DNA from: Trichostrongylus colubriformis | Lineage: Eukaryota > Nematoda > Chromadorea > Rhabditida > Trichostrongylidae | Direction: 5' to 3' | Assembly: GCA_963978905.1 (NCBI GenBank) | Contig: OZ022261.1 | Span: 1,427,992 to 1,491,991, forward strand | DNA: 64,000 nucleotides | In this document: positions 1-64,000 of the stretch, one piece after another | How the letters are laid out: the number at the start of each line of letters is the position of its first letter | Numbering within the stretch: the first letter of the stretch is position 1 | Translations under genes and position numbers: made by a program | Notes under the pieces: model-generated | What the model was told of the DNA's origin: nothing | The model's database searches: none | What the model saw: the letters and a program-made list of their open reading frames with translations, nothing else

Positions 1-735
1 GCCATGATAGACTGTACGAAAATATGAGATTTACCGTCTTGAGAAGAAAAATACTATCTCGTAGAGCACCAACTGCACCAAGAAATGACACAGCACTGAT
101 TGAACAGCCTGAAAGCGCCCACATCAGTAGTTGGATATTGGCAGTACAAGCAGAATCTACACTCCAAGTTAGCAGTCGTGTTTGGAGGAAACGTTCTGAC
201 TCGCTCAGCAGCGGTTGGAAAGTGTAGGGACTGAAACCCATCCCCTAAGCCTTCCGGCCTTTGCACTCATCAGTGAACGCTGATTCCCTGTGCTTCCTCT
301 CACCCTCCCAGTGGTGTGATCATTACAGCTTATCAGACTCAAAGGTATAACCTGATGGACCGTTAGCCGATAACGGCATCTGAGTTTCTTGCTGAAAATT
401 CTAGCATATATCACACTACGGAATTTCGATTATTTTTCTCTCGAATTAAGTTATTAGATAGCCGCATTGTCTTGCGACACATACTTGTGAACATTGCCTT
501 CTACCACTTACTTCTGGTGACTAGAAAGCTGCTCGGTGCCCTTTGTCCAGAAGTTCACAAGATACGATTTGAGAAACACATGGTTACACAATTGCAGTGC
601 AGCTACATTATTGAACTTCCTATTTCCTATGAAATGCTTAAGGCCTCGATTCAGTAGTACTCGGAGTACCCCTGGATGAAAGAATAAATAGGACGAAGCG
701 AAACTTCAGAGCTCAGCTCTTTCTTATTTCCACCC

Positions 736-912
736 TTAGGCCGCGTCCATACTTTGCGCCGGCAGGCGTGGCTGCGTTCAGAGGTAGCCAGACAAAGTGG
801 TACAGGAGAGGTGCAGAGACGACTCCGGTGACGAGACAGGTAGTACATGTGGAGACGCAGAAACACGCAGCCACACCCTGCTGCCGGCATCGCCAAGTAT
901 GGACGGGCCTTA
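736..912. mobile_element. MITE, PIF/Harbinger-like (TTA target repeat)
   Basis: Inverted ends GGCCGCGTCCATACTTTGCG and the complement of CCAAGTATGGACGGGCC, with TTA on both sides as a 3-bp target duplication. Inner arms GGCAGGCGTGGCTGCG also pair. TTA targets and GGCC termini suggest PIF/Harbinger; no transposase is present. Confidence 0.7.
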
Positions 913-1231
913 TCGAAGCAGTATGCTGGTATCCGTGGCCATATCAAAAATCAAACCAGCTGCTGCTGGAAAACGGTGGAAGCAACCTACTCAAGCTTAC
1001 CTAGCTTCTGGAGATGTTTGGCACAAGTAGTAATTACACTAATACCAGCTGGCACACTAGATGGCGAGTGCAGCATGAATAATAGCAGCGAATTCACTAC
1101 TAGGGATCCTGCAGACACCTTTTATACATTACGGGTCTTTATTTGGGATTGTGAATTCTAGCGCAGTCTTCCTACACATTGCGAGGCCACTTTGCATACA
1201 TTTAAAAAAAATGATCGAAGCATGCTCTAAC

Positions 1232-1490
1232 TCAATATGGCAATTGAAACTTGATAAAATTCAAAAGCAGCGAAACCACAAGAAATTTTGGAAGTGTCGC
1301 AAAACTTTTGGACCAACCCAATAGTTTTCGCAGAACGTTGGCGTGCGAACAGTGACACATCGCACAGCGCCAAAAATCAACAGACAATGAAAAAGGAGAA
1401 AGGAGCAAAAGAGGAGTCTTTGCACTTTTCACCGAAGAGCTGGTGATCTCGAGACGGATCCAACGCTCGAAAAATTCCACGTTTCATCCA
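1232..1490 (-). mobile_element. mariner-like terminal fragment
   Basis: Minus strand reads TTGGGTTGGTCCAAAAGTTT, the kind of terminal repeat used by mariner elements, followed by AT-rich sequence. No transposase frame (D,D34D) is readable, so this is an end fragment only. Confidence 0.45.
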
Positions 1491-2659
1491 CTTTAAACGA
1501 AGTATGATCATTGGCGATTAGCTCTTGTCACGAATTACATTGTCAAATGACCTCAGAAGATATTTTTAGGGGTTTATGCAACTTTCATTTTGCTGTGATC
1601 TAAACTGTAAGGAGATATGTTGTTACTGAATACAAAGCGCACTGTTATTCAGAGCTACATCATTGAAGGACACATGCCCGTAAATAAGTAATCAACGAGA
1701 TGTCTGAATGCAGCTACGTGCTCCTCAAATGGTTAACTCGCTAAAAGAAATAAAACTCGCTAACCTATCAAACTGAGCATAATGGCAGGATTGAAGAGGA
1801 TATCGAACAATACAAGTTCCTCGGCGTCTTTAAGGAATAAGTACATCCCAACCAGAGAAATGCCAATACCGCATAGCTATAAATAACTCACTTCAAACAT
1901 CGGACATCAGATTTCGCAGTACTCTAGACTGTGGATATACTATAGGATGATCCCGTGCACCAGCTTGAGCCACATGCACATTTTTCGCTTAGCATGGTGC
2001 AGTGTAGCTTTAAGAAAAGATGACACTTAAATATGTAGCAGACAAGAAGACTTACAGAACCATAGAACAAGGATACATCGAATTTCACTAGGCGTGCCAG
2101 GTGTGGCTTACTGCTGCTCACCAAGCCTACTAAGCCAGCTGCCATGCAATTGTACAACCGGCAAGTACTGTAACCTTAAGCCTGGTTTTAATCACGCAAA
2201 ATCGGCAGAACCTTATTTATCTCTCCACTGCACAACACTTGGTGTTCTCCGTCTAAACCGCAATATTGTGAGCACATTTATGTATTCTCTTATGTTCCGC
2301 TGTTGGATGTACTGCGTAAGAGTGGTTTCCCGCACCGTTCGAAGCTGGCGCCTTGGCTGTGGGCTTTCAGGGTCTATGCTGCGGCGCACATACATTCACT
2401 TCTTACGCCTGACTGATAGCGCATCCACAGCGAGGTCTTTCTGTAGAAAATAACTTTCTCAAGGTAAGGTGCAAGATAGATGCGAGATGAATGTGCTAGA
2501 TAGGATTATGGGAGCCACCGTAATTGGTAAGGGCACCATTTTTGCATTGTTTTCTCTTATCATACTACCAGTTGGTTGGTGCACACTGCTGGGCGCGAGC
2601 CACCATGTGCGCCAGTCGGTCGATCGAAATTGCTTTTTTCTTGGATAAAGCATTTCAGT

Positions 2660-3180
2660 GCAAGCTCCGCCCACCGTGGTGGAGCTTAACATGGTCCATG
2701 TGTGCTCTTTACTTCTTGTCCCATGCCCTACCCATATCACACTTGTCCCCATCTCCACAGGTCGTTTTTCATGTAACGTCCTGGCTCCAACCACCGCCAC
2801 AAATGCTCCGTTCGCTGTCCTCAGGCCTTTTCATGAATTTCATGAATTCATCCCTGGCCTCAATCCATCTTCCTCCCACGTTTGGGGCACATTCAAACCC
2901 AATTAACAATTTTCGGTCTGAAAACGGAACATTTCGGGCACGCCCGCCCACCGTGACCAGAACTTATTATGATCCATGTATGCTGTTCCTGCCCCACGCC
3001 GAAACATTTCAGGGCACGCCCCGCCCACCGAGGGCGGAGCTTATTACGGTCCATGTGTGCTCTTCTTGCCCCATGCCCTACACATATCACACTTGTCCCC
3101 ATCTCCACAGGTCCTTTTCCATATGATACCTGATTTCGTGACAGACGGACGGACGGAGGGGCAGACAGACGAAGCGTTTT
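2660..3180 (+). repeat. dispersed tandem repeat with (GACG)n-like tail
   Basis: Three diverged units start with CGCCCACCG at about 2,668, 2,945 and 3,022 and share TCCATGTGTGCTCTTCTTG and CTTGTCCCCATCTCCACAGG. The array ends in GACAGACGGACGGACGGAGG. The long open frames here (both strands) are a by-product of the repeat. A related piece is inverted at 60,690-60,830. Confidence 0.75.
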
Positions 3181-3416
3181 ATATACAGTAAGGATCCTAC
3201 AAGGATTAATCGGCGCACTCGGACCGTATTTTTGCGCGAGCCTCAGCGGACAGAGAAGGGATTCATTTGCCATGAGAGTGCGTGAGACATTCATGCACAG
3301 AAGATCATCAGTTCGAGAGATAAAGAACGAAAAGAGTAACGATCCATTGTGCTCTTCTTTGCTGAGGCTAGTGTACGGAACGATGGATGGGGGCCGACTG
3401 GAACTGCTCGAATCAT

Positions 3417-3462
3417 GCAGTAGACTATTCTGATCTATTAGTAGATCAGAAAAGTCTACTGC
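3417..3462. repeat. short hairpin, 21-bp arms
   Basis: GCAGTAGACTATTCTGATCT pairs with AGATCAGAAAAGTCTACTGC with one mismatch and a 4-base loop. It is shorter than a typical miRNA precursor; function unknown. Confidence 0.6.
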
Positions 3463-4437
3463 AATATTAGTAGAGAGAGCGGAAGAATGGCAATGCGTAC
3501 TGCTAGCGATTGAGATGGAGACCACTACAACATGTTAAGAAGTGGTGAAATGAGTACGACACCTCAGATTCTGTTCCAAGACGACTATAACTAGATGCAA
3601 GGTAATGGCACCTGCCAATTGTACCTAATCTTGGAGTACTAGCTTTCCCTCTTCACAAGTTTGCTACCATATCAAGACGGATTCTGAGAAGCAATTTTAT
3701 CGAAACCGTAAAGTGAACTCCTACAGCATTTTATGAACATGCGACCCAATTGATGACATACGATGAGAGCAACCCACACTGTTGGCTTATCAGAGCAATT
3801 GCTACTATTGCCGTAATAGCGTACATTTGGGACAGTGAGTTAAGTTCAGCACAGGCAACAACCAGCATAACCCTAAGGGGCGTAGCTTTCGGTTTATTAT
3901 TGGGTGCTCACACATTCGCCTTGGACTTGACGCGAACAAAATTAATGGAAATCCGCCGCATTGAGAATCGCCTGCGGACAAAAGTAAGAACAGAGAAGTA
4001 TTTCAGCCACGCGTTGAGACCAAGTGTGTAACTATCCAGTTTGTTTCAGAAAACCGATATCTCTATTTGCTGACTCGTTTTCGGAATCCTCCTTTGTGTT
4101 TTATTCCCTATGGCCTTTTTCTTGCGATAACTGACTAGTTGAAACCAAACGAAGTATGCTCCTTTGTGAGTACAACGCATACGACTCTAGTATAGTGTGC
4201 ACCCAAAAGTGTTGATCATTTGGTGCTCAACGAGGAAGATTCTGTCAATTATTACAATGTAAAAAGGTTATAGAGCATTGGAACTTAGGATTAGCCGTAA
4301 AACTGAGGCTTACATCGAGTGCTGAAGAGGCAGCGATTTTCGCGCAGCCTGTCTCACCTCACGCAATCCTTAAGCCATTTACTTGCACAAAACGCATATT
4401 TTCACCCAAGCCTCAGCGAGCGGCAAGCTTTTTCCAG

Positions 4438-4520
4438 TTCAGAGTCCAGTCGAAAACAAAAGCGAGCGCCGAACACAGTGGAATCCCCTCCACAGCCCAA
4501 CAATAGCACGCTTCATGAAA
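4438..4520 (+). CDS. possible orphan exon (Ser/Pro/Arg-rich)
   Basis: Open stretch between acceptor GCTTTTTCCAG and donor GAAA|GTAAGC, reading SESSRKQKRAPNTVESPPQP then NNSTLHE. Composition is protein-like and hydrophilic, but no partner exon was found and no family is recognised. Confidence 0.22.
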
Positions 4521-4978
4521 GTAAGCGTCGCTCGATTGCAGAACGTATCACGATGATCACATAACGCAAGCTGCGATTTCAAAATCCACATTGTGATCAT
4601 ACTCCTCGCAGCCTCGCACTGTGTCAGAGTGGAGGCACACGTTTTCGAATCTTTGCGAAAGTGATTGATTGAATTTCGATTTCACTGAGCCACTAACTTA
4701 AACATTGAGGCGGCAGACCAGGAAACCGTTTTGGTTCTAACTTCAACGCCTCCTGGTATCCCCATTCATTCAATCATTTGATCTTAAGTTCCACTCAGTG
4801 AAACTTTACATCAGAATTTGAATCAAACTGGGGTAGAGAACATTACAGAAGCAGCCAAACCACATTATATAAATACTGCTCCGAAAACGACTGTTTCCTA
4901 ATTGTTGGATGCAACATTTGGTTCAGTCGGTCCACACACACAGGCTCTGTTTGCAAAAAATAAAACAATTTATTTTCG

Positions 4979-5022
4979 TGGCGCCGCTCGCCACGCGCGG
5001 CTGCGTGTGGCGAGCGGCGCCG
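4979..5022. repeat. GC-rich hairpin
   Basis: GGCGCCGCTCGCCAC pairs perfectly with GTGGCGAGCGGCGCC around a 12-base loop. It is far GC-richer than its surroundings. Confidence 0.75.
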
Positions 5023-5240
5023 CGAATTTCTTCGCGTGTGTGCGTACATTGCAACAGGATTGTTATCATGTGATGCTATCGGTTCTTTTACTTGTTATGT
5101 TACTATTTTGTCTTTTTGGAGCACAAAAGTTATTATTTTCAGATAATGATGAGACAAACAGCTATTCCTTGAAGGACCTCCATGGTACCGAACCCTTGCG
5201 TCCTGAGCGGAAACCCAACCAACCGCGGCAAGTTGTGCTA

Positions 5241-5290
5241 ATGGCGCCGCGAGTGCGATGTCGCAATGCGAAAATTCGACATAAGCGTAA
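5241..5290 (+). repeat. dispersed repeat piece (also at 58,609-58,660)
   Basis: ATGGCGCCGCGAGTGCGATG and the following AAAATTCGACATAAGCG match ATGGCGCCCCGAGTGCGACG ... CGTCATAAGTG at 58,615. Only this stretch is shared, so the full element is unknown. Confidence 0.45.
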
Positions 5291-5449
5291 AAGTTAGTTG
5301 AGGTTTTTTTGGCGTTGGTCAACCCCTTCCTGGGATGCGCCGCACATTCTAGTTCCATTCAGGATTGTGATGGCTCGTGAATGTGATGTGGCCTACAATG
5401 ACTTGCGGGACCAGCCGATTTACAAGTCAGTGCTTTTATCCTCCCACAC

Positions 5450-5590
5450 GAGTCTGGTACCACTTCGCCGACCCCGAAGGATGGAAGGCTTGGTTGGCCT
5501 GGGCGGGCGCTGATGCGGGATTTGATTCCCGCACCATTAGAGTAGGGTGTGCGCCACCTGTCACTACACCACCTCCACCTGACATAAGCG
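5450..5590 (-). repeat. tRNA-derived SINE-like repeat
   Basis: On the minus strand, GTAGTGACAGGTGGCGCACA fits a Pol III A-box context and GCGGGAATCAAATCCCGC resembles a T-arm with B box. A second copy starts at 63,957 and runs out of the window. It is not a functional tRNA, because the cloverleaf cannot be closed. Confidence 0.5.
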
Positions 5591-5699
5591 TACACACCCT
5601 TTATTCCTGGCACAGCTGTCCCACTCACATAAAGGCGATGCTCATGATCCCCAGGAACCTTCAACTTGAGCGCATATACTTGCGCACCTTGGAATGATT

Positions 5700-8600
5700 A
5701 CATGTTGCACATAAAGGGTAAAGGTAAAAAGTCGATATGAAAACCGTTATCAGCTATCAGCTATCAGCTGTCGATGTGCTATTTACAGAACTATGTGTTA
5801 TTCTGTTTCAAATTTCTTCGGAAGTAGTGTTAGCAATAATCCCTTCCTAATGTGAATGTTCCAAATGACAAATGAGAGTTGGGGTCCAAATGAGAGAAAA
5901 GACTACTAAATGGGGCGCAACTTCGGTGAAAGCGCACATCTTGGGCTTTGATGAGGCGTCGTATTTATCGGCTTACGTCGTACTAATCAGTGGTTGCCCC
6001 GGCGTACTCCACAGAACACCGAGCTATGGAGTAATAAGTGTGACAGTAAGGTGAGACACATCGCTCTATATCACTGCCATATCGATTGAAATTACTTAGT
6101 ACTTGACGTGCCAGCTTCTGTAATATGATCACATCCATCGATCACAATCAAGAATTTGAATGAATGATGCAATCGAACGATCGCAACCACTGTATTTAGT
6201 TTTATCGAGATACTTGATTTCTTCTCATGATGCATCTTTCATACTCACCGGGTGAATACTGCCCTGAAGCAGACTGACGGCCACAACTAAGAACTGACAC
6301 TGCTCCTATGACACTTGAAAAAGCGGAAGAAAAATTGCTGAGGCTTTCACTCACAAATATGGCGAAATTCGTGATGAAAATGATCCACTTTAGGCATGGA
6401 GAGATCTCTTGACGTCTTTTTCGTTTCGAATGGTGAGAACGCATTCCCTCTTGAGTCAGTCGAAGACCACTAGGACTCTCCGAAAAATTCCTCATCCCTC
6501 GCTGGAAACAATATCCATCTGATTTGGGCATTGAGTAAAGCTATATACGTGGCCACTAACATACAAGAATGGGAAATCAGTTCAGTCACTCGTCTCGCAC
6601 AGTAACCCTGACGTCAAACAAAATGTTTCCGATCATAGTGCAGCTACGGCACATCAGATTAGAAGGCATCCTACCTAATCCGCACTCCCAGCATTTCTTT
6701 TTAGATTGCGCACATCATTTAGGAGATGATATCGCAGTAGTTTGATTTTAGAAATATTATAAACTAATGTAATTATTTATACTGTGCTATAATGACTTAT
6801 GAGCTTTACACTGACTTGTAATGATTGAAAATGCTCCAAAATATAATTCTCATCGGGAATGAGCCTTTTCAAAGGTTGCATCGTTTTTAATTGAGAAATG
6901 TTGATCACAGTATACAATTTTTTATTCAGACGGGCTATATACAGTCCCTTCTCACTATTCACTTCCTACACATGTCTTTTAGAAAAGTTAGAATTAGCTC
7001 TCCCGAACAGGATTAGCTTTACAGGAGCTGAAGTAGGTTGGGAAGAAACCCACTTCTGCGCTGCTCTCTCTTCCCATACTATTCAATAACTATTCTACAG
7101 GCACCAATCTGCGCACTCGGACGTGTACCTTTGCCTGCGCCTTGATGAACGGAAGGAGTTCATTTCTCTTCCAGAGCTTAGGCAAAAATAGCGTCTAAGG
7201 CCAAGCACAGGGAAAATCCATTCCCCCAATTACTATACACCTGATGATAGCTTGACGAGCAACTAATATTACATTGTTTCATGAATTCTACATTTTTCTA
7301 TTCTATGATATTTTTTGGACTTTTTATCTCACTATTTAATACCCAATAATCTTCAATAGTATAATCACCATCACAGTTTACAGTGCTGAGTCATTCGCCC
7401 ATTACACTAATGCAAAGCCATACTCGGAATTTTCAGAAGCATGTTTGGATAATTTTAAAATGTTCAAGTGGGACAAAATTTAACGTGAAGTTACCTGCGC
7501 TATTATTGCTCAAGGCTCATCCGAAGAGAAAATCACGACAAGCGGGCTATTTGTGGTGCAGCCGTCCGGCCACGCGTGAAGCGGATATTCTTAGAAGCAC
7601 TGGTGAAGAGTCATTCTGCCAGCAGTATCTTCCACAGGATTGACGATGAAGGCTCGTACACTGCTCACAAGTAGGCGACCTGCAAAGTTCCATATGATCG
7701 CGCCCATTCTCATTTTTTCCCAGAGCGAAATTCCACGATCTTCACAGATATTCGTTCGCGAACTGTACCTCGTATTTTTACACTAAATCCTCCAGCATTA
7801 AAAACCACACTGTCGCGGAAAGAGCAACACATCTATGAAGCACCGTTTAGCAATGTTTAATGCCTCTTTAGAAGAGAAAGACAAGATCTCAGTTGATGGC
7901 GCTATACACAAGGGGGAATCTTTTGTCCACAAAATCCATGACATTCTGATCATGGATTAACAACCACCATGCGCACATACCGAACAAACCCAAGAATCTA
8001 TGATGATTCTAAAAGACTAAGGATATCGTCTTCCCTTTCATAAAGGAAAATTGAGGTTGGCAGGGAATTGTGTCACTTTTTTGAAATTTGTGTACATTTT
8101 TCAGTCTGATAACCCCTCACTCACAATAGTGACAGGAATGATCGAGGCTATTTTCCTTTTATTAGTCATGCTCAGACGTTCTGGCTTTCCTCTTCTACAG
8201 GACAAAAACTGATTTGTTCGCGGCTGTCAGCCCATCATCACTTTATACTTTACCCATATCCGTCCGTCCCGAATATAGGGCTTCTGAGGCTAAAGTGAAG
8301 GAGATGTATAAGGACGATGCTCCCTGTTGCCGGACATCCTCTGTGACTAACGCTTCAAAGCTGAACCCTACATTACTAAAGGCGAAATGAAGACCAAACA
8401 GTCTGTCTCTTTCAATATACACAGAACGGTGCGTGGGAAAGTTCAGCATTAGGGAGCCACTGTCAGCGCCAATCTCCACACTCACAGCTATCTGACCTGA
8501 AGCCATCAAGGGAAGTTATTTGCAAAGTCCAATTCCAACATGACAATGCCTGACTGCGCGTTCGCAGAGAGGGTAACTCGGAACCATGCTTTATAGGTGG

Positions 8601-10458
8601 GCAATTTTCTTCCAGCAGCCATTATTCACGCACTACCTCGTCCGACCAACGGTTCCCCTTAACCTCACTCGTCAGTTAGACTGGAGAAACACCTACACGC
8701 ACGCAAATATTAGTCGCACTTACATCCTACTTTATTTCGCGTACCACCCTGTGTTTTAGGGGGATACATAAGCGCCATGTGTTCTAGAGGATACACAATG
8801 CACTAGCGGCTTGATGTTGGTAAGAAGTCAGCAGCACAGGTTACACTGATCGTGTGCTCCACTATGGGATGAAAGATGGAACAGTTTGCTCCGAAAAAAA
8901 TATGACAGAACTTTCCAGACAACCTTATTAAAATGAGCATCCTCTCATCAGACCTCGCCATTGTGTAGCTTTCCGTGAGCAGTCTAACTAACAACACGCG
9001 GCTCAAAGATCATATAACATTTTGTGTGAGAAAATTGCATGTCACCTGGGTTACGCTTGTATTGACCACACTCTGTTGTTCACAAATATACAACGGAAAG
9101 TCATGCAAGACACAAAGACAGACGCCATTGGTTTTGGAATTGCAACGAATCATCAAATAATCCATGAAATTCAATTATCTAAACTCCGAAACAGTCAAAA
9201 ACTCATAAAAACCGCCAAACTCACTATTAGGAAAGGATCTCAGCTGGAAAAGCTATTTGCAATGACACACATACCACTTGACGTGCTTGTGGACACTGAT
9301 TTCAAATCTGCCAAACGATTCTCTGAGTGGAGCTAAGGAGGCTTCCTGTATAGAAACAGATCAGAACTTACACTGTAAGAAATACATCGCGCGAGACAGG
9401 CGTTTCCGCGCATAAGCAGTATGATATTTGTGTTCAGAGGATTACCTCCTTTGACACGTCTCTAGCCAAATCGAGATTTAGACAGAGTTTCGGAAAAATT
9501 CATGAACAATTTAATTGAAATATATTCAACAAAGGGGAAGTTCTCCACCTTTGTCGAGCAAATGTCGTCTTATACGCTTGATACATGTATTACTACGATA
9601 AGCATCTATATCAGGTTATTAATAAGTTCTTTTTCGCAGTAAAAAAAACATTACATGGCCATCGTACTTTTCCGAAGTTAGTCCAAAAACTCGATTTGGC
9701 TAAAAATCTGCATCTACAGGCAATTCGACCCTCCGAGCACGAATGCCATACTCGTTTCGTGCAATAGCCCCTGGTGCCCGGCGACATAACTTAGGTCACC
9801 AAATTTTACAATTTTGTAAGCAGGCAAGTGTAGCATGCTGAGAAAAATATCACGATTATTCTGCATCAGGGCATACAGAGATGTTCTTCAGACACAAAAG
9901 GAAAAGCCTTATAGAAGGAAAAAGATCTTTTCGGAGATCCAACCGTGGCCTCACCAACATGGATCATGAGACTTACCGCTGTGCTGCGCTGCCGCTGGAT
10001 GCTCGTGATCTTCTGGTGCTTATCTGCGATATGGTCACGATATGGTCATGGAATACTCTTATGCACGTGGAGCAGATGCACTTAGGAAACCCTAAACAAC
10101 AACCCCCCCCCCAACTTTCTTAGAATCCTTTGGCAGATTTTGGGAACAGATGAACCACCGTGGAGAACCGCATGAAATGGTTATCGTTTCATTTGCCATG
10201 ACCACTTCCACCTGAGATCCTTCCCATGTTAGCGGAAGAACACAAAAACTATGTATTGTGAGTATGATATGAGAGAATCCTCTCAACTCCATCATACAAC
10301 CACTCAAGCGCATTTGCTTAAGCTACATAGAACAACCTCCTTTCCCAGGTTTGGATATAACGGGTAGAAAATAAAAATGTGCATCATTCAGATCACAATC
10401 ATTTTTCGCTACATTCGAGCTCGATTCGGCTGGCGCTGTTCTACACTGTGCCCGGATG
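5700..10458. other. no supported gene
   Basis: AT-rich, many stops. The longest frames (8,243-8,509 minus; 9,022-9,336 plus) have no splice support, homology or motif I can name. A triplicated ATCAGCT lies at 5,751-5,768. Confidence 0.5.
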
Positions 10459-10640
10459 TACAGTCCATTTCCCAAAAACTGAGTAGGCGTGTCCTACGGA
10501 CTTGTATGTATAAACGTGTAACAAACTCTCTCAATTCTCTCACCCCGCCACACACTCTCACTCTCACCACGTACTCTCACTCTCGCCATTCACCCAAGTT
10601 CGAAGGACACGTCCAATCAGTTTTCGGGAGATGGACTATA
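10459..10640. mobile_element. fold-back MITE
   Basis: TACAGTCCATTTCCCAAAAA...GGCGTGTCCTACGG is matched by the inverted TCGAAGGACACGTCC...CGGGAGATGGACTATA. About 48-bp arms enclose a CTCTCA-rich centre of about 85 bp. Confidence 0.7.
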
Positions 10641-11313
10641 CGTTGTTAGGACATAAAAGTCGCGCGGCGTGCGACGACGGCGCACGAGTTGTTCAATTCC
10701 GATTGGGCCGGCGCATTTGCGCCAAAGCTAAAGCGCTCCAACGAATGGGATTCTTCGTTGTTTGGTTTCTTTTGTTGAGTAATCGCTTTTTTTTCTAAAT
10801 GAGAACATAAGGGAAATATGGAATAAGGTGAACGTAAACGAGTCAACAAGTAAACAAATGACGAAACTGACAAGTGTCGAAATAAGCCTAATGCGAGAAA
10901 GCTTAATGAGTAGCATTTACAAGGCCGAACGAATAGCATTGCATTGTGCAGAGTATTTATCTGCATGATGCGAGACTGCATGTTAACTGCATGCAATTTA
11001 AAGTATATAAAAAGTGCTAATGTATTTGGGGGGGGGGGGGGGGAAGCTCCACTCATTGTTGCGCTCCCGTCCCTCACTCGGTGCCGCTCAAGGATCATCA
11101 GTTTCACACGATTAAATATTTTTACCTAAGCGTCACTTTAGTAAGGTAAGATCTTAACTCTAAACTGAGGCTTGGGTTAGAGACCTAGGCAAAAATAGCG
11201 CCGTACATCGAGCTTAGTCTAGTGGCCCTCCCCACACTGTATTAGCATATAGCGACGCTGCATCGCGATTGTTCTGCCCTAATGACATACACCCCATTAA
11301 CCACTGGCGTTGC

Positions 11314-11453
11314 CGCCTTCATACACTGCGGCCCCTCCGGCAGGGCGTGGCTGCTTCGTCTCTGCGTCTTCGATCATGCCACACTGTTTCGCTGCTTTTG
11401 AGCGCAGCTAGCTACGCCCTGCCGCCGGCATCACACCGCAGAGTATGAAGGCG
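11314..11453. mobile_element. MITE, same CATACTxTGCGG family
   Basis: Arms CGCCTTCATACACTGCGGCC and the reverse complement of CCGCAGAGTATGAAGGCG. Inner arms CAGGGCGTGGCT and AGCTACGCCCTG also pair, as in the copy at 736-912. Confidence 0.6.
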
Positions 11454-11483
11454 TTCTTGGGGACGCAAGGTGGAGTGTTTTCT

Positions 11484-11531
11484 CTTTTCAACCCAGCACT
11501 GATGAATCTTTTCAACCCAGCACTGATGAAT
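11484..11531 (+). repeat. perfect 24-bp tandem duplication
   Basis: The unit starting CTTTTCAACCCAGCACTGAT occurs twice head to tail without mismatch, a recent replication-slippage event. Confidence 0.95.
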
Positions 11532-11760
11532 GGCTTTTGTCACCAATACAAATGTGATGAAATATGCATATATGGAAGGACGTAATATTTGAAAGGTCAT
11601 TGGACAAGAGCTCATGTATAAGGGGTCCCTCCTCCTAAGAATTTCTTGAAGGTGATAACCAAGTTCCGATTCCACTACATGCTTTGAAATGACTGACTTG
11701 TCTGGTTGCTAATAGGGTATATTCGTTTATCAACTTCATCAGTTAAGAGTTGTACCCTTT

Positions 11761-11840
11761 CATACTTTGGGGTATCGGCACCGGCGGCAACGTCATGTGC
11801 CCGCCGCACAGACCACGGCGGCATCACTACCAAAGTATGA
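11761..11840. mobile_element. short MITE of the CATACTTTG family
   Basis: CATACTTTGG at the left and CCAAAGTATG at the right are reverse complements, with imperfect inner pairing through GGCGGC/GCCGCC. Confidence 0.5.
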
Positions 11841-11845
11841 TGATC

Positions 11846-14419
11846 GTGGAGACAGCCCACGCTAATCTGTTGCGGTAGCGCGCGAATCTTGCCAGTACCG
11901 CAAACTATGGATGCGGCCTCAACGAAATCGCTAATATACCACAATTTATTGATTCACTCATCCTAAAACTCTTTGCCACCGAGGGCCCAAGAAGGAATCC
12001 ACACACCTCTGGCCAACGAACATTTCCTCCGTCGCGCAGGATAAGTTGCCTTCCAATGTAAAAAAAAAAAACTAGAAGTGACGTAAAAACAAAGCCATGT
12101 CAGCAATTGTAACTTCACGACACAGAATACCAAGTGGTCAATAACAGGTTCTAACGCGGTTCGAGTACAGGAAATGGTGCCCCTTGCGAAGAATGCAATG
12201 GTATGCCACTCATTCAAGTACCTTTTTGATCCATCCATGTTTTGCTTTTTATCTTGCATTTTTTCATGGTTAAACTAAGCGGCTACAAAGGAACAGTGAC
12301 TACGGACTGTGCAGAATTGCCCGAACCCACGGGCAAGAAGCATGAGAGAGATAAACCAATTTTTTTTCTATCTAGAAGATGCTTTTGGTATTGCTCTAGT
12401 AGTGGTGCACACTCTTAGGAGCTTCTTCTTACCCCTAGAGGCAGGTAAAAATTATCATCCTCTTGAACATACTTGCGGTCCCCACAGTACATAAGCGGCG
12501 AGGGGTCCATCAATGGTAACAAAAGAGGTGCAAATTTTGTGGTAGAACTACTCACATTTCAAATAAGGCGAGGGCACCAAAGGCACCAATCTTGTACACA
12601 TTTTACACAGTTGCTTTGTAAACATTCGCTTATACATCTACACTTTAGAGACTTCTAATCTTCGAGATCGTACGCATTTGTACATATTAACTATCTTATC
12701 CCTCCCTTGATAGGCGTAGGTCCAATCCATGGATCCCGGTTCACAATCCTTTCTACTCAACCCGCACATCCACTGTATTGAGCATTCTGACAGGAAAGAC
12801 GAGATACCGCTTCCTCATCCTAGCAACTCATCACCCTCACAACCAGCACGGCGCCAGAGGGCAAGATCCCGAAGCGAGCTTGGTTCTTGCATTTTTTGAA
12901 TGCCATTATCTTATACATACTGACTTATGAGAACTAGTGGCGTCTGGAGAGAGAAGGTGCGCCATTGCATTGAGTGTAAGGCTGAGGTTATACCGGCCGA
13001 ACGAACACGCAATCACAAACGAAACGAAAAAGAATTAATGCACAATACACAGATGCACCGAACATTCAAAATCTGGCTAGTGCGCGCGCAATTACTGTGG
13101 CGTGCATCGCGGTCTGCAATTTTGCGATAATTCGATCGAGTGGAAGTCATTTATTTGTTGAAGCAGTAAAGCTTTTCGTACTTCGTGCTATACATTGCAT
13201 CATACATAAATGTACTAAGTTTCCGTCACATTGAATTGCTGAACTCGAAATTTAAGTCTCTTCTGAGACGACTTTGATAAATACGGTTGAATGTAAAGAA
13301 AATAAAAATGAAATGAAAACGAATAGAGTGAAGTCTGTGGGAGTAAACTGCAGCTTCAAATTTGAATACAGAATACAGATCACACATGAAAAATAATTCC
13401 TTTGTAAGATACGTTTTGGAGAATGCAATAATAACGCTCTAGTATTTCCACACAGCATTCCTTTAGGATGAGAAGCTTAGCTCCCAAAAATTTTGGGATC
13501 AACTTATTTGTGACTGCTTCGGAATAGATCAGAGACAAGATGACATGCTTACAATAAGCACCTATTCAAAGAGCGAATCAAAAGACGTGACATAACTCTT
13601 CGGAATCTTGAACACACAGCTGATTAGAAGGGGATTGTGTGCTCCAGCGCAAAAACGCGACGTGACAGCGCAGAGGATCGCGTATGAGTTTTGCTGCTTA
13701 GTTTCTCTTTACATTTGTCCTGTGTTGGTAATTTGTTTTCATAAGAAAATATCTATACCGAGACTTACACGGCGATCATACTGGTAACACATGCGCAATG
13801 TCGCAATAAGAACGAATGCGGAAAGATTGTTAAAATCAATCAACTTCTGATGCTGCAGGACGACAAGGTTTACTGATGAGTTCCGTGAAGCATCTCAACA
13901 AAAAAACCACTTTGACTATTTATATGTGAGGGGTTGACCAAAATCAATGCATACTGTACAGAAAGCAATTAACTGGCAGCGAAGATGTAGAGAAAAGTGT
14001 TGGGTGCGCGTCGATACCCGGCGACAACCATTTAGACGGCCGATGACTTAGCTAACGCAGTGATGTCACCAGCGCACGGTTTCTCCACGTAGGCGCGCGC
14101 AACAAAGTTAGCGTTATTATTCGCTGCCCTCATTGTCCAGATTCTGAACAAGAATTTGGGTCGATATGAAGGACAACGTACAGTGCGTATAACGCAGTAG
14201 TGTGTGCTACGTTTTATCTCATCACTTACACCAAACTGATCGTATTAGGCACTGGGACGGCTTCACTCATGCAGCACGTCATATGCATGGAGTCCATTTT
14301 AAGCACCGAAATAAGATGAGCAGATTGTGTATAAAAGGAGGGATGTTCAGCAGTCAATAACAGAGTGACGACGAAATTGACGGCGAAAAACCGGAGAAAT
14401 ATGAACCCGAAAACCCCTT
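11846..14419. other. no supported gene
   Basis: Only short frames and a few homopolymer runs; nothing with paired splice sites and coding-like composition. Confidence 0.5.
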
Positions 14420-14640
14420 TTTCTGTCGCGCTGCTCTGCGTCACTAGCCGGTGAGGTAGATTGCAGACGGGCGAGGGGCTAAATCAGACGGCAGCAAACG
14501 TTCTCTCGCCCTCCGGCCACTCTCCCGGCAGATGAGCGGTAGCACGACTCTGCGCGAAAGTGAAAAGACCCATAGCCGCACTTTTCATAACACGCCTTTT
14601 GCGGTAGAATGCTTGTCTTCAGAAAACATTTATTTCCAAT
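14420..14640 (+). repeat. dispersed repeat, second copy at 28,340-28,520
   Basis: Shared blocks: CTGCGTCACTAGCCGGTGAG versus CTGCATCACTAGACGGTGAG, CGAGGGGCTAAATCAG versus GAGGGGTTTAGTCAG, and CATAACACGCCTTTTGC versus CAATGACGCGTTTTGC. The 103-aa minus-strand open frame overlapping it is not conserved in the second copy. Confidence 0.6.
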
Positions 14641-14747
14641 TCTTACTTTCTCCTTACACCTCACGGTGCCTATAATGCATAGCGAGGTCTGAAATTTTGT
14701 CGCAGTTTCGGAGGAATGTAATAGGCTGAGGAAAAGTTCCGCCGTTG

Positions 14748-15190
14748 TTTTTTTTCTGTATTTCACAGTGTTTCCTTCATATTTCGACAAAGCTTATGTG
14801 TTTTCGATAGAACTTTTTCTGCTCTACACAGCGCTGCTTTTTTTTTTCTTCGATTCCTTCGATCGCCTAATATTTATGGGGCTTGGAAATGATGTAAGCA
14901 GATGGCAAAAATTCGCACTCTCGACACTTCATCTTCCTCGTAGGCCATAGAGTGCAAAAAATTTATGAGCATATGTTTTCGATAGAGCTTTTTCTGCTTT
15001 ACGGAATGGTACTGCCATTTCAGATCACCCAACTTTTTGCTGTTTTTAAGACTCACAAATGCAGCACTCCGCAAAGGTGTGCACTTTCGGTGTCTTCTCT
15101 TCCTCGCCTACCATCGAAATTGAAGAGAATATTCATATATGCATTCAATAGAGTTTTTTTAGCTATAAAAAATGGTGCTACTATTTTTGT
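14748..15190 (+). repeat. four-copy dispersed repeat (TTTTCGATAGAGCTTTTTCT family)
   Basis: Contains sub-repeats of TTTTCGATAGAGCTTTTTCT and CTTCATCTTCCTCGTAGGCC. Related copies: 34,880-35,060 (+), 46,690-46,860 (-), 55,640-56,110 (+). No coding signal. Confidence 0.7.
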
Positions 15191-16439
15191 GCACTGATCA
15201 CTTGGCGAAATGCCAATGGAAAGCACGTCCGAACTACCCGCCTCTTGACGGGTCGTCCACGTCGAGATTCGAGGGTGGGAAGGAGATCCTATTTCTCGGG
15301 TTTTAGGCATTTTCTTCCTATCTTTCTTCACTGTCGTATTAGTAAGCATCTCTTTCATATTCACTACCTTTTTCACACTTCGTGCGAATTTTCCCTACAA
15401 CTGCCTCCAAGATCATCGAGGACGTAGTGAAGAAAACGGAGAACATCCGGACGTCTTCCATTTCTGACCGCAAAAATCGAACTTCCTAGACTTTAAACCG
15501 GAATACCGACTGAAGATACACTACGCGATTAACATACAGTGGCATACTTTTCTGGAGCAAATAGGTCCTTAGATAACGCTCAGACTGCAAGAAAAGTTCC
15601 AAAGTGTTTCTTTAAATGGTCGTAACTTCCTTTGAACTCAACCTCATGAATGCTGCCCAGAGTCTGCGATGTCACAGCTTTCTAATGACTACCTGAACTA
15701 TAAAGAAGTAATTTTGAAGAAAGCCAGTCGAGCAATTTTTTCATCGAAGTGCAGAGATTTTCCCACCAATCTTGGGCAAAAATGATCCACGGACTTCATC
15801 CACATTGTTGGTAATACAAACTCTTATCCGGTCCGTATAGTGGCCCGCCAGCACCACTTTACGTTCTTGTTATCGTCCTTTTCATCCCATAGTTTCTCAA
15901 GTATTCATCCACGCTGGTACCTGTAGCTAGATACCGTCTCACACGGCTGATCGGTGAATTGCTGAGGTTTTCTGTACGTGATGCCGGTGCCAGCGGATCA
16001 TAGAAGGGCTACTGGCGTAACCGGCTTCGGATCGCGCCATGCATGGTCTCCATCGACGGCGCATCAGGTTAAAGGATATATAGAACCGTGGTCCTCTAGG
16101 AATTGTACGCTGTGAACAAGGTATCAAGCATCAACCTTGCACTACAGTAAAAGTCAGAGCGTTTAGTTGCAAAAACTTGACACCTTCTTCACTGTCCACG
16201 ATTCCAAAAGGACCAAGGAATTAGCCCGGCCTTTCACTCTATCTTTTGCGTTGTCCATGCGCTCTTCTCGCTTTAATATTAATTTAACAACTCATCTTAA
16301 AAAATTGTGCCTTACCTGGTTTCCTATTTGTGAGGTGCTGCTTTCTATTCCTTCGAGTTTCAAGTGAAGATGAAATTGCATATCAGTTTTAGATTTGACC
16401 CACTTAGTCAATTCTACCACATCTCCTCTAAACACGTTG

Positions 16440-16640
16440 GACCCTCAGACTGAGAGATTCCGTTGATCACTGCTTACCTCAACGATTACGACCCCTCCCT
16501 TCCAGCGGGCCAAATACGACCCCCTCCCCCGGCGCGGATTACTCGACGGAAACTGGACCCTGGTGGATGCACCGTGCAGCCGCAACAAAGGTGCAGCCTC
16601 AGCAGTTATTTGTGGTTCTACTCGACCCAAGGAAATAAAC
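16440..16640 (+). repeat. deleted copy of the 50.9-51.2 kb palindromic element
   Basis: GGTGCACCGTGTGGTCGCAA at 51.16 kb corresponds to GATGCACCGTGCAGCCGCAA here, followed by GTGCAGCCTCAGCAGTTAT and CCACTAATCTGA. Confidence 0.55.
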
Positions 16641-18280
16641 CACTAATCTGACTATCGCGTAGCGTGCCTTTGAGGCTCTCTGAGGAATCGCTACAAACCA
16701 TGGAAGTCGTGATTTATAGTACACCTACAAGCACGATGTTTTAACACTGGATTCACAAATTTTTTCTGCTCCACAAAATGTGTCTCAATTTTGTTTTAGC
16801 TGCGATTCAGATAGAATTTTGATACCATGTAATAGGGGTCCAGTTGACATTATTCCACATTTTTTTCACAGAAAGTCGAGAAACCGATCGATGATGTTCC
16901 CCCGTCCCTGCTCACTATCTCGTCATGACATTTCACTACTTTTTCAACGGACTGGTTGCGAAGATTTCTCGCCTTGATTCGAAGAAATTGTCGGAAATCA
17001 CCGAGTTTTGAAGGCAAAAATGAATGAAAAAGAGCGACGTGGCTTTTCAAGCAACCATTGGAACTTCAAGAAGATGTCGGGGCTAAGTACGAACATGATT
17101 GATTAATTTTCGGAGTGAAAGACAACGCTTTAAATTGCCGGGTGCGGCTAAGTTCTGTAATAACTAGACCAACAAACTTCGCCACCCTGAGAATCGGTCC
17201 CATTGCGATGAATAAAGAAACAGAGCATGACATTTTTGTAGAGCCGAAAAATCTCTTTCGAATGATATATGGCTTGCTGCATAAACTTGTAATCTCACAA
17301 GAAGTTTTTGTCCGAAAAAAAGCGATTACTTGAGGAATGACCCAGTATTCCGCAGGGCCCTACTTAATCTCTCTAAGAATAGCTCCACAATCAAAATAGA
17401 ACACGGGTAGTGATTTGAAAAGTGATATCTTTCGGTGAATCAGCTGGCTAAGGCATGAATGTAAGGGCCACACTGCTAAATAGTATGCAACAGTAACATG
17501 GGACGTGGCCATGATCACTCGTGCAAGGAGAGAACGCGGTAGGACAGATTATGGCAGACGCTTCAGCGTAACATTTGTTGATGTTCAATGCGTAGCGAAC
17601 GAACGAACTCCTCAGAAAATGGTGGAAATATTGAATAAAGGCATTTACGACATACCATCTTACTCGTCATGACCGTAAATTTTATGCAAATGAAGAGCGA
17701 TTGAAACAGACGGCAACAAAACAACATATACCCGAGCCACAGTTGAATGATACCGAGAAAATGTTTCCAGGTAATGAGTTATACACCCTTCGGAATGATG
17801 CGACCGTTAACGTTTGGGCGGTATTGAGTAAGTCAAAAAATGATGAGGTGGAGCATCAGAGGATGTGAACCCACCGTCGCATACCTGAAAGCAAACATAT
17901 GAACCTCTGGCTTCAATGAAATCTTACAGACCAAGTGTCACGAAATTATGTACCCTAGTCTATGACGTAAGGTACGCTTAGTCGATTCGCTGAAAACATA
18001 GGAAGTGCTGAGTGGCATGTTTTTTAGCTAACATGAAAAACGGATACACCAACGCAAAAGTGCAAGTATGGATACCTACTCCACTTCGAACGACATCTAT
18101 TGCCATGTCTAACTGAATGGTAATGCCGTATGTAAAAGAAAATACTGCATATCTACCTTTTTTATAGAATTTGTATTCACACCACCTCTAAAAACCCTTC
18201 CAGCCCCTGCGGTGGCAAATACAGTTGAATTCAGAGGTCAGCATAGCTGCTGCGATAGCATACATATATTTATCTTACAG
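16641..18280. other. no supported gene
   Basis: Short frames in all phases, no repeat or motif recognised. Confidence 0.5.
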
Positions 18281-18379
18281 ACTGAAAAATTCGAGCGCAA
18301 ACAGCTCTGCATAAAGAGGATGCGGGTGCTGGGGAAGCCTCTTGAGGTGGTGCTCGTACTGACTGTGAGTGAAATGCAG
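18281..18379 (+). CDS. possible orphan exon
   Basis: Exactly 33 open codons between acceptor TTATCTTACAG and donor ATGCAG|GTGAGG, reading TEKFERKQLCIKRMRVLGKP and on to LTVSEMQ. Good splice contexts on both ends, but no partner exon or recognised family. Confidence 0.22.
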
Positions 18380-18977
18380 GTGAGGATGATGCAAGAAAAG
18401 CGTAACGCTCCCATGCTAACGGAAACTGTCGAGGTGGAATTTGTCCAAGGTGTGAAGGGGCTGATGTTGACTGCTACATTTAGAGTGTAAGCCTACATTC
18501 GTTGCATCCTCGCGAAGCAGAAACGTGAAGCCCCGTGCCCAGTCCTCTCACAAAATTTGCAGCAAAATTACCAATGAAAGGTGAGCTGTACCCAAAGTTA
18601 CTAATGAAGGTGAACTGTACCAGTGAGCGAAGCAACCAGATATCCAGTACCTCCTACGAGATATGGAGCACTAATAGATTACAATTCGAGATTAGGGTAA
18701 TGGATAAACTACCTCTTGTGAGTTCCTCGAAAGACTCGTCGGCCAGGAAAGTGAAGACGAGAGAGCGCCCGATGTGGGGCTCATCTGGAAACAAACTGAT
18801 ATAAAATAAGGAATAAAGAAGATGGGTGCTAACGTATTAGGGATTCCATCGAACCAAAATCAGCATTTTGGAGTAGCATAACCTAATAGAACAATTCTGA
18901 ACGCTCGACCTCAGAGCAAAATCCTAACAGAGTGGAAGATTCTCCATGCTACAAGATGTGCTGTGGAGGAAACCTTG

Positions 18978-19240
18978 AAGGAATCGTCCACAGAAAAATG
19001 GGTTTCCTTGTTACCTATGTGTTTAAGTTGTACTCGCCTAATAGGGGACACATGCAAGGTTTCACGCGAAAGAGTATTCGGCTAGGATACAGCTCCCAAA
19101 TTCTCTGTTGGGTGGGTGGGGTCTCCGAGTAAAAGCCCCGTCCCCTCGTTCACCACAGCTGAGGACGGAAAGAGGGACTGCTTACGTAATTTCTGCTTCT
19201 ACTAAGCGTCTCCGATCGCAGCGGGTGACAGGGTGGACGT
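18978..19240 (+). mobile_element. half of a GGAATCGTCCACGG fold-back MITE
   Basis: Begins AAGGAATCGTCCACAGAAAA and follows the left arm of the element at 27,822-28,242 through GGTGGGTGGGGTCTCCG and AAAAGCCCCGTCCC. The right arm is missing or decayed. Confidence 0.65.
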
Positions 19241-21562
19241 TCCCTGTATCCTATGAACAGCATCCCTGTATTCCCTGTATCCTGTGACAGGAAGCGCTGA
19301 ATTTTCCGCACTGTCACGCTCGTAACACAATTCCTCTATTTTCGATTCCTCACGTTGGACACATCCTCACCGTAATTTTTTACAGCTCATCCATTTTCTT
19401 GCCCTTTATCACAGGGGTCCAACTGTTACAGTCAAAGTCAAGCATGAGTTGAGGAGAATCCTCAAGAGGTGTCGTATTTCGGTTGGGAAAAAGGGGAGGG
19501 GTCGTATTATGGAAATTCGTTGTAAAGCTCCGACGACCATCGCTTTTTGATGACACCCGGATTGAAGAGGAGTTGGAAAAGATCGCTAACCATATTTCGT
19601 AAGTTCAATGCTACGATCATCAATGGACGACCTCCTTTCGTAGAGCCACCTTGAGTAAACCGACAAGAAGGATCAAGCGGGTAGTCGCAGTTATCAAAAC
19701 TTTTCGTCACACTAGGCCTGACCCTTTGTAATCAAAGGAATTTTGGTGTTTTGTCAGGCGGTCAGTACTTTCGCCAGACCCTGAAGAATCATTTGGCTTC
19801 ACAGAAATGATGACAGTTGCAAACTTGCACTCCATTCAAAAAGTGAACGCTTCAGCCTATCACAGCAGTGCGAAAGGAAGATCAAGATGTGGAAAGAGTT
19901 CAATGCACACTGAAGAAATCAGGTAAAAACACCAGATTGGCGTTTCCCATGTTCTCTTGAAGGAAACACCACTGCGTGCAAAGTCCGCCGTCGAAGTGAG
20001 GCGTTATGCAGACCTTTCGGCTAAGATCTCTTGACATTTGTAGAAAAACAGTTCAAGCAACCTTCCAACAGAAATGGTCGATCTTAAAAATATTTCTCTG
20101 TCTTTTGTTCAGAAGCCGTCATAAGAAAACTGTACTTCATCACTTAACTATGAGTTGCCGCAAAACTGACTGCCGATCCACGGAATGAAATTCTGATTTT
20201 ACTAACTCGGCGCAAACTCGTTCTTATCAGGAGGGATATAAACCGTGAGGATCAACACACAATTGCCGAGGTAGAGAAATAACCCAATAGGACCAGTACC
20301 AAGTTGCCGAACTTGTGAAGATTACACCCCTAGAATCAGCATACGGTTAATCGTAGGAGCTTAACTAATGCCATTACGACAGAAGCGAGAGTGGCAGGAA
20401 CGGATTAATTACAATCACGCATTTCTGACCAGATCCGCATTATTCTGCAAGGCGCGCAGTAATAAGGTAGGATAGTAAAGCAGAATCTCTATGTTCAGGT
20501 AAGTCAATGCTGCAGTGTTTTTGTGAAGAATGGGGATTGCGCTGTTACGAAGGGTTAACGTCACTGAATATTTGGCAGCTCTTTGTGCATCAGATGTGAA
20601 TCGCGACAATACCCATGTATTCCACACTAGCCTTAGCGTCTGTTGAACACTTCGTTACTTGGGTCCCTATAAGTCACCTTGCTTTCTTTAACAAATTGGT
20701 TTTCCTACTTATTCCGCCAGGATTTTAATGATTTCTGGCTATCAAATCTAGACCAGAAGTTATTCGATGCTAAGGTGGTGGGATACCTTGAACTATACTG
20801 AAATGAAGCAAAACCGTCCACCTAGACGGTCTAGAAAATAAATCCATCACGCCGATTGATGTGTTTCCTTGATGTCTGATATAACAAAAGGGAAACAATC
20901 GCGAAGCCACTCCGAAACGTTTGAGGAAGTTGTAAGTGTTAAGAAAAACAATGAAAGGGACACGAGACATCCTCTACACCAAAAATCTTTAGCGCCACAT
21001 TTAGCGCTGCTTTCTGGTCTGTGGAGTCTCTGTTTGTAGTTAGAGACAAAGGTAGTTTCGACAGACATCGAGCGGTACCCTAAATAGAGCAGTTACAGCT
21101 AAGCTGCATCTGAAAGTGGTCCACTCTGGTTTGAAAGGCGTTCATTCGAATCCAAAAGACCCAAAAATTTTGACCGCAAAGGGAGTGTCGAGCTGGGCAT
21201 ACGAACAACTGAACCAGCTAAACTTTTTGGAGGTGAAAATAACACGCGCGAGCGAGACAATATTGACATAATCACCCCATTTTTACTGCCATGCCTACGG
21301 GACGAAGCCCGTTTTCCGCTTTACGAACACCTTTCAGCAGTGCCCGACATATCCCACCAGGTGAATTTTGTCTCGAACTTTCGAATTCGATGACAAATTG
21401 GTCCTCGCCTTGCCACTAACATGAGCTCTTCAATCGAAAAAAAGCGAATTTCATATGATTAGGATCACTTTCACGCCGCCTCCGACACCGTTCCGTGGGT
21501 AGGCTCAAGACTCCGTCCATGAATCCTCGACGGGTGATTTGGTTCGCTGAGAGGAGGTGGTG
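19241..21562. other. no supported gene
   Basis: A short TTCCCTGTATCC sub-repeat at 19,239-19,281; otherwise only scattered short frames. Confidence 0.5.
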
Positions 21563-21994
21563 ACTTCCCAAGGAACTTTAAAATGAGTCCCGGGGGGATC
21601 GATAGAGCTTCGTACGCTGATTATAACTGTGAAAACCAAAATTGCTACCTGGCATTCTGAAGCGAGTTACGATGGGTCAAAGTTTGCCTGTAACTTGCCT
21701 GTGACATCTCATTGGCGAGGCACTTTGCCATCAGCAAGGCCTTGGATAGCCAGAATTGATCACAGTGGCTTACTGGTAGTGTTCCAGATCTGCGGGGTTG
21801 GGTTCGTGGGTGATTGGGCTTAGCAACGGCCTTGCTGATGGCAGAGTGCCTCGCCAATAAGGTGTCACAGGCAAACTTTGACCCATCGTAACTCGCTTCA
21901 GAATGCCAGGTAGCAATTTTGGTTTTCACAGTTATAATCAGCGTTCAAAGCTCTATCGATCACCCGGGTCTCATTTGAAAGTTCCATGGGAAGT
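21563..21994. mobile_element. 432-bp fold-back element with about 170-bp arms
   Basis: ACTTCCCAAGGAACTTTAAA at the left is mirrored by TTTGAAAGTTCCATGGGAAG at the right. In between, GCTGATTATAACTGTGAAAA...GCGAGTTACGATGGGTCAAA is mirrored almost perfectly. The spacer is about 90 bp with no coding capacity. Family unknown. Confidence 0.85.
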
Positions 21995-23299
21995 AAAATA
22001 CCTTCCCTTGTAAGACGACCAAGGGACTGGTGTGCATTCTAACCCAACAAATTGTAAAAGCATTAAGGACACACGGGGGAATTTTTTTCAAAATGGGATG
22101 GCCCGTATTCAAGGAAAAAATTTTCCTCGTTCAAATGCATTCGATATAACTTCTTCTTTTCAAAATATGGTATAAGTGAAGTTGTATGGAGCGGCAGCCT
22201 CGTAGATTTCTCATCGCAAATCCGTACTAATAAATTACGTTTGAAGGAAGTTACGACAGATTCGAGTGAGGCACTTCGAAATTTTTCCGAATTTATCTCG
22301 ACTGAATTTGCATATAGAAAAAAAACCGGGCGGTCAATAGATCAGACAAAGGGAGTTATTATGAGAAAGTATAAATCCATTATAGAGAAGATACACGCTC
22401 GATTGCGACTGCCGCGTCGCTCACACTAGCGACGTGGCAATTGCAATTGAGCGCCCTATCCGGTTTCTATTCAAAGAAAGTGGTTGGGATAGTTATCACT
22501 CGGGGAATATCAAAAGATCACTGAATACGAACGTCCAGGTGTTTACTGGTATAAAAGTGAAGAAAAACAGAGTAAAACGGTCAAGAACCCGAAAAATAAG
22601 ACCCTCTTCCACCGTTTTCGCCAAAAGGAGGGCTCAGCAGCTCAAGGGGTGGAACCTGTCAAACCAAATGGTAGTCATGGGAGAAGACGGCCCTTATGAA
22701 ACCCAGAGAAGCTTTTTCATAGAAAATTTCGCCATATAGTATAGTGTTCAGACCTTAGCCTCATATAATGACTCTTTTCTGAAGTCGCATTACTCATATC
22801 ACGCCTAGCACTGCCTTGAAGTGTTGCTTCTTTATCCTTCTTTCTTCATCCTTTATCCCTACCGCATTACTTGTACTATTTATCCTTCTCATCAGAAGAT
22901 GAGAACATGAGCCATGGTTGGCGAATCTACCGGGATGAGCATATAATTTTGTTAGGTTCGTTTTTCCATGTTTGGGTAGAGAACCATAGCAATACCGGAA
23001 AATGAAGAGGGGTGTGGGTCGTACGGAGATCGTATTTTTTGAAGATTTTCCTCAACGCTACGTTTGACCCTGCCCGTGTGACAGAATTGTTGTCGGACAA
23101 CGGTAAACTACATGGTCATCAACGTGTTAACAGACTTCGTCACTAAGAATAGTTCCTTAGACAAGAGCAGATTAATGATGGAAAAACTGTTTTTTCATAT
23201 AGAAATAACGTTTTTACAGTGAAAGCACTATGGATGTGTCAAGAGCACAAAAAATAAACAATGAAGCGAATTTTGTTTAGTTACACAAAAGAAAAATAC
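21995..23299. other. no supported gene
   Basis: Two adjacent basic plus-strand frames (22,241-22,429 and 22,434-22,739) lack splice context or a recognisable product. If the zinc-finger exon at 23,300 is spliced onward, its partner should lie here or below; none was found. Confidence 0.45.
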
Positions 23300-23404
23300 C
23301 TGACAAGCATACACTCTCGAAGACACATGACCAAACCAGTGCTGCTGCAAGGAGACTGCATCGTTGAACGACTTATTGCACAGCGTACATGGCAGGCATA
23401 GTTG
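23300..23404 (-). CDS. orphan C2H2 zinc-finger exon, probable alternative 3' exon of sma-9
   Basis: Acceptor CGCTTGTAG immediately after an in-frame stop, donor CAG|GTATTT, exactly 35 codons in phase 0. It encodes QLCLPCTLCNKSFNDAVSLQ then QHWFGHVSSRVYACQ. The finger is Cys-x2-Cys-x12-His-x3-His. Same strand and 3.4 kb beyond exon 25, it would supply the third finger of a C-terminal triplet like that reported for C. elegans SMA-9. Its partner exons were not found: exon 25's possible donor is phase 2, so a linking exon is missing, or exon 24 uses a phase-0 donor. A separate zinc-finger gene is the alternative. Confidence 0.6.
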
Positions 23405-26400
23405 CTACAAGCGCTTCTTTTCAGAAGACATAGAATTGCGCAATAAAACCCTCACACTCAAGATTAAAATTATGAGTTTCCTTATACCGTGATATGTGGA
23501 AGCTACAATACTGCACAAAGCTCATAAGTACATGGAGGGCATGATCGTTACCAACACTCGTCTCAAAAAAAATATATATATATATAATATATGCCGATGT
23601 AAGGCTTCCCAAAATTACGGGTGCCGATATATTGTAATTGAATCGAAGCTACACAACGGAAAACGGGAAGTGGATCTACTTGGGACTACACGAGAAGCAT
23701 CAATGCCATTTGAAATTGCCAAGCATGGCACAAACGCGAGGCAACCTTTTTACAGTCATCCTCGTAAGCAGCAGCGGAGTGATCTTCACCCACTTTCCCC
23801 CAGGGCTTTCCTAGAGCTACTTGCAGCTGCTCCAGAGTAGCATGATTTTGTAGTCCTTGCTCTCATTCAAATACTTTAGTGAGAGTCGATAAACAATGAG
23901 TTGGTGAGCATAACAGATGGACAAAAGGAGATAACTGTGTCAGGTTGTCTGCGTCGTCACCACTACCGAAGCATTTGACCGAGATGGATGCCTTCCTATC
24001 GACGCGCCGAGACCAGCGCCTGAGATAATGGTGAAACCGACACCTCAGTGGATCACCGGTCTTTTGATGTTTTTGCCGGTGTTCACATTTTTACCAAAAT
24101 TGACGGATCCCAGTCTGTTAACTTGAGATTAACAGAACCCAATTTCCTTTGTCTCAAGTCATTACTCAAACCGGCTACCGGATTTCCAAAGTCATGTACG
24201 AGCGAGATAGCCTATTTGTCGTTTCTCGCCACAGTGTGCCCGGCATGAGGAGTGAGGCTGTCCTGAAATCGTTTTCGGACAAAAAAATAAAGACGCACAG
24301 AACAACGGGCAAAAGGTACTGAGTTTCGAACTCTCGGCCATGAAACCAGCCAAACTTCGAATGCTTTACATAACGTATTATTATTGTACCAATCTGAGCT
24401 ATCGCACAGTACTCGGCGAATAATGTGGTACAAATTTGGCCAAGATTGACCATGCAATATCGAAGAAGTCCATATTGCATAACTCCTCACTATGATTAGG
24501 TACTGAGGGCTATACTAGCTGGTACCTCTTTTACAAATTCCCACCACTATTCAGGAATTTGCGCAATTCAGTGGTCGAAACAGTTTACAGTGCTTAATGT
24601 CGGAGCACATTTTGAACCTAAGAGTTACTACTGATTGATGAAATGTTCATGGCGGTGGAATTTGTATTTGATATGTGGAACTGCGGAAAATGGGGAAGAT
24701 ACTTAATAAAGAAAGAATTGTGAGATTTGTGGAAATGTGGAACTGCTGCAAAAAAGGAGTAGCGAATCGATTATTAGGCTCCGCTTTTTTGAAAGAATCA
24801 GAGAAATGAAGATTCCACATCCTACACTTCACGAAGGGGAAGAACGCTTAGTGGAGGGAAAACCCCTTCCTTCCTCCACTGAGGTTTCAGTAAAACACTC
24901 GTCCCCAACTCCATGGGTCGTTTTTCAAGCAGACAAGAGTTGACAAGGAAAGTCAGAGCTGAGTATCTTCAATATCGGCAAACCAATTGAGGTGACAGGC
25001 TATATCTGTTACGCGTATTGGCGAGGCTGTCGGAAAGGGTGTCGCTACTTCGTCATCTGATTTTTTACCTCATAAGGTCTAAAGGAATCGTCCACGGGAA
25101 AATGAGCATAAGAATACTAAAATACGTTAAACAGAGTAGAATATTTTGCTATACAATGAGGTAGAGGGAGCATCCCATAAAAAGTTGCGCACCTAAGCAT
25201 CTCTGAGCGGTCAACATGCACACTCAAGCGTATATTTTTGCGCCAGCCAACTGGTATATCATGTTTCTATCAAGACGTGTGGACCGGATCCTCTCATTGT
25301 TGGACAACTTTCATTTTTTTACAATCGATGGAACTCATTCGGAATTATGGTAAAAAAAAACAATGAAACCTTCTACGTTCGTGACTGTAGCAGTGCCATT
25401 ACCGAGGTTGGCAATTGGACTTCTTGAACTTCCCATACACTGCTCCTCTATGGACAAAGACAAAACCAATTTGGGACTCAATAGAAAATCCGGCCGTAAA
25501 ACATTGATGACTTTTGCTTATCCATCTTCGTAGTCATAACTTGGATTGAAGGCCATCACCGTAAACAGCATGAGAACGGACCCCTTCGATCGTTCTTTTC
25601 GTGTGAACATTGATCGTTTCATTACGGACTATCCATAAACGGACATGTCCATGTACCACTTCGTGATCTTACGTGCACAAAGATGAGACCAGGAGTCGGA
25701 ATTTCAACAACAATGTTGCAGGAAAAGACCAGAACTTGCGCAATATTTCAAAGCAAGTACAAGTAGGCGCGAAACTGTCAGCAGTTTTCCAGCGCGGACT
25801 AAAACTTAGGCACCCGTAGTTTTGGGATACTCTGTCTTGTCTTACCATCTATTAAACTATGCTCATTTCATTCTAGCATAAAAATGATACAAACTCCAGT
25901 TTTCATGAAGAACCGGTTTAAGCAACCCTTTGTCAGGGTATGATTACTAAACTACTACGGTTTTTGCGGCTTCAGGAGAAGGTTCGTAGAAAATGTTTCA
26001 CCTACATGGGACGGCACAATACGTTCATATATTCAACCTAGTTGTCTGCATTTCATGCAAACGAGGGTGATAGCAGTATAATGCGAAGAAAATCACCTCT
26101 AACTACAACCTATTGGAGCAAAGCGTCGGAAAAGTTTCGTTTCTTCCTTCTATGACTCGAAGAAAGGTTGACTATGAGTAAATGAGACCTAACAAATCAT
26201 GCAACAAGTTACCTCATCATCCTGACTTTTTTTCAGATCTGACGCAGATGCAACGCGTGATACTTCAGCGCTGAAAACCTTCCTCTTTAAGAAGTAGCAA
26301 ATGGGCCATACCAGAATACATAGTAGTGGAAATCTTCACCAGCCTAGTTTCATTCATTTTGTCCTCCTCAAGGACCTGAAGGTGGCTCGAACCATTTTTG

Positions 26401-26834
26401 GTTTGTGGAATATCCACAGTCTCTTTCCCTAGCACTTCCGGCGTCGGAAATCGCTCTCGGACAACTCGGTAATGGAACATCAGACTCACGCAAGATTCCA
26501 ACAGCGGAGCAAAAGTTCGCACCCTCGATACATGTATCAGAACAGTCGAATGAGTCTCACTTGACTCGGTGCTCTGCTTTGTCAGAAACTCATATTTTAC
26601 TTGTCTGCCCAGAGCAATACTAAATGGAGCCGGAAGCGGTAGGAGGGAAGGTCGTTCACAGACTTTGTAAACCAAAAAGCTTCGAGCTACCATCAGCTTG
26701 GTCCGAAAAAGACGAAACGGTTGAAATGCTATGTCAATAAAGACTCCACTAATCTTCTAGCGGCACAAGAAAGAAAAAAGTAAACACATTATGACGACAT
26801 ACCGACAAGGGATAAGACGTAAACATGGGGAACA
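23405..26834. other. region between the orphan finger exon and sma-9 exon 25
   Basis: Holds the Tc1-type element at 25,148-25,832 and a bare GGAATCGTCCACGG end at 25,083. A linking exon (1-base start, phase-0 end) is expected if exon 25 is not terminal; I could not identify one with confidence. Confidence 0.4.
25148..25832. mobile_element. probable Tc1/mariner-type non-autonomous element
   Basis: GAGCATCCCATAAAAAGTTG...GCACCTAAG at the left resembles the inverse of the right end, GAGTATCCCAAAACTACGGG...TGCCTAAG. No transposase frame in the 685 bp. Confidence 0.5.
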
Positions 26835-26840
26835 TTTATT
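26835..26840 (-). terminator. AATAAA polyadenylation signal candidate for sma-9
   Basis: TTTATT on the plus strand reads AATAAA on the minus strand, 8 bases after the TGA of exon 25. The implied 3'UTR would be very short, so this is only suggestive. Confidence 0.35.
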
Positions 26841-26847
26841 CTTTCTC

Positions 26848-26972
26848 TCACCTCGGCCATGAGGAGTCACTTTCATCGGATAGAGGCGAGCAGCGCTGAT
26901 CCGTGACGTCTTCGGTCAAACGATTTGCTAGCACCGAGGTCACGGATGATACTGATTCGTCTTCGCGAGCTT
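26848..26972 (-). CDS. sma-9: sma-9 exon 25, acidic C-terminus (putative terminal exon)
   Basis: Acceptor TTTTTTTCAG; 40 residues (964-1003) from [20 protein letters not shown] to [11 protein letters not shown] and a TGA. The stop codon overlaps a near-consensus donor (CCGAG|GTGAGA), so the exon could also be internal. AATAAA occurs 8 bases past the stop. Confidence 0.7.
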
Positions 26973-29900
26973 CTGAAAAAAAGGTTGCTTTCCAGCATCA
27001 ATCAGAAGGAAAAGCAACGGAACAACCTATGCTCAGAGCAGCATCGACACAGCGTTGATAATGGGCAACGATATGTAGTCGGAGGCTTTCCTTGTTTGGA
27101 TATACTTTGTCACAGTTCCGTTTAGGACACTTCAGATCTTTTCCATCGCGTATAGAAATGTGTTCAGAGTACAAATGCACCTACAATACTACTTCACCAT
27201 AAACCGAACACTTCGAAAACAACAAGTTGTAAGAACATCACAAAAAATTGTCACGGCAACTGGATTGCCGTTGGAAAAAAGGCTTAAAATTTTTCATCGA
27301 TTGGGAGTAGCTACAGTGCATTAGAGCCATTGCACGCAAATTCCACGCGATCCCACATAAAAATCACTTCTTGGCAGACGGGATTTTAGCGAGAATTCTG
27401 TCCCCGCTATTTTGTACTTCGCATAACCGAGTGTTTGCCAGCTTAACAAGTCAATTGCCCCAAAAAATAATCAGTAGCCCTCAAACACGTGAGGAAACTT
27501 ACCAGTAGAAGAGCTCTCACTTATCGTGGAACAAAAGACCATGATATGTACATGTATAACAAAATCTGCTACATGGTCCTGAGTAACAGCTTATATTCGT
27601 AGATTACACATTTCACTCTCGGAGCTACTTGCAGCGTGGAGACGAAGATTTCCTCACAACACCTCCTACTGCGTGTATTACCTTCAGTGAGTGGGCAGCT
27701 GCACAACGCCCTCTGCCTCGAAGTTCACAAGTTACGACTTCAGAAACTTATAGATGAACAATTTCAGTGCATCTTATGAACAAACTTCTTCCTTTCCACG
27801 TTAATGCTCAAAGCCCTGATAAAGGAATCGTCCACGGGAGTTTTTGTGTTATTCATGTGTTTATGTTGTATTTGCCTAATGTTGGCCTCATGCAAAATTT
27901 TACGCGAAAAAATGTGAATCTGGCTGAGATACAGCACCACAAAGTGCGGTCCAGGTGGGCGGGGCCTCCGTGTAAAAGCCTCGTCCCGTCGTCCGCCGTG
28001 GTCGGAGACGCATTGTAGGAACAGAAGGTTACGTAAACAGTCCCACTCTCCGTTCCCACCGGCGGCGGACGACGAGGCTTTTACACGGAGGCCCCGCCCA
28101 CCTGGACCGCACTTTGTGGTGCTGTATCTCAGCCACATTCATATTTTTCACGTGAAATTTTGCATGAGGCCAACATTAGGCAATTACAACATAAATATAT
28201 GGGTAACACAAAAACTCATTTTCCGTGGACGATTCCTCCTTTAATTCGACCAATCGGCACTCACCCGTGTATACACCGCAAGGGGTAAGTTGGTAGAATG
28301 TGGAGGAAATTGATTTGACAATACGAAATTTAGCGTCCCTCTGCATCACTAGACGGTGAGGGAGATGCAAATGAGAGAGGGGTTTAGTCAGCTGGCCGCG
28401 AATGTTGTCCTACCCAGCAGATAAGTGACAGCGGAACCTGCAGTGCTGCGAGATTGTGATAAGATCCCCAAGCTCACTTCCAATGACGCGTTTTGCCACT
28501 CATCACCTCTTCTGCAGTCAAAAGTTTGATTTCGGAAACACAGTTCTGACTTCACTAACCCCAGGCGGTGCCTTCAAAGGAAAAGAGAGAGTTCGACTTT
28601 GAGTGAAGAAGCACGCTATTGAAATCGCTCGCTTCTGTACCTCGAGTCGAACTCTCTTCCGTGACGGTTTGTAGCCGTTCCTACCGGATACTGGTGACAG
28701 AATCGTTAGCTTGGCGTCGGCGTCTTCTTTTCAAAAAGCAATTCCCACCACCAGATTCGAGTTATGCATTAAGTTTAAGTCCATATAGAGGAGCGAGATA
28801 AAGTACAAACACTCACTGCAAATGATGACTTTTTGCCAACATTCAAACCGTTTGTGCATGCCATCCTTCCAGAATGCAGGCTGGCGCAAAGCAAAGACAG
28901 AGCTCAATGCCATTTTGACGAGAACACAAGTCCAGAGGAATCCCCCGTCAAGGTGACGAGCTAGATTTGAAAAAAAATATCGCTCCTAAGGAGTGATGTG
29001 TTTCAGAGTGTCTGGCACTGCAATGCAGAAATTCGATACTGCTGACAATCTCCCCACTTGCCTCAAGTCATCCAGCTGCCGCGTGAGAAGATTGGTACCA
29101 GAAGTAATTCCTCATCTCAGCACTTTCAGTGCACCAGACTGGGTGAGATAACGAGCTGGAAGCCTACACTGGTGAGATGACGAGCTGGACAGTTTAGACC
29201 TCACTTTGTCTTCGAAACTGTAGCCTCGCGCTATGAATGATAACAGAGGAGGTTGATTGACGATACGGGTTGTCCTTACACATCTCCTTCAATTACCCTC
29301 TTCCTATATTTGAGGGGATGGGTAGATAAAACGTATAGAAAGACACTTATAAAAGTACGGAAAGTGCTGAATCCGCGATAAAGGCAAATGCTAAGACCGG
29401 GATAAACCAGGATCCATCTGCAAAAAAGGAAAGTAGGTATTACTGCTAATATTATTAGTGAGGCGCCATCAATTACAAAATCTAAGAATTATGACAATGA
29501 CTGACTCAACGATCGTCGACGTCAACCTAAAAGATGTGGTAACAAGTATGATATGGCTCAAGTTTGAGAGGCATCATATCATAAAGCAGACTTTCCGTTC
29601 GATGAGTGAATCAGCACCGCTACTTTCATTAATAAGCGCGATGACACTACAATTTATCGATGGGACAGCTTGAGTTGTTTGGCTCTCCTAACTTTTTTTT
29701 TCAACTAAAGCGTAGCATAAGCCACGTCAAAAGCGCCGCGGGAATCCCCTAGGCAAAAGAGTCTCGAAGATCACCGCTAAAAAGTCCTTTTTTCAGTGTC
29801 TTGTAGCGACGATATGTAGTTCCAAAATGTCTGGACGAGCAGCTCATAATGACCTTTTCTTCTAGATGCGGAATAAGGCAAAAACGATGAGATGTAAGTC

Positions 29901-32900
29901 GAATCAGTAATGGCAAATTGTGAAAGAAAGCTGAGCATTTGTTGGGCTCAATCTGTTTTTCATATCAATTCCTTTTCCTTTCAGTTACTATGGGAAGCTG
30001 CAACTCGTCTACATTCTGTCAGTTAAAACAGAGAAGTTGACTACTTCAGGATTCTTCGACAAATCAGCACACGTACATCTAGCCTGATAAAAAAAAAACC
30101 ATGTTCCAGGAAAGCATACCTGCAAATCAATGGATGAGTCTGCGTTCGCCCCGCATATCTGGCACTTTGTACACTGAAGCATGAGAGGTGAAGGAACATA
30201 ACCATTATTACACAGCAAGCGTACGATAGGTGACGAGCAACCACTGCGTTCCTAAAAGAATGAATGGACTCACATAATTACAAACAACCCAGTCTGAAAC
30301 AGCAGATAGTAAAAAGAAACAAGCGCAAAACTTGAGTTAGAAGTGAAGACCATGAAAAGCTGGGCTCATGAAATGAGCGAGTGACGATTTGCCTGATGTA
30401 AATTTCATCGATGACTCGCTCAATTTAATGTGCGGATGCTGCGCAATTCTCGTCAACCTTACCACGAGCCGCGTTCCTGTGTTCAATATCCGTTCAAAGC
30501 CAACTTTATATGCCATTCGTTCGTGCATGGAAAACCCCGTCTTGAGCTTTCTTCAGTTACTTCTGACGTAAGGGAGAGTGAGGCCAGAAGTATCAAGCTG
30601 TGAACCATTATGAACAAGCCCATATTCCAGACAAGAAGCTGGCGATTCCACTTATATCTCCAGACGCAGTATGAAATTGAATACGTTGAGCTACGCCGGA
30701 AAAGGAAAATCTTCTGGATTGTTAATTAAAACACAGACACATCACAACTGGAATACTCAACTACGAAATCTATACTTGAGCTAAGCTTCCTCACAGATAA
30801 ATTTAGTAGTCATTACAAGGATGCTGAGTTATGGGCAAAAGCTTCGGTGTCGGACGGGACTCGAACCCGGGTTCGAGTCCCGTCCGACACCGAAGCTTTT
30901 GCCCATAACTCAGCATATTTGTAGTATCTTTCGAATCGCGAGCTGCGGCGATAAACAGCAGTTATCAAAAATCAAAAATATCAAAATTAGTAGTCATTAT
31001 TTTATGATCGAATTCAAGGTATCACCTAAATGCGAAAATAAATGTGACCTAGACTTATACATATAACATAGCATGTAGCATTCTCCAAGCTCTCTCTTCC
31101 CGAAACCTCGGCACGATGTTCACATTATCCGTGTGTTGCCTTGCCGAACATATTTAGATGGAACAGTTTTATTAATGGCCTGACGTTTCGACCCCTTCGT
31201 CGTCTTCAGAGGCCTTGAAAGTGGCCGAAAGTTCGCTGATCCTTGATTTACCAGATCAAACAAACGCCGACAGCCCCTAGCATTTCGGGCTTATCCATAC
31301 AATCCACGAAGAAGTCGAATAAACGAAACAATTAATGAATTTACCTTGTGATCCATCGAGAGTGGTAAGACGTCGCTACTGACTCCTGTTAGTATAATGT
31401 GCGACTGCGAGTTACTATATAGCGGTGATGACAAAGTGACGGTGCTGTCAGTCGCGATAACATTCTAACCCCCAAAGTGGTACAAACGGCAGGGATTCAC
31501 TTCCGATTGAAGGACACTCATTTCTGCTATTCATTATTATTCCTTACGGATATCCAAAACACTTCATGCCTTCCTAGATGGAATCTCGGTCCATGTGACA
31601 GAATTTTGCACTTCATTTCAAAGTCATTCCCGCTGTGGTGTTCACGCCTGTGCCTTCCGAATGGATTTGTTATTGTTCCCCTCTTCGTATTGGCCAGATT
31701 TTCACCAATATGCGTTAACAAATATCCTGATTCACGCAAAATTGGCCCACCCCAGCTGCAGAGAGAGCTGTTATGAAAGACATGTTCAAGACTGCTATAG
31801 CAGTGTGCACGGGTAATGACGAAACACGATAATCACTTGCGTTGGCTTATCATATAGCTGCTCAAAACGGTTATGCTCAACCATCGTACCACGTAAGAAT
31901 ATTCCCTAATCATAGATGGCGAGGAACGCTCTTCCAACGCCACGTACCTTTGTGTCTGCCCTTTATCCCTGACACTCAGGAATACGTCGATTTGTTCGCG
32001 CTCAGTTGCAAAACGATGTCGTGTCAATATCTCGAACGACAATAGTCAATGTCAGCCAGTACGCAACAGGCGCTGCGACTATGAATGTGCTTCAGAGAAT
32101 TGCGCAATTTGCCCCTTTGTAAGACAGGGGACTGGGCAAATCTGGTGTGGTTCAAGAGATTGAATGTAGAGCGTGCAATTGCAAGTACATTGGGGAGACC
32201 GGCCGCGTTTTGATAACGCATATTCGTGAACATCTGGCCAGTACAGAAGGGAACAATAACAACTCCATTCGGAAGCCACAGGCGTGTACACCACAGCGGG
32301 AATGACTTTGAATTGAAGTGCAAATTCTGTCACATGAGACCGAGATTCCATTTAGGAAGGCATTAGAAGCGTTTTGGATATCCGCAAGGAAACCAATAAT
32401 GAACAATAGAATTGAGTGTCCTTCAATCACAAGTGTTCCTGCCGTTTGCACCGCTTTGGGGGTACAGCACCGTTCCTTTATAGTAACTCCCAGTCGCACA
32501 TTCTACTAACAAGAGTCAGTAGCGACGTCCTAACACTCTAGGTAGATTACGGGTAAGTTCCTTTTCTTTCTTTCGTCTATTCCGTCTTCATGGATTGAAT
32601 GTGTAAGTTCGAAATGCTAGGGGCTCCTGGCGCTTGATCGGTTAAGTCAAGGGTCAGCGAACTTCGAGCCACTTGTTAGGCCTCTGAAGACGACGAAACG
32701 GTCGAAACGTCAGGCCATCAATAAAGCTGATCCATCTAAATGTGATTGGCAAAGCAACACACGGACAATATGAATCATGCCGAGGTGGTCAAGGTCAAAT
32801 TATTTTCGCATTTAGGTGATACTTTGAATTCGATCATAAAATAATGACTACTAATTTATCCGTGAGGAAGCGTAGCTCAAGTGTAGATTTCATAGTTGAG

Positions 32901-35900
32901 TATTCCAGTTGTGATGCGTGTCTTTGTTTTAATTGACAATTCAGAAGATTTTCCTTTTCCAGCGTTTGTTTTTGCTCTATAATATCCGGTTAGCGCGCCA
33001 TAGGCGATTGCACTCACTATGTAGTATCATTATTCATTCCAAAACACCATAATTACGTTCAATGAGTCGTTTTGCAAATGGGGGAGCAGATACGAGTCAG
33101 CGTCTTCAGACTCATACACAGATGGGCAACTCATTGCAAGTGGTGGGTTGACCTCCTTTTTTTTGTTAGGAGTGGGGCTCAGGACTAACAGACTTCAGAA
33201 ATCTTGATCATCGTTACTGAGTCACATGTGCCACAAGTAATACAGCATGAGAGAAAGACGCACTCCTTCACTGTCTCCACGAACTTCTGACACGACCTCC
33301 TGAACCGAGCGCATATTGTTCGAACCCATCCGAGTAGTTAAACAGCGCTCCTATAATAATTCTAGAATTTCCGAAACCCAATCATTGAGTTGCAGCGTAA
33401 TGCATTCATAAGACGTTTCTTTGAATCAGCCTTAGTCCAGCCCTGTCGAAAATTTCATCTTGAATGTCTCGAATGTTTACTATAAATTTGACAGAATACC
33501 GTTAATCAATCTTACGGTATCAACACGAGGAGGTATCCACAAATTTGCCGAAATTTGCTTGACATTTCCTCCCTCATCTTGATAGTGTACATCAGGACTT
33601 ATCCTTGCTAGAGAGTCGCACCTCAAAAATCAACTGATGTGATTTTAAACATAGGTGCAAGACCATGACTACAATAAGGTACAGTGCGAATGAATGAAAG
33701 TGACTGCACCGCACATGATCACGTGTCCTAGTTATGCTCACCTTTTTCCGTAGTGGTTGTTAGCTTCAGAAAATGCAACAGAAGGGGTATCAGGCGAAAA
33801 AAGATTATTGAGACAAGTGGTTCTTGTCTCAGTTTCTCGTATAGCGCCTAATGTGACAGCTGCCTAGAAAGGAGAATCAAAACAGATATCAAATGTGCTT
33901 TAAGAGAAAGAATTACCTTCTTCTGAACAACAACAGCAGGCAGCGTCGCAGACTCTTCTTGGCTCTTCACATTCTCCATACTCGTAATCTCGACCTCAGT
34001 TCTCGATCCGGTCGAACAGGAAGCCGAAACCGCTTGCATTGAAGTGCGCTGATTCTCTGCCCGGATCGCTTCCACTATTACTGAAAGCACTTATAGTGGC
34101 TATGGTACTTTATCCGCAACCCTCCACATTTTCATATTTACAGAAAACATTGAATAACCAAAAGTTTGCCTTCAGTTGACTTCTTCAGTTCATTATATCA
34201 CACAACAACGTTTCGCGTCCGCTATTCGGATAGATCGTCTCATAAGATAGAAATTTCCGCTGACGTCGCGTGGCAAGCAATTACAATCAAGCATGGGTTT
34301 CAAAGACTGAGGATAATGGAAAGTGAGAGAATCCGTCCGAGTGTTCATACAACATCGGAACAGTTTGAGAGAGATTTCCCACGACTGCGATAAGGACAAA
34401 CACTGGGAACTTGCGCGGCACGAATGAGTGGAATTGGCTAGCCGTGTTTGTGGCGGAAAATGAGGATCTCAACATGGACAACAGGAAGAGTTTCGCAAAC
34501 TCAGAAAGCGCGAGATACATAAGAGGTTCCTCACGAAGTCCAAGCTGGAGCTATAGTACCGAGTACTCCGATGAGTCAATCGTGAATAAGTTGATAAGTT
34601 CGTGCTATTTTTCGATCCCCGTATTTCACAGCATCCTCCTCACCATTCGACACAGTTTATATACTGTTACAGCTTCGCTACCAAGTGTGAAGTACGAGAC
34701 GACAAGTTACTGACATACCACAGAGTAGCCCTTATGTAAGGGCTAACGCATCACTCAATAACAACAATGAGCACAAACACAAACACTTATTATCACAAGC
34801 CAAGTCCAAGACAATCGCCACATGGGTAGTGAGCGGTCATCCATAATATGTGTATTCGATGGAACTTCTTTTGCCCTTCAAAACAATCCTATGGCTTAAC
34901 TGAATCCTTCAATCATTCAATATTTATGCGGTGCAGGAAAAGAGTAATTAGGAGACAAAAGCTCGCACTTCCGGTATCCCCTCTTCTTCGTCTACCATCG
35001 AGGCCAAAAAATATGTACACATACGTTCTAGATAGAGCTTTTTTATGCCCACATAACTGTTCTATTTGCTAATTTGAATCACCTGTTTGTTATTTTTGAG
35101 GCTTGGAATGAGGCACGGAGCAAAAACTTGGCACAAATTCGTAAACGCATAAATGTTGGATGATTTAAGGATTCAAGAACGATACCATAGTAGTACCTTC
35201 CCAAAGCAGAGCGAGCTCTATTGAGTGCATATACAGGAGGTGCTAGAAAAGAGTCATTTTTCACCTCTAATTTCAACTCTATACTAGTGGAACTTCAGCA
35301 GGCGGGGTACTTCCATTCCAAATTCAAGGACAGACCTCGATCATCACTAAATTCCATAACAGCTTTCTGCACGAGTAGGATCGGGAGGTTCTTACAAGTG
35401 CGTTCTTGAGCACTTCGTTTCCTTCAGGTTCCCATCGCTTCGTTTCCAAGCACCTGAACGTGCAATTGCCCCTCTCTAAAGGCGAGTTGAGGCATGATAA
35501 TGCACTTTGGATCATAGCAGCGTTGTCCAAGCAGCGAGAGTTATGTGACTTTCATGAACCGAAGGATCAGTCCTCACGAAGCTCCAACGAGAGATCCACG
35601 ACAGAAGCTGGGTCTGCTGTTTGAGGCGGGCCCAGATGCCTAGGTGCTCTAAAGTCCGAATGTGTCGACTGAAGGCTCCATATTTCGGGACGGTGAATGG
35701 TGAGCCCCCGCTTGCTCCACCTTCTGGAGGATCATTCCAGGAATATTTTGCCTCAATACTTTTATCTCTTTCATTATACTTTGCTTTGTATACTTGGCAG
35801 ATGTAAGCCGCGAGCAAAGCTACTCTTTTTTGGCACCTCCTGCATAAACTTCACCGAAAGATGAACAGAATGTTGTGAAATACTGACAGTAAAAAGCAAC

Positions 35901-38900
35901 GAACATATTGCACAACCAAGTACTACACAGAGCCATGGCTGACAAAGAGCGGTAATAGATACACCGGCCATTATCCGATTCCGTGGGCTATCGCCACGAC
36001 CATCATACTGTGGTTAGGTGAGCGCTTTACAAATAGAGTGCGTCACCAGAGTGTCGCCGTTGTCGGCGAAGGCCACATGATTTTGTCGCCGTCGCCAGTG
36101 CGAAATTATGAACGCGGGTCACCAATCACTACGTTTTGATTTGACACTGAAATGATGGCACTAAAGATGCAGACTGATGTGCAATGGGAAAACACCGACA
36201 AAAGGTAATGAAAAGTGATCCGAATGATATGCGCTGATAGTGAGAGAGCGAGATGTTCTAAAGTAAGCACCTTCAATCTCTGTTTCAATATTGTGGTGTC
36301 AGCCACCCTTTTCTATTTTTTCGTAATTTCACCTTTACATTCAATGAACGAGATGTGCACCACAACTATCAGCAGCACAAAAGGAGCTGCTCGGTTGCCC
36401 TTATATGCGACTTAAAGGAACCGGAAGGGGGTCCGAAACAAGAGAAACATACAAAGAAATGAGCATTTCGTAACGAACGCAGAAGGTTAGAAGCGATAAT
36501 CGGTGAAAAAACCCGAACTCAAAAGTGCATCGCTGCGGTGTGTATTCGCGCCTCATTCGCATCATCGCACTGGCGTTCCGAGTTGTCCGCTGTAGGAGAC
36601 GGCCGCGGGCCAACTTTAGTTGTAGCACCTGACTCCCAGCGCAGTGGAGTGGCCATTCCCAACTACATTAACATTCATGTAAGTACATCTAGAAACAATA
36701 TAAGAAAGAACAAAGGAGAAGGTAAAAGGAATGAACAACTTTATAATGGAAACATCTTCTCTTGGCACCATGCCAAGGCGTCAAATTGGCGAGTTTGTGC
36801 AATGGCGGTCACTTGAACTCGTCCACACTACGTCTGTTCTACCGTAAGCCAAAATTACTCCCTTACGGTGTCTTTAACAGATCTAGATCGAAGGAATGGA
36901 TGGCGAATTTGATATGACCTTGGCTTATCATTTCCTCTTCAGAAAGTGAGCCAGAGGGCAGATCAGGTGGTGGTCCGTTAATGTGAAGCTGACTATATGG
37001 ATAAGGGGAAAACGTCCAAACAAAAACCTCCAAGTTCGTGCATTTCCTTCGCAACAGGAATCGAGCAGTACCGCGAGCATTAGAAAGTAGAAGGTATCAG
37101 CAAGAAGCTCCCTTCGTTTCCACGAGTCAAAGAACCTTTTTTTTTATGTGTAGAGGATCGACTTCTGATTATTCTCGGGTCATTCGAAGAGAGATTCTGC
37201 CCGCCTGTGTATTAATTGACATACAGTACCCCCTCTCTACCGCCGATGATTATGTTAGCTAGCCACGAAAGGCCTCAGTGAAATGGAGGACATGGCGACT
37301 TTAAGTTGTGGGTTGTGCTGCGTGCTCGGCACACGTGGGAAATGGAAAACAAACTGCACAGTTTGACTCTCGACTTGAAGGAATCGTCCACGAAAAAATG
37401 AGTTTTTCTGTTAACCATACGTCTATGTTGTATTTGCCTCTTCTGACCAGTATGCAAATTTTCGCGAAAAAACGTGAATCGAACTTGATACAGCACCACA
37501 AAGTCTCGGCCGGGAAGGCAGGGCCTCCAAGCAAGTGCCCATCCCTCCGCCGCACTTGGAGACGCACTGTAGGAACAGAAAGTTACGTGAACGTCCCACT
37601 CAGCTTCCAACCGCGACGGACGACGGAACGAGGCCTTTAGTCGGGCCCCGCCCATACGGCCGAGAATTTCAAGAGTTGTATCTCGGCCAAACTCTCACTT
37701 TTTGGCGTTAAACTTTGCATGCAGCCCTTATTAGGCAGATGCAGCATAAATATGTGGGTGACATAGAAACTCATTTTTCCCCGTGGACGATCCCTTTAAA
37801 GATTATGTCTCACTTATCACATCCGCCAGCACTAGAAAATGCCCCGTAAAACGACAACTGGACTGCCTAGGAAGGTTGGCTAAAGGCATCGTTAGTGAAT
37901 GTCATATGGTGGTCAATGTGTCTATAACCTTGGAAAGAAAGACAATTAAGTCTCTGTGATCCCCTTACATCACTGATATCAAAGCCAAGACAATGCACAC
38001 AAAAGAGCACACAAGATAGGTACCACACTATTACACAAGAAGTGGAATTAACCAGAGTTTTCGACCACCTAATATGAACTATCAAAAAAACTAAAAGCTT
38101 CCGCACTAAACCTGAAGTCAGCTTTATTTAAGACACATGACGGAGCAACACGACATGATGTAAAAAAACCAAATGAGGCAAAGAAAACCCCTACCGAACA
38201 GTGACTTTCGGGCTTTCTCACAGTCGGTCGTGTCCACATTATTGAGGCATGCGCCGTTATCTCTTTTTGTGATCAAAGAAAGAGAATCTTCCGGGATTTT
38301 TTTGAGAGTTTCAAGCTTCATCACGTGAGTTTTTGACCTAAGTGCAATAGCAAAAATTATTCATGAACATAATATTAAATGAAATGCAAGAATCACCTCA
38401 AATGTTTGGCCAGAATGCCGTGCTTCCGGAAACCGATGTTGCAATCGGAACAAACGAAGGATCGTGGATTCGATGCAATTGGAGCTGAGCCTCCAAGAAC
38501 AGATTGCGTCGAAGCACAGGGATCAATGCTTGCCGTTACACTCTCATCTATCTGCGAAAAAAGGAGGCCATAAACGATGAGCTCTGCTTTTTTTTCATAA
38601 TGACAGATTATTGATAAAGATTATTACAAACTAGGGTCCTGCCTTGGCCATTTTTCACATACACTTATTGCGATAACACGATATTTTTGGAATATCGAAG
38701 GCGACAAGGTCACAAAAACCAACCAAAAGAGCATTAGTTCTGAAACACTGGAAACACAGCTGGTTTTGGTGAGCTGGTAATAAAACGGTATCAGGGTATA
38801 ACAAGGAATTCGTCAAGCAGAGGAACAAAAATGAAGTGGGCTGTTTCCATGGGTCGGTGCTGTAACATTATCGGGTGCTGATTTTAATTTTGAACGGTGA

Positions 38901-41900
38901 CATCTAGTCACAAAAAACCACGCCAGTAGGTAGGAGTCTTGCCAAAATCTGTCATACTCGACTGTATGACATTAGCCAACAACATCTCCCAGTTTTCGCC
39001 CCTGTTTATTGATCCATTATTATTTAGTAGTGCGCCAACAACGAGGCCCTCAAAACTGCATTTTCGACGTCAAATTCTTCTGCTGTTCGACTTGTGGTAA
39101 AAAGCTGCAGACGCTCATCAAACACTGTGGAAGCTCAGGGAGATCATGCTCGTCGTGCCCAGCAATCGAATGGGTTTGAACGATTGAAAAAGTAGTGGCG
39201 CCGATGAATGACGGCTGAACCAATGCTCTGTGAAAGATTTTTAGGCAAGTAAACTGCAAGCACTGTTAGATGCAAGCTTAGAGACGCGTTGGAATTTACT
39301 GAGCTCAGAGTTGCAAAATGTTAACACGCAATCGAAAAGATCCAGAGAGGTTTACACATAGTTTGTCTCAATTCCATCACCGTCCCATTTCCCAGCTCCT
39401 TCTTAACTCGCAGGTAAGCCTTCAAACACGAAGTCTGAAGGAATCGTGCGAGGAAAAACGAGTTTCTCTATCGCCTCTATATTTACGTTGTATCCGATTG
39501 ATATGGACCGCATACAAAGTTTCACGTGAAAAAGTGAGAATCCCGCTACCATAAAGCTCCTCAAAATTGTGGCCAAAGGGGCGGGGCTTCAGAGTAAATG
39601 CCAGCCCCGTCGCTCGCCCCCACGGTACAAGACGAGAAGTGGGATTGTTTACGCAATTTTCTGAATCCACTATGCGTTTCCGACCACGATAAGGCGGGCA
39701 TTCACTCCATTGCCCCGCCCCCACGGCCACCATTTTGAAAAGCTGTATCTTAGCCTGAATTTCATTTCTTCGAAACTCATTTACTCGGGCACGATTCTTT
39801 CAAGTGCAGAGGGCGGTGAAAAATTTCCTGTGACAGCACCATTTGCAGGTAGAAGCAGGGAGCTCCTAGACTCTGAAATGAGTCACTCCGATTGAGTGCT
39901 TGCTCCTGAGTGAGTGAGGGGCCCCCATCGTGCGGAGGATGGTTATGAGTAGCTCTCGTGTAGATACACCAACTACAGACTGAAGTTCACGAAAAACGGA
40001 AAGTGGCCTCGCACGCTGTCATGGGGCGGCGCCGTACTCGGCCGATAGCAAAAAGCAGTTGATCCAGATCGGTTTCCATCAGCTGAAGGTTTCGATCTAT
40101 GTCTGCCAGTGTTGCAGAGGCATCATACACTGAGAACTTCAGCCACGCCACACTAAAGCCACGGGAGTATCAAAAGTTCGATGGAGTGGCGGAAAAGTTT
40201 GCAATGACACCTCCCAATCACGACACGATCCGATTCCGACAAGAAGATTGGATGGGAAGTGGTAAAGTGGTGCCCAGTCCACTGCTGGCTCGGAAATTGC
40301 GCCAAGAGACTATCATGTTCTTGTCATTGTAAATAAGATGAACGTCCATCTCCAAAAGAGATGTCAAGTAGTGTTGGCATTCCCTATACAGGTGTGGTTG
40401 ACCATCTCAAGTAGTAGCTTGGATTCGTCGAAACTCAAAAAAGGCAGCTACGCGACACCACGCAACAGTAATGAATGGCCGCATTTTTCCCAGATAGTCT
40501 TCCAGATTTGAAAGAGTGGCAGATTGAAGCCCTCACTCATCTTCATATTCTCCAGACCCAACGGAAGTAACTTCGATTTTTTGAGCCTGCGGACTACTCC
40601 ACTAAGAGAGTGTTCGAAACCCATGATGACTTGGAGCTCCTCTCACGATTTTGCGAAATGCAGTCCGACAATGCCCATCAAAATGTAATAAGCACAAATG
40701 TATCATGTTGGCAATAGTGTGACAAAGGCACATCAAGGGAAGGAATGCAGTTTAAGCAGGGTTCTGGTTTCCTGAGCATGAAGTATCGAAAACTGGTCTC
40801 AGCTTCATTACAACCTAGTAAAATAAAGGGCGAGCCAAGTTCACATGTGTCGGATAGACCATGAGGGGTCGCGAAAAACGATCGATCAGCGGGCGGAAAG
40901 AATAAGTACCAAGGCTTGTATAAAAAGGCTTCTCCCCCAAAATTAGATTTCCTTCCACTATCTACACGAATCCGGGTTGCCGACAGACGTTGAGTTTTCC
41001 CTTTGGTGGACTGATCACTGTCATAATACTCTGTTATGCAAAACTTTCATTCATTTTCTGATAAACTACGTTATTGCCGTGTGTTGGGCCGCCAGAAGGG
41101 CTCCTAAAATTGTCGCTATAGGCTCGCGCCTTAACGATTTTTCAGCCGATTTCCTTCTTCGTTTTGTTTTGTTTTCCTCCTCAACTCCTTTTTCTTCATA
41201 CGCTGCGCTCTTCAGTCTCCAACGAGAGAAAAAGAAAATGGTTATGAAATGTTCGTGACGGTCTCAAAGAGTCACAACTTACACGAGTTCCGTGTGACGA
41301 CTCGAGATGCTTAGCCAACAGTGCTTTGGTCCTCACGGGGATTTTACATTCCGGACACTGAAACACCCAAGTTCCTTATGTTACAATCCAAAAGACAGTA
41401 GTTATGACTACAAGTAAGTTCTTCGAATAAAATGGTGCACGAATTGCAGGTAGTCTCAATCGAGTGACCATCATTGGATAGACTGTCGACAACATCATTA
41501 TTGAAAATTGTCAATTCAAGCCCAAAACATTGAAAAATTCAGAGCAAAATCACCTGACAGTAGGATTAAGCGTGGACCTTTGGGGAAGGTGACCTGGTCG
41601 GAACGTCAGACCATCAATAACATTCCACCCAACAACCTTGTTGGCATGGCAGAGAAAATTGTAATTACCCGATGACTGCTTTTTTGAAGTGTTATGGGGG
41701 GGGGGGGATGGTAGCAGGGGGGATATCACTAGTAGGTGAACTGAACTGTTAGATCTGATGAAGTAAGCAATTGCGGCGAATTTTTTGTGTACAAAGGGAA
41801 TGCGCGCCGCGATATCGAGCGTATTTGGTGCACCCTCACAAAATCAGGGATTTTTCGAGGTATATTCTAACTACTTCAGCTATATTTTAAAGACACCGGA

Positions 41901-44900
41901 AGGGGGTAATTTTGGCTTACGGTAGAACAGACGTAGTGTTGACGAGTTTAAGTGGCCGCCATTGCACAAATTCGCCAATTTGACGCCTTGGCATGGTGCC
42001 AAAATGAGATGTTTCTACTATAAATTTGTTTCTCCATTTTACTTCTTACTTTGTTCTTTCTTATATTGTTTCTAGATAAACTTACATGAATGCTAATGCA
42101 GTTGGGAATGGCCACTCCTCTGCGTTGGGAGTCAGGTGCTACAACTAACGCTGGCCCGCGGCCCTTCTCCTACAGCGGACAACTCGGAAAGTCAGTGTGT
42201 CGGATGCGAATGGGATGCGAATACACACCGAAGCGTCGCGCTTTGCATCCGGGTTTTTTCGCCTATTATCGCTTCTAACCTTGAGTGTTCGTCACAAAAT
42301 GCTTATCTCTTTGCATCTTCCTCTTGTTCCGGAACCCTTCCGGTTCCTTTAAATTATTTTAGCATTTGCCGACGTTCGTCCAGTTTGTTCTCAAAGTACT
42401 CGGTAGGGTTATTCTAGTGCTACTGTTATCTAATTTGCTTAACTCTAGCAGCTTTGCTGGCGCACATAGTGCGCGCGTAACAAAGTTACAATGTAATGAT
42501 GATAAGTAGGCTTGATCTATTCTGGTAGCGATCACTATTTCAAATGAGCCCGTTCTGCACTTTACCGAGTGATGTGTGCAATGTTGTGCGAAGTCAAAAT
42601 ATTCTTTTTAAACAGTGATGCACGACCGTCAATTCAAAGTGAATTCAGTAAAAATTGAGCATTTCTTCCTCATCCATTGCATAGCCCTAACCTCGCACTA
42701 AGAATCATCATCAAATCTGCTCTTTAGTTCACTTGCTTGAATGGAAATGACAAGGTAACTATGGCGATCTCAAAATCGACTACGCTATAAATTTAACGGT
42801 GAAGTAAGTAAAAAATAAAAAAGGAAAGTGGATAAGATGGTGTGGAACTAGTGGACCGACTCGATACCTTACGGCTCCTACGAGAAAATATTGAAAACAT
42901 TCTGAGTTTTACATATAAATCATGAAATCACATTCACGAAGAAATGCATCGGACAGTTATGGAACTACCCTGTGGTCTGACGAACGCTTCAAAACGATAT
43001 GGAACAATACTGACTAGCTGTAGAACAATACTATCATTGTGCTACAGCTTATCGAAGTATTTCCTTTAGTGTTCTAAAATACGATAAAATACACGTTTCA
43101 CGAGCTTGTTTCCCTAGCTGGATGGGATACGATGTCGGGGAAGGTTCCTTACAAGGTCGACGTCTGCGATCTTGAGATTTTACGGGACCGCGACTCCGCA
43201 CGCGTAGATGCAGCATTGCAGAAGTTCAGGAAAACTGCAGGTACCCCGCATGATACAAAAACGGTATTCGAGGAGCGCTTCCTTTTTCTTAGACGGGCAA
43301 AAACACATTTGCAATTTTCGACTTTTGAGCATAACTCTGGACCGCTGCATAACCCGTTCAAATTTTGTTTCAAAGGGAAGTGCCACTCACTTAAGCATAT
43401 TGCGCCATCATTCAAACGTGAAAACATCTACAGGGCTGCCGGAAAAAAGTGCGGCTAAAGCCTTCGCTTTGGCTTTGATTCGAAGCTGGTAAATTTAGCT
43501 ATTACACTGTCGAATTTGGCCGACATGGCTGCATGGAATTTCAAGGAATTCAAAGAATTTTTCACTGGCAAAAGTCAATGCGGGACGCATATTGCGAGAC
43601 TCTCCCGGTCAAATTAGAAGTGAACGTAGGGAACAACTGGGTGCTGGGGGCTACCCAAGTTTACAATCTCACAATGGGCGCAGAAGTGGAAAGAGAGAAA
43701 GGCACAAGTGATGGTTTGGGTGCCACTCATAATCTCCGTCCTGCACCGGATAGTTGAGTGGATTAAACCAAACCCTAGGTGGCGGAGCGCCCCGTTGGAT
43801 CATTGCCGTGCTTCCCCACGAGAACGACGCTCCCATTCGACCGCCGGCCGAGTTGTGCCCACGTTACAGAAGATGGTGCACAAAATAAGAAATAGCGAGC
43901 CTCACCTTCCCACATAAGCACAAGTCCAGGATCCACGCCTGCAGTAACAATGTACAGGGGGTGCCGAAAACAAGAGTAATTTTGCTCACGGCTCACATCC
44001 ACCAAATATGCAAAACCTAGGGCTACGAAAGAGAGCTTGGAAAGAGACTAAATGCAGCTTGGTAAACGACACTCTGAGAGCTATCATTGCTGCAAATCTC
44101 ATTTCAAACTTACCGTCTTTCCCTCTCGGATAAGCGACATCTCCATGTTCAGCTCTTTATCTCCCTTCATACTGACCTATGCTTTGTGAACATGTATTTT
44201 TATCTCCTCCTCTCTAGGTTCCAGTCCAATAAGGAGTGTGATCAAAACTTGCATGGGTAACTAGGGGAAGCCAACAGTCAGGGTAAGCGATTCATGGGTT
44301 GATGTTATCCCAGATGCTAATGCGAGAAGATTCGAAGTGACCACTAGCAATCCTGTGATTATCCTACAGTTACACCTCTCAGACTGAAGGTGCATACGCA
44401 CTCTTTCTATGTTCCACATACAAAATGCACAACAGGACATATCTACTCCGAGAACGTTTAGCAAGTTGGCTCAATGAGTTAAATAGTTTCTAAAAAATGG
44501 CGACAACTCCTAGTGATAGGCATTTCATTATGAATTTGCTCAAATTTCCCGATGCATGGATAGCATTTCACGACTGCTAACCTGTAAAATGAATATTAGC
44601 GAGTGCTTCGTGCTCGCCTACCAAAACCAGCCTGGGTACATTCTCTGTGTAGGAGCACTAATTGTCTTGCGCAGAAATCAAAGAAGGGTCAGGGACAAAA
44701 AGTGTACGCGAATGCGTGTACTGACGAAAGTGGGCTGCGCATTTGTAGCACAATATTCGATTTCGATACAACAGAATTACCATCAAGACACACTTCAACT
44801 GGCAATTTTCTATAAAACACCAAAAGAAGCTGCCATACCTGGAACATTTTATTTCTGGTATGTTTTTCGAGATCATGCGTGTACTGGTGTAACGTGAATT

Positions 44901-47900
44901 CGGAAGCTTTTCGAAAAGATCGATCACACTGATTGCACTTGACGGACTCCTAAAACTATTAGTAGGAACATGATAACACTCCTGCATAGCCGATTAGACG
45001 CTCTCAACTTGATCCGTATGATTGAGAGGTGAAACGAATCACACGCTTAATCTCGCTATTCAACTAGAAATCTCTTGTCTGTTAAAGGTTTCGTGAGCCC
45101 GTCATTCTTTATTCGTTGATATGCTTACTAAACTTTATCGCCATACGAAGCTGCTTCCGATATCACATCAGGCGCTAAAGAAGGAAGTGGTAAATAACGA
45201 TGAAGAAACAAATAGACAAGAGTGGGCAGTAGGAAGTGGTAAGAATAATAGTAAAAGCTTATAGTGAGTAACGCATCAAGGCTGAATTCGTCAAAAGCGA
45301 CCACTATTCCCAAACACGCGATCAACGGTTTTACAACCATTAGAAATCTCATTTCTACAACTGTCGCTTACATGAAGGTTCTATGTTGAAAGCCGAGATA
45401 AATCCGCAACGAAGAGTTTCGATTTCATCCCTTTACTTCTCCGCTCGGAAAAAAAATTATTCTCAATCCCATATCACATGGATAAACTCAGCCCTGGGCT
45501 AGACCAAAAGCATTCCCGACCAAAGCGCCGGAGTCATCGATCTGAAGACTCTCATCCCGCCGTGAAGCCTTTACGAGCAGCCTCCGTATCCATCTTGAAT
45601 ACCTAGTTTATTCAATTTCTTGCCAAGATGTATTCCGCATATGACCGTTTATCAAACTGATGAATACTTTTAGGTAGAATTTCAAGGCTCAGTAGCTTTC
45701 AGCTCCAAGATACAGACGTCCTATTACTGCAACATCAACCTCTACGACCTGAATGATAAATATCCATGCGCCTGACAGCAGTGTTTTTACGACGATGAGT
45801 GATACTCTCCTTCCACTATGTGTTCGCCGCTAATTATAATTCGTGGAGTATAAGTAGAGGAGAAAAACAAGAGATGAACGAACAAAAATGGAGCTGGTGG
45901 GGTGTTCGGCACCGGAAGTTGCATAGATTGCGGGATTTTTCAAAAGCTGAACAATCCGAGTGAGAGGACTGGAATTCCATGTCTTCCACAAGTCTGCCTT
46001 CATACTCTGCGGCTTGCCGGCGTCACCGGCCACCGACCGAGCGTAACTGCTTCCGTGCTATGCCTCTCTGCTGACGCCACCCGCCGCGAGTAGAACGTGA
46101 CTGCTTCGTACTCTGCGGAGGTAGCCACGCTTTGAGGTCGCACACAGCCTCCGCCGACATCTGCCGCCGGCTGCACCGCAAAATATGAAAGCAATCTATG
46201 TCATCTACTTTTTGGATCTAAAATGTACGAGCAATTGTACGCATCGTACCACACCAAAACTTGAGCTACAGTACCATTTGTTGCCTTATGACTGAGGCTA
46301 ATTTTTAATATCTGTGCTGATCAAATAAATATCAGCCACCTCTCTGGATGAGTACGAATATACTGGCGTAGTTGACTGTTGTGCGGCATGGTTGTGCTGC
46401 TCCTGCTGAATGTCATGAGAGCATGACGTGGAAGACGTCGAACTTACAGATACTGCCATGAAAGACATCATTGCTTGAGGTATTGCTGCAAAGAAAAGTT
46501 TTTCAGGGGTAAACAACTGTGTGTATCTTGCATTTGAAAGCAGAATCGATCAGCGCGCGGGTCCTTGATTGCGAGAAGGTGCTCCAGAGTGATGCGCATT
46601 AGACCGATGCACCCGAACATGCTTGTGCTGATCAACAAATCTTCACGATGGCACGGTATCGTATCCTTGCTATTGTTCAAAAGCATGGCCCACGGGAATT
46701 TCAATTTACTGCTGATGGCAGACGAAGAAGATGAAATGTCGAGAGTGCGAATTTTTGCCATCTGTTTACATCATTTCCAAACCTCATAAATATTAGGCAA
46801 TCGAAGGAATCGAAAAACAAAAGGCATTATCGAAAGATGAAGGGAACAATGTGAAAAACAGAAAACAAAAAACGGCGCAAACTTATCCCTCAACCTAATA
46901 TATATCATGATCAGCACCAGGTAGCAGTGCTACGACTGAACATTTTTGGGGATACTTTTGATATTTTTTCGGCACTAGGCTTGACCTTGATTCATGCTAC
47001 ACGTGTTCACGCATGTTGAAATCTGGGGCGTTTTGTGCAAGCTGGAGTGGCCCATAGTGACCGCCAAATACTACAAATTTCGATCAGCACATCCTCGTCC
47101 ATTTGCCTCAATCAATATTATGTGGCTTGAGAAGTTCTTTTTCTATCTTATTACAATTGTGCAAGCGTTCTGCACATTGATAGAACCATTTTACCTACAG
47201 TAAATATCGAAATTCTTAGAACAAAAGCAATCCCACTCCTGTTTTTTCTGACCTAACCTAAAGAGAGAAAATTTTAACACATGGAGCACGAACTCAATAT
47301 AAACATTCCCACTGATTTGTTGTCACGAGGCTCGCGTCAATATTTTTTCACATGTGACCAGCGTGGTAGCTCTGCCATGATAGAGTGGTAACATGCGTTT
47401 ACATCATGTGTGTGAAAACTGAAAAACTATGTGCATTCTTACAAAGCTCTTCTTTGCCATCGTCTTTGATCGGACTTGTTGCTGATGGAGGTGCCGAGCT
47501 ACAGTTGCGTACTCGTTCAGCATAAGGCCACCTATTATTATCCTTTTCATCCACAAGCATCCATCTTGACGGTGGTGTGTGCGCCGTACGCTCAAACAAG
47601 ATGACTTCTGAAAAAGTCATGCATTGAGAAACAAGTTTTCGAAACCATGCACTCATGATGTCGGTAGAAGCACAAAAAGGTACCTTGCCCAAACTTTCTA
47701 TACGTATTACCAGCGGACTCCTGTGGAAGAGGTAAATGTTCATCGGCCTCATCATCCGAGCTGCTACAATTCATTATGACAAGTATTCTACTTAACGCAA
47801 TGAATAAGATATTTCTTACGATCTATTTAATAACGAGTCCATTTCGTCGTACGGACAACCTTGTTCAATCACATCATCATCATCACCTGGGCTAGCTATC

Positions 47901-50900
47901 ACGAGTCCGTCTTCATTTTCGCTATCATTCCCGGTACCTTAACACAGGTGGTAAAAGGCAGAACATGATGTTGTTTCGCTATCTACCTTGCATCAATCGT
48001 CTCCGATGAGTTTTGGAATTGAGATGCTTTGTCCAGTTCCCTTTCGTTTTGAATGAGAAATTGCACTCTTTACATTTGTATGGACGAATATCAGTGTGAG
48101 ATCTGAAAAATTAAGAATAATCAATATTTGTAATAATAATTATACAATAATATGATTATAATAAATAATTAATGAATATTAAAAAACTGCACTGTTCGAC
48201 TGCATGGTTTCAGGAAAGGTGTACTTGATCACTTGCAAACTGTGTGGGGAGGAATATGTGGGGAAGACAGGTAGACCTCTCTGTGAGCCCGGGAACACCT
48301 CGAAGGACTGAAAAAGTCTAGAATATCCATTCCTTCGGGTGAGCACAGAGTACACCACCATGGCAATGTCGACGTCGATGTTGAGATCACGGTGCTAGCA
48401 CGCGAACAGGAGATCTCAGCACGCAGGACCTTTGAAGCGTTGTGGATCAAGGCAAAGGGCCCTATGATCAATAGGAAAGACGACGCGTGGCGATTACTAG
48501 AGTTAGCACCATTCGCGCACTTGTGTGGCCTTTACCTACGCGGTCGTACCCGTGCAGGGGGGGGGGGGGCGAGGCGGGTATCCGATGTTGGAACCCCAAA
48601 AATGATTGGCTACGGAGCGACGGGCCGCCGGGTTCGGTATTGAACCTAAAATCAGTGAAAGGAGGGCGACGGGCGGCAATCAGCATTGCTCGAAAGCCGT
48701 TGGCGTAGTTTCGAATAGTATTATCCCTGGAGGGGGGTTCCATAAGAAACCTGACCTAACCTTGCGAGCTTCAGAACTTATATAAACACCACCGTAGAAA
48801 TCCAAGCTAAGAATGCCAATTTACAGCTCTACATCTAAAAGGTTGGCGAGTTTCACTATGTCTCTGAGGATTAATGAACCCTTAGTTTTCTTTTGTAATT
48901 TGGAAGAGGGTATTCGACGTGTTGAATCACTGATATGTTTCGGCTTTACAGACTCTGAAGATGGCGATTCGCCGAAATAGCCGAATAAATATAATAACAG
49001 TCTCGGAGGCTCAGCAAAACCTTCATACTCATCGTGATTTTCGGCGTTTTATTTCGTACTTTATTTACTGTTACACTGCTGAGTACCCCCACTTTCATGT
49101 CCCACTCTGCCACATTTACGCCTTCCGGTTTCTTTAATTAGCCAAACCGACTAGAAGAGAAAAGGGATTATAAGAAAAGCAGCAGTGGAGGCGAACATTT
49201 GCGCCCCACTGCGAACCGCGTAGCGGGTAACACGCCGCATCGGAGAAGCCCAGAACTTGCCGCGCACGGCGATCCACGATTCCCACGCTCGTCTGCCGAT
49301 TCGAGACTGAAGGATGTCCTTAATTTCAACGACATCACGGAAACAGTCCATATGCAGTGCTCACCGAACAGAAAGACTCTGCTCCACTCTATTTGGGCGA
49401 GTAAGACACAAGTGTCGCTCCGCTTTATTTGGGCGCATAAACACATGCACTCGCTCGCAAGCCAACCCAGTCCCACTACGGTAGACTGTGTAGCAGATGC
49501 AGCAGCAGACGATTGGAAGCAAGCCTAATTCATTCAAAAATGAAGGTGGAAAGGAGGCTGCGGCAAAATTTCAATCCGTGCCAAAAAAATCAAGAGTCAC
49601 GGACGTTCGTGACTATTCACATCCACTCAACTGAACGTAACTCTCTTCCAAAATCGGCTGGGCCATGACAGGACAGGCTCACAGAAACGTGTTGTTCATC
49701 TTCATGATGCCTGAGGGTAGTGGAACATACTTACCGCGTTAATGAATGAGAAAAATGATCCATAGCGCATCTTATGGATCGTGAAGACAGCAACGAATGG
49801 AACTTCTCGGGTGTTGAAACCAGAGCACGGTTCCGAATTCTACACAGGAAATTTGGAAAAGCTTTGGCAATCTTTCTCAAAGATTTTGGCCGAGAACAAC
49901 GAGGGGGAGTTTACTGGATTGATTGGACCGCATGCCACTGACCTTTATTCGGAAGCTTATGAAACTCACATCGATCCGCTGTTCATAATGTGTTCTCGTT
50001 TAACATCCTTTAACATCCCCTCGTTTAATTTCATACAGTCAAAACAAATGATGTCGCTTTTAACCCATAACGAACAGCGGCAGTTTTGCGCTGGATGGCC
50101 TGTGAGGCGGGCGCGTCTTTTTTTTATGAAATCTTTCATCAATTTTTGTGTCTTTTCTGTGCATTTTGCTATTGATAAAAAGGTCATCTCTGTGTAGTGG
50201 TATCGCCTAATGCTGTTACACGCGGTACTTATCTCTGCCAATTATTGCAGAAAAAGTTTTCCTTTTTAGTAGTAAAATGAGCGCGAGGTGATTCCCAGAT
50301 GCGAAAGACGTACCATGGGAACAAAGTCGGAGCCTTTTGATTGCGATGCTATTGATTGTAACTCAGAGCAATTGTTGTCATTTTTTGGTGCAACTAGAAA
50401 GGATTCGCATTTGAAAAGTTACACGCATTATGTTTGTTGTATCTCTAGCAAACTTTACGCTGCACCGGTTCTGCAAACATATGTTATTCCTCAACACTGG
50501 CAGTGTAGGCGGGTATAACTGGTTATTTAGAAAAATTGGAAAACCAGAAGGAAAACAATTTTAAATGTCGCACGCCGTCCGTTATGGGTTAACTGAGCAA
50601 TTAGCTTTATTTCGAAGGTTCTTTTGGTGACAGTTGTTAAGATTTAACACTACACTTACGCACTTGATATGTTTGTTCAGCATGCTCGGTTTTTTGCATC
50701 GAATACCGCATCTATCACACACGTATCTTCCTCGCCCTCGCCCACGAACGTACACATAGACCTGAACAAGCGCACAAGATTGGTATTTTACAACCGTAAA
50801 GGCGTACCACGCGGTAATCGAATTAGTAACTAATTTTCTTATGACGGATAGGTTCTAAGGTAGCTGCTCAAGCTGTACATTTGTTGAGGCTGCATGGTGC

Positions 50901-53900
50901 AACCTGAAGAGTTGTGCCTGCTCGAACACAAACAATCCACGCCCCTCCCCCCAACCAAATCACACCTGGCCTCAAACGAACGAATTTCCAACGTGGCGCA
51001 CACGTGGAGAAGGGAACTTGCGACAAGAGGAGATAATTCAACGAAACAGCCATTTCGAAGCACAAAGCGACTTCCACGTTGAAAATTCGTCCGTCTAAGG
51101 CCAGGTGTGATCTGGATGGGTGGGCGTGGCTTGGTTGTGTCAAGCACGCACAACACCGTGAGGGTGCACCGTGTGGTCGCAACAATGGTGCAGTCTGAGC
51201 AATTATCTAAGACCTACTCCCCCAAGAACGTGAGCCACTGATCTGATCATTACGTGATATGCTTTTTAATGTTGTGCCAATGCTATTGACAAGAAGCAAT
51301 CTAAACAGCGAGAAAATAAGTTAGAAGCAAACGTGTGGAAGGTACACTAGGCTATATAACAAAGGCACTCCCCTTCCGTCGTGGTCGCGCAGATAAGTTA
51401 GAAGCAATCCAAAGAGGGGGATACTGCAGAATGTAGAGTCCTATGCATCGACGACCTAGCTTGTTAAACGTTGCACATCAACTTGTCTTTACATCGTGTC
51501 ACTAACTTGACATTAAGTCAGTCATGGTAAAGAAACGTCCTGAAACAGGACATTCGCCTCGAATAGCTGGCTTTTTCCCTGCCACTGCCACAGCCGTTCA
51601 GGAAAAGTGAATATCAGTTCTTTGTTTCACCTACGACGACACTACGGAGGCAAAAATGGTTCCGTGAATCTGAGCGGACAAGACTGCTACGAACGGGTGT
51701 ATGTCGTTTGGCGCGGCCCTTGCAGCTAATTTGCCAATGGGGCGCATGGACCGTCTGGACTCTCCCAGATTTACCTAAGCCTTTTTAGGGGAGGAGCTTT
51801 GGCAGTGCCCCATTGGCAAATTAGCTCCAAGGGGCCGCGCCAAACGACCGTCTCCCCTACGAACTAGACCCCATCTTGTGTAATCGCAGAATGTGTAATG
51901 CTGCCGAGGTTCTTCCTTCGACACAGGAAGCGATCACTAACCACGGAGGAATGAATGCCACTTTGACCGTGACCTAGTGCCTTGAGAACAGAGGAGATAA
52001 TCTTTCATGAGGTGTTCGAAACGAAAAGCTTTCACGTATTTATGCTAAATCAATATTTTCGGCTGCGTATTTCTGGACACATCAATCCCTATTTCTTGCA
52101 CATCTTTGCATAACTGGAAAACTTCCTCGAATCCTATGCTTCTCATCAAAGTAGCTGATTGCTGTATACCAATCGTTTAGTTTTTGTAGTTTTACTCGCT
52201 ATGCTCACTTGCAAATTGATGGGACCTTGGCTGTACATGCATCTCCGATTTCATCAAATATGCTCGTACGACCAAAAGTGAAGAAAAAGGCATGATGAAG
52301 GAATTTTGGAAACTTTTTCCTTCAGAAAACAAATGAAGAAGATAACCTCTAGATACCTGAATGGATGCACTCTTTAAACAAGTATTAGCTGAAGAAAAAA
52401 CCCGAGTAGATAGCGAAAAGAGCAACGAACCACCCACCACTTGTTATTATCCTCCGTTTAAAGGCGCACATCGCGATAACCAGAGTAGTCGACTTATTTT
52501 CCCGAAGTAAAAGATACTTGTTTAACTATTCAAGTTGCACCCTTCCTGGGCCGCAAAGATGTGCCATCACGGCGCAAAAATCGAATTTGGAATCTACACC
52601 AACCGCGCCCACCTGAGCTCCTTGTTGGCCAGCTGTCCTAAAAGGCGTAGTCTCGGTGGGTTCGAAGTAGATAAAGCAGTGGTGGTGCACTGCAGTGGTG
52701 CAACCTTGACAGTCACGCGAAGGTCTACTGCCTTGAGAACTTAAGTTGACTAGACTGATTATGCAAGGTGTGCCCTTACCTACAGCCCATGTCGCTCCCG
52801 TAAAAAAGGCTAGAGTAACAGTGAGCGAGATTTGTACGAAATAGGCGAATCCAGCGCCGCAAAATCATGATGGCCACAGTTTTCCCCGAAAATTACGAAC
52901 AGAGGCAGGAGTAAGCACAAATGTATAGGTTGAAAGGAAGGAAACACTGCGATATAGCGATACCTGCATTGAGAAAGAGTTAGCACATAATATTTGCACT
53001 TAAATAGTATAGAGAATACCACGGTGTTGAAGATTAGTAGAAGTTCAGAATATAAAAAGAGACTGAAAACGATGGACGAAACATGCATGGATAACTTGCT
53101 CAATCTACACTACGTCATGATGTCCTGTACATGTGGCAAAAATTTTACTAGTAATAGGCAACAGAAATAAAATTTTCAAAAGGAAAGAAGAAGCTAGGAA
53201 ACATCCACAACGAGAATAACGGAGATTATGCTACATATTTGTTCAAAATCTGTACTTGGGAGGCACGTGAACCAAGAAAATTCGGCATTCGTAAGCAAAG
53301 ACTTATAAGGAGCAAGAAAGGGTGTGGCTGAGCGGTATCGGTAAAAGAAGGAGTATTGTTAACTACTCACAAGTTTCAAGTGTGTGATGGCCATTTTTTC
53401 CCGTGAGAGGGAAAAGATACATCGAACGAAAGTGCGTCTGCGGTACTAACAATTACATCCTACAACCCCGGTTTGAGCCCGGTGTCCAGAAAAATTTTCG
53501 AAAACACGACCACCGTCTAGAAGGGGTCTCCGGTACGGTCCCCTCAAAGAACCATGTAAATGCGACCCCCTTCAAAGCCAACTTTAGACAGCAAAAACGC
53601 TGTTTCACTAGCTTCACCGAACGAAAATGGTTCCTGACATGGATCTTACCTCATCCGTGCGGTGTCCGCCGATAACCGGATCCTGCTTTTTCATAATTTT
53701 CCACAACCTCGTTTCCTCAGCCATTGAAATGAAGTTTGCAGAAGCAATGACAGGTGCTCTACATAAGTTTGCGGAAGTTAACTTCATGAGAACTTTCAGT
53801 AAAAGAAAATCTCACAATTCTTCACTCGTTTCGGCTACACCGGAGTCCTGGCTTCGTAGTTTCGAGGACCCAACATCATCTGCCTGAACATCTAACACTT

Positions 53901-56900
53901 GATTAACAATCATACCGCCCACACTCGTGACTTGTAAACCACTTCATCTACTGCCGGTTTTGTATCTTGCTCATGCGCCACAAAGGAGTGAAGAGCCCCT
54001 TGCTCCCTGTCCACGTCATTCACCTGGTCAGTTTGCCGTCTCATCTGAAAAGTTGAACACAAGAGTTTCAAACCACCGAGCATAATAATATGACACAGCA
54101 TAATCACTACCTTATTTCGATACTCCCAAAATGACGAATGTGTCATCTTGTACTGCCCATGGTCGCGATTTGCAACACTATATCGCCAAAATGGCTTCAC
54201 TCCCGTTCGTGGTCTCGTCGAGCACATACCCATATACAGTAAGTTGAGCTTGGATTCCGCCTCGTTAATGCTCACCTTGATATTACAGACATGGTTTCAA
54301 GTAAACTAGTTTACAGTATTTCACTTGAAGGCACACCTCGCGATAGTTACCTAGTCCACCCTCTTCCTCGGCAGATAGATCCTTGTGTTACTGTGCATGT
54401 TGCACTCCTACTACTGAGCGACGACTGAATCCGCCCCAACCGGAACTATCCATACCAAAGAAAATAGCCACAACGTGGCGTGGTGCCTATGCAGCAAAGG
54501 TATGGATTTCCCCTATGCTAGGTAACCCGCAGTCATTTAGTTGAGGAAAACCCGTTGCGGAGTTCAAATATTGCTCTATGTAAGCAAGCTCGCAGTTGTT
54601 ATAAAGTCGAAAAAATGCACCACCGATCTAAGTGATAAAGCATTAGTAAACGAGTTCGTCGCCTAAGAACTTCAAGCGGCAACAGTGAAGTACTTATACC
54701 ACTACCCCGATTCCAACTACTGCGGAAGGTGGCTAATAAGCGCCTGTGAAAGATAGAAATTCTACGTGTGCAGACAACGTCAGCGAGATGAAGCAAGCAA
54801 TAGTGCTGAGCTTTGCGTGACACCATCGAACAAAGACTCTTTCGAGAGCTCCCATGAGACCGTGACCAAGATGGCCCCAATTCGGTGTTCTCAAAAGTTT
54901 TTGTTCCGTTTTTCACTAACACCAGCATCTCCTTATACTCAGCTGGAAGCGGCAACGCTCGCAGTTTATCGCGAGGTGTGCGTCCAACCCTGAATGTGAA
55001 GCTTCTACAAACAGATCTACGTACCTGCTGCCAATTGCTGTACATTGACAAGTTTCCTTTCTGTTCAACAAACATTGGCTGAGCTCGGTGCATGCACACG
55101 AATGTCTCACTAGTGATATTTCTTCCACGGGACCTAATTAGCAAGAGCTACAAGGCCGGCAAAAACAAAGTTCAACTGGGAAGTGCAGCACAGGTACAGC
55201 AACACTCCATGAACAGATGCATCACTGAGTGGAAACAGACCTTCTAACCGTAGCCAAATCAGCTGAGGACTGCACCTTACACGAATGCGTCAAAACTAGC
55301 GTGTAAGGTTTTTCGGTATTGCCGTCAAGAACACGCCCTTCGATGCTGAACGGATTCTCCTACAAAAAAAAACAGAGAGTTAGTTATCAAAGTGAAGAAG
55401 ACCCAAACTACCTCCTTTCTATGACACTGATCGGCCTCTGCGGGTAGAGGCACGTAATTCGTGCAAGTCGGAGAAGCAAATGTCGATGAGCTCGCAGCTA
55501 TCTGAATGGCACAGAGCGGTACAGAAGCGTACACTTGCTGCACCATAGAAGAAACGGCAACGGGTGCAGCCACAAAATGACTTTGTTGTTGATCCAAATT
55601 AATTGACACGGTCGTAATCCTGGAATAGAAACTAATGGGTTGAGGAATAAGTTCCTGCGTTTTTTTTGTTCTCTTTTCACATTGTTCCCTTCATCTTTCG
55701 ACAGAGCTTATATATGTTTTCCTTTTTTTTGCTTTACAAAACTCTACTACCTGTTTTTCGATTGCCTTATATTTATGAGGTTTGGAAAAGAAGTAGGCTC
55801 AAGGCAAATACTAGCACTCTCGACAATTCATCTTCCTCGTCTGCCATCGAGATCAGAAAATGTATGTGCGTATGTTTTCGATAGAGTTCCGATAGAGCTT
55901 ATTCAGCTCTACAGCATGGTACTGCCTTTTGTTCAGATCGCTCAACTTTTTGCTGTATTTAAGACTCACAAATGCAGTACACAGTGAAAGTAAGCACTTT
56001 CGTTATTTTGTCTTCCTCGCCTACCATTGAGATTGGAGAGAATGTGCATACATGCATTCGATAGAGCTCTTTCTGCTCTACAGTATAGTGCTACCTCTAC
56101 AATCTTTTAAATTCCTACAAGATGATAACATTCGTCTTTCGTATCCTTTCATATTTTAGCATATAGGAATAAGTTTCCAACTTTTTTTTTTCAATCCAAA
56201 ATTGTGTAATGAAAATGAAATGTTTCCAACTTTTTTTTTCAATCCAAAATTGTGTAATGAAAATGAAATGTTTTGGCACAATGTTCTGTATTATTTGATA
56301 TGAAATTTTTCGCTGTACAAGATTGTGTTTACGGTTTTTCCTTCCAATTAATTTTTGCCACTTTTTAGATCATCTAAAAGAAGTGCCAAGTCGACAAAAT
56401 CGAGCATGTTTGACATCATGCTCGCTGCATGCTGTTTTGAAACGCTGCGCTTATTTCTATCGGAGAGATCAGCAAAACCTTCCATACTCCCTTTGTTTTC
56501 ATGTCCTGTAGGATCCTAGTTGAAATTATTGAAGACAGCACGAAGCCGTCGCCTCTACTGCACGTCTCCAGGCCTTATTTTGAGGTAAACTAATCTATCA
56601 CCCTTATTTTGAGGTATTAATCTTTCACCCTTAATTTGAGGTGAACTAATCTTTCACTGGACCAGATATCAGTCTCCCTCTTGCTATCACCTGAAAATGA
56701 AGAGACTACAACAACAATACTCCAGCAAGTGGAGGTCAAAAGTGACGGGACAGTGTGAGGTGACCGTAACCTTTTGCAAAATAGGAAAAGAGGCATTCTC
56801 AAACAGATGGAAGGAACATTTTCTGTGTTCTCGAGTTGAAATTCGGTGTTCATACTGGAATACACGATTACGCTGGGTTCATACATTTTTCAGTTGGAGG

Positions 56901-58816
56901 GTTTTTCCGAATCACTCTGCAAACTGAGTTTTTTGACAATTTGTAGGTGGCTGCATATATTCGGATTCAGCCGCCGTTCCCTTGGTCTCCAACCGTACGA
57001 GATTAGCTACCACAATTAGGTGAAGACACAGCATAGCAGCAGGTGCTACGACAATTGGTCGTCGAAATAGACATTGATAGCATTTATCGGTTCCTGTTGA
57101 ATAAAGGAAGCTACTTAGTGTACAATGCTTTCCAGATGTTGAAGAGGGTCATTCACTGCTTTGTGGTTGACTAAGGATTGGGGCATCAGCTTTTCATACT
57201 TGCTGCTCAATTTATTTGAAAACTTTATGCAGGTATATGTGCCTAATGAAGGATTGCAAACGCGCTTTGCAGCCTACCTTCGAGAAGAGCTATCGCGACA
57301 ACCGTCGATTTCGACTGAAGCGTCTTTCATTTCAGCGACTGTGGCTTCTTGCTCGTCCACGACAACCAAATCGTTTGCTGCCTCGTTTGTTGATTCCGGA
57401 AAATACGATAAATACTCCGTATCAAGAAGAGTAAGCGTGTTTCGTTACACTTGCCGGTCTAGAAGACTTCTTGGGGCTCTGTTGCTCAAAAGATACAGCG
57501 GCAAGCAATCTTCTTTTCAGCGGATGCCTGCTGTATGCATCCACTTCCGAACTTTTTGTTGCGCTTTGCAACGTGAACGTGGAGTCGACTTTGAACTTAA
57601 AATTTTTTTGCGAAATCTCATTAACTTGTATGAATGTGTGGCTTTCTAACCTTCTCAGCTCCCGAATGAATTGCATCGACTTTCCTACTACATCGAAACT
57701 CGTGCACCTGCAGTCCAGCTTCATTAGGAAAGCTGGAAGACTTAGTTATCAAAGTGTTAGAATTCCGCACCACTGTTATCTATTACTTACGTCAAGAGGC
57801 AGAAGGAGCATGTCGGTAGAAACTCCTGTTTAATGTTTCTGTTTAAGGGTAAACCGGATGTTAAACTGCCACCGAATGACGACTTTGCATTCTGGAAAAA
57901 ACCCGTGTATGAAAACGGAAAGAAACTAAAGCGAAAGACGCATTGAATAAAGAGATCTCAACACATACTAAGATAGGTTCACACTGAGGCTGAGAGCGAC
58001 TAGCGGATTGGAACATCCGATGGTTTCGTAGTCCAGGAGAAGTTCGGATACATCCTGCAATTACGCACTGTATGAAAAGTGAAAAGTGATAAAGGATGCT
58101 AGCGAACGGCACAGGTGGTGAGGTAAAATATTTCTCTTATTAACGCTGTCACGGAAGGAAAAGTAGCGCTTCGCATTGTGGGGGCAGCGCGAACTAATGC
58201 GATGGTGAAGAAATCTGTTTCATTGCATAGCTACGAAGCCTTACAGAAAAACCATTACGCTGCTTAACATGGGGCTGTGGTGGATGACAAGATAACATTT
58301 ATGAGCTCTAAGCAGTACCAGCAATACACCTCGATAAATTTCACCGACACCACAACAACAGTCAGTCCTTTCATCAAAGAAATATAGTGAGCAAAGACGT
58401 TTTTGACGCCTTCACTTCTGACTCTCCACTATAAATAGTGCACAGACAAGCAAATTCATTCACCGTTAAAATGAAGAAGCCAACAAGGGAGATATCTCCC
58501 ATCCACTTGCTGGATTGGGAACATCTGTGTTTAGGTATATTTGACAGTACCCTTCAGCACTGTTCACACATCACCACTGAATGAGATTTCAATTGATTCC
58601 GCAAGTCGTACTGATGGCGCCCCGAGTGCGACGCGCGAAGCGATTTTCCGTCATAAGTGCACGCACCCGACTGGATGCTATACGATTCTTGCGAATATGG
58701 GAACTCGGTTTGTAGTTCAACCAAACAGAAGGAAGATGACCATAAGGTAAAGACTGGTACCTGATGCGCCATCATGCTCGAAGGAACAAGCATCACCGAA
58801 AGCTTGCCATGCATAC
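26848..58816 (-). CDS. sma-9: sma-9/schnurri (HIVEP-type) zinc-finger transcription factor, 25-exon model, possibly 5' incomplete
   Basis: Minus-strand gene. Exons in transcript order: 58761-58816, 57983-58054, 57791-57825, 57651-57732, 57449-57595, 57278-57414, 55412-55619, 55241-55359, 55025-55133, 54111-54275, 53916-54044, 50664-50761, 47987-48102, 47820-47937, 47711-47763, 47443-47607, 46340-46485, 44839-44949, 41283-41357, 38397-38551, 38195-38337, 33917-34080, 30120-30251, 27027-27180, 26848-26972. All junctions keep phase and give about 1,003 residues. Family signatures: the finger pair with [10 protein letters not shown] and [10 protein letters not shown], an acidic then Ser-rich stretch (the ZAS arrangement), and [19 protein letters not shown] followed by DTTDCE. 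In C. elegans SMA-9 is a nuclear cofactor of BMP (DBL-1/Sma) signalling controlling body size and mesoderm; that role is inferred by homology. C. elegans SMA-9 is about twice as long with a Gln-rich N-terminus, which is not seen here, so upstream exons may lie outside the window. Introns run from 34 bp to 4.1 kb and the long ones hold mobile DNA. Confidence 0.9.
27027..27180 (-). CDS. sma-9: sma-9 exon 24, second half of finger 6 and C2H2 finger 7
   Basis: Acceptor AGTATTGTAG. It encodes [20 protein letters not shown] then [20 protein letters not shown] (912-951). Finger 7 is C-x4-C-x12-H-x3-H (Cys929, Cys934, His947, His951). The donor AG|GTTGTT is inferred from phase and leaves a 54-bp intron. 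If unspliced, the frame runs on 9 residues to a stop at 26,998, a possible short isoform. Confidence 0.88.
27822..28242. mobile_element. 421-bp fold-back MITE (GGAATCGTCCACGG family) in sma-9 intron 23
   Basis: Nearly the whole element is one inverted repeat: AAGGAATCGTCCACGG at the left and CCGTGGACGATTCCTC at the right. GGTGGGCGGGGCCTCCGTGT is mirrored by ACACGGAGGCCCCGCCCACC. Open frames inside are mirror artefacts. Relatives at 18,978, 37,378 and 39,438; a bare end at 25,083. Confidence 0.85.
28340..28520 (+). repeat. second copy of the 14.4-kb dispersed repeat
   Basis: Shares the CATCACTAG..GGTGAG and ACGCGTTTTGC blocks with 14,420-14,640. Lies in sma-9 intron 23. Confidence 0.55.
30120..30251 (-). 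CDS. sma-9: sma-9 exon 23, Cys-rich, first half of zinc finger 6
   Basis: Acceptor CTTTTAG, donor CAG|GTATGC, exactly 44 codons. It contains [20 protein letters not shown] (881-900). Cys897 and Cys900 pair with His913 and His918 in the next exon, a C2H2 finger split by a 2.9-kb intron. Cys881 and Cys894 are extra cysteines of unknown role. Confidence 0.88.
30816..30986 (+). mobile_element. SINE-like insertion with palindromic, tRNA-like head and A-rich tail
   Basis: A 171-bp segment present in the minus-strand Penelope copy but absent from the matching place in the plus-strand copy (near 32,845). It is bounded by direct repeats of TTAGTAGTCATTA (30,803-30,815 and 30,987-30,999). It ends in an A-rich run of TCAAAAA-type units. 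Its head holds GGTTCGAGTCCCG, a match to a tRNA T-arm / Pol III B box. These are marks of target-primed SINE insertion. Confidence 0.75.
30821..30916. repeat. perfect 96-bp palindrome
   Basis: Positions 30,821-30,868 are the exact reverse complement of 30,869-30,916 with no spacer, centred on CCCGGG. Each arm contains a B-box-like GGTTCGAGTCC. It forms most of the head of the SINE-like insertion. Confidence 0.97.
33917..34080 (-). CDS. sma-9: sma-9 exon 22, Ser/Glu-rich linker
   Basis: Acceptor AAGTGCTTTCAG, donor AAG|GTAATT, 164 bp. It encodes [20 protein letters not shown] through [11 protein letters not shown] (814-867). Its first two bases complete the split Val codon left by exon 21 and it ends in phase 0, as exon 23 needs. 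Confidence 0.85.
34880..35060 (+). repeat. copy of the TTTTCGATAGAGCTTTTTCT family
   Basis: Diverged, with TCTTCTTCGTCTACCATCGA and CTAGATAGAGCTTTTTTATG. Located in sma-9 intron 21. Confidence 0.5.
35234..35842. mobile_element. DNA element with CAGGAGGTGC terminal repeats in sma-9 intron 21
   Basis: CAGGAGGTGCTAGAAAAGAG at the left and the inverse CTCTTTTTTGGCACCTCCTG at the right. A single related end, CAGGGGGTGCCGAAAACAAG, sits at 43,957. A 101-codon minus-strand frame (35,512-35,817) has no recognisable motif. Confidence 0.65.
36411..36878 (+). mobile_element. TIR element, ACCGGAAGGG family, copy 1
   Basis: Left end TTAAAGGAACCGGAAGGGGG, right end inverse of CTCCCTTACGGTGTCTTTAA. The interior shares GGTTAGAAGCGATAATCGG and TTGGCACCATGCCAAGGCGT with the inverted copy at 41,887-42,352. 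In sma-9 intron 21. Confidence 0.75.
37378..37797. mobile_element. fold-back MITE of the GGAATCGTCCACGG family in sma-9 intron 21
   Basis: Same layout and length as 27,822-28,242, ends AAGGAATCGTCCACGA and CCGTGGACGATCCCTT, more diverged in the centre. Confidence 0.8.
38195..38337 (-). CDS. sma-9: sma-9 exon 21, end of finger 5 and conserved tail
   Basis: Acceptor TTGCACTTAG, donor TTCG|GTAGGG, 143 bp. It begins [20 protein letters not shown] and contains [16 protein letters not shown] (766-812). The HVMKLE and DTTDCE strings match the conserved segment after this finger in schnurri/HIVEP proteins. The 4.1-kb intron downstream contains a TIR element, repeats and a fold-back MITE. Confidence 0.95.
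38397..38551 (-). CDS. sma-9: sma-9 exon 20, linker and most of zinc finger 5
   Basis: Acceptor TTTTTTCGCAG, donor TTGAG|GTGATT, 155 bp. After a 30-residue linker it encodes [20 protein letters not shown] (744-763). Cys747, Cys750 and His763 are here; His769 is in the next exon across a 59-bp intron. FRKHGxLAKHLRSK is a hallmark of schnurri/HIVEP proteins. Confidence 0.95.
39438..39803. mobile_element. diverged fold-back MITE of the same family in sma-9 intron 19
   Basis: Ends GAAGGAATCGTGCGAGGAAA and GGGCACGATTCTTTC; contains the GGGGCGGGGCTTC core. Confidence 0.6.
41283..41357 (-). CDS. sma-9: sma-9 exon 19, C2H2 zinc finger 4
   Basis: Acceptor GGTGTTTCAG, consensus donor CGT|GTAAGT, exactly 25 codons. 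The exon is one finger, [20 protein letters not shown] then SHGTR (689-713): Cys689, Cys692, His705 and His710. With finger 3 it forms the second finger pair. Confidence 0.92.
41575..41660 (+). mobile_element. Penelope-like 3' end fragment
   Basis: A short stretch with CGGAACGTCAGACCATCAAT resembles the 3' tail of the Penelope copies at 31.2 and 32.7 kb (GAAACGTCAGGCCATCAATA). Nothing else of an element is visible. Confidence 0.5.
41887..42352 (-). mobile_element. TIR element, ACCGGAAGGG family, copy 2 (inverted)
   Basis: Reads AAAGACACCGGAAGGGGGTA at one end and CCCTTCCGGTTCCTTTAA at the other; full-length relative of copy 1 in the opposite direction. In sma-9 intron 18. Confidence 0.75.
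43957..44010 (+). mobile_element. solo end of the CAGGAGGTGC element
   Basis: CAGGGGGTGCCGAAAACAAG then TTGCTCACGGCTCACATC matches the inverse of 35,842-35,805. Confidence 0.55.
44839..44949 (-). CDS. sma-9: sma-9 exon 18, C2H2 zinc finger 3
   Basis: Acceptor AATAGTTTTAG, donor CAG|GTATGG, exactly 37 codons. It encodes [20 protein letters not shown] and then HQYTHD (652-677), a canonical C2H2 finger with Cys656, Cys659, His672 and His676. The linker HTRNKMFQ leads directly into the Cys of the next exon. Confidence 0.92.
45998..46190. mobile_element. MITE of the CATACTCTGCGG family in a sma-9 intron
   Basis: Left end CATACTCTGCGGCTTGCCGG pairs imperfectly with right end CCGCCGGCTGCACCGCAAAA followed by TATGA. 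It is more diverged and longer than its relatives. Confidence 0.5.
46340..46485 (-). CDS. sma-9: sma-9 exon 17, Ser/Thr/Gln-rich, two in-frame donors
   Basis: Acceptor TTTCTTTGCAG. The full exon encodes 48 residues (604-651) beginning [20 protein letters not shown] and rich in Ser, Gln and His, ending at GAG|GTGGCT. A stronger consensus donor, TCT|GTAAGT, lies inside it at 46,442-46,447 and is also in phase 0, giving a 12-residue version. Both join exon 18 in frame. Confidence 0.75.
46690..46860 (-). repeat. inverted copy of the TTTTCGATAGAGCTTTTTCT family
   Basis: On the minus strand it shares CCTCATAAATATT / AAACGATG and TGGCAAAAATTCGCACTCTC with 14,870-14,930. Located in sma-9 intron 16. 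Confidence 0.6.
47443..47607 (-). CDS. sma-9: sma-9 exon 16, Ser/Pro-rich part of the ZAS domain
   Basis: Acceptor CTTTTTCAG, consensus donor CTTT|GTAAGA, 165 bp. It encodes [20 protein letters not shown] through [13 protein letters not shown] (549-602). The Ser/Pro-rich segment after the acidic tract completes the finger-acidic-serine order of ZAS proteins. The TPPSRW and CSSAPPS motifs look conserved, from memory of the family. Confidence 0.85.
47711..47763 (-). CDS. sma-9: sma-9 exon 15, acidic continuation
   Basis: A 53-bp exon, acceptor GAATTGTAG, donor GCTG|GTAATA, encoding [17 protein letters not shown] (531-547). It continues the acidic tract and is flanked by introns of 56 and 103 bp. 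Confidence 0.82.
47820..47937 (-). CDS. sma-9: sma-9 exon 14, acidic part of the ZAS domain
   Basis: Follows a 49-bp intron; acceptor TGTTAAG, donor GATC|GTAAGA. It encodes [20 protein letters not shown] and continues acidic through [12 protein letters not shown] (492-529). An acidic stretch directly after the finger pair is the second element of the ZAS architecture. Confidence 0.88.
47987..48102 (-). CDS. sma-9: sma-9 exon 13, ZAS zinc finger 2
   Basis: Acceptor TAATTTTTCAG, donor CAAG|GTAGAT, 116 bp. It encodes [20 protein letters not shown] then [15 protein letters not shown] (453-490). Zinc ligands Cys462, Cys465, His478 and His484, with the H-x5-H spacing typical of schnurri. Trp475 replaces the usual Leu of KGNLTKH. 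The 2.56-kb intron between the two ZAS fingers carries a Penelope-like fragment. Confidence 0.95.
48179..49040 (+). mobile_element. Penelope-like element 3' fragment in the sma-9 ZAS intron
   Basis: Plus strand, broken frames: [20 protein letters not shown] at about 48,215, then from 48,395 [20 protein letters not shown] and [18 protein letters not shown]. These are the two conserved blocks of the GIY-YIG endonuclease. The 3' tail at 48,940-48,975 has TTTCGGCTTTACAGACTCTG, the terminal motif of these elements. It is decayed and interrupted by a poly-G tract at about 48,557. Confidence 0.85.
50664..50761 (-). CDS. sma-9: sma-9 exon 12, ZAS zinc finger 1 with RG-rich lead
   Basis: Acceptor CTTGTTCAG, donor ATCAA|GTGCGT, 98 bp. 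It encodes [20 protein letters not shown] and then [13 protein letters not shown] (420-452). Cys434, Cys437 and His450 are here and the last zinc ligand His454 is in the next exon. [10 protein letters not shown] is diagnostic of the schnurri/HIVEP finger pair. The preceding RGRGRGR is AT-hook-like. Confidence 0.93.
50862..51218. mobile_element. palindromic MITE in sma-9 intron 11
   Basis: Left arm AAATCACACCTGGCCTCAAA...TTCCAACGTGG is mirrored by CCACGTTGAAAATTCG...AAGGCCAGGTGTGAT. The outer arms pair through GTTGAGGCTGCATGGTGCAA and its diverged inverse. Confidence 0.7.
51703..51848. mobile_element. 146-bp fold-back element
   Basis: GTCGTTTGGCGCGGCCCTTG ... AATTTGCCAATGGGGC is repeated inverted as GCCCCATTGGCAAATT ... 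GGCCGCGCCAAACGAC, with about 41-bp arms and a 60-bp spacer. Confidence 0.8.
53320..53490 (+). repeat. possible tRNA-derived repeat
   Basis: GGGTGTGGCTGAGCGGTATC looks like the 5' end of a tRNA-Leu/Ser with its A box. GGTTTGAGCCCGG about 130 bp later resembles a B box. The spacing is too large for a tRNA gene. In sma-9 intron 11. Confidence 0.3.
53916..54044 (-). CDS. sma-9: sma-9 exon 11, linker before the ZAS fingers
   Basis: Acceptor TTTTCAG, donor GCG|GTATGA, exactly 43 codons (377-419) beginning [20 protein letters not shown], hydrophilic and charged. Phase 0 on both sides. The following intron of 3.15 kb holds two palindromic MITEs. Confidence 0.85.
54111..54275 (-). CDS. sma-9: sma-9 exon 10, unclassified globular block
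   Basis: Acceptor AATATCAAG, donor AAG|GTAGTG, exactly 55 codons (322-376). It contains [20 protein letters not shown] and a C-terminal [13 protein letters not shown], rich in Trp/Tyr/Phe and so likely folded. I do not recognise a named domain. It directly precedes the linker to the ZAS finger pair. Confidence 0.85.
55025..55133 (-). CDS. sma-9: sma-9 exon 9
   Basis: Acceptor CTAATTAG, consensus donor CAG|GTACGT, 109 bp. It encodes 36 residues (286-321) beginning [20 protein letters not shown]. It lies inside a longer open frame (54,599-55,144), the rest of which is intron. With the next exon it forms a conserved-looking non-finger block of unknown function. Confidence 0.8.
55241..55359 (-). 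CDS. sma-9: sma-9 exon 8
   Basis: Acceptor TTTTTTTTGTAG after a 52-bp intron. It encodes 39 residues (246-284) beginning [20 protein letters not shown]. The donor AG|GTCTGT is weak but is the only one that keeps phase with the next exon; an earlier GTAAGG would break the frame. No domain is recognised. Confidence 0.7.
55412..55619 (-). CDS. sma-9: sma-9 exon 7, Ser/Val/Gln-containing linker
   Basis: Acceptor TTTCTATTCCAG and donor GAG|GTAGTTTG, 208 bp. It encodes 69 residues (177-245) starting [20 protein letters not shown], low in complexity with Ala/Ser/Val and a short QQQ run. This is the only hint of the Gln-rich region known from C. elegans SMA-9. Confidence 0.8.
55640..56110 (+). repeat. 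copy of the TTTTCGATAGAGCTTTTTCT family
   Basis: The longest relative of 14,748-15,190, with CTTCCTCGTCTGCCATCGAG, TTTTCGATAGAG and CTCTACAGCATGGTACTGCC. Located in sma-9 intron 6. Confidence 0.65.
56172..56271 (+). repeat. about 48-bp tandem duplication
   Basis: The unit GTTTCCAACTTTTTTTTT ... AATGAAAATGAAAT occurs twice head to tail with almost no difference. In sma-9 intron 6. Confidence 0.9.
56574..56662 (+). repeat. three-unit tandem repeat, about 30 bp each
   Basis: Units start CTTATTTTGAGGTAAACTAA, CTTATTTTGAGGTATTAATC and CTTAATTTGAGGTGAACTAA. Confidence 0.85.
57278..57414 (-). CDS. sma-9: sma-9 exon 6, acidic linker
   Basis: Encodes up to 45 residues (131-175), Glu/Asp-rich, containing [20 protein letters not shown], ending at a good donor CGAAG|GTAGGC in phase 2 that matches the exon starting at 55619. 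The acceptor is either at 57415 (34-bp intron) or at 57382 (67-bp intron). Both keep the frame and differ by 11 residues. Confidence 0.65.
57449..57595 (-). CDS. sma-9: sma-9 exon 5, linker region
   Basis: Acceptor AATTTTAAG, 49 codons (82-130) beginning [20 protein letters not shown] and containing [10 protein letters not shown], a basic patch that could act in nuclear import. The donor is AGT|GTAACG in phase 0. The following intron would be only 34 bp, or 67 bp if a later in-frame acceptor is used, so the right edge of the next exon is uncertain. Confidence 0.7.
57651..57732 (-). CDS. sma-9: sma-9 exon 4, second half of the C2HC finger
   Basis: Acceptor AGTCTTCCAG and donor AAG|GTTAGA, 82 bp. 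Joined to the previous exon it gives C-x2-C-x12-H-x3-C (48-68), a C2HC finger. The rest of the exon is basic, ending HSGAEK. The downstream intron is 55 bp. Confidence 0.75.
57791..57825 (-). CDS. sma-9: sma-9 exon 3, first half of a C2HC zinc finger
   Basis: A 35-bp micro-exon with acceptor TTAAACAG and consensus donor GAC|GTAAGT. It encodes [11 protein letters not shown] plus two bases. The Cys-x2-Cys pair (residues 48 and 51) is completed by His64 and Cys68 in the next exon, which independently supports the junction. A second acceptor 13 bp upstream (CCTTAAACAG) exists but would change the phase needed upstream. Confidence 0.75.
57983..58054 (-). CDS. sma-9: sma-9 exon 2
   Basis: Acceptor AATTGCAG and donor AGT|GTGAAC, phase 0 on both sides. 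It encodes 24 residues beginning [16 protein letters not shown] (19-42). An alternative donor 8 bases downstream (GTATGT) would join the next exon out of phase. The assignment rests on phase and composition; no domain is recognised. Confidence 0.6.
58761..58816 (-). CDS. sma-9: sma-9 exon 1 (first ATG; possible SL trans-splice acceptor)
   Basis: Acceptor TTTTCCTGACTCAG is followed by GT and then ATG, so the exon either starts an SL trans-spliced mRNA (a leader plus two bases before ATG) or is internal with a split codon. It encodes 18 residues beginning MHGKLSVML and ends at CAG|GTACCAG in phase 0, which matches the next exon. No upstream exon in the right phase was found, but the window ends 5 kb further on. 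Confidence 0.6.
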
Positions 58817-59263
58817 CTGAGTCAGGAAAATAACATAACATCCTTTGGGCGAGTAGTTTTCAGAGCGGAGCAGGAGGATAGAAGCGCCCAGAGCTACCAA
58901 AAGATGGGGGAAGCGAAAAACCAAGATCCTCTTATAGAAACCGGGAGGGGGGCAAGGGCGGAATAACGTTTACGAAAACAATGGCGTCTGAAAACAAACA
59001 TATGGGTTCGGTAGATACAATGTGTAACGAAACCAGCGTTGAAAAACGCGCCGTGAGACGGTATTTGGCCTCGGAGCGCGCTTCCGTCCGAACTGCAAGC
59101 TTCCGTGGCCGAGCCACGCTTCGTTTATTTTGAAGCTTGTCTTCGGCCTGATGTAACCTTATTTTTGAATTATTTCCTCTTTACTGTTTTCTAGTGACAC
59201 ATTTTACTTGTTTACTTATAGATCTTCTTAATTGTGCATTTCTATACCTGAAAATCTCAGAAG

Positions 59264-59488
59264 GGTCAAATAAAGTCGGGGGGAGACGCAACTTTGCGTC
59301 GACGTCGATGCTCCTTTCCCTTACTAGGCTTAGGCTAAAATTGATATCCCCTCCTCCCACATTAAAAAGCATCTGTCAAAGCATAGGTCTCATCAGCTTT
59401 AGCCTAACCCTAGGAAGGGAAAGAAGCTTTGACGTTGGTAAAAATTTTGCCTCTCCCCCCCCCCCCCCCTCCCGACTTTATTTGACCC
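59264..59488. mobile_element. fold-back element with internal poly-C tract
   Basis: GGGTCAAATAAAGTCGGGGG at the left is mirrored by CCCGACTTTATTTGACCC at the right; CTAGGCTTAGGCTAAA mirrors TTTAGCCTAACCCTAG. A 15-base C run near 59,456 lies in one arm. Confidence 0.75.
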
Positions 59489-59489
59489 G

Positions 59490-59692
59490 TAAGTACATCT
59501 AGAAACAATATAAGAAAGAACAAAGTGAAAACTAAAAGGAAAAAACAAATCTATATTAGAACCATCTTCTTTTGGCACCATGCCAAGGCGTCAAATTGGC
59601 GAGTTTGTGCAATGGCGGCCACTCAAGCTCGTCCACACTACGTCTGTTCTACCGTAAGCCAAAATTACCCCTCCTGGTGTCTTTAACGCAGA
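59490..59692 (+). mobile_element. TIR element, ACCGGAAGGG family, half copy
   Basis: Starts within the shared ACATCTAGAAACAATATAAG block and runs to TGGTGTCTTTAA, matching the right half of 36,680-36,878. Short ends at 49,085-49,137 and 62,165-62,222 look related. Confidence 0.7.
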
Positions 59693-59699
59693 TACGTAG

Positions 59700-60620
59700 T
59701 TTGCTGTCATTCGCACCGTAACGTAAGCTTCGAAGCCGGATCTCTGCACAGGCATGATGAGTATGCAGTCGGATCGCTTCTTAGTTCCTTTGGTGTGCGC
59801 GTTCCCGTGGGTTTGACCGCCGCCTTGCCACGTTGGTCAACTTCCGTGATCGTTCGGTATCGAACGATTGCTGCGCACCGCGGCACCATCACGGACTTCC
59901 CCGGCAGTCGTCTTCTCTGGGTCCATCGTATCGTGTGGCACGTTCGTCCTTCCCATCTATCCACACGGGTCTCTCTACTGAGGCCGGCGGCGGCACCACG
60001 GGGCTTGGGCCCATAGAATCAGCAATAGATATGTCCCCAACGTCTGGAAATAACCTAAATTACCGCACAGTGTCGTCGGACGGGGCTCGTAGCGAGAGCC
60101 CGGTGTGGGTTTCATTCTAGTACACTTCTTCTGTCGTGTTTGGTTCTTACTGTTATTTCATATAAACTTACCAGTCCCGTTGTGTACTCTTTCTCGCGTC
60201 TCTCTAGAGGTAACTCCTCGAACTTTCTCGCTGTGTATATGTAGTGCCGTAGGGTTTTAATGCTATTGTGCAGTCTGGTGCCAGCAGGAAAGTCCAGGCG
60301 TCAGCCTGGTTGAGGTCATTACTGTGTCCCCTGGTAGTTCAGTCATAGCCATTAGGACACCGGGAAGGTAAGGCTGGGCGTGGTTCACAACCAATGTGGG
60401 CCATCCATGGGTCACCGTTTGCAACACGGTCGAAGTCACTGACGTGCTATGGAGTGACCGTGACCAAAGTACAGCGATAGGCGCGATAGGTGCACGAGGC
60501 CGCCACGAGTTCCGAAAATCGTCAACGAGAAGATCATGAATGCTTCCGAAGGTTGGAGAAACAACTGGCTCGAGCATCTCATGCGAATGTGAAGGGAAGT
60601 GTGATCAGAGTAAGCAGCAA
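59700..60620. other. GC-rich stretch without a supported gene
   Basis: Clearly GC-richer than its surroundings, with several open frames on both strands (59,707-60,120 and 60,263-60,577) but no splice structure or motif I can name. It is probably old repeat sequence. Confidence 0.4.
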
Positions 60621-60689
60621 CTAGATCCTCTCCGAAGTTATGCGAACTATTAGGTGGTGAATTTAATTCTGGTCAATAGCATCTTAAAC

Positions 60690-60830
60690 GGCTTCGTCTG
60701 TCTCTCCGTCCGTTCGTCCCTCCGTCTGTCTATCCGTCCTCTGTCAAGTTAGGCATAACACGGAATACAATCTTGGAGATGGGGACAAGTTTGGGATGGA
60801 TAGGGATTGGGACAGGAACAGTGCACATAG
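60690..60830 (-). repeat. inverted relative of the 2.7-3.2 kb repeat
   Basis: CTTCGTCTGTCTCTCCGTCC and the following GGAGATGGGGACAAGTTTGG match the reverse complement of 3,070-3,180. Confidence 0.65.
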
Positions 60831-61350
60831 GCCAAGTTTGGCACAGCAATACCGATCGGATCACTGACGCCTATGATGTTACGCGCGCAGCAGTGTGCGC
60901 TAGCCCAACTGGTATTCTTATGAAAAAAAAACTAAGCTGACAAGAGTAAGTCTTGCTGAAAGGTATCCACTGAACAGTCCTGACATTTGTCTACAACGTA
61001 AGTCCGATTACCCATGGATGGTGATTTGCCCATTTTTATAATACTCCACCAATGAGGCACTGAAACCTGCACAGTCGACATTCAGTGTTTTCTGTTTGAC
61101 CTAGATAAAGTCTGCTAAACCACTCTTAGTCTTCTGAGAGCTTACTGTTATATTTGGCTCTTACAGCAATCAGGTTTTCGAGACAGGACACACACGCTTC
61201 TATACCTATTCTCAGGGTTTTGAACCTGGTCTGCTCACCTCAAGCGCATTCAATAAAGGGATTATGTTAAGAACAGCCAGATTGGATTGCTTACCTCTAT
61301 CAGGAGTAATCCGAACAGGTTCCTTTCAAAAAGCGGGGCTTTTCAACCGC

Positions 61351-61485
61351 ATGTACTCGTTTAGAAATTACCTTTCATTGTTATTGTTGGTGGCTTTAGT
61401 CTCTACTCGAATTTGCAATTCAGATAGGCTGCCAGATCACAATGCGGTGGAGACAATGGGGAAGTCAGCAAACCAGAACGAGTAA
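61351..61485 (+). CDS. small secreted-peptide ORF candidate
   Basis: 44 codons from ATG: MYSFRNYLSLLLLVALVSTR then ICNSDRLPDHNAV. It has a basic start, a Leu/Val-rich core of about 12 residues and a plausible signal-peptidase site near CNS. The mature part would be about 20 residues. No trans-splice acceptor with a good pyrimidine tract is evident upstream, and no family is recognised. Could be exon 1 of a longer gene or chance. Confidence 0.3.
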   Translation: MYSFRNYLSLLLLVALVSTRICNSDRLPDHNAVETMGKSANQNE

Positions 61486-61489
61486 AGCG

Positions 61490-62110
61490 TCGCGCGCTTC
61501 GCGCGCATTGCAGGGAAAGGAAACCTCAACGCAGGGGCCAAACTGGGTTGTGGCCAAAATTCGTTGCTAAGCTGGGGACATAGGTGTGGACCGCGACCTC
61601 TGTATCGCCTCTGAAGCGGTGCGGCAACGGTAACGTGCCCCGTAAGAAGACCTCCATGTACAACCAATGATCCAGAACCTGACATCGACCGCTTCAAAGA
61701 CCGTCGCCCGGTCATACTCATCACCATCCCTCAGCTCTTCTAGTGCTGCCGATCTGACCTGTGCAAAGCAATCGACCCTCATACAAATCTTGCGTAGTAC
61801 AATTCATGAGCGGTTCGCCAGGCGTTTTCTCCTACGCGGAGTGCGCAGACACACCGGAAAACGCGAGAGTGTATGATGACAAGCGACGGAACGCTCCTGG
61901 AGCGGGAACCCTGACTACTGTAAGAGCCCAATGTCAGCGTCTGCTTTGCTTACCTCCGCTGCACGGCAGTCGTGCTGCAGTTCATCGGCCGAGGGAATAG
62001 CAAGCGAGGGTAGGACAACGTTCGTGGCCAGCTGGTTGCCTTTCCGCCCGTCTGCAATCTAGCCAGGCTACTGACGCAGAGGAGCGCAAACGATAGAGGG
62101 GATTTCAGGT
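61490..62110. other. GC-rich stretch, nothing recognised
   Basis: Starts with a GCGCGCTTCGCGCGC palindrome at 61,496. Overlapping open frames on both strands give no consistent product. Confidence 0.4.
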
Positions 62111-62543
62111 TTCTACTTTTCGAGTTTACCGTTGCTTTATTTCGTTCCCTATACTTTTACACGGGTGAGCACCCCTACTTCTATATTTCATATCTGCCAA
62201 ATCTACCCCTCCCTGTGTCTTTGATGCGCGCCACATAACGTAATGTAGTGGTGCCGAATAGGCCCGACCTATGCTGATAGCCATTTGGAACAGACCCGTT
62301 ACCCATTCCATCGTGTGATACTCGCAATAATGAAAGCCAGCAAAGCTTGTTGAGTCAAATAAGTCAGGTAATAACGGCAAGACAGTAATCCAACTAAGCA
62401 TATTTGAAGCAAATTCAAATCCAGATTAAACCAGGGAAACCTCAGACATTGAAAAAAAAAACAATTCAGTTGGAATAGTAGGAATACACTTTGAGAAGTC
62501 TCTTTTCTCTGACTGGGAGAAGGAAAGTGACTTTTCAGAGGAG

Positions 62544-62821
62544 GAATGCACCACACACAATCAATATCACGTGTGTATATACAGCGGAATATGAAATTCG
62601 AGGTGATCACTAGTGCAATAGTAGAAAAAGAAAGGATAAAACGGTCAAAACTCTTAAAATTGGAACCCGAAGACTCTTCTTCTGACTCGTTCCCTTTTGC
62701 CCCATCTGCATCACAAGCCGGTGGGAGCAGATTAGTTAGATTAGATAGTAGATCCGACTTATCCAGCAGTTGCGATACTCTACAGCTAGCAATCTCGTTT
62801 CACTCAGAAAAATCTCTGTAA
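62544..62821 (+). CDS. candidate ORF with trans-splice-like acceptor
   Basis: GTGACTTTTCAG followed by AGGAGGA and an ATG opens a 91-codon frame. It reads MHHTQSISRVYIQRNMKFEV, then KLEPEDSSSDSFPFAPSASQ, and ends in TAA. The acidic/Ser-rich composition is protein-like. No family is recognised; it might be a 5' exon with further exons to the right (compare 63,246-63,452). Confidence 0.33.
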
Positions 62822-62860
62822 TTATAATTGGAAACCGTTTTGCGCACGCAAAAAACCGAT

Positions 62861-62939
62861 TAGGCCGCTTCCATACTTTGCGCACCGACGCCGTCACGCG
62901 CGTGCCGGCGTCGGTGCGCAAAGTATGGAAGCGGCCTTA
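62861..62939. mobile_element. compact PIF/Harbinger-like MITE, near-perfect palindrome
   Basis: Arms GGCCGCTTCCATACTTTGCG... form one near-perfect palindrome of about 74 bp with one mismatch near the centre, flanked by TTA on both sides. It is the youngest-looking member of the family. Confidence 0.8.
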
Positions 62940-63079
62940 AGAATCGGCGTCTGAAAAGACGTTGGGTGATTCATGTTCCACTTTAACCTGGAAGCCATGA
63001 TATTGAATAAGACTACTTCTTGAACCTACACGACCTCTACGACAGTCATCATTGATGTGAAAAGTGGATGAACTGGAAT
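62937..63079 (-). CDS. possible terminal exon of the next minus-strand gene
   Basis: After acceptor TTTCTCATTCCAG an open frame reads SSTFHINDDCRRGRVGSRSS then QVKVEHESPNVFSDADS and stops at TAA. VKVEHE resembles a sumoylation consensus. The stop codon overlaps the TTA target repeat of the MITE at 62,861-62,939. Its relation to sma-9 is unknown. Confidence 0.33.
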
Positions 63080-63245
63080 GAGAAATCATGGGAATGAAAG
63101 TCAATGGCTGCCAGATATACATCCTTCGCTTCGCTGATGGCATGAGAATTGTAACGCTAATGGGTAATCGGGCAAGGAGAGCAAATGTTAGCTTACCGAT
63201 AAAAAAGGTAGCGTAGAAAGATATTTATACGAAACAAATGGGTAT

Positions 63246-63452
63246 TTGATGCCCCATTCACGCTCAAAAAACGAAGAAATCAAGCCCTCTCAATTGTGTA
63301 AAGTTAGGTTAAGGAAATCAGCGGCCTCTAGACTTACGAGAGCATCGGGGAGCAGTGAGGAAGAAAAAGAAGTCGACTTCCGTAATTTATTCAATTCCTC
63401 TGTCCTTCCTGCCCTAACAACTGCTTCAGGGACTCATTTCTGCTTAGGATGA
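63246..63452 (+). CDS. possible charged ORF/exon
   Basis: 68 codons including RSKNEEIKPSQLCKVRLRKS and SGSSEEEKEVDFRNLFNSSV, ending in TGA. Charged, coding-like composition, no clear acceptor. It might be a later exon of the 62.5-kb candidate. Confidence 0.22.
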   Translation: MMPHSRSKNEEIKPSQLCKVRLRKSAASRLTRASGSSEEEKEVDFRNLFNSSVLPALTTASGTHFCLG

Positions 63453-63625
63453 GCAGGAGATCAGCATCGAGCGTATAACTGAAAGTTCGATGCTCGATGC
63501 TTCCCAACAACAAAGGTGAGAAGATTCCTCTGCAGTTCCCAACCCTTCGACAAAAGGACGCTGCAGTGTCTGTCAAGGATTCAAAGAGTAAATGGGCCGG
63601 GCACGTAATGCGATATTGATATCAC
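63440..63625 (+). pseudogene. RTE-type non-LTR retrotransposon fragment (end of reverse transcriptase ORF)
   Basis: A broken plus-strand reading gives ITESSMLDASQQQR, then after a frame change RDAAVSVKDSKSKWAGHVMR. The K.RWAGHVMR string near the end of the reverse transcriptase ORF is common to nematode RTE elements. No start, catalytic motifs or full frame remain. Confidence 0.65.
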
Positions 63626-63956
63626 CTTGAAACCAGAAGAGTTACGCATCCATCCCTTTGGGATGTCTAACAGATGTCTAACAAACAGCAAGACGAACGC
63701 CGGCTAGATCATCAGCCTTTCGCAAGAGAAAAAACAAGATAACACGTATAAAAGTCCATATGTTCACTTAACACGTCTCGCTCTCGAAGGGACGCACAGT
63801 GAAAATGGGGATCGAAGTGATACTGTTGAAAAAACCTATTTTTTGAAATGCTTTACCTTGCCCACAACAACCTGATAGCTCAATGTTATAGTGCAATTTA
63901 CAGTAATCGAGTTCCGAAACATCTTATGATAAAGTAAATTGTTCTGGGGGAGGAGA

Positions 63957-64000
63957 TGTAATGACAGGTGACGCGCACCCCACTCTCATGGTTCGCGGAT
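63957..64000 (+). repeat. start of a tRNA-derived SINE-like repeat, cut by the window end
   Basis: TAATGACAGGTGACGCGCAC and CACTCTCATGG match the minus-strand sequence at about 5,570-5,530. Confidence 0.5.

Follow-up and report, generated by a model that had tools for sequence, protein, structure and literature searches.

The schnurri locus and its exons

The DNA analysed here, a window of 64,000 nucleotides from Trichostrongylus colubriformis (contig OZ022261.1, positions 1,427,992 to 1,491,991), is crossed on its minus strand by a sma-9/schnurri gene that extends from an ATG at 76,546 to a stop codon ending at 17,807 (window coordinates), a span of 58,740 bp with its start 12.5 kb beyond the window and its end 9 kb past position 26,848. 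The coding sequence of 4,713 bases is distributed over 39 exons and encodes a protein of 1,570 amino acids without internal stops; exons 1-7 (76,546-64,633) fall outside the window and exons 8-39 (n = 32) inside it. The initial annotation had confined the gene to 26,848-58,816 and counted 25 exons of 35-208 bp, but homology places 29 exons in that interval, out of 32 within the window and 39 altogether. Exon 8 starts at 58,054 rather than at 58,816. Directly upstream of it, all three guide proteins spanning that part (P0001-P0003) indicate a single intron of 6,578 bp, beyond which lie exons 1-7; at the opposite side, exons 37-39 (26,270-17,807) add one whole finger, one split finger and the stop codon. 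The exons are indeed all small, the smallest measuring 58 bp (58-208 bp overall, 68-208 bp within 26,848-58,816), and introns range from 47 to 6,578 bp. The claim that every junction keeps the frame holds for all 38 joins of the rebuilt model, even if one intron departs from the GT-AG borders present in the other 37.

This exon structure is a homology-guided prediction. Four nematode guide proteins, hookworm and Trichostrongylus included, served to place the exons by tblastn in the window and its flanks (40 kb on the upstream side, 10 kb on the downstream side). At each junction the choice depended on the score of the splice sites, on the frame and on how the proteins aligned over the joined exons. 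Ab initio chaining of exons, based on C. elegans tables for codons and splice sites, returned 57 and 110 exons at two settings, many of them false, and was replaced by the protein-guided joins.

All the exons described below lie on the minus strand and, unless other evidence is named, were placed by tblastn together with splice sites and frame. Exon 8 (57969..58054) matches P0003, P0001 and P0002, while exons 9 (57791..57891) and 10 (57651..57732) carry the first and second half of a central CCHC finger. They are followed by exon 11 (57455..57595), which has a GC donor, and exon 12 (57278..57396), which is preceded by CG instead of AG; the end of the former and the start of the latter were placed by P0003. 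Next come exons 13 (55412..55619), 14 (55241..55359) and 15 (55025..55133; 97% identity with hookworm), with one conserved stretch in exon 15 and another in exon 16 (54111..54275), and then exons 17 (53943..54044), 18 (53816..53883) and 19 (53650..53758), the last exon in common with P0003. Zinc finger (ZF) 1 begins in exon 20 (50664..50761) and ends in exon 21 (47987..48102), which also holds ZF2; both exons contain family strings and were located by string search and tblastn. An acidic stretch occupies exons 22 (47820..47937) and 23 (47684..47763), after which lie exon 24 (47443..47607) and exon 25 (46340..46485).

The remaining fingers are spread over longer distances, with ZF3 in exon 26 (44839..44949), ZF4 in exon 27 (41283..41357) and the two parts of ZF5 in exons 28 (38397..38551) and 29 (38195..38337). 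After exon 30 (33917..34080; E = 3e-5 with P0001) and exons 31 (33742..33863), 32 (33516..33621) and 33 (33264..33350), the first part of ZF6 is found in exon 34 (30120..30251) and its second part, together with ZF7, in exon 35 (27027..27180). Exon 36 (26852..26972) is the last within 26,848-58,816; beyond it are exon 37 (26213..26270), exon 38 (23300..23404) with ZF8 and the first Cys of ZF9, and exon 39 (17807..17884; E = 8e-4 with P0002) with ZF9, whose last His is replaced by Tyr, and the stop codon. The strength of the matches varies along the gene: with P0003 as query, exon 1 alone reaches E = 3e-25 and exons 13-15 jointly E = 9e-73, values that rule out a chance match, whereas exons 25 (E = 0.009 with P0012), 32 (E = 0.004), 33 (E = 0.009) and 37 (E = 0.045, these three with P0001) match weakly and are supported by order, splice sites and frame. 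The weakest case is exon 31, which has the same kind of support and no tblastn match.

The exceptional intron 11 (57455-57396, minus) has, as modelled, a GC donor and CG where the acceptor AG is expected. A canonical but weaker GT-AG pair is available 4 and 19 bases further in; its use would leave the frame intact, with a net loss of five residues. However, P0003, a public T. colubriformis protein, joins exons 11 and 12 at the same residues as our model; there is therefore either an assembly error or variant at this point, or splicing differs.

As to the rest of the window, eight other open frames contained no Pfam family at E 0.01, there was no Rfam match at gathering scores, and tRNA and tmRNA were not found. 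A short intronic stretch (32165-32233, plus strand), which resembles a GIY-YIG remnant of a Penelope-type retroelement, lies in a frame (32126-32305) without Pfam match.

Family assignment and copy number

When a rough joined query was first compared with known proteins, those of nematodes were already topmost (best 120 of 269 matches). With the joined protein the matches (best 120 of 354, many of them unnamed or hypothetical) ran from hookworms through other nematodes and arthropods to vertebrate HIVEP, and the named families were mostly HIVEP, zinc finger protein 40 and schnurri. Leading the matches listed were Ancylostoma ceylanicum, with 68% identity over 99% of the length, and Necator americanus, with 65% over 100%. 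The schnurri/sma-9 identity proposed earlier is thus upheld, no different zinc-finger family having emerged as best match, and the three family strings on which it was based are present on the minus strand in exon 20 (near 50,700), exon 21 (near 48,060) and exons 28-29 (FRKHG near 38,425). Some of the matched public models are fused or misnamed (PI4-kinase, DM domain, ARID, fumarylacetoacetase); for example, the Heterorhabditis model P0121 is a schnurri fused to a phosphatidylinositol 4-kinase, and its schnurri part alone matches this locus.

C2H2 fingers are common, and the strings might belong to a different C2H2 zinc-finger gene that acquired them by chance or convergence; in the search of solved structures, three ZNF568 chains outrank HIVEP1 by summed score. 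Yet two of these chains, those displayed completely, reach their score by adding up nine and ten repeats, none of them above 30 bits, whereas HIVEP1/MBP-1 (1bbo) is the top-scoring chain matching as one stretch, with 90 bits over 56 residues. The protein matches, moreover, span the whole length rather than the fingers alone and are strong outside them at exons 13-17, so that we give hardly any credence to such a chance resemblance.

The features of the Schnurri/HIVEP family are distributed along the protein accordingly. In schnurri proteins the acidic domain (ARD) sits beside the finger pair, and here the finger pair of exons 20-21 is followed by the acidic stretch DSENEDGL...DDDD...SSSDDEADE in exons 22-23; an ARD is named in a figure legend of PMC2904332. 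The triplet of invertebrate schnurri proteins, for which Smad contact is known from the fly, is present as ZF3-5 in exons 26-29, while SMA-9-type features are found in the third pair ZF6-7 (exons 34-35) and in a Gln-rich N-terminus encoded by exons 1-5 outside the window (Gln constitutes 19.5% of residues 1-210). The central CCHC finger of exons 9-10, which we take to be of HIVEP type, is the sole finger pattern before residue 800, and the N-terminal C2H2 pair (fly ZF1,2) is absent. Since the published description of SMA-9 (PMC2904332) also contains no such pair, its presence is not defining for the nematode branch.

No second schnurri copy was found when the 331-Mb assembly was searched in six frames with ZF1-2. 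The search produced 42 matches, the gene's own two exons scoring 84 and 68 bits and the other 40 no higher than 32 bits; the next-best match shows 38% identity (32 bits) and the most alike 50% over 28 residues, and these 40 look like unrelated C2H2 fingers. In the same genome, Smad MH2 domains gave 14 matches at 7 separate places, four with internal stops when read without introns. We conclude, at a probability of about 0.96, that this is the sma-9/schnurri gene of a strongylid parasite, 58.7 kb long with 39 exons coding for 1,570 residues, single in the assembly and equipped with the CCHC finger and ZF1-9. It is an ordinary schnurri/sma-9, a further member of an already known family; among the matches listed from the literature on schnurri in parasitic nematodes, there was no paper on this gene.

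The public model P0003 and the junction before finger 1

P0003 (GCK32_008526) is identical to our protein at 790 of its residues 1-794, with three differences within the first 793 residues and the fourth where the model leaves the gene. Together with the position of the protein among strongylid orthologues (see below), this bears out the earlier suggestion of a probable parasitic nematode. P0003 departs before finger 1 and contains none of the nine C2H2 fingers; its tail of 235 residues (795-1029) finds no credible counterpart within the 114 kb surrounding the gene, and two genes have probably been fused in this model. Among the named rows of the matches listed, within the length limits of the search, there is no further protein of T. 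colubriformis. Unlike P0003, which breaks off ahead of the C2H2 fingers and continues with unrelated sequence, the gene model given here is complete.

The point of departure raises the question of whether the locus might comprise two transcription units, a Gln-rich half and a finger half divided by internal SL2 trans-splicing. Such an arrangement has a precedent in C. elegans, where sma-9 transcripts are described as split by alternative trans-splicing, with short transcripts of this kind (PMC2904332), and P0003 breaks at exactly the point where an intron of 2,888 bp directly precedes finger 1. Such a break can also be an artefact of a draft assembly, the tail of P0003 having no credible match nearby, and the 2,888-bp intron contains no AATAAA. 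We consider a division into two units unlikely and retain the single 39-exon gene as the preferred model.

Zinc fingers and the degenerate ZF9

The fingers start with the CCHC at residue 380 and continue with the predicted DNA-binding pair ZF1-2 (808, 836), the triplet ZF3-5 (1039, 1072, 1130), the pair ZF6-7 (1385, 1417) and the C-terminal pair ZF8-9 (1516, 1544). Half of the ten (CCHC, ZF1, ZF5, ZF6, ZF9) are completed only by exon joining, as the initial annotation had noticed for several fingers. C2H2 fingers contact bases through helix positions -1, 2, 3 and 6, which read KSMK for ZF1 in 30 of the 34 aligned rows and TGNK for ZF2 in 31 of 34, the exceptions consisting of gaps, Trichinella and one tail that is misaligned; the same residues occur in the HIVEP rows of frog and fish. 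At a core position of ZF2 (exon 21), 28 of the 32 rows with a residue have Leu, while Trp is found in this worm, Ancylostoma and Necator, and Phe in Strongylus.

The finger order is common to many nematode relatives, with several public models skipping single fingers. In the finger alignment, ZF6-9 were not seen in Strongyloides, Parastrongyloides or the Tribolium and Scaptodrosophila rows, ZF8-9 were not seen in Toxocara and C. briggsae, and ZF3-9 were not seen in the vertebrate rows; ZF9 itself is found from an annelid and arthropods to nematodes. Because of this spread among relatives, the alignment suggests that the ancestral nematode schnurri carried the CCHC and nine C2H2 fingers, and that the seven of C. 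elegans would be a reduced set.

ZF9 of this worm (17884-17807, minus) has the sequence CQVCDGGFTSSDAPPHHFLTY, with Tyr for His as fourth ligand plus further changes in the core. The fourth ligand is His in all 19 aligned relatives with a letter there, in a count restricted to those 20 relatives, out of 33, whose row contains CDA; of these, 18 have CCHH, Diploscapter has -CHH and Trichinella CCH-, its sequence ending there. This count needs to be qualified, since our ZF9 has CDG and decayed fingers of other species could therefore in principle have been missed by the CDA filter; no ZF9-like stretch is seen in the finger alignment for the 13 relatives dropped, and Parelaphostrongylus (P0173), outside the count, has an intact ZF9. 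A nested or second copy of ZF9 was sought between 77,000 and -9,999 on the minus strand, without a better match. Judging from these residues, ZF9 has probably lost zinc binding in this worm.

Phylogeny and rate of change

In a tree of 32 rows based on residues 795-1190, the protein pairs with that of Angiostrongylus (support 99/98) within a strongylid group of four (100/99), inside the nematodes. Its end branch of 0.25 compares with 0.018 for Ancylostoma, 0.050 for Necator and 0.082 for Angiostrongylus. Along residues 1-794, hookworm and Strongylus proteins are 90-94% identical mutually and 63-64% identical to this protein. Relative rates were computed for residues 1-794, 795-1190 and 1191-1570, and are given in this order as changes in this worm to changes in the comparison species. 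Against Ancylostoma they amount to 79:21, 33:9 and 47:16 with Heterorhabditis as outgroup (chi-square 33.6, 13.7 and 15.3), to 75:23, 19:8 and 25:19 with Diploscapter, and to 13:17, 17:7 and 21:12 with Toxocara; against Angiostrongylus, whose model is without nearly all of the first half of the protein, the excess is weaker, the last two parts giving 22:11 and 38:38 with outgroup Heterorhabditis. The ratios vary with outgroup and comparison species, and some comparisons are consequently without excess. The excess, for which this is the only gene compared, may be a property of the lineage and not of the gene.

Could this excess mean that the gene is a decaying or duplicated copy? The 79 to 21 excess over Ancylostoma in residues 1-794, the GC...CG borders of intron 11 and the Tyr for His in ZF9 would all speak for a pseudogene. 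Nevertheless, the assembly offers no other copy, the frame remains open for 1,570 codons, P0003 differs at only 3 of the first 793 residues and the base-contact positions of ZF1-2 are unchanged, all of which makes decay very improbable. A functional gene being the preferred reading, one could speculate that the only schnurri of Trichostrongylus is in a phase of fast change, in which it has lost the fourth ligand and much of the core of ZF9 and accumulated about 3-4 times the private changes of hookworm (Heterorhabditis outgroup), pointing to altered Smad partnering; we regard this scenario as doubtful.

Possible role in BMP signalling

By analogy with its fly and C. elegans orthologues, the protein would act in the nucleus, where ZF1-2 would bind Rel-type sites and ZF3-5 (fly ZF6-8) would contact the Smad complex, steering the target genes of BMP (DBL-1) up or down; the gene product would thus be a Smad/BMP-pathway cofactor. 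In the fly, Rel-like DNA binding is described for the pairs ZF1,2 and ZF4,5, and contact with the Mad-Medea-silencer complex for the triplet ZF6-8, which binds it (PMC10853822). C. elegans SMA-9 is reported to work with and partly against SMA-3, its direct targets including both activated and repressed genes (PMC11785376), and in Haemonchus the development of larvae was delayed when HcSMA2, a BMP-type Smad, was silenced (PMC7841850). Given the degenerate last finger and the divergence of the protein from its hookworm counterparts, some functions may differ in T. colubriformis. The lost zinc ligand in finger 9 provides a concrete test case for BMP control of parasite growth.

Comparison with known schnurri proteins

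Hookworm proteins are alike over the whole length, including the Gln-rich start and the CCHC finger. Ancylostoma ceylanicum Y032_0151g2798 shares ZF1-8, and Necator americanus also has ZF8-9, though its public model skips ZF4. They differ in that residues 1-794 are 64% identical to this protein, against 94% between Ancylostoma and Necator, and in that the last ZF9 ligand of Necator is intact.

SMA-9 of C. elegans, which is absent among the matches listed and was compared by its published description, shares the Gln-rich N-terminus, the finger pair, the triplet and the following pair (PMC2904332). In contrast to the 1,570 residues and 39 exons found here, it is described with 2,170 amino acids, 25 exons and seven fingers (PMC2904332), to which this worm adds the CCHC finger and two C2H2 fingers. 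The CCHC finger and ZF8-9 are likewise not seen in the C. briggsae protein P0007, whose model may lack part of its start.

Drosophila Schnurri has the finger pair (fly ZF4,5) and the triplet (fly ZF6-8) in common with this worm, which lacks the fly N-terminal pair ZF1,2 (PMC10853822); the Scaptodrosophila row has a CCHC-like finger and no counterpart of ZF6-9. Vertebrate HIVEP1-3 are described in the same source (PMC10853822) as lacking the triplet and retaining the N-terminal pair, but they have the ZF1-2 pair in common with T. colubriformis (1bbo; rows P0162 and P0163, from fish and frog).
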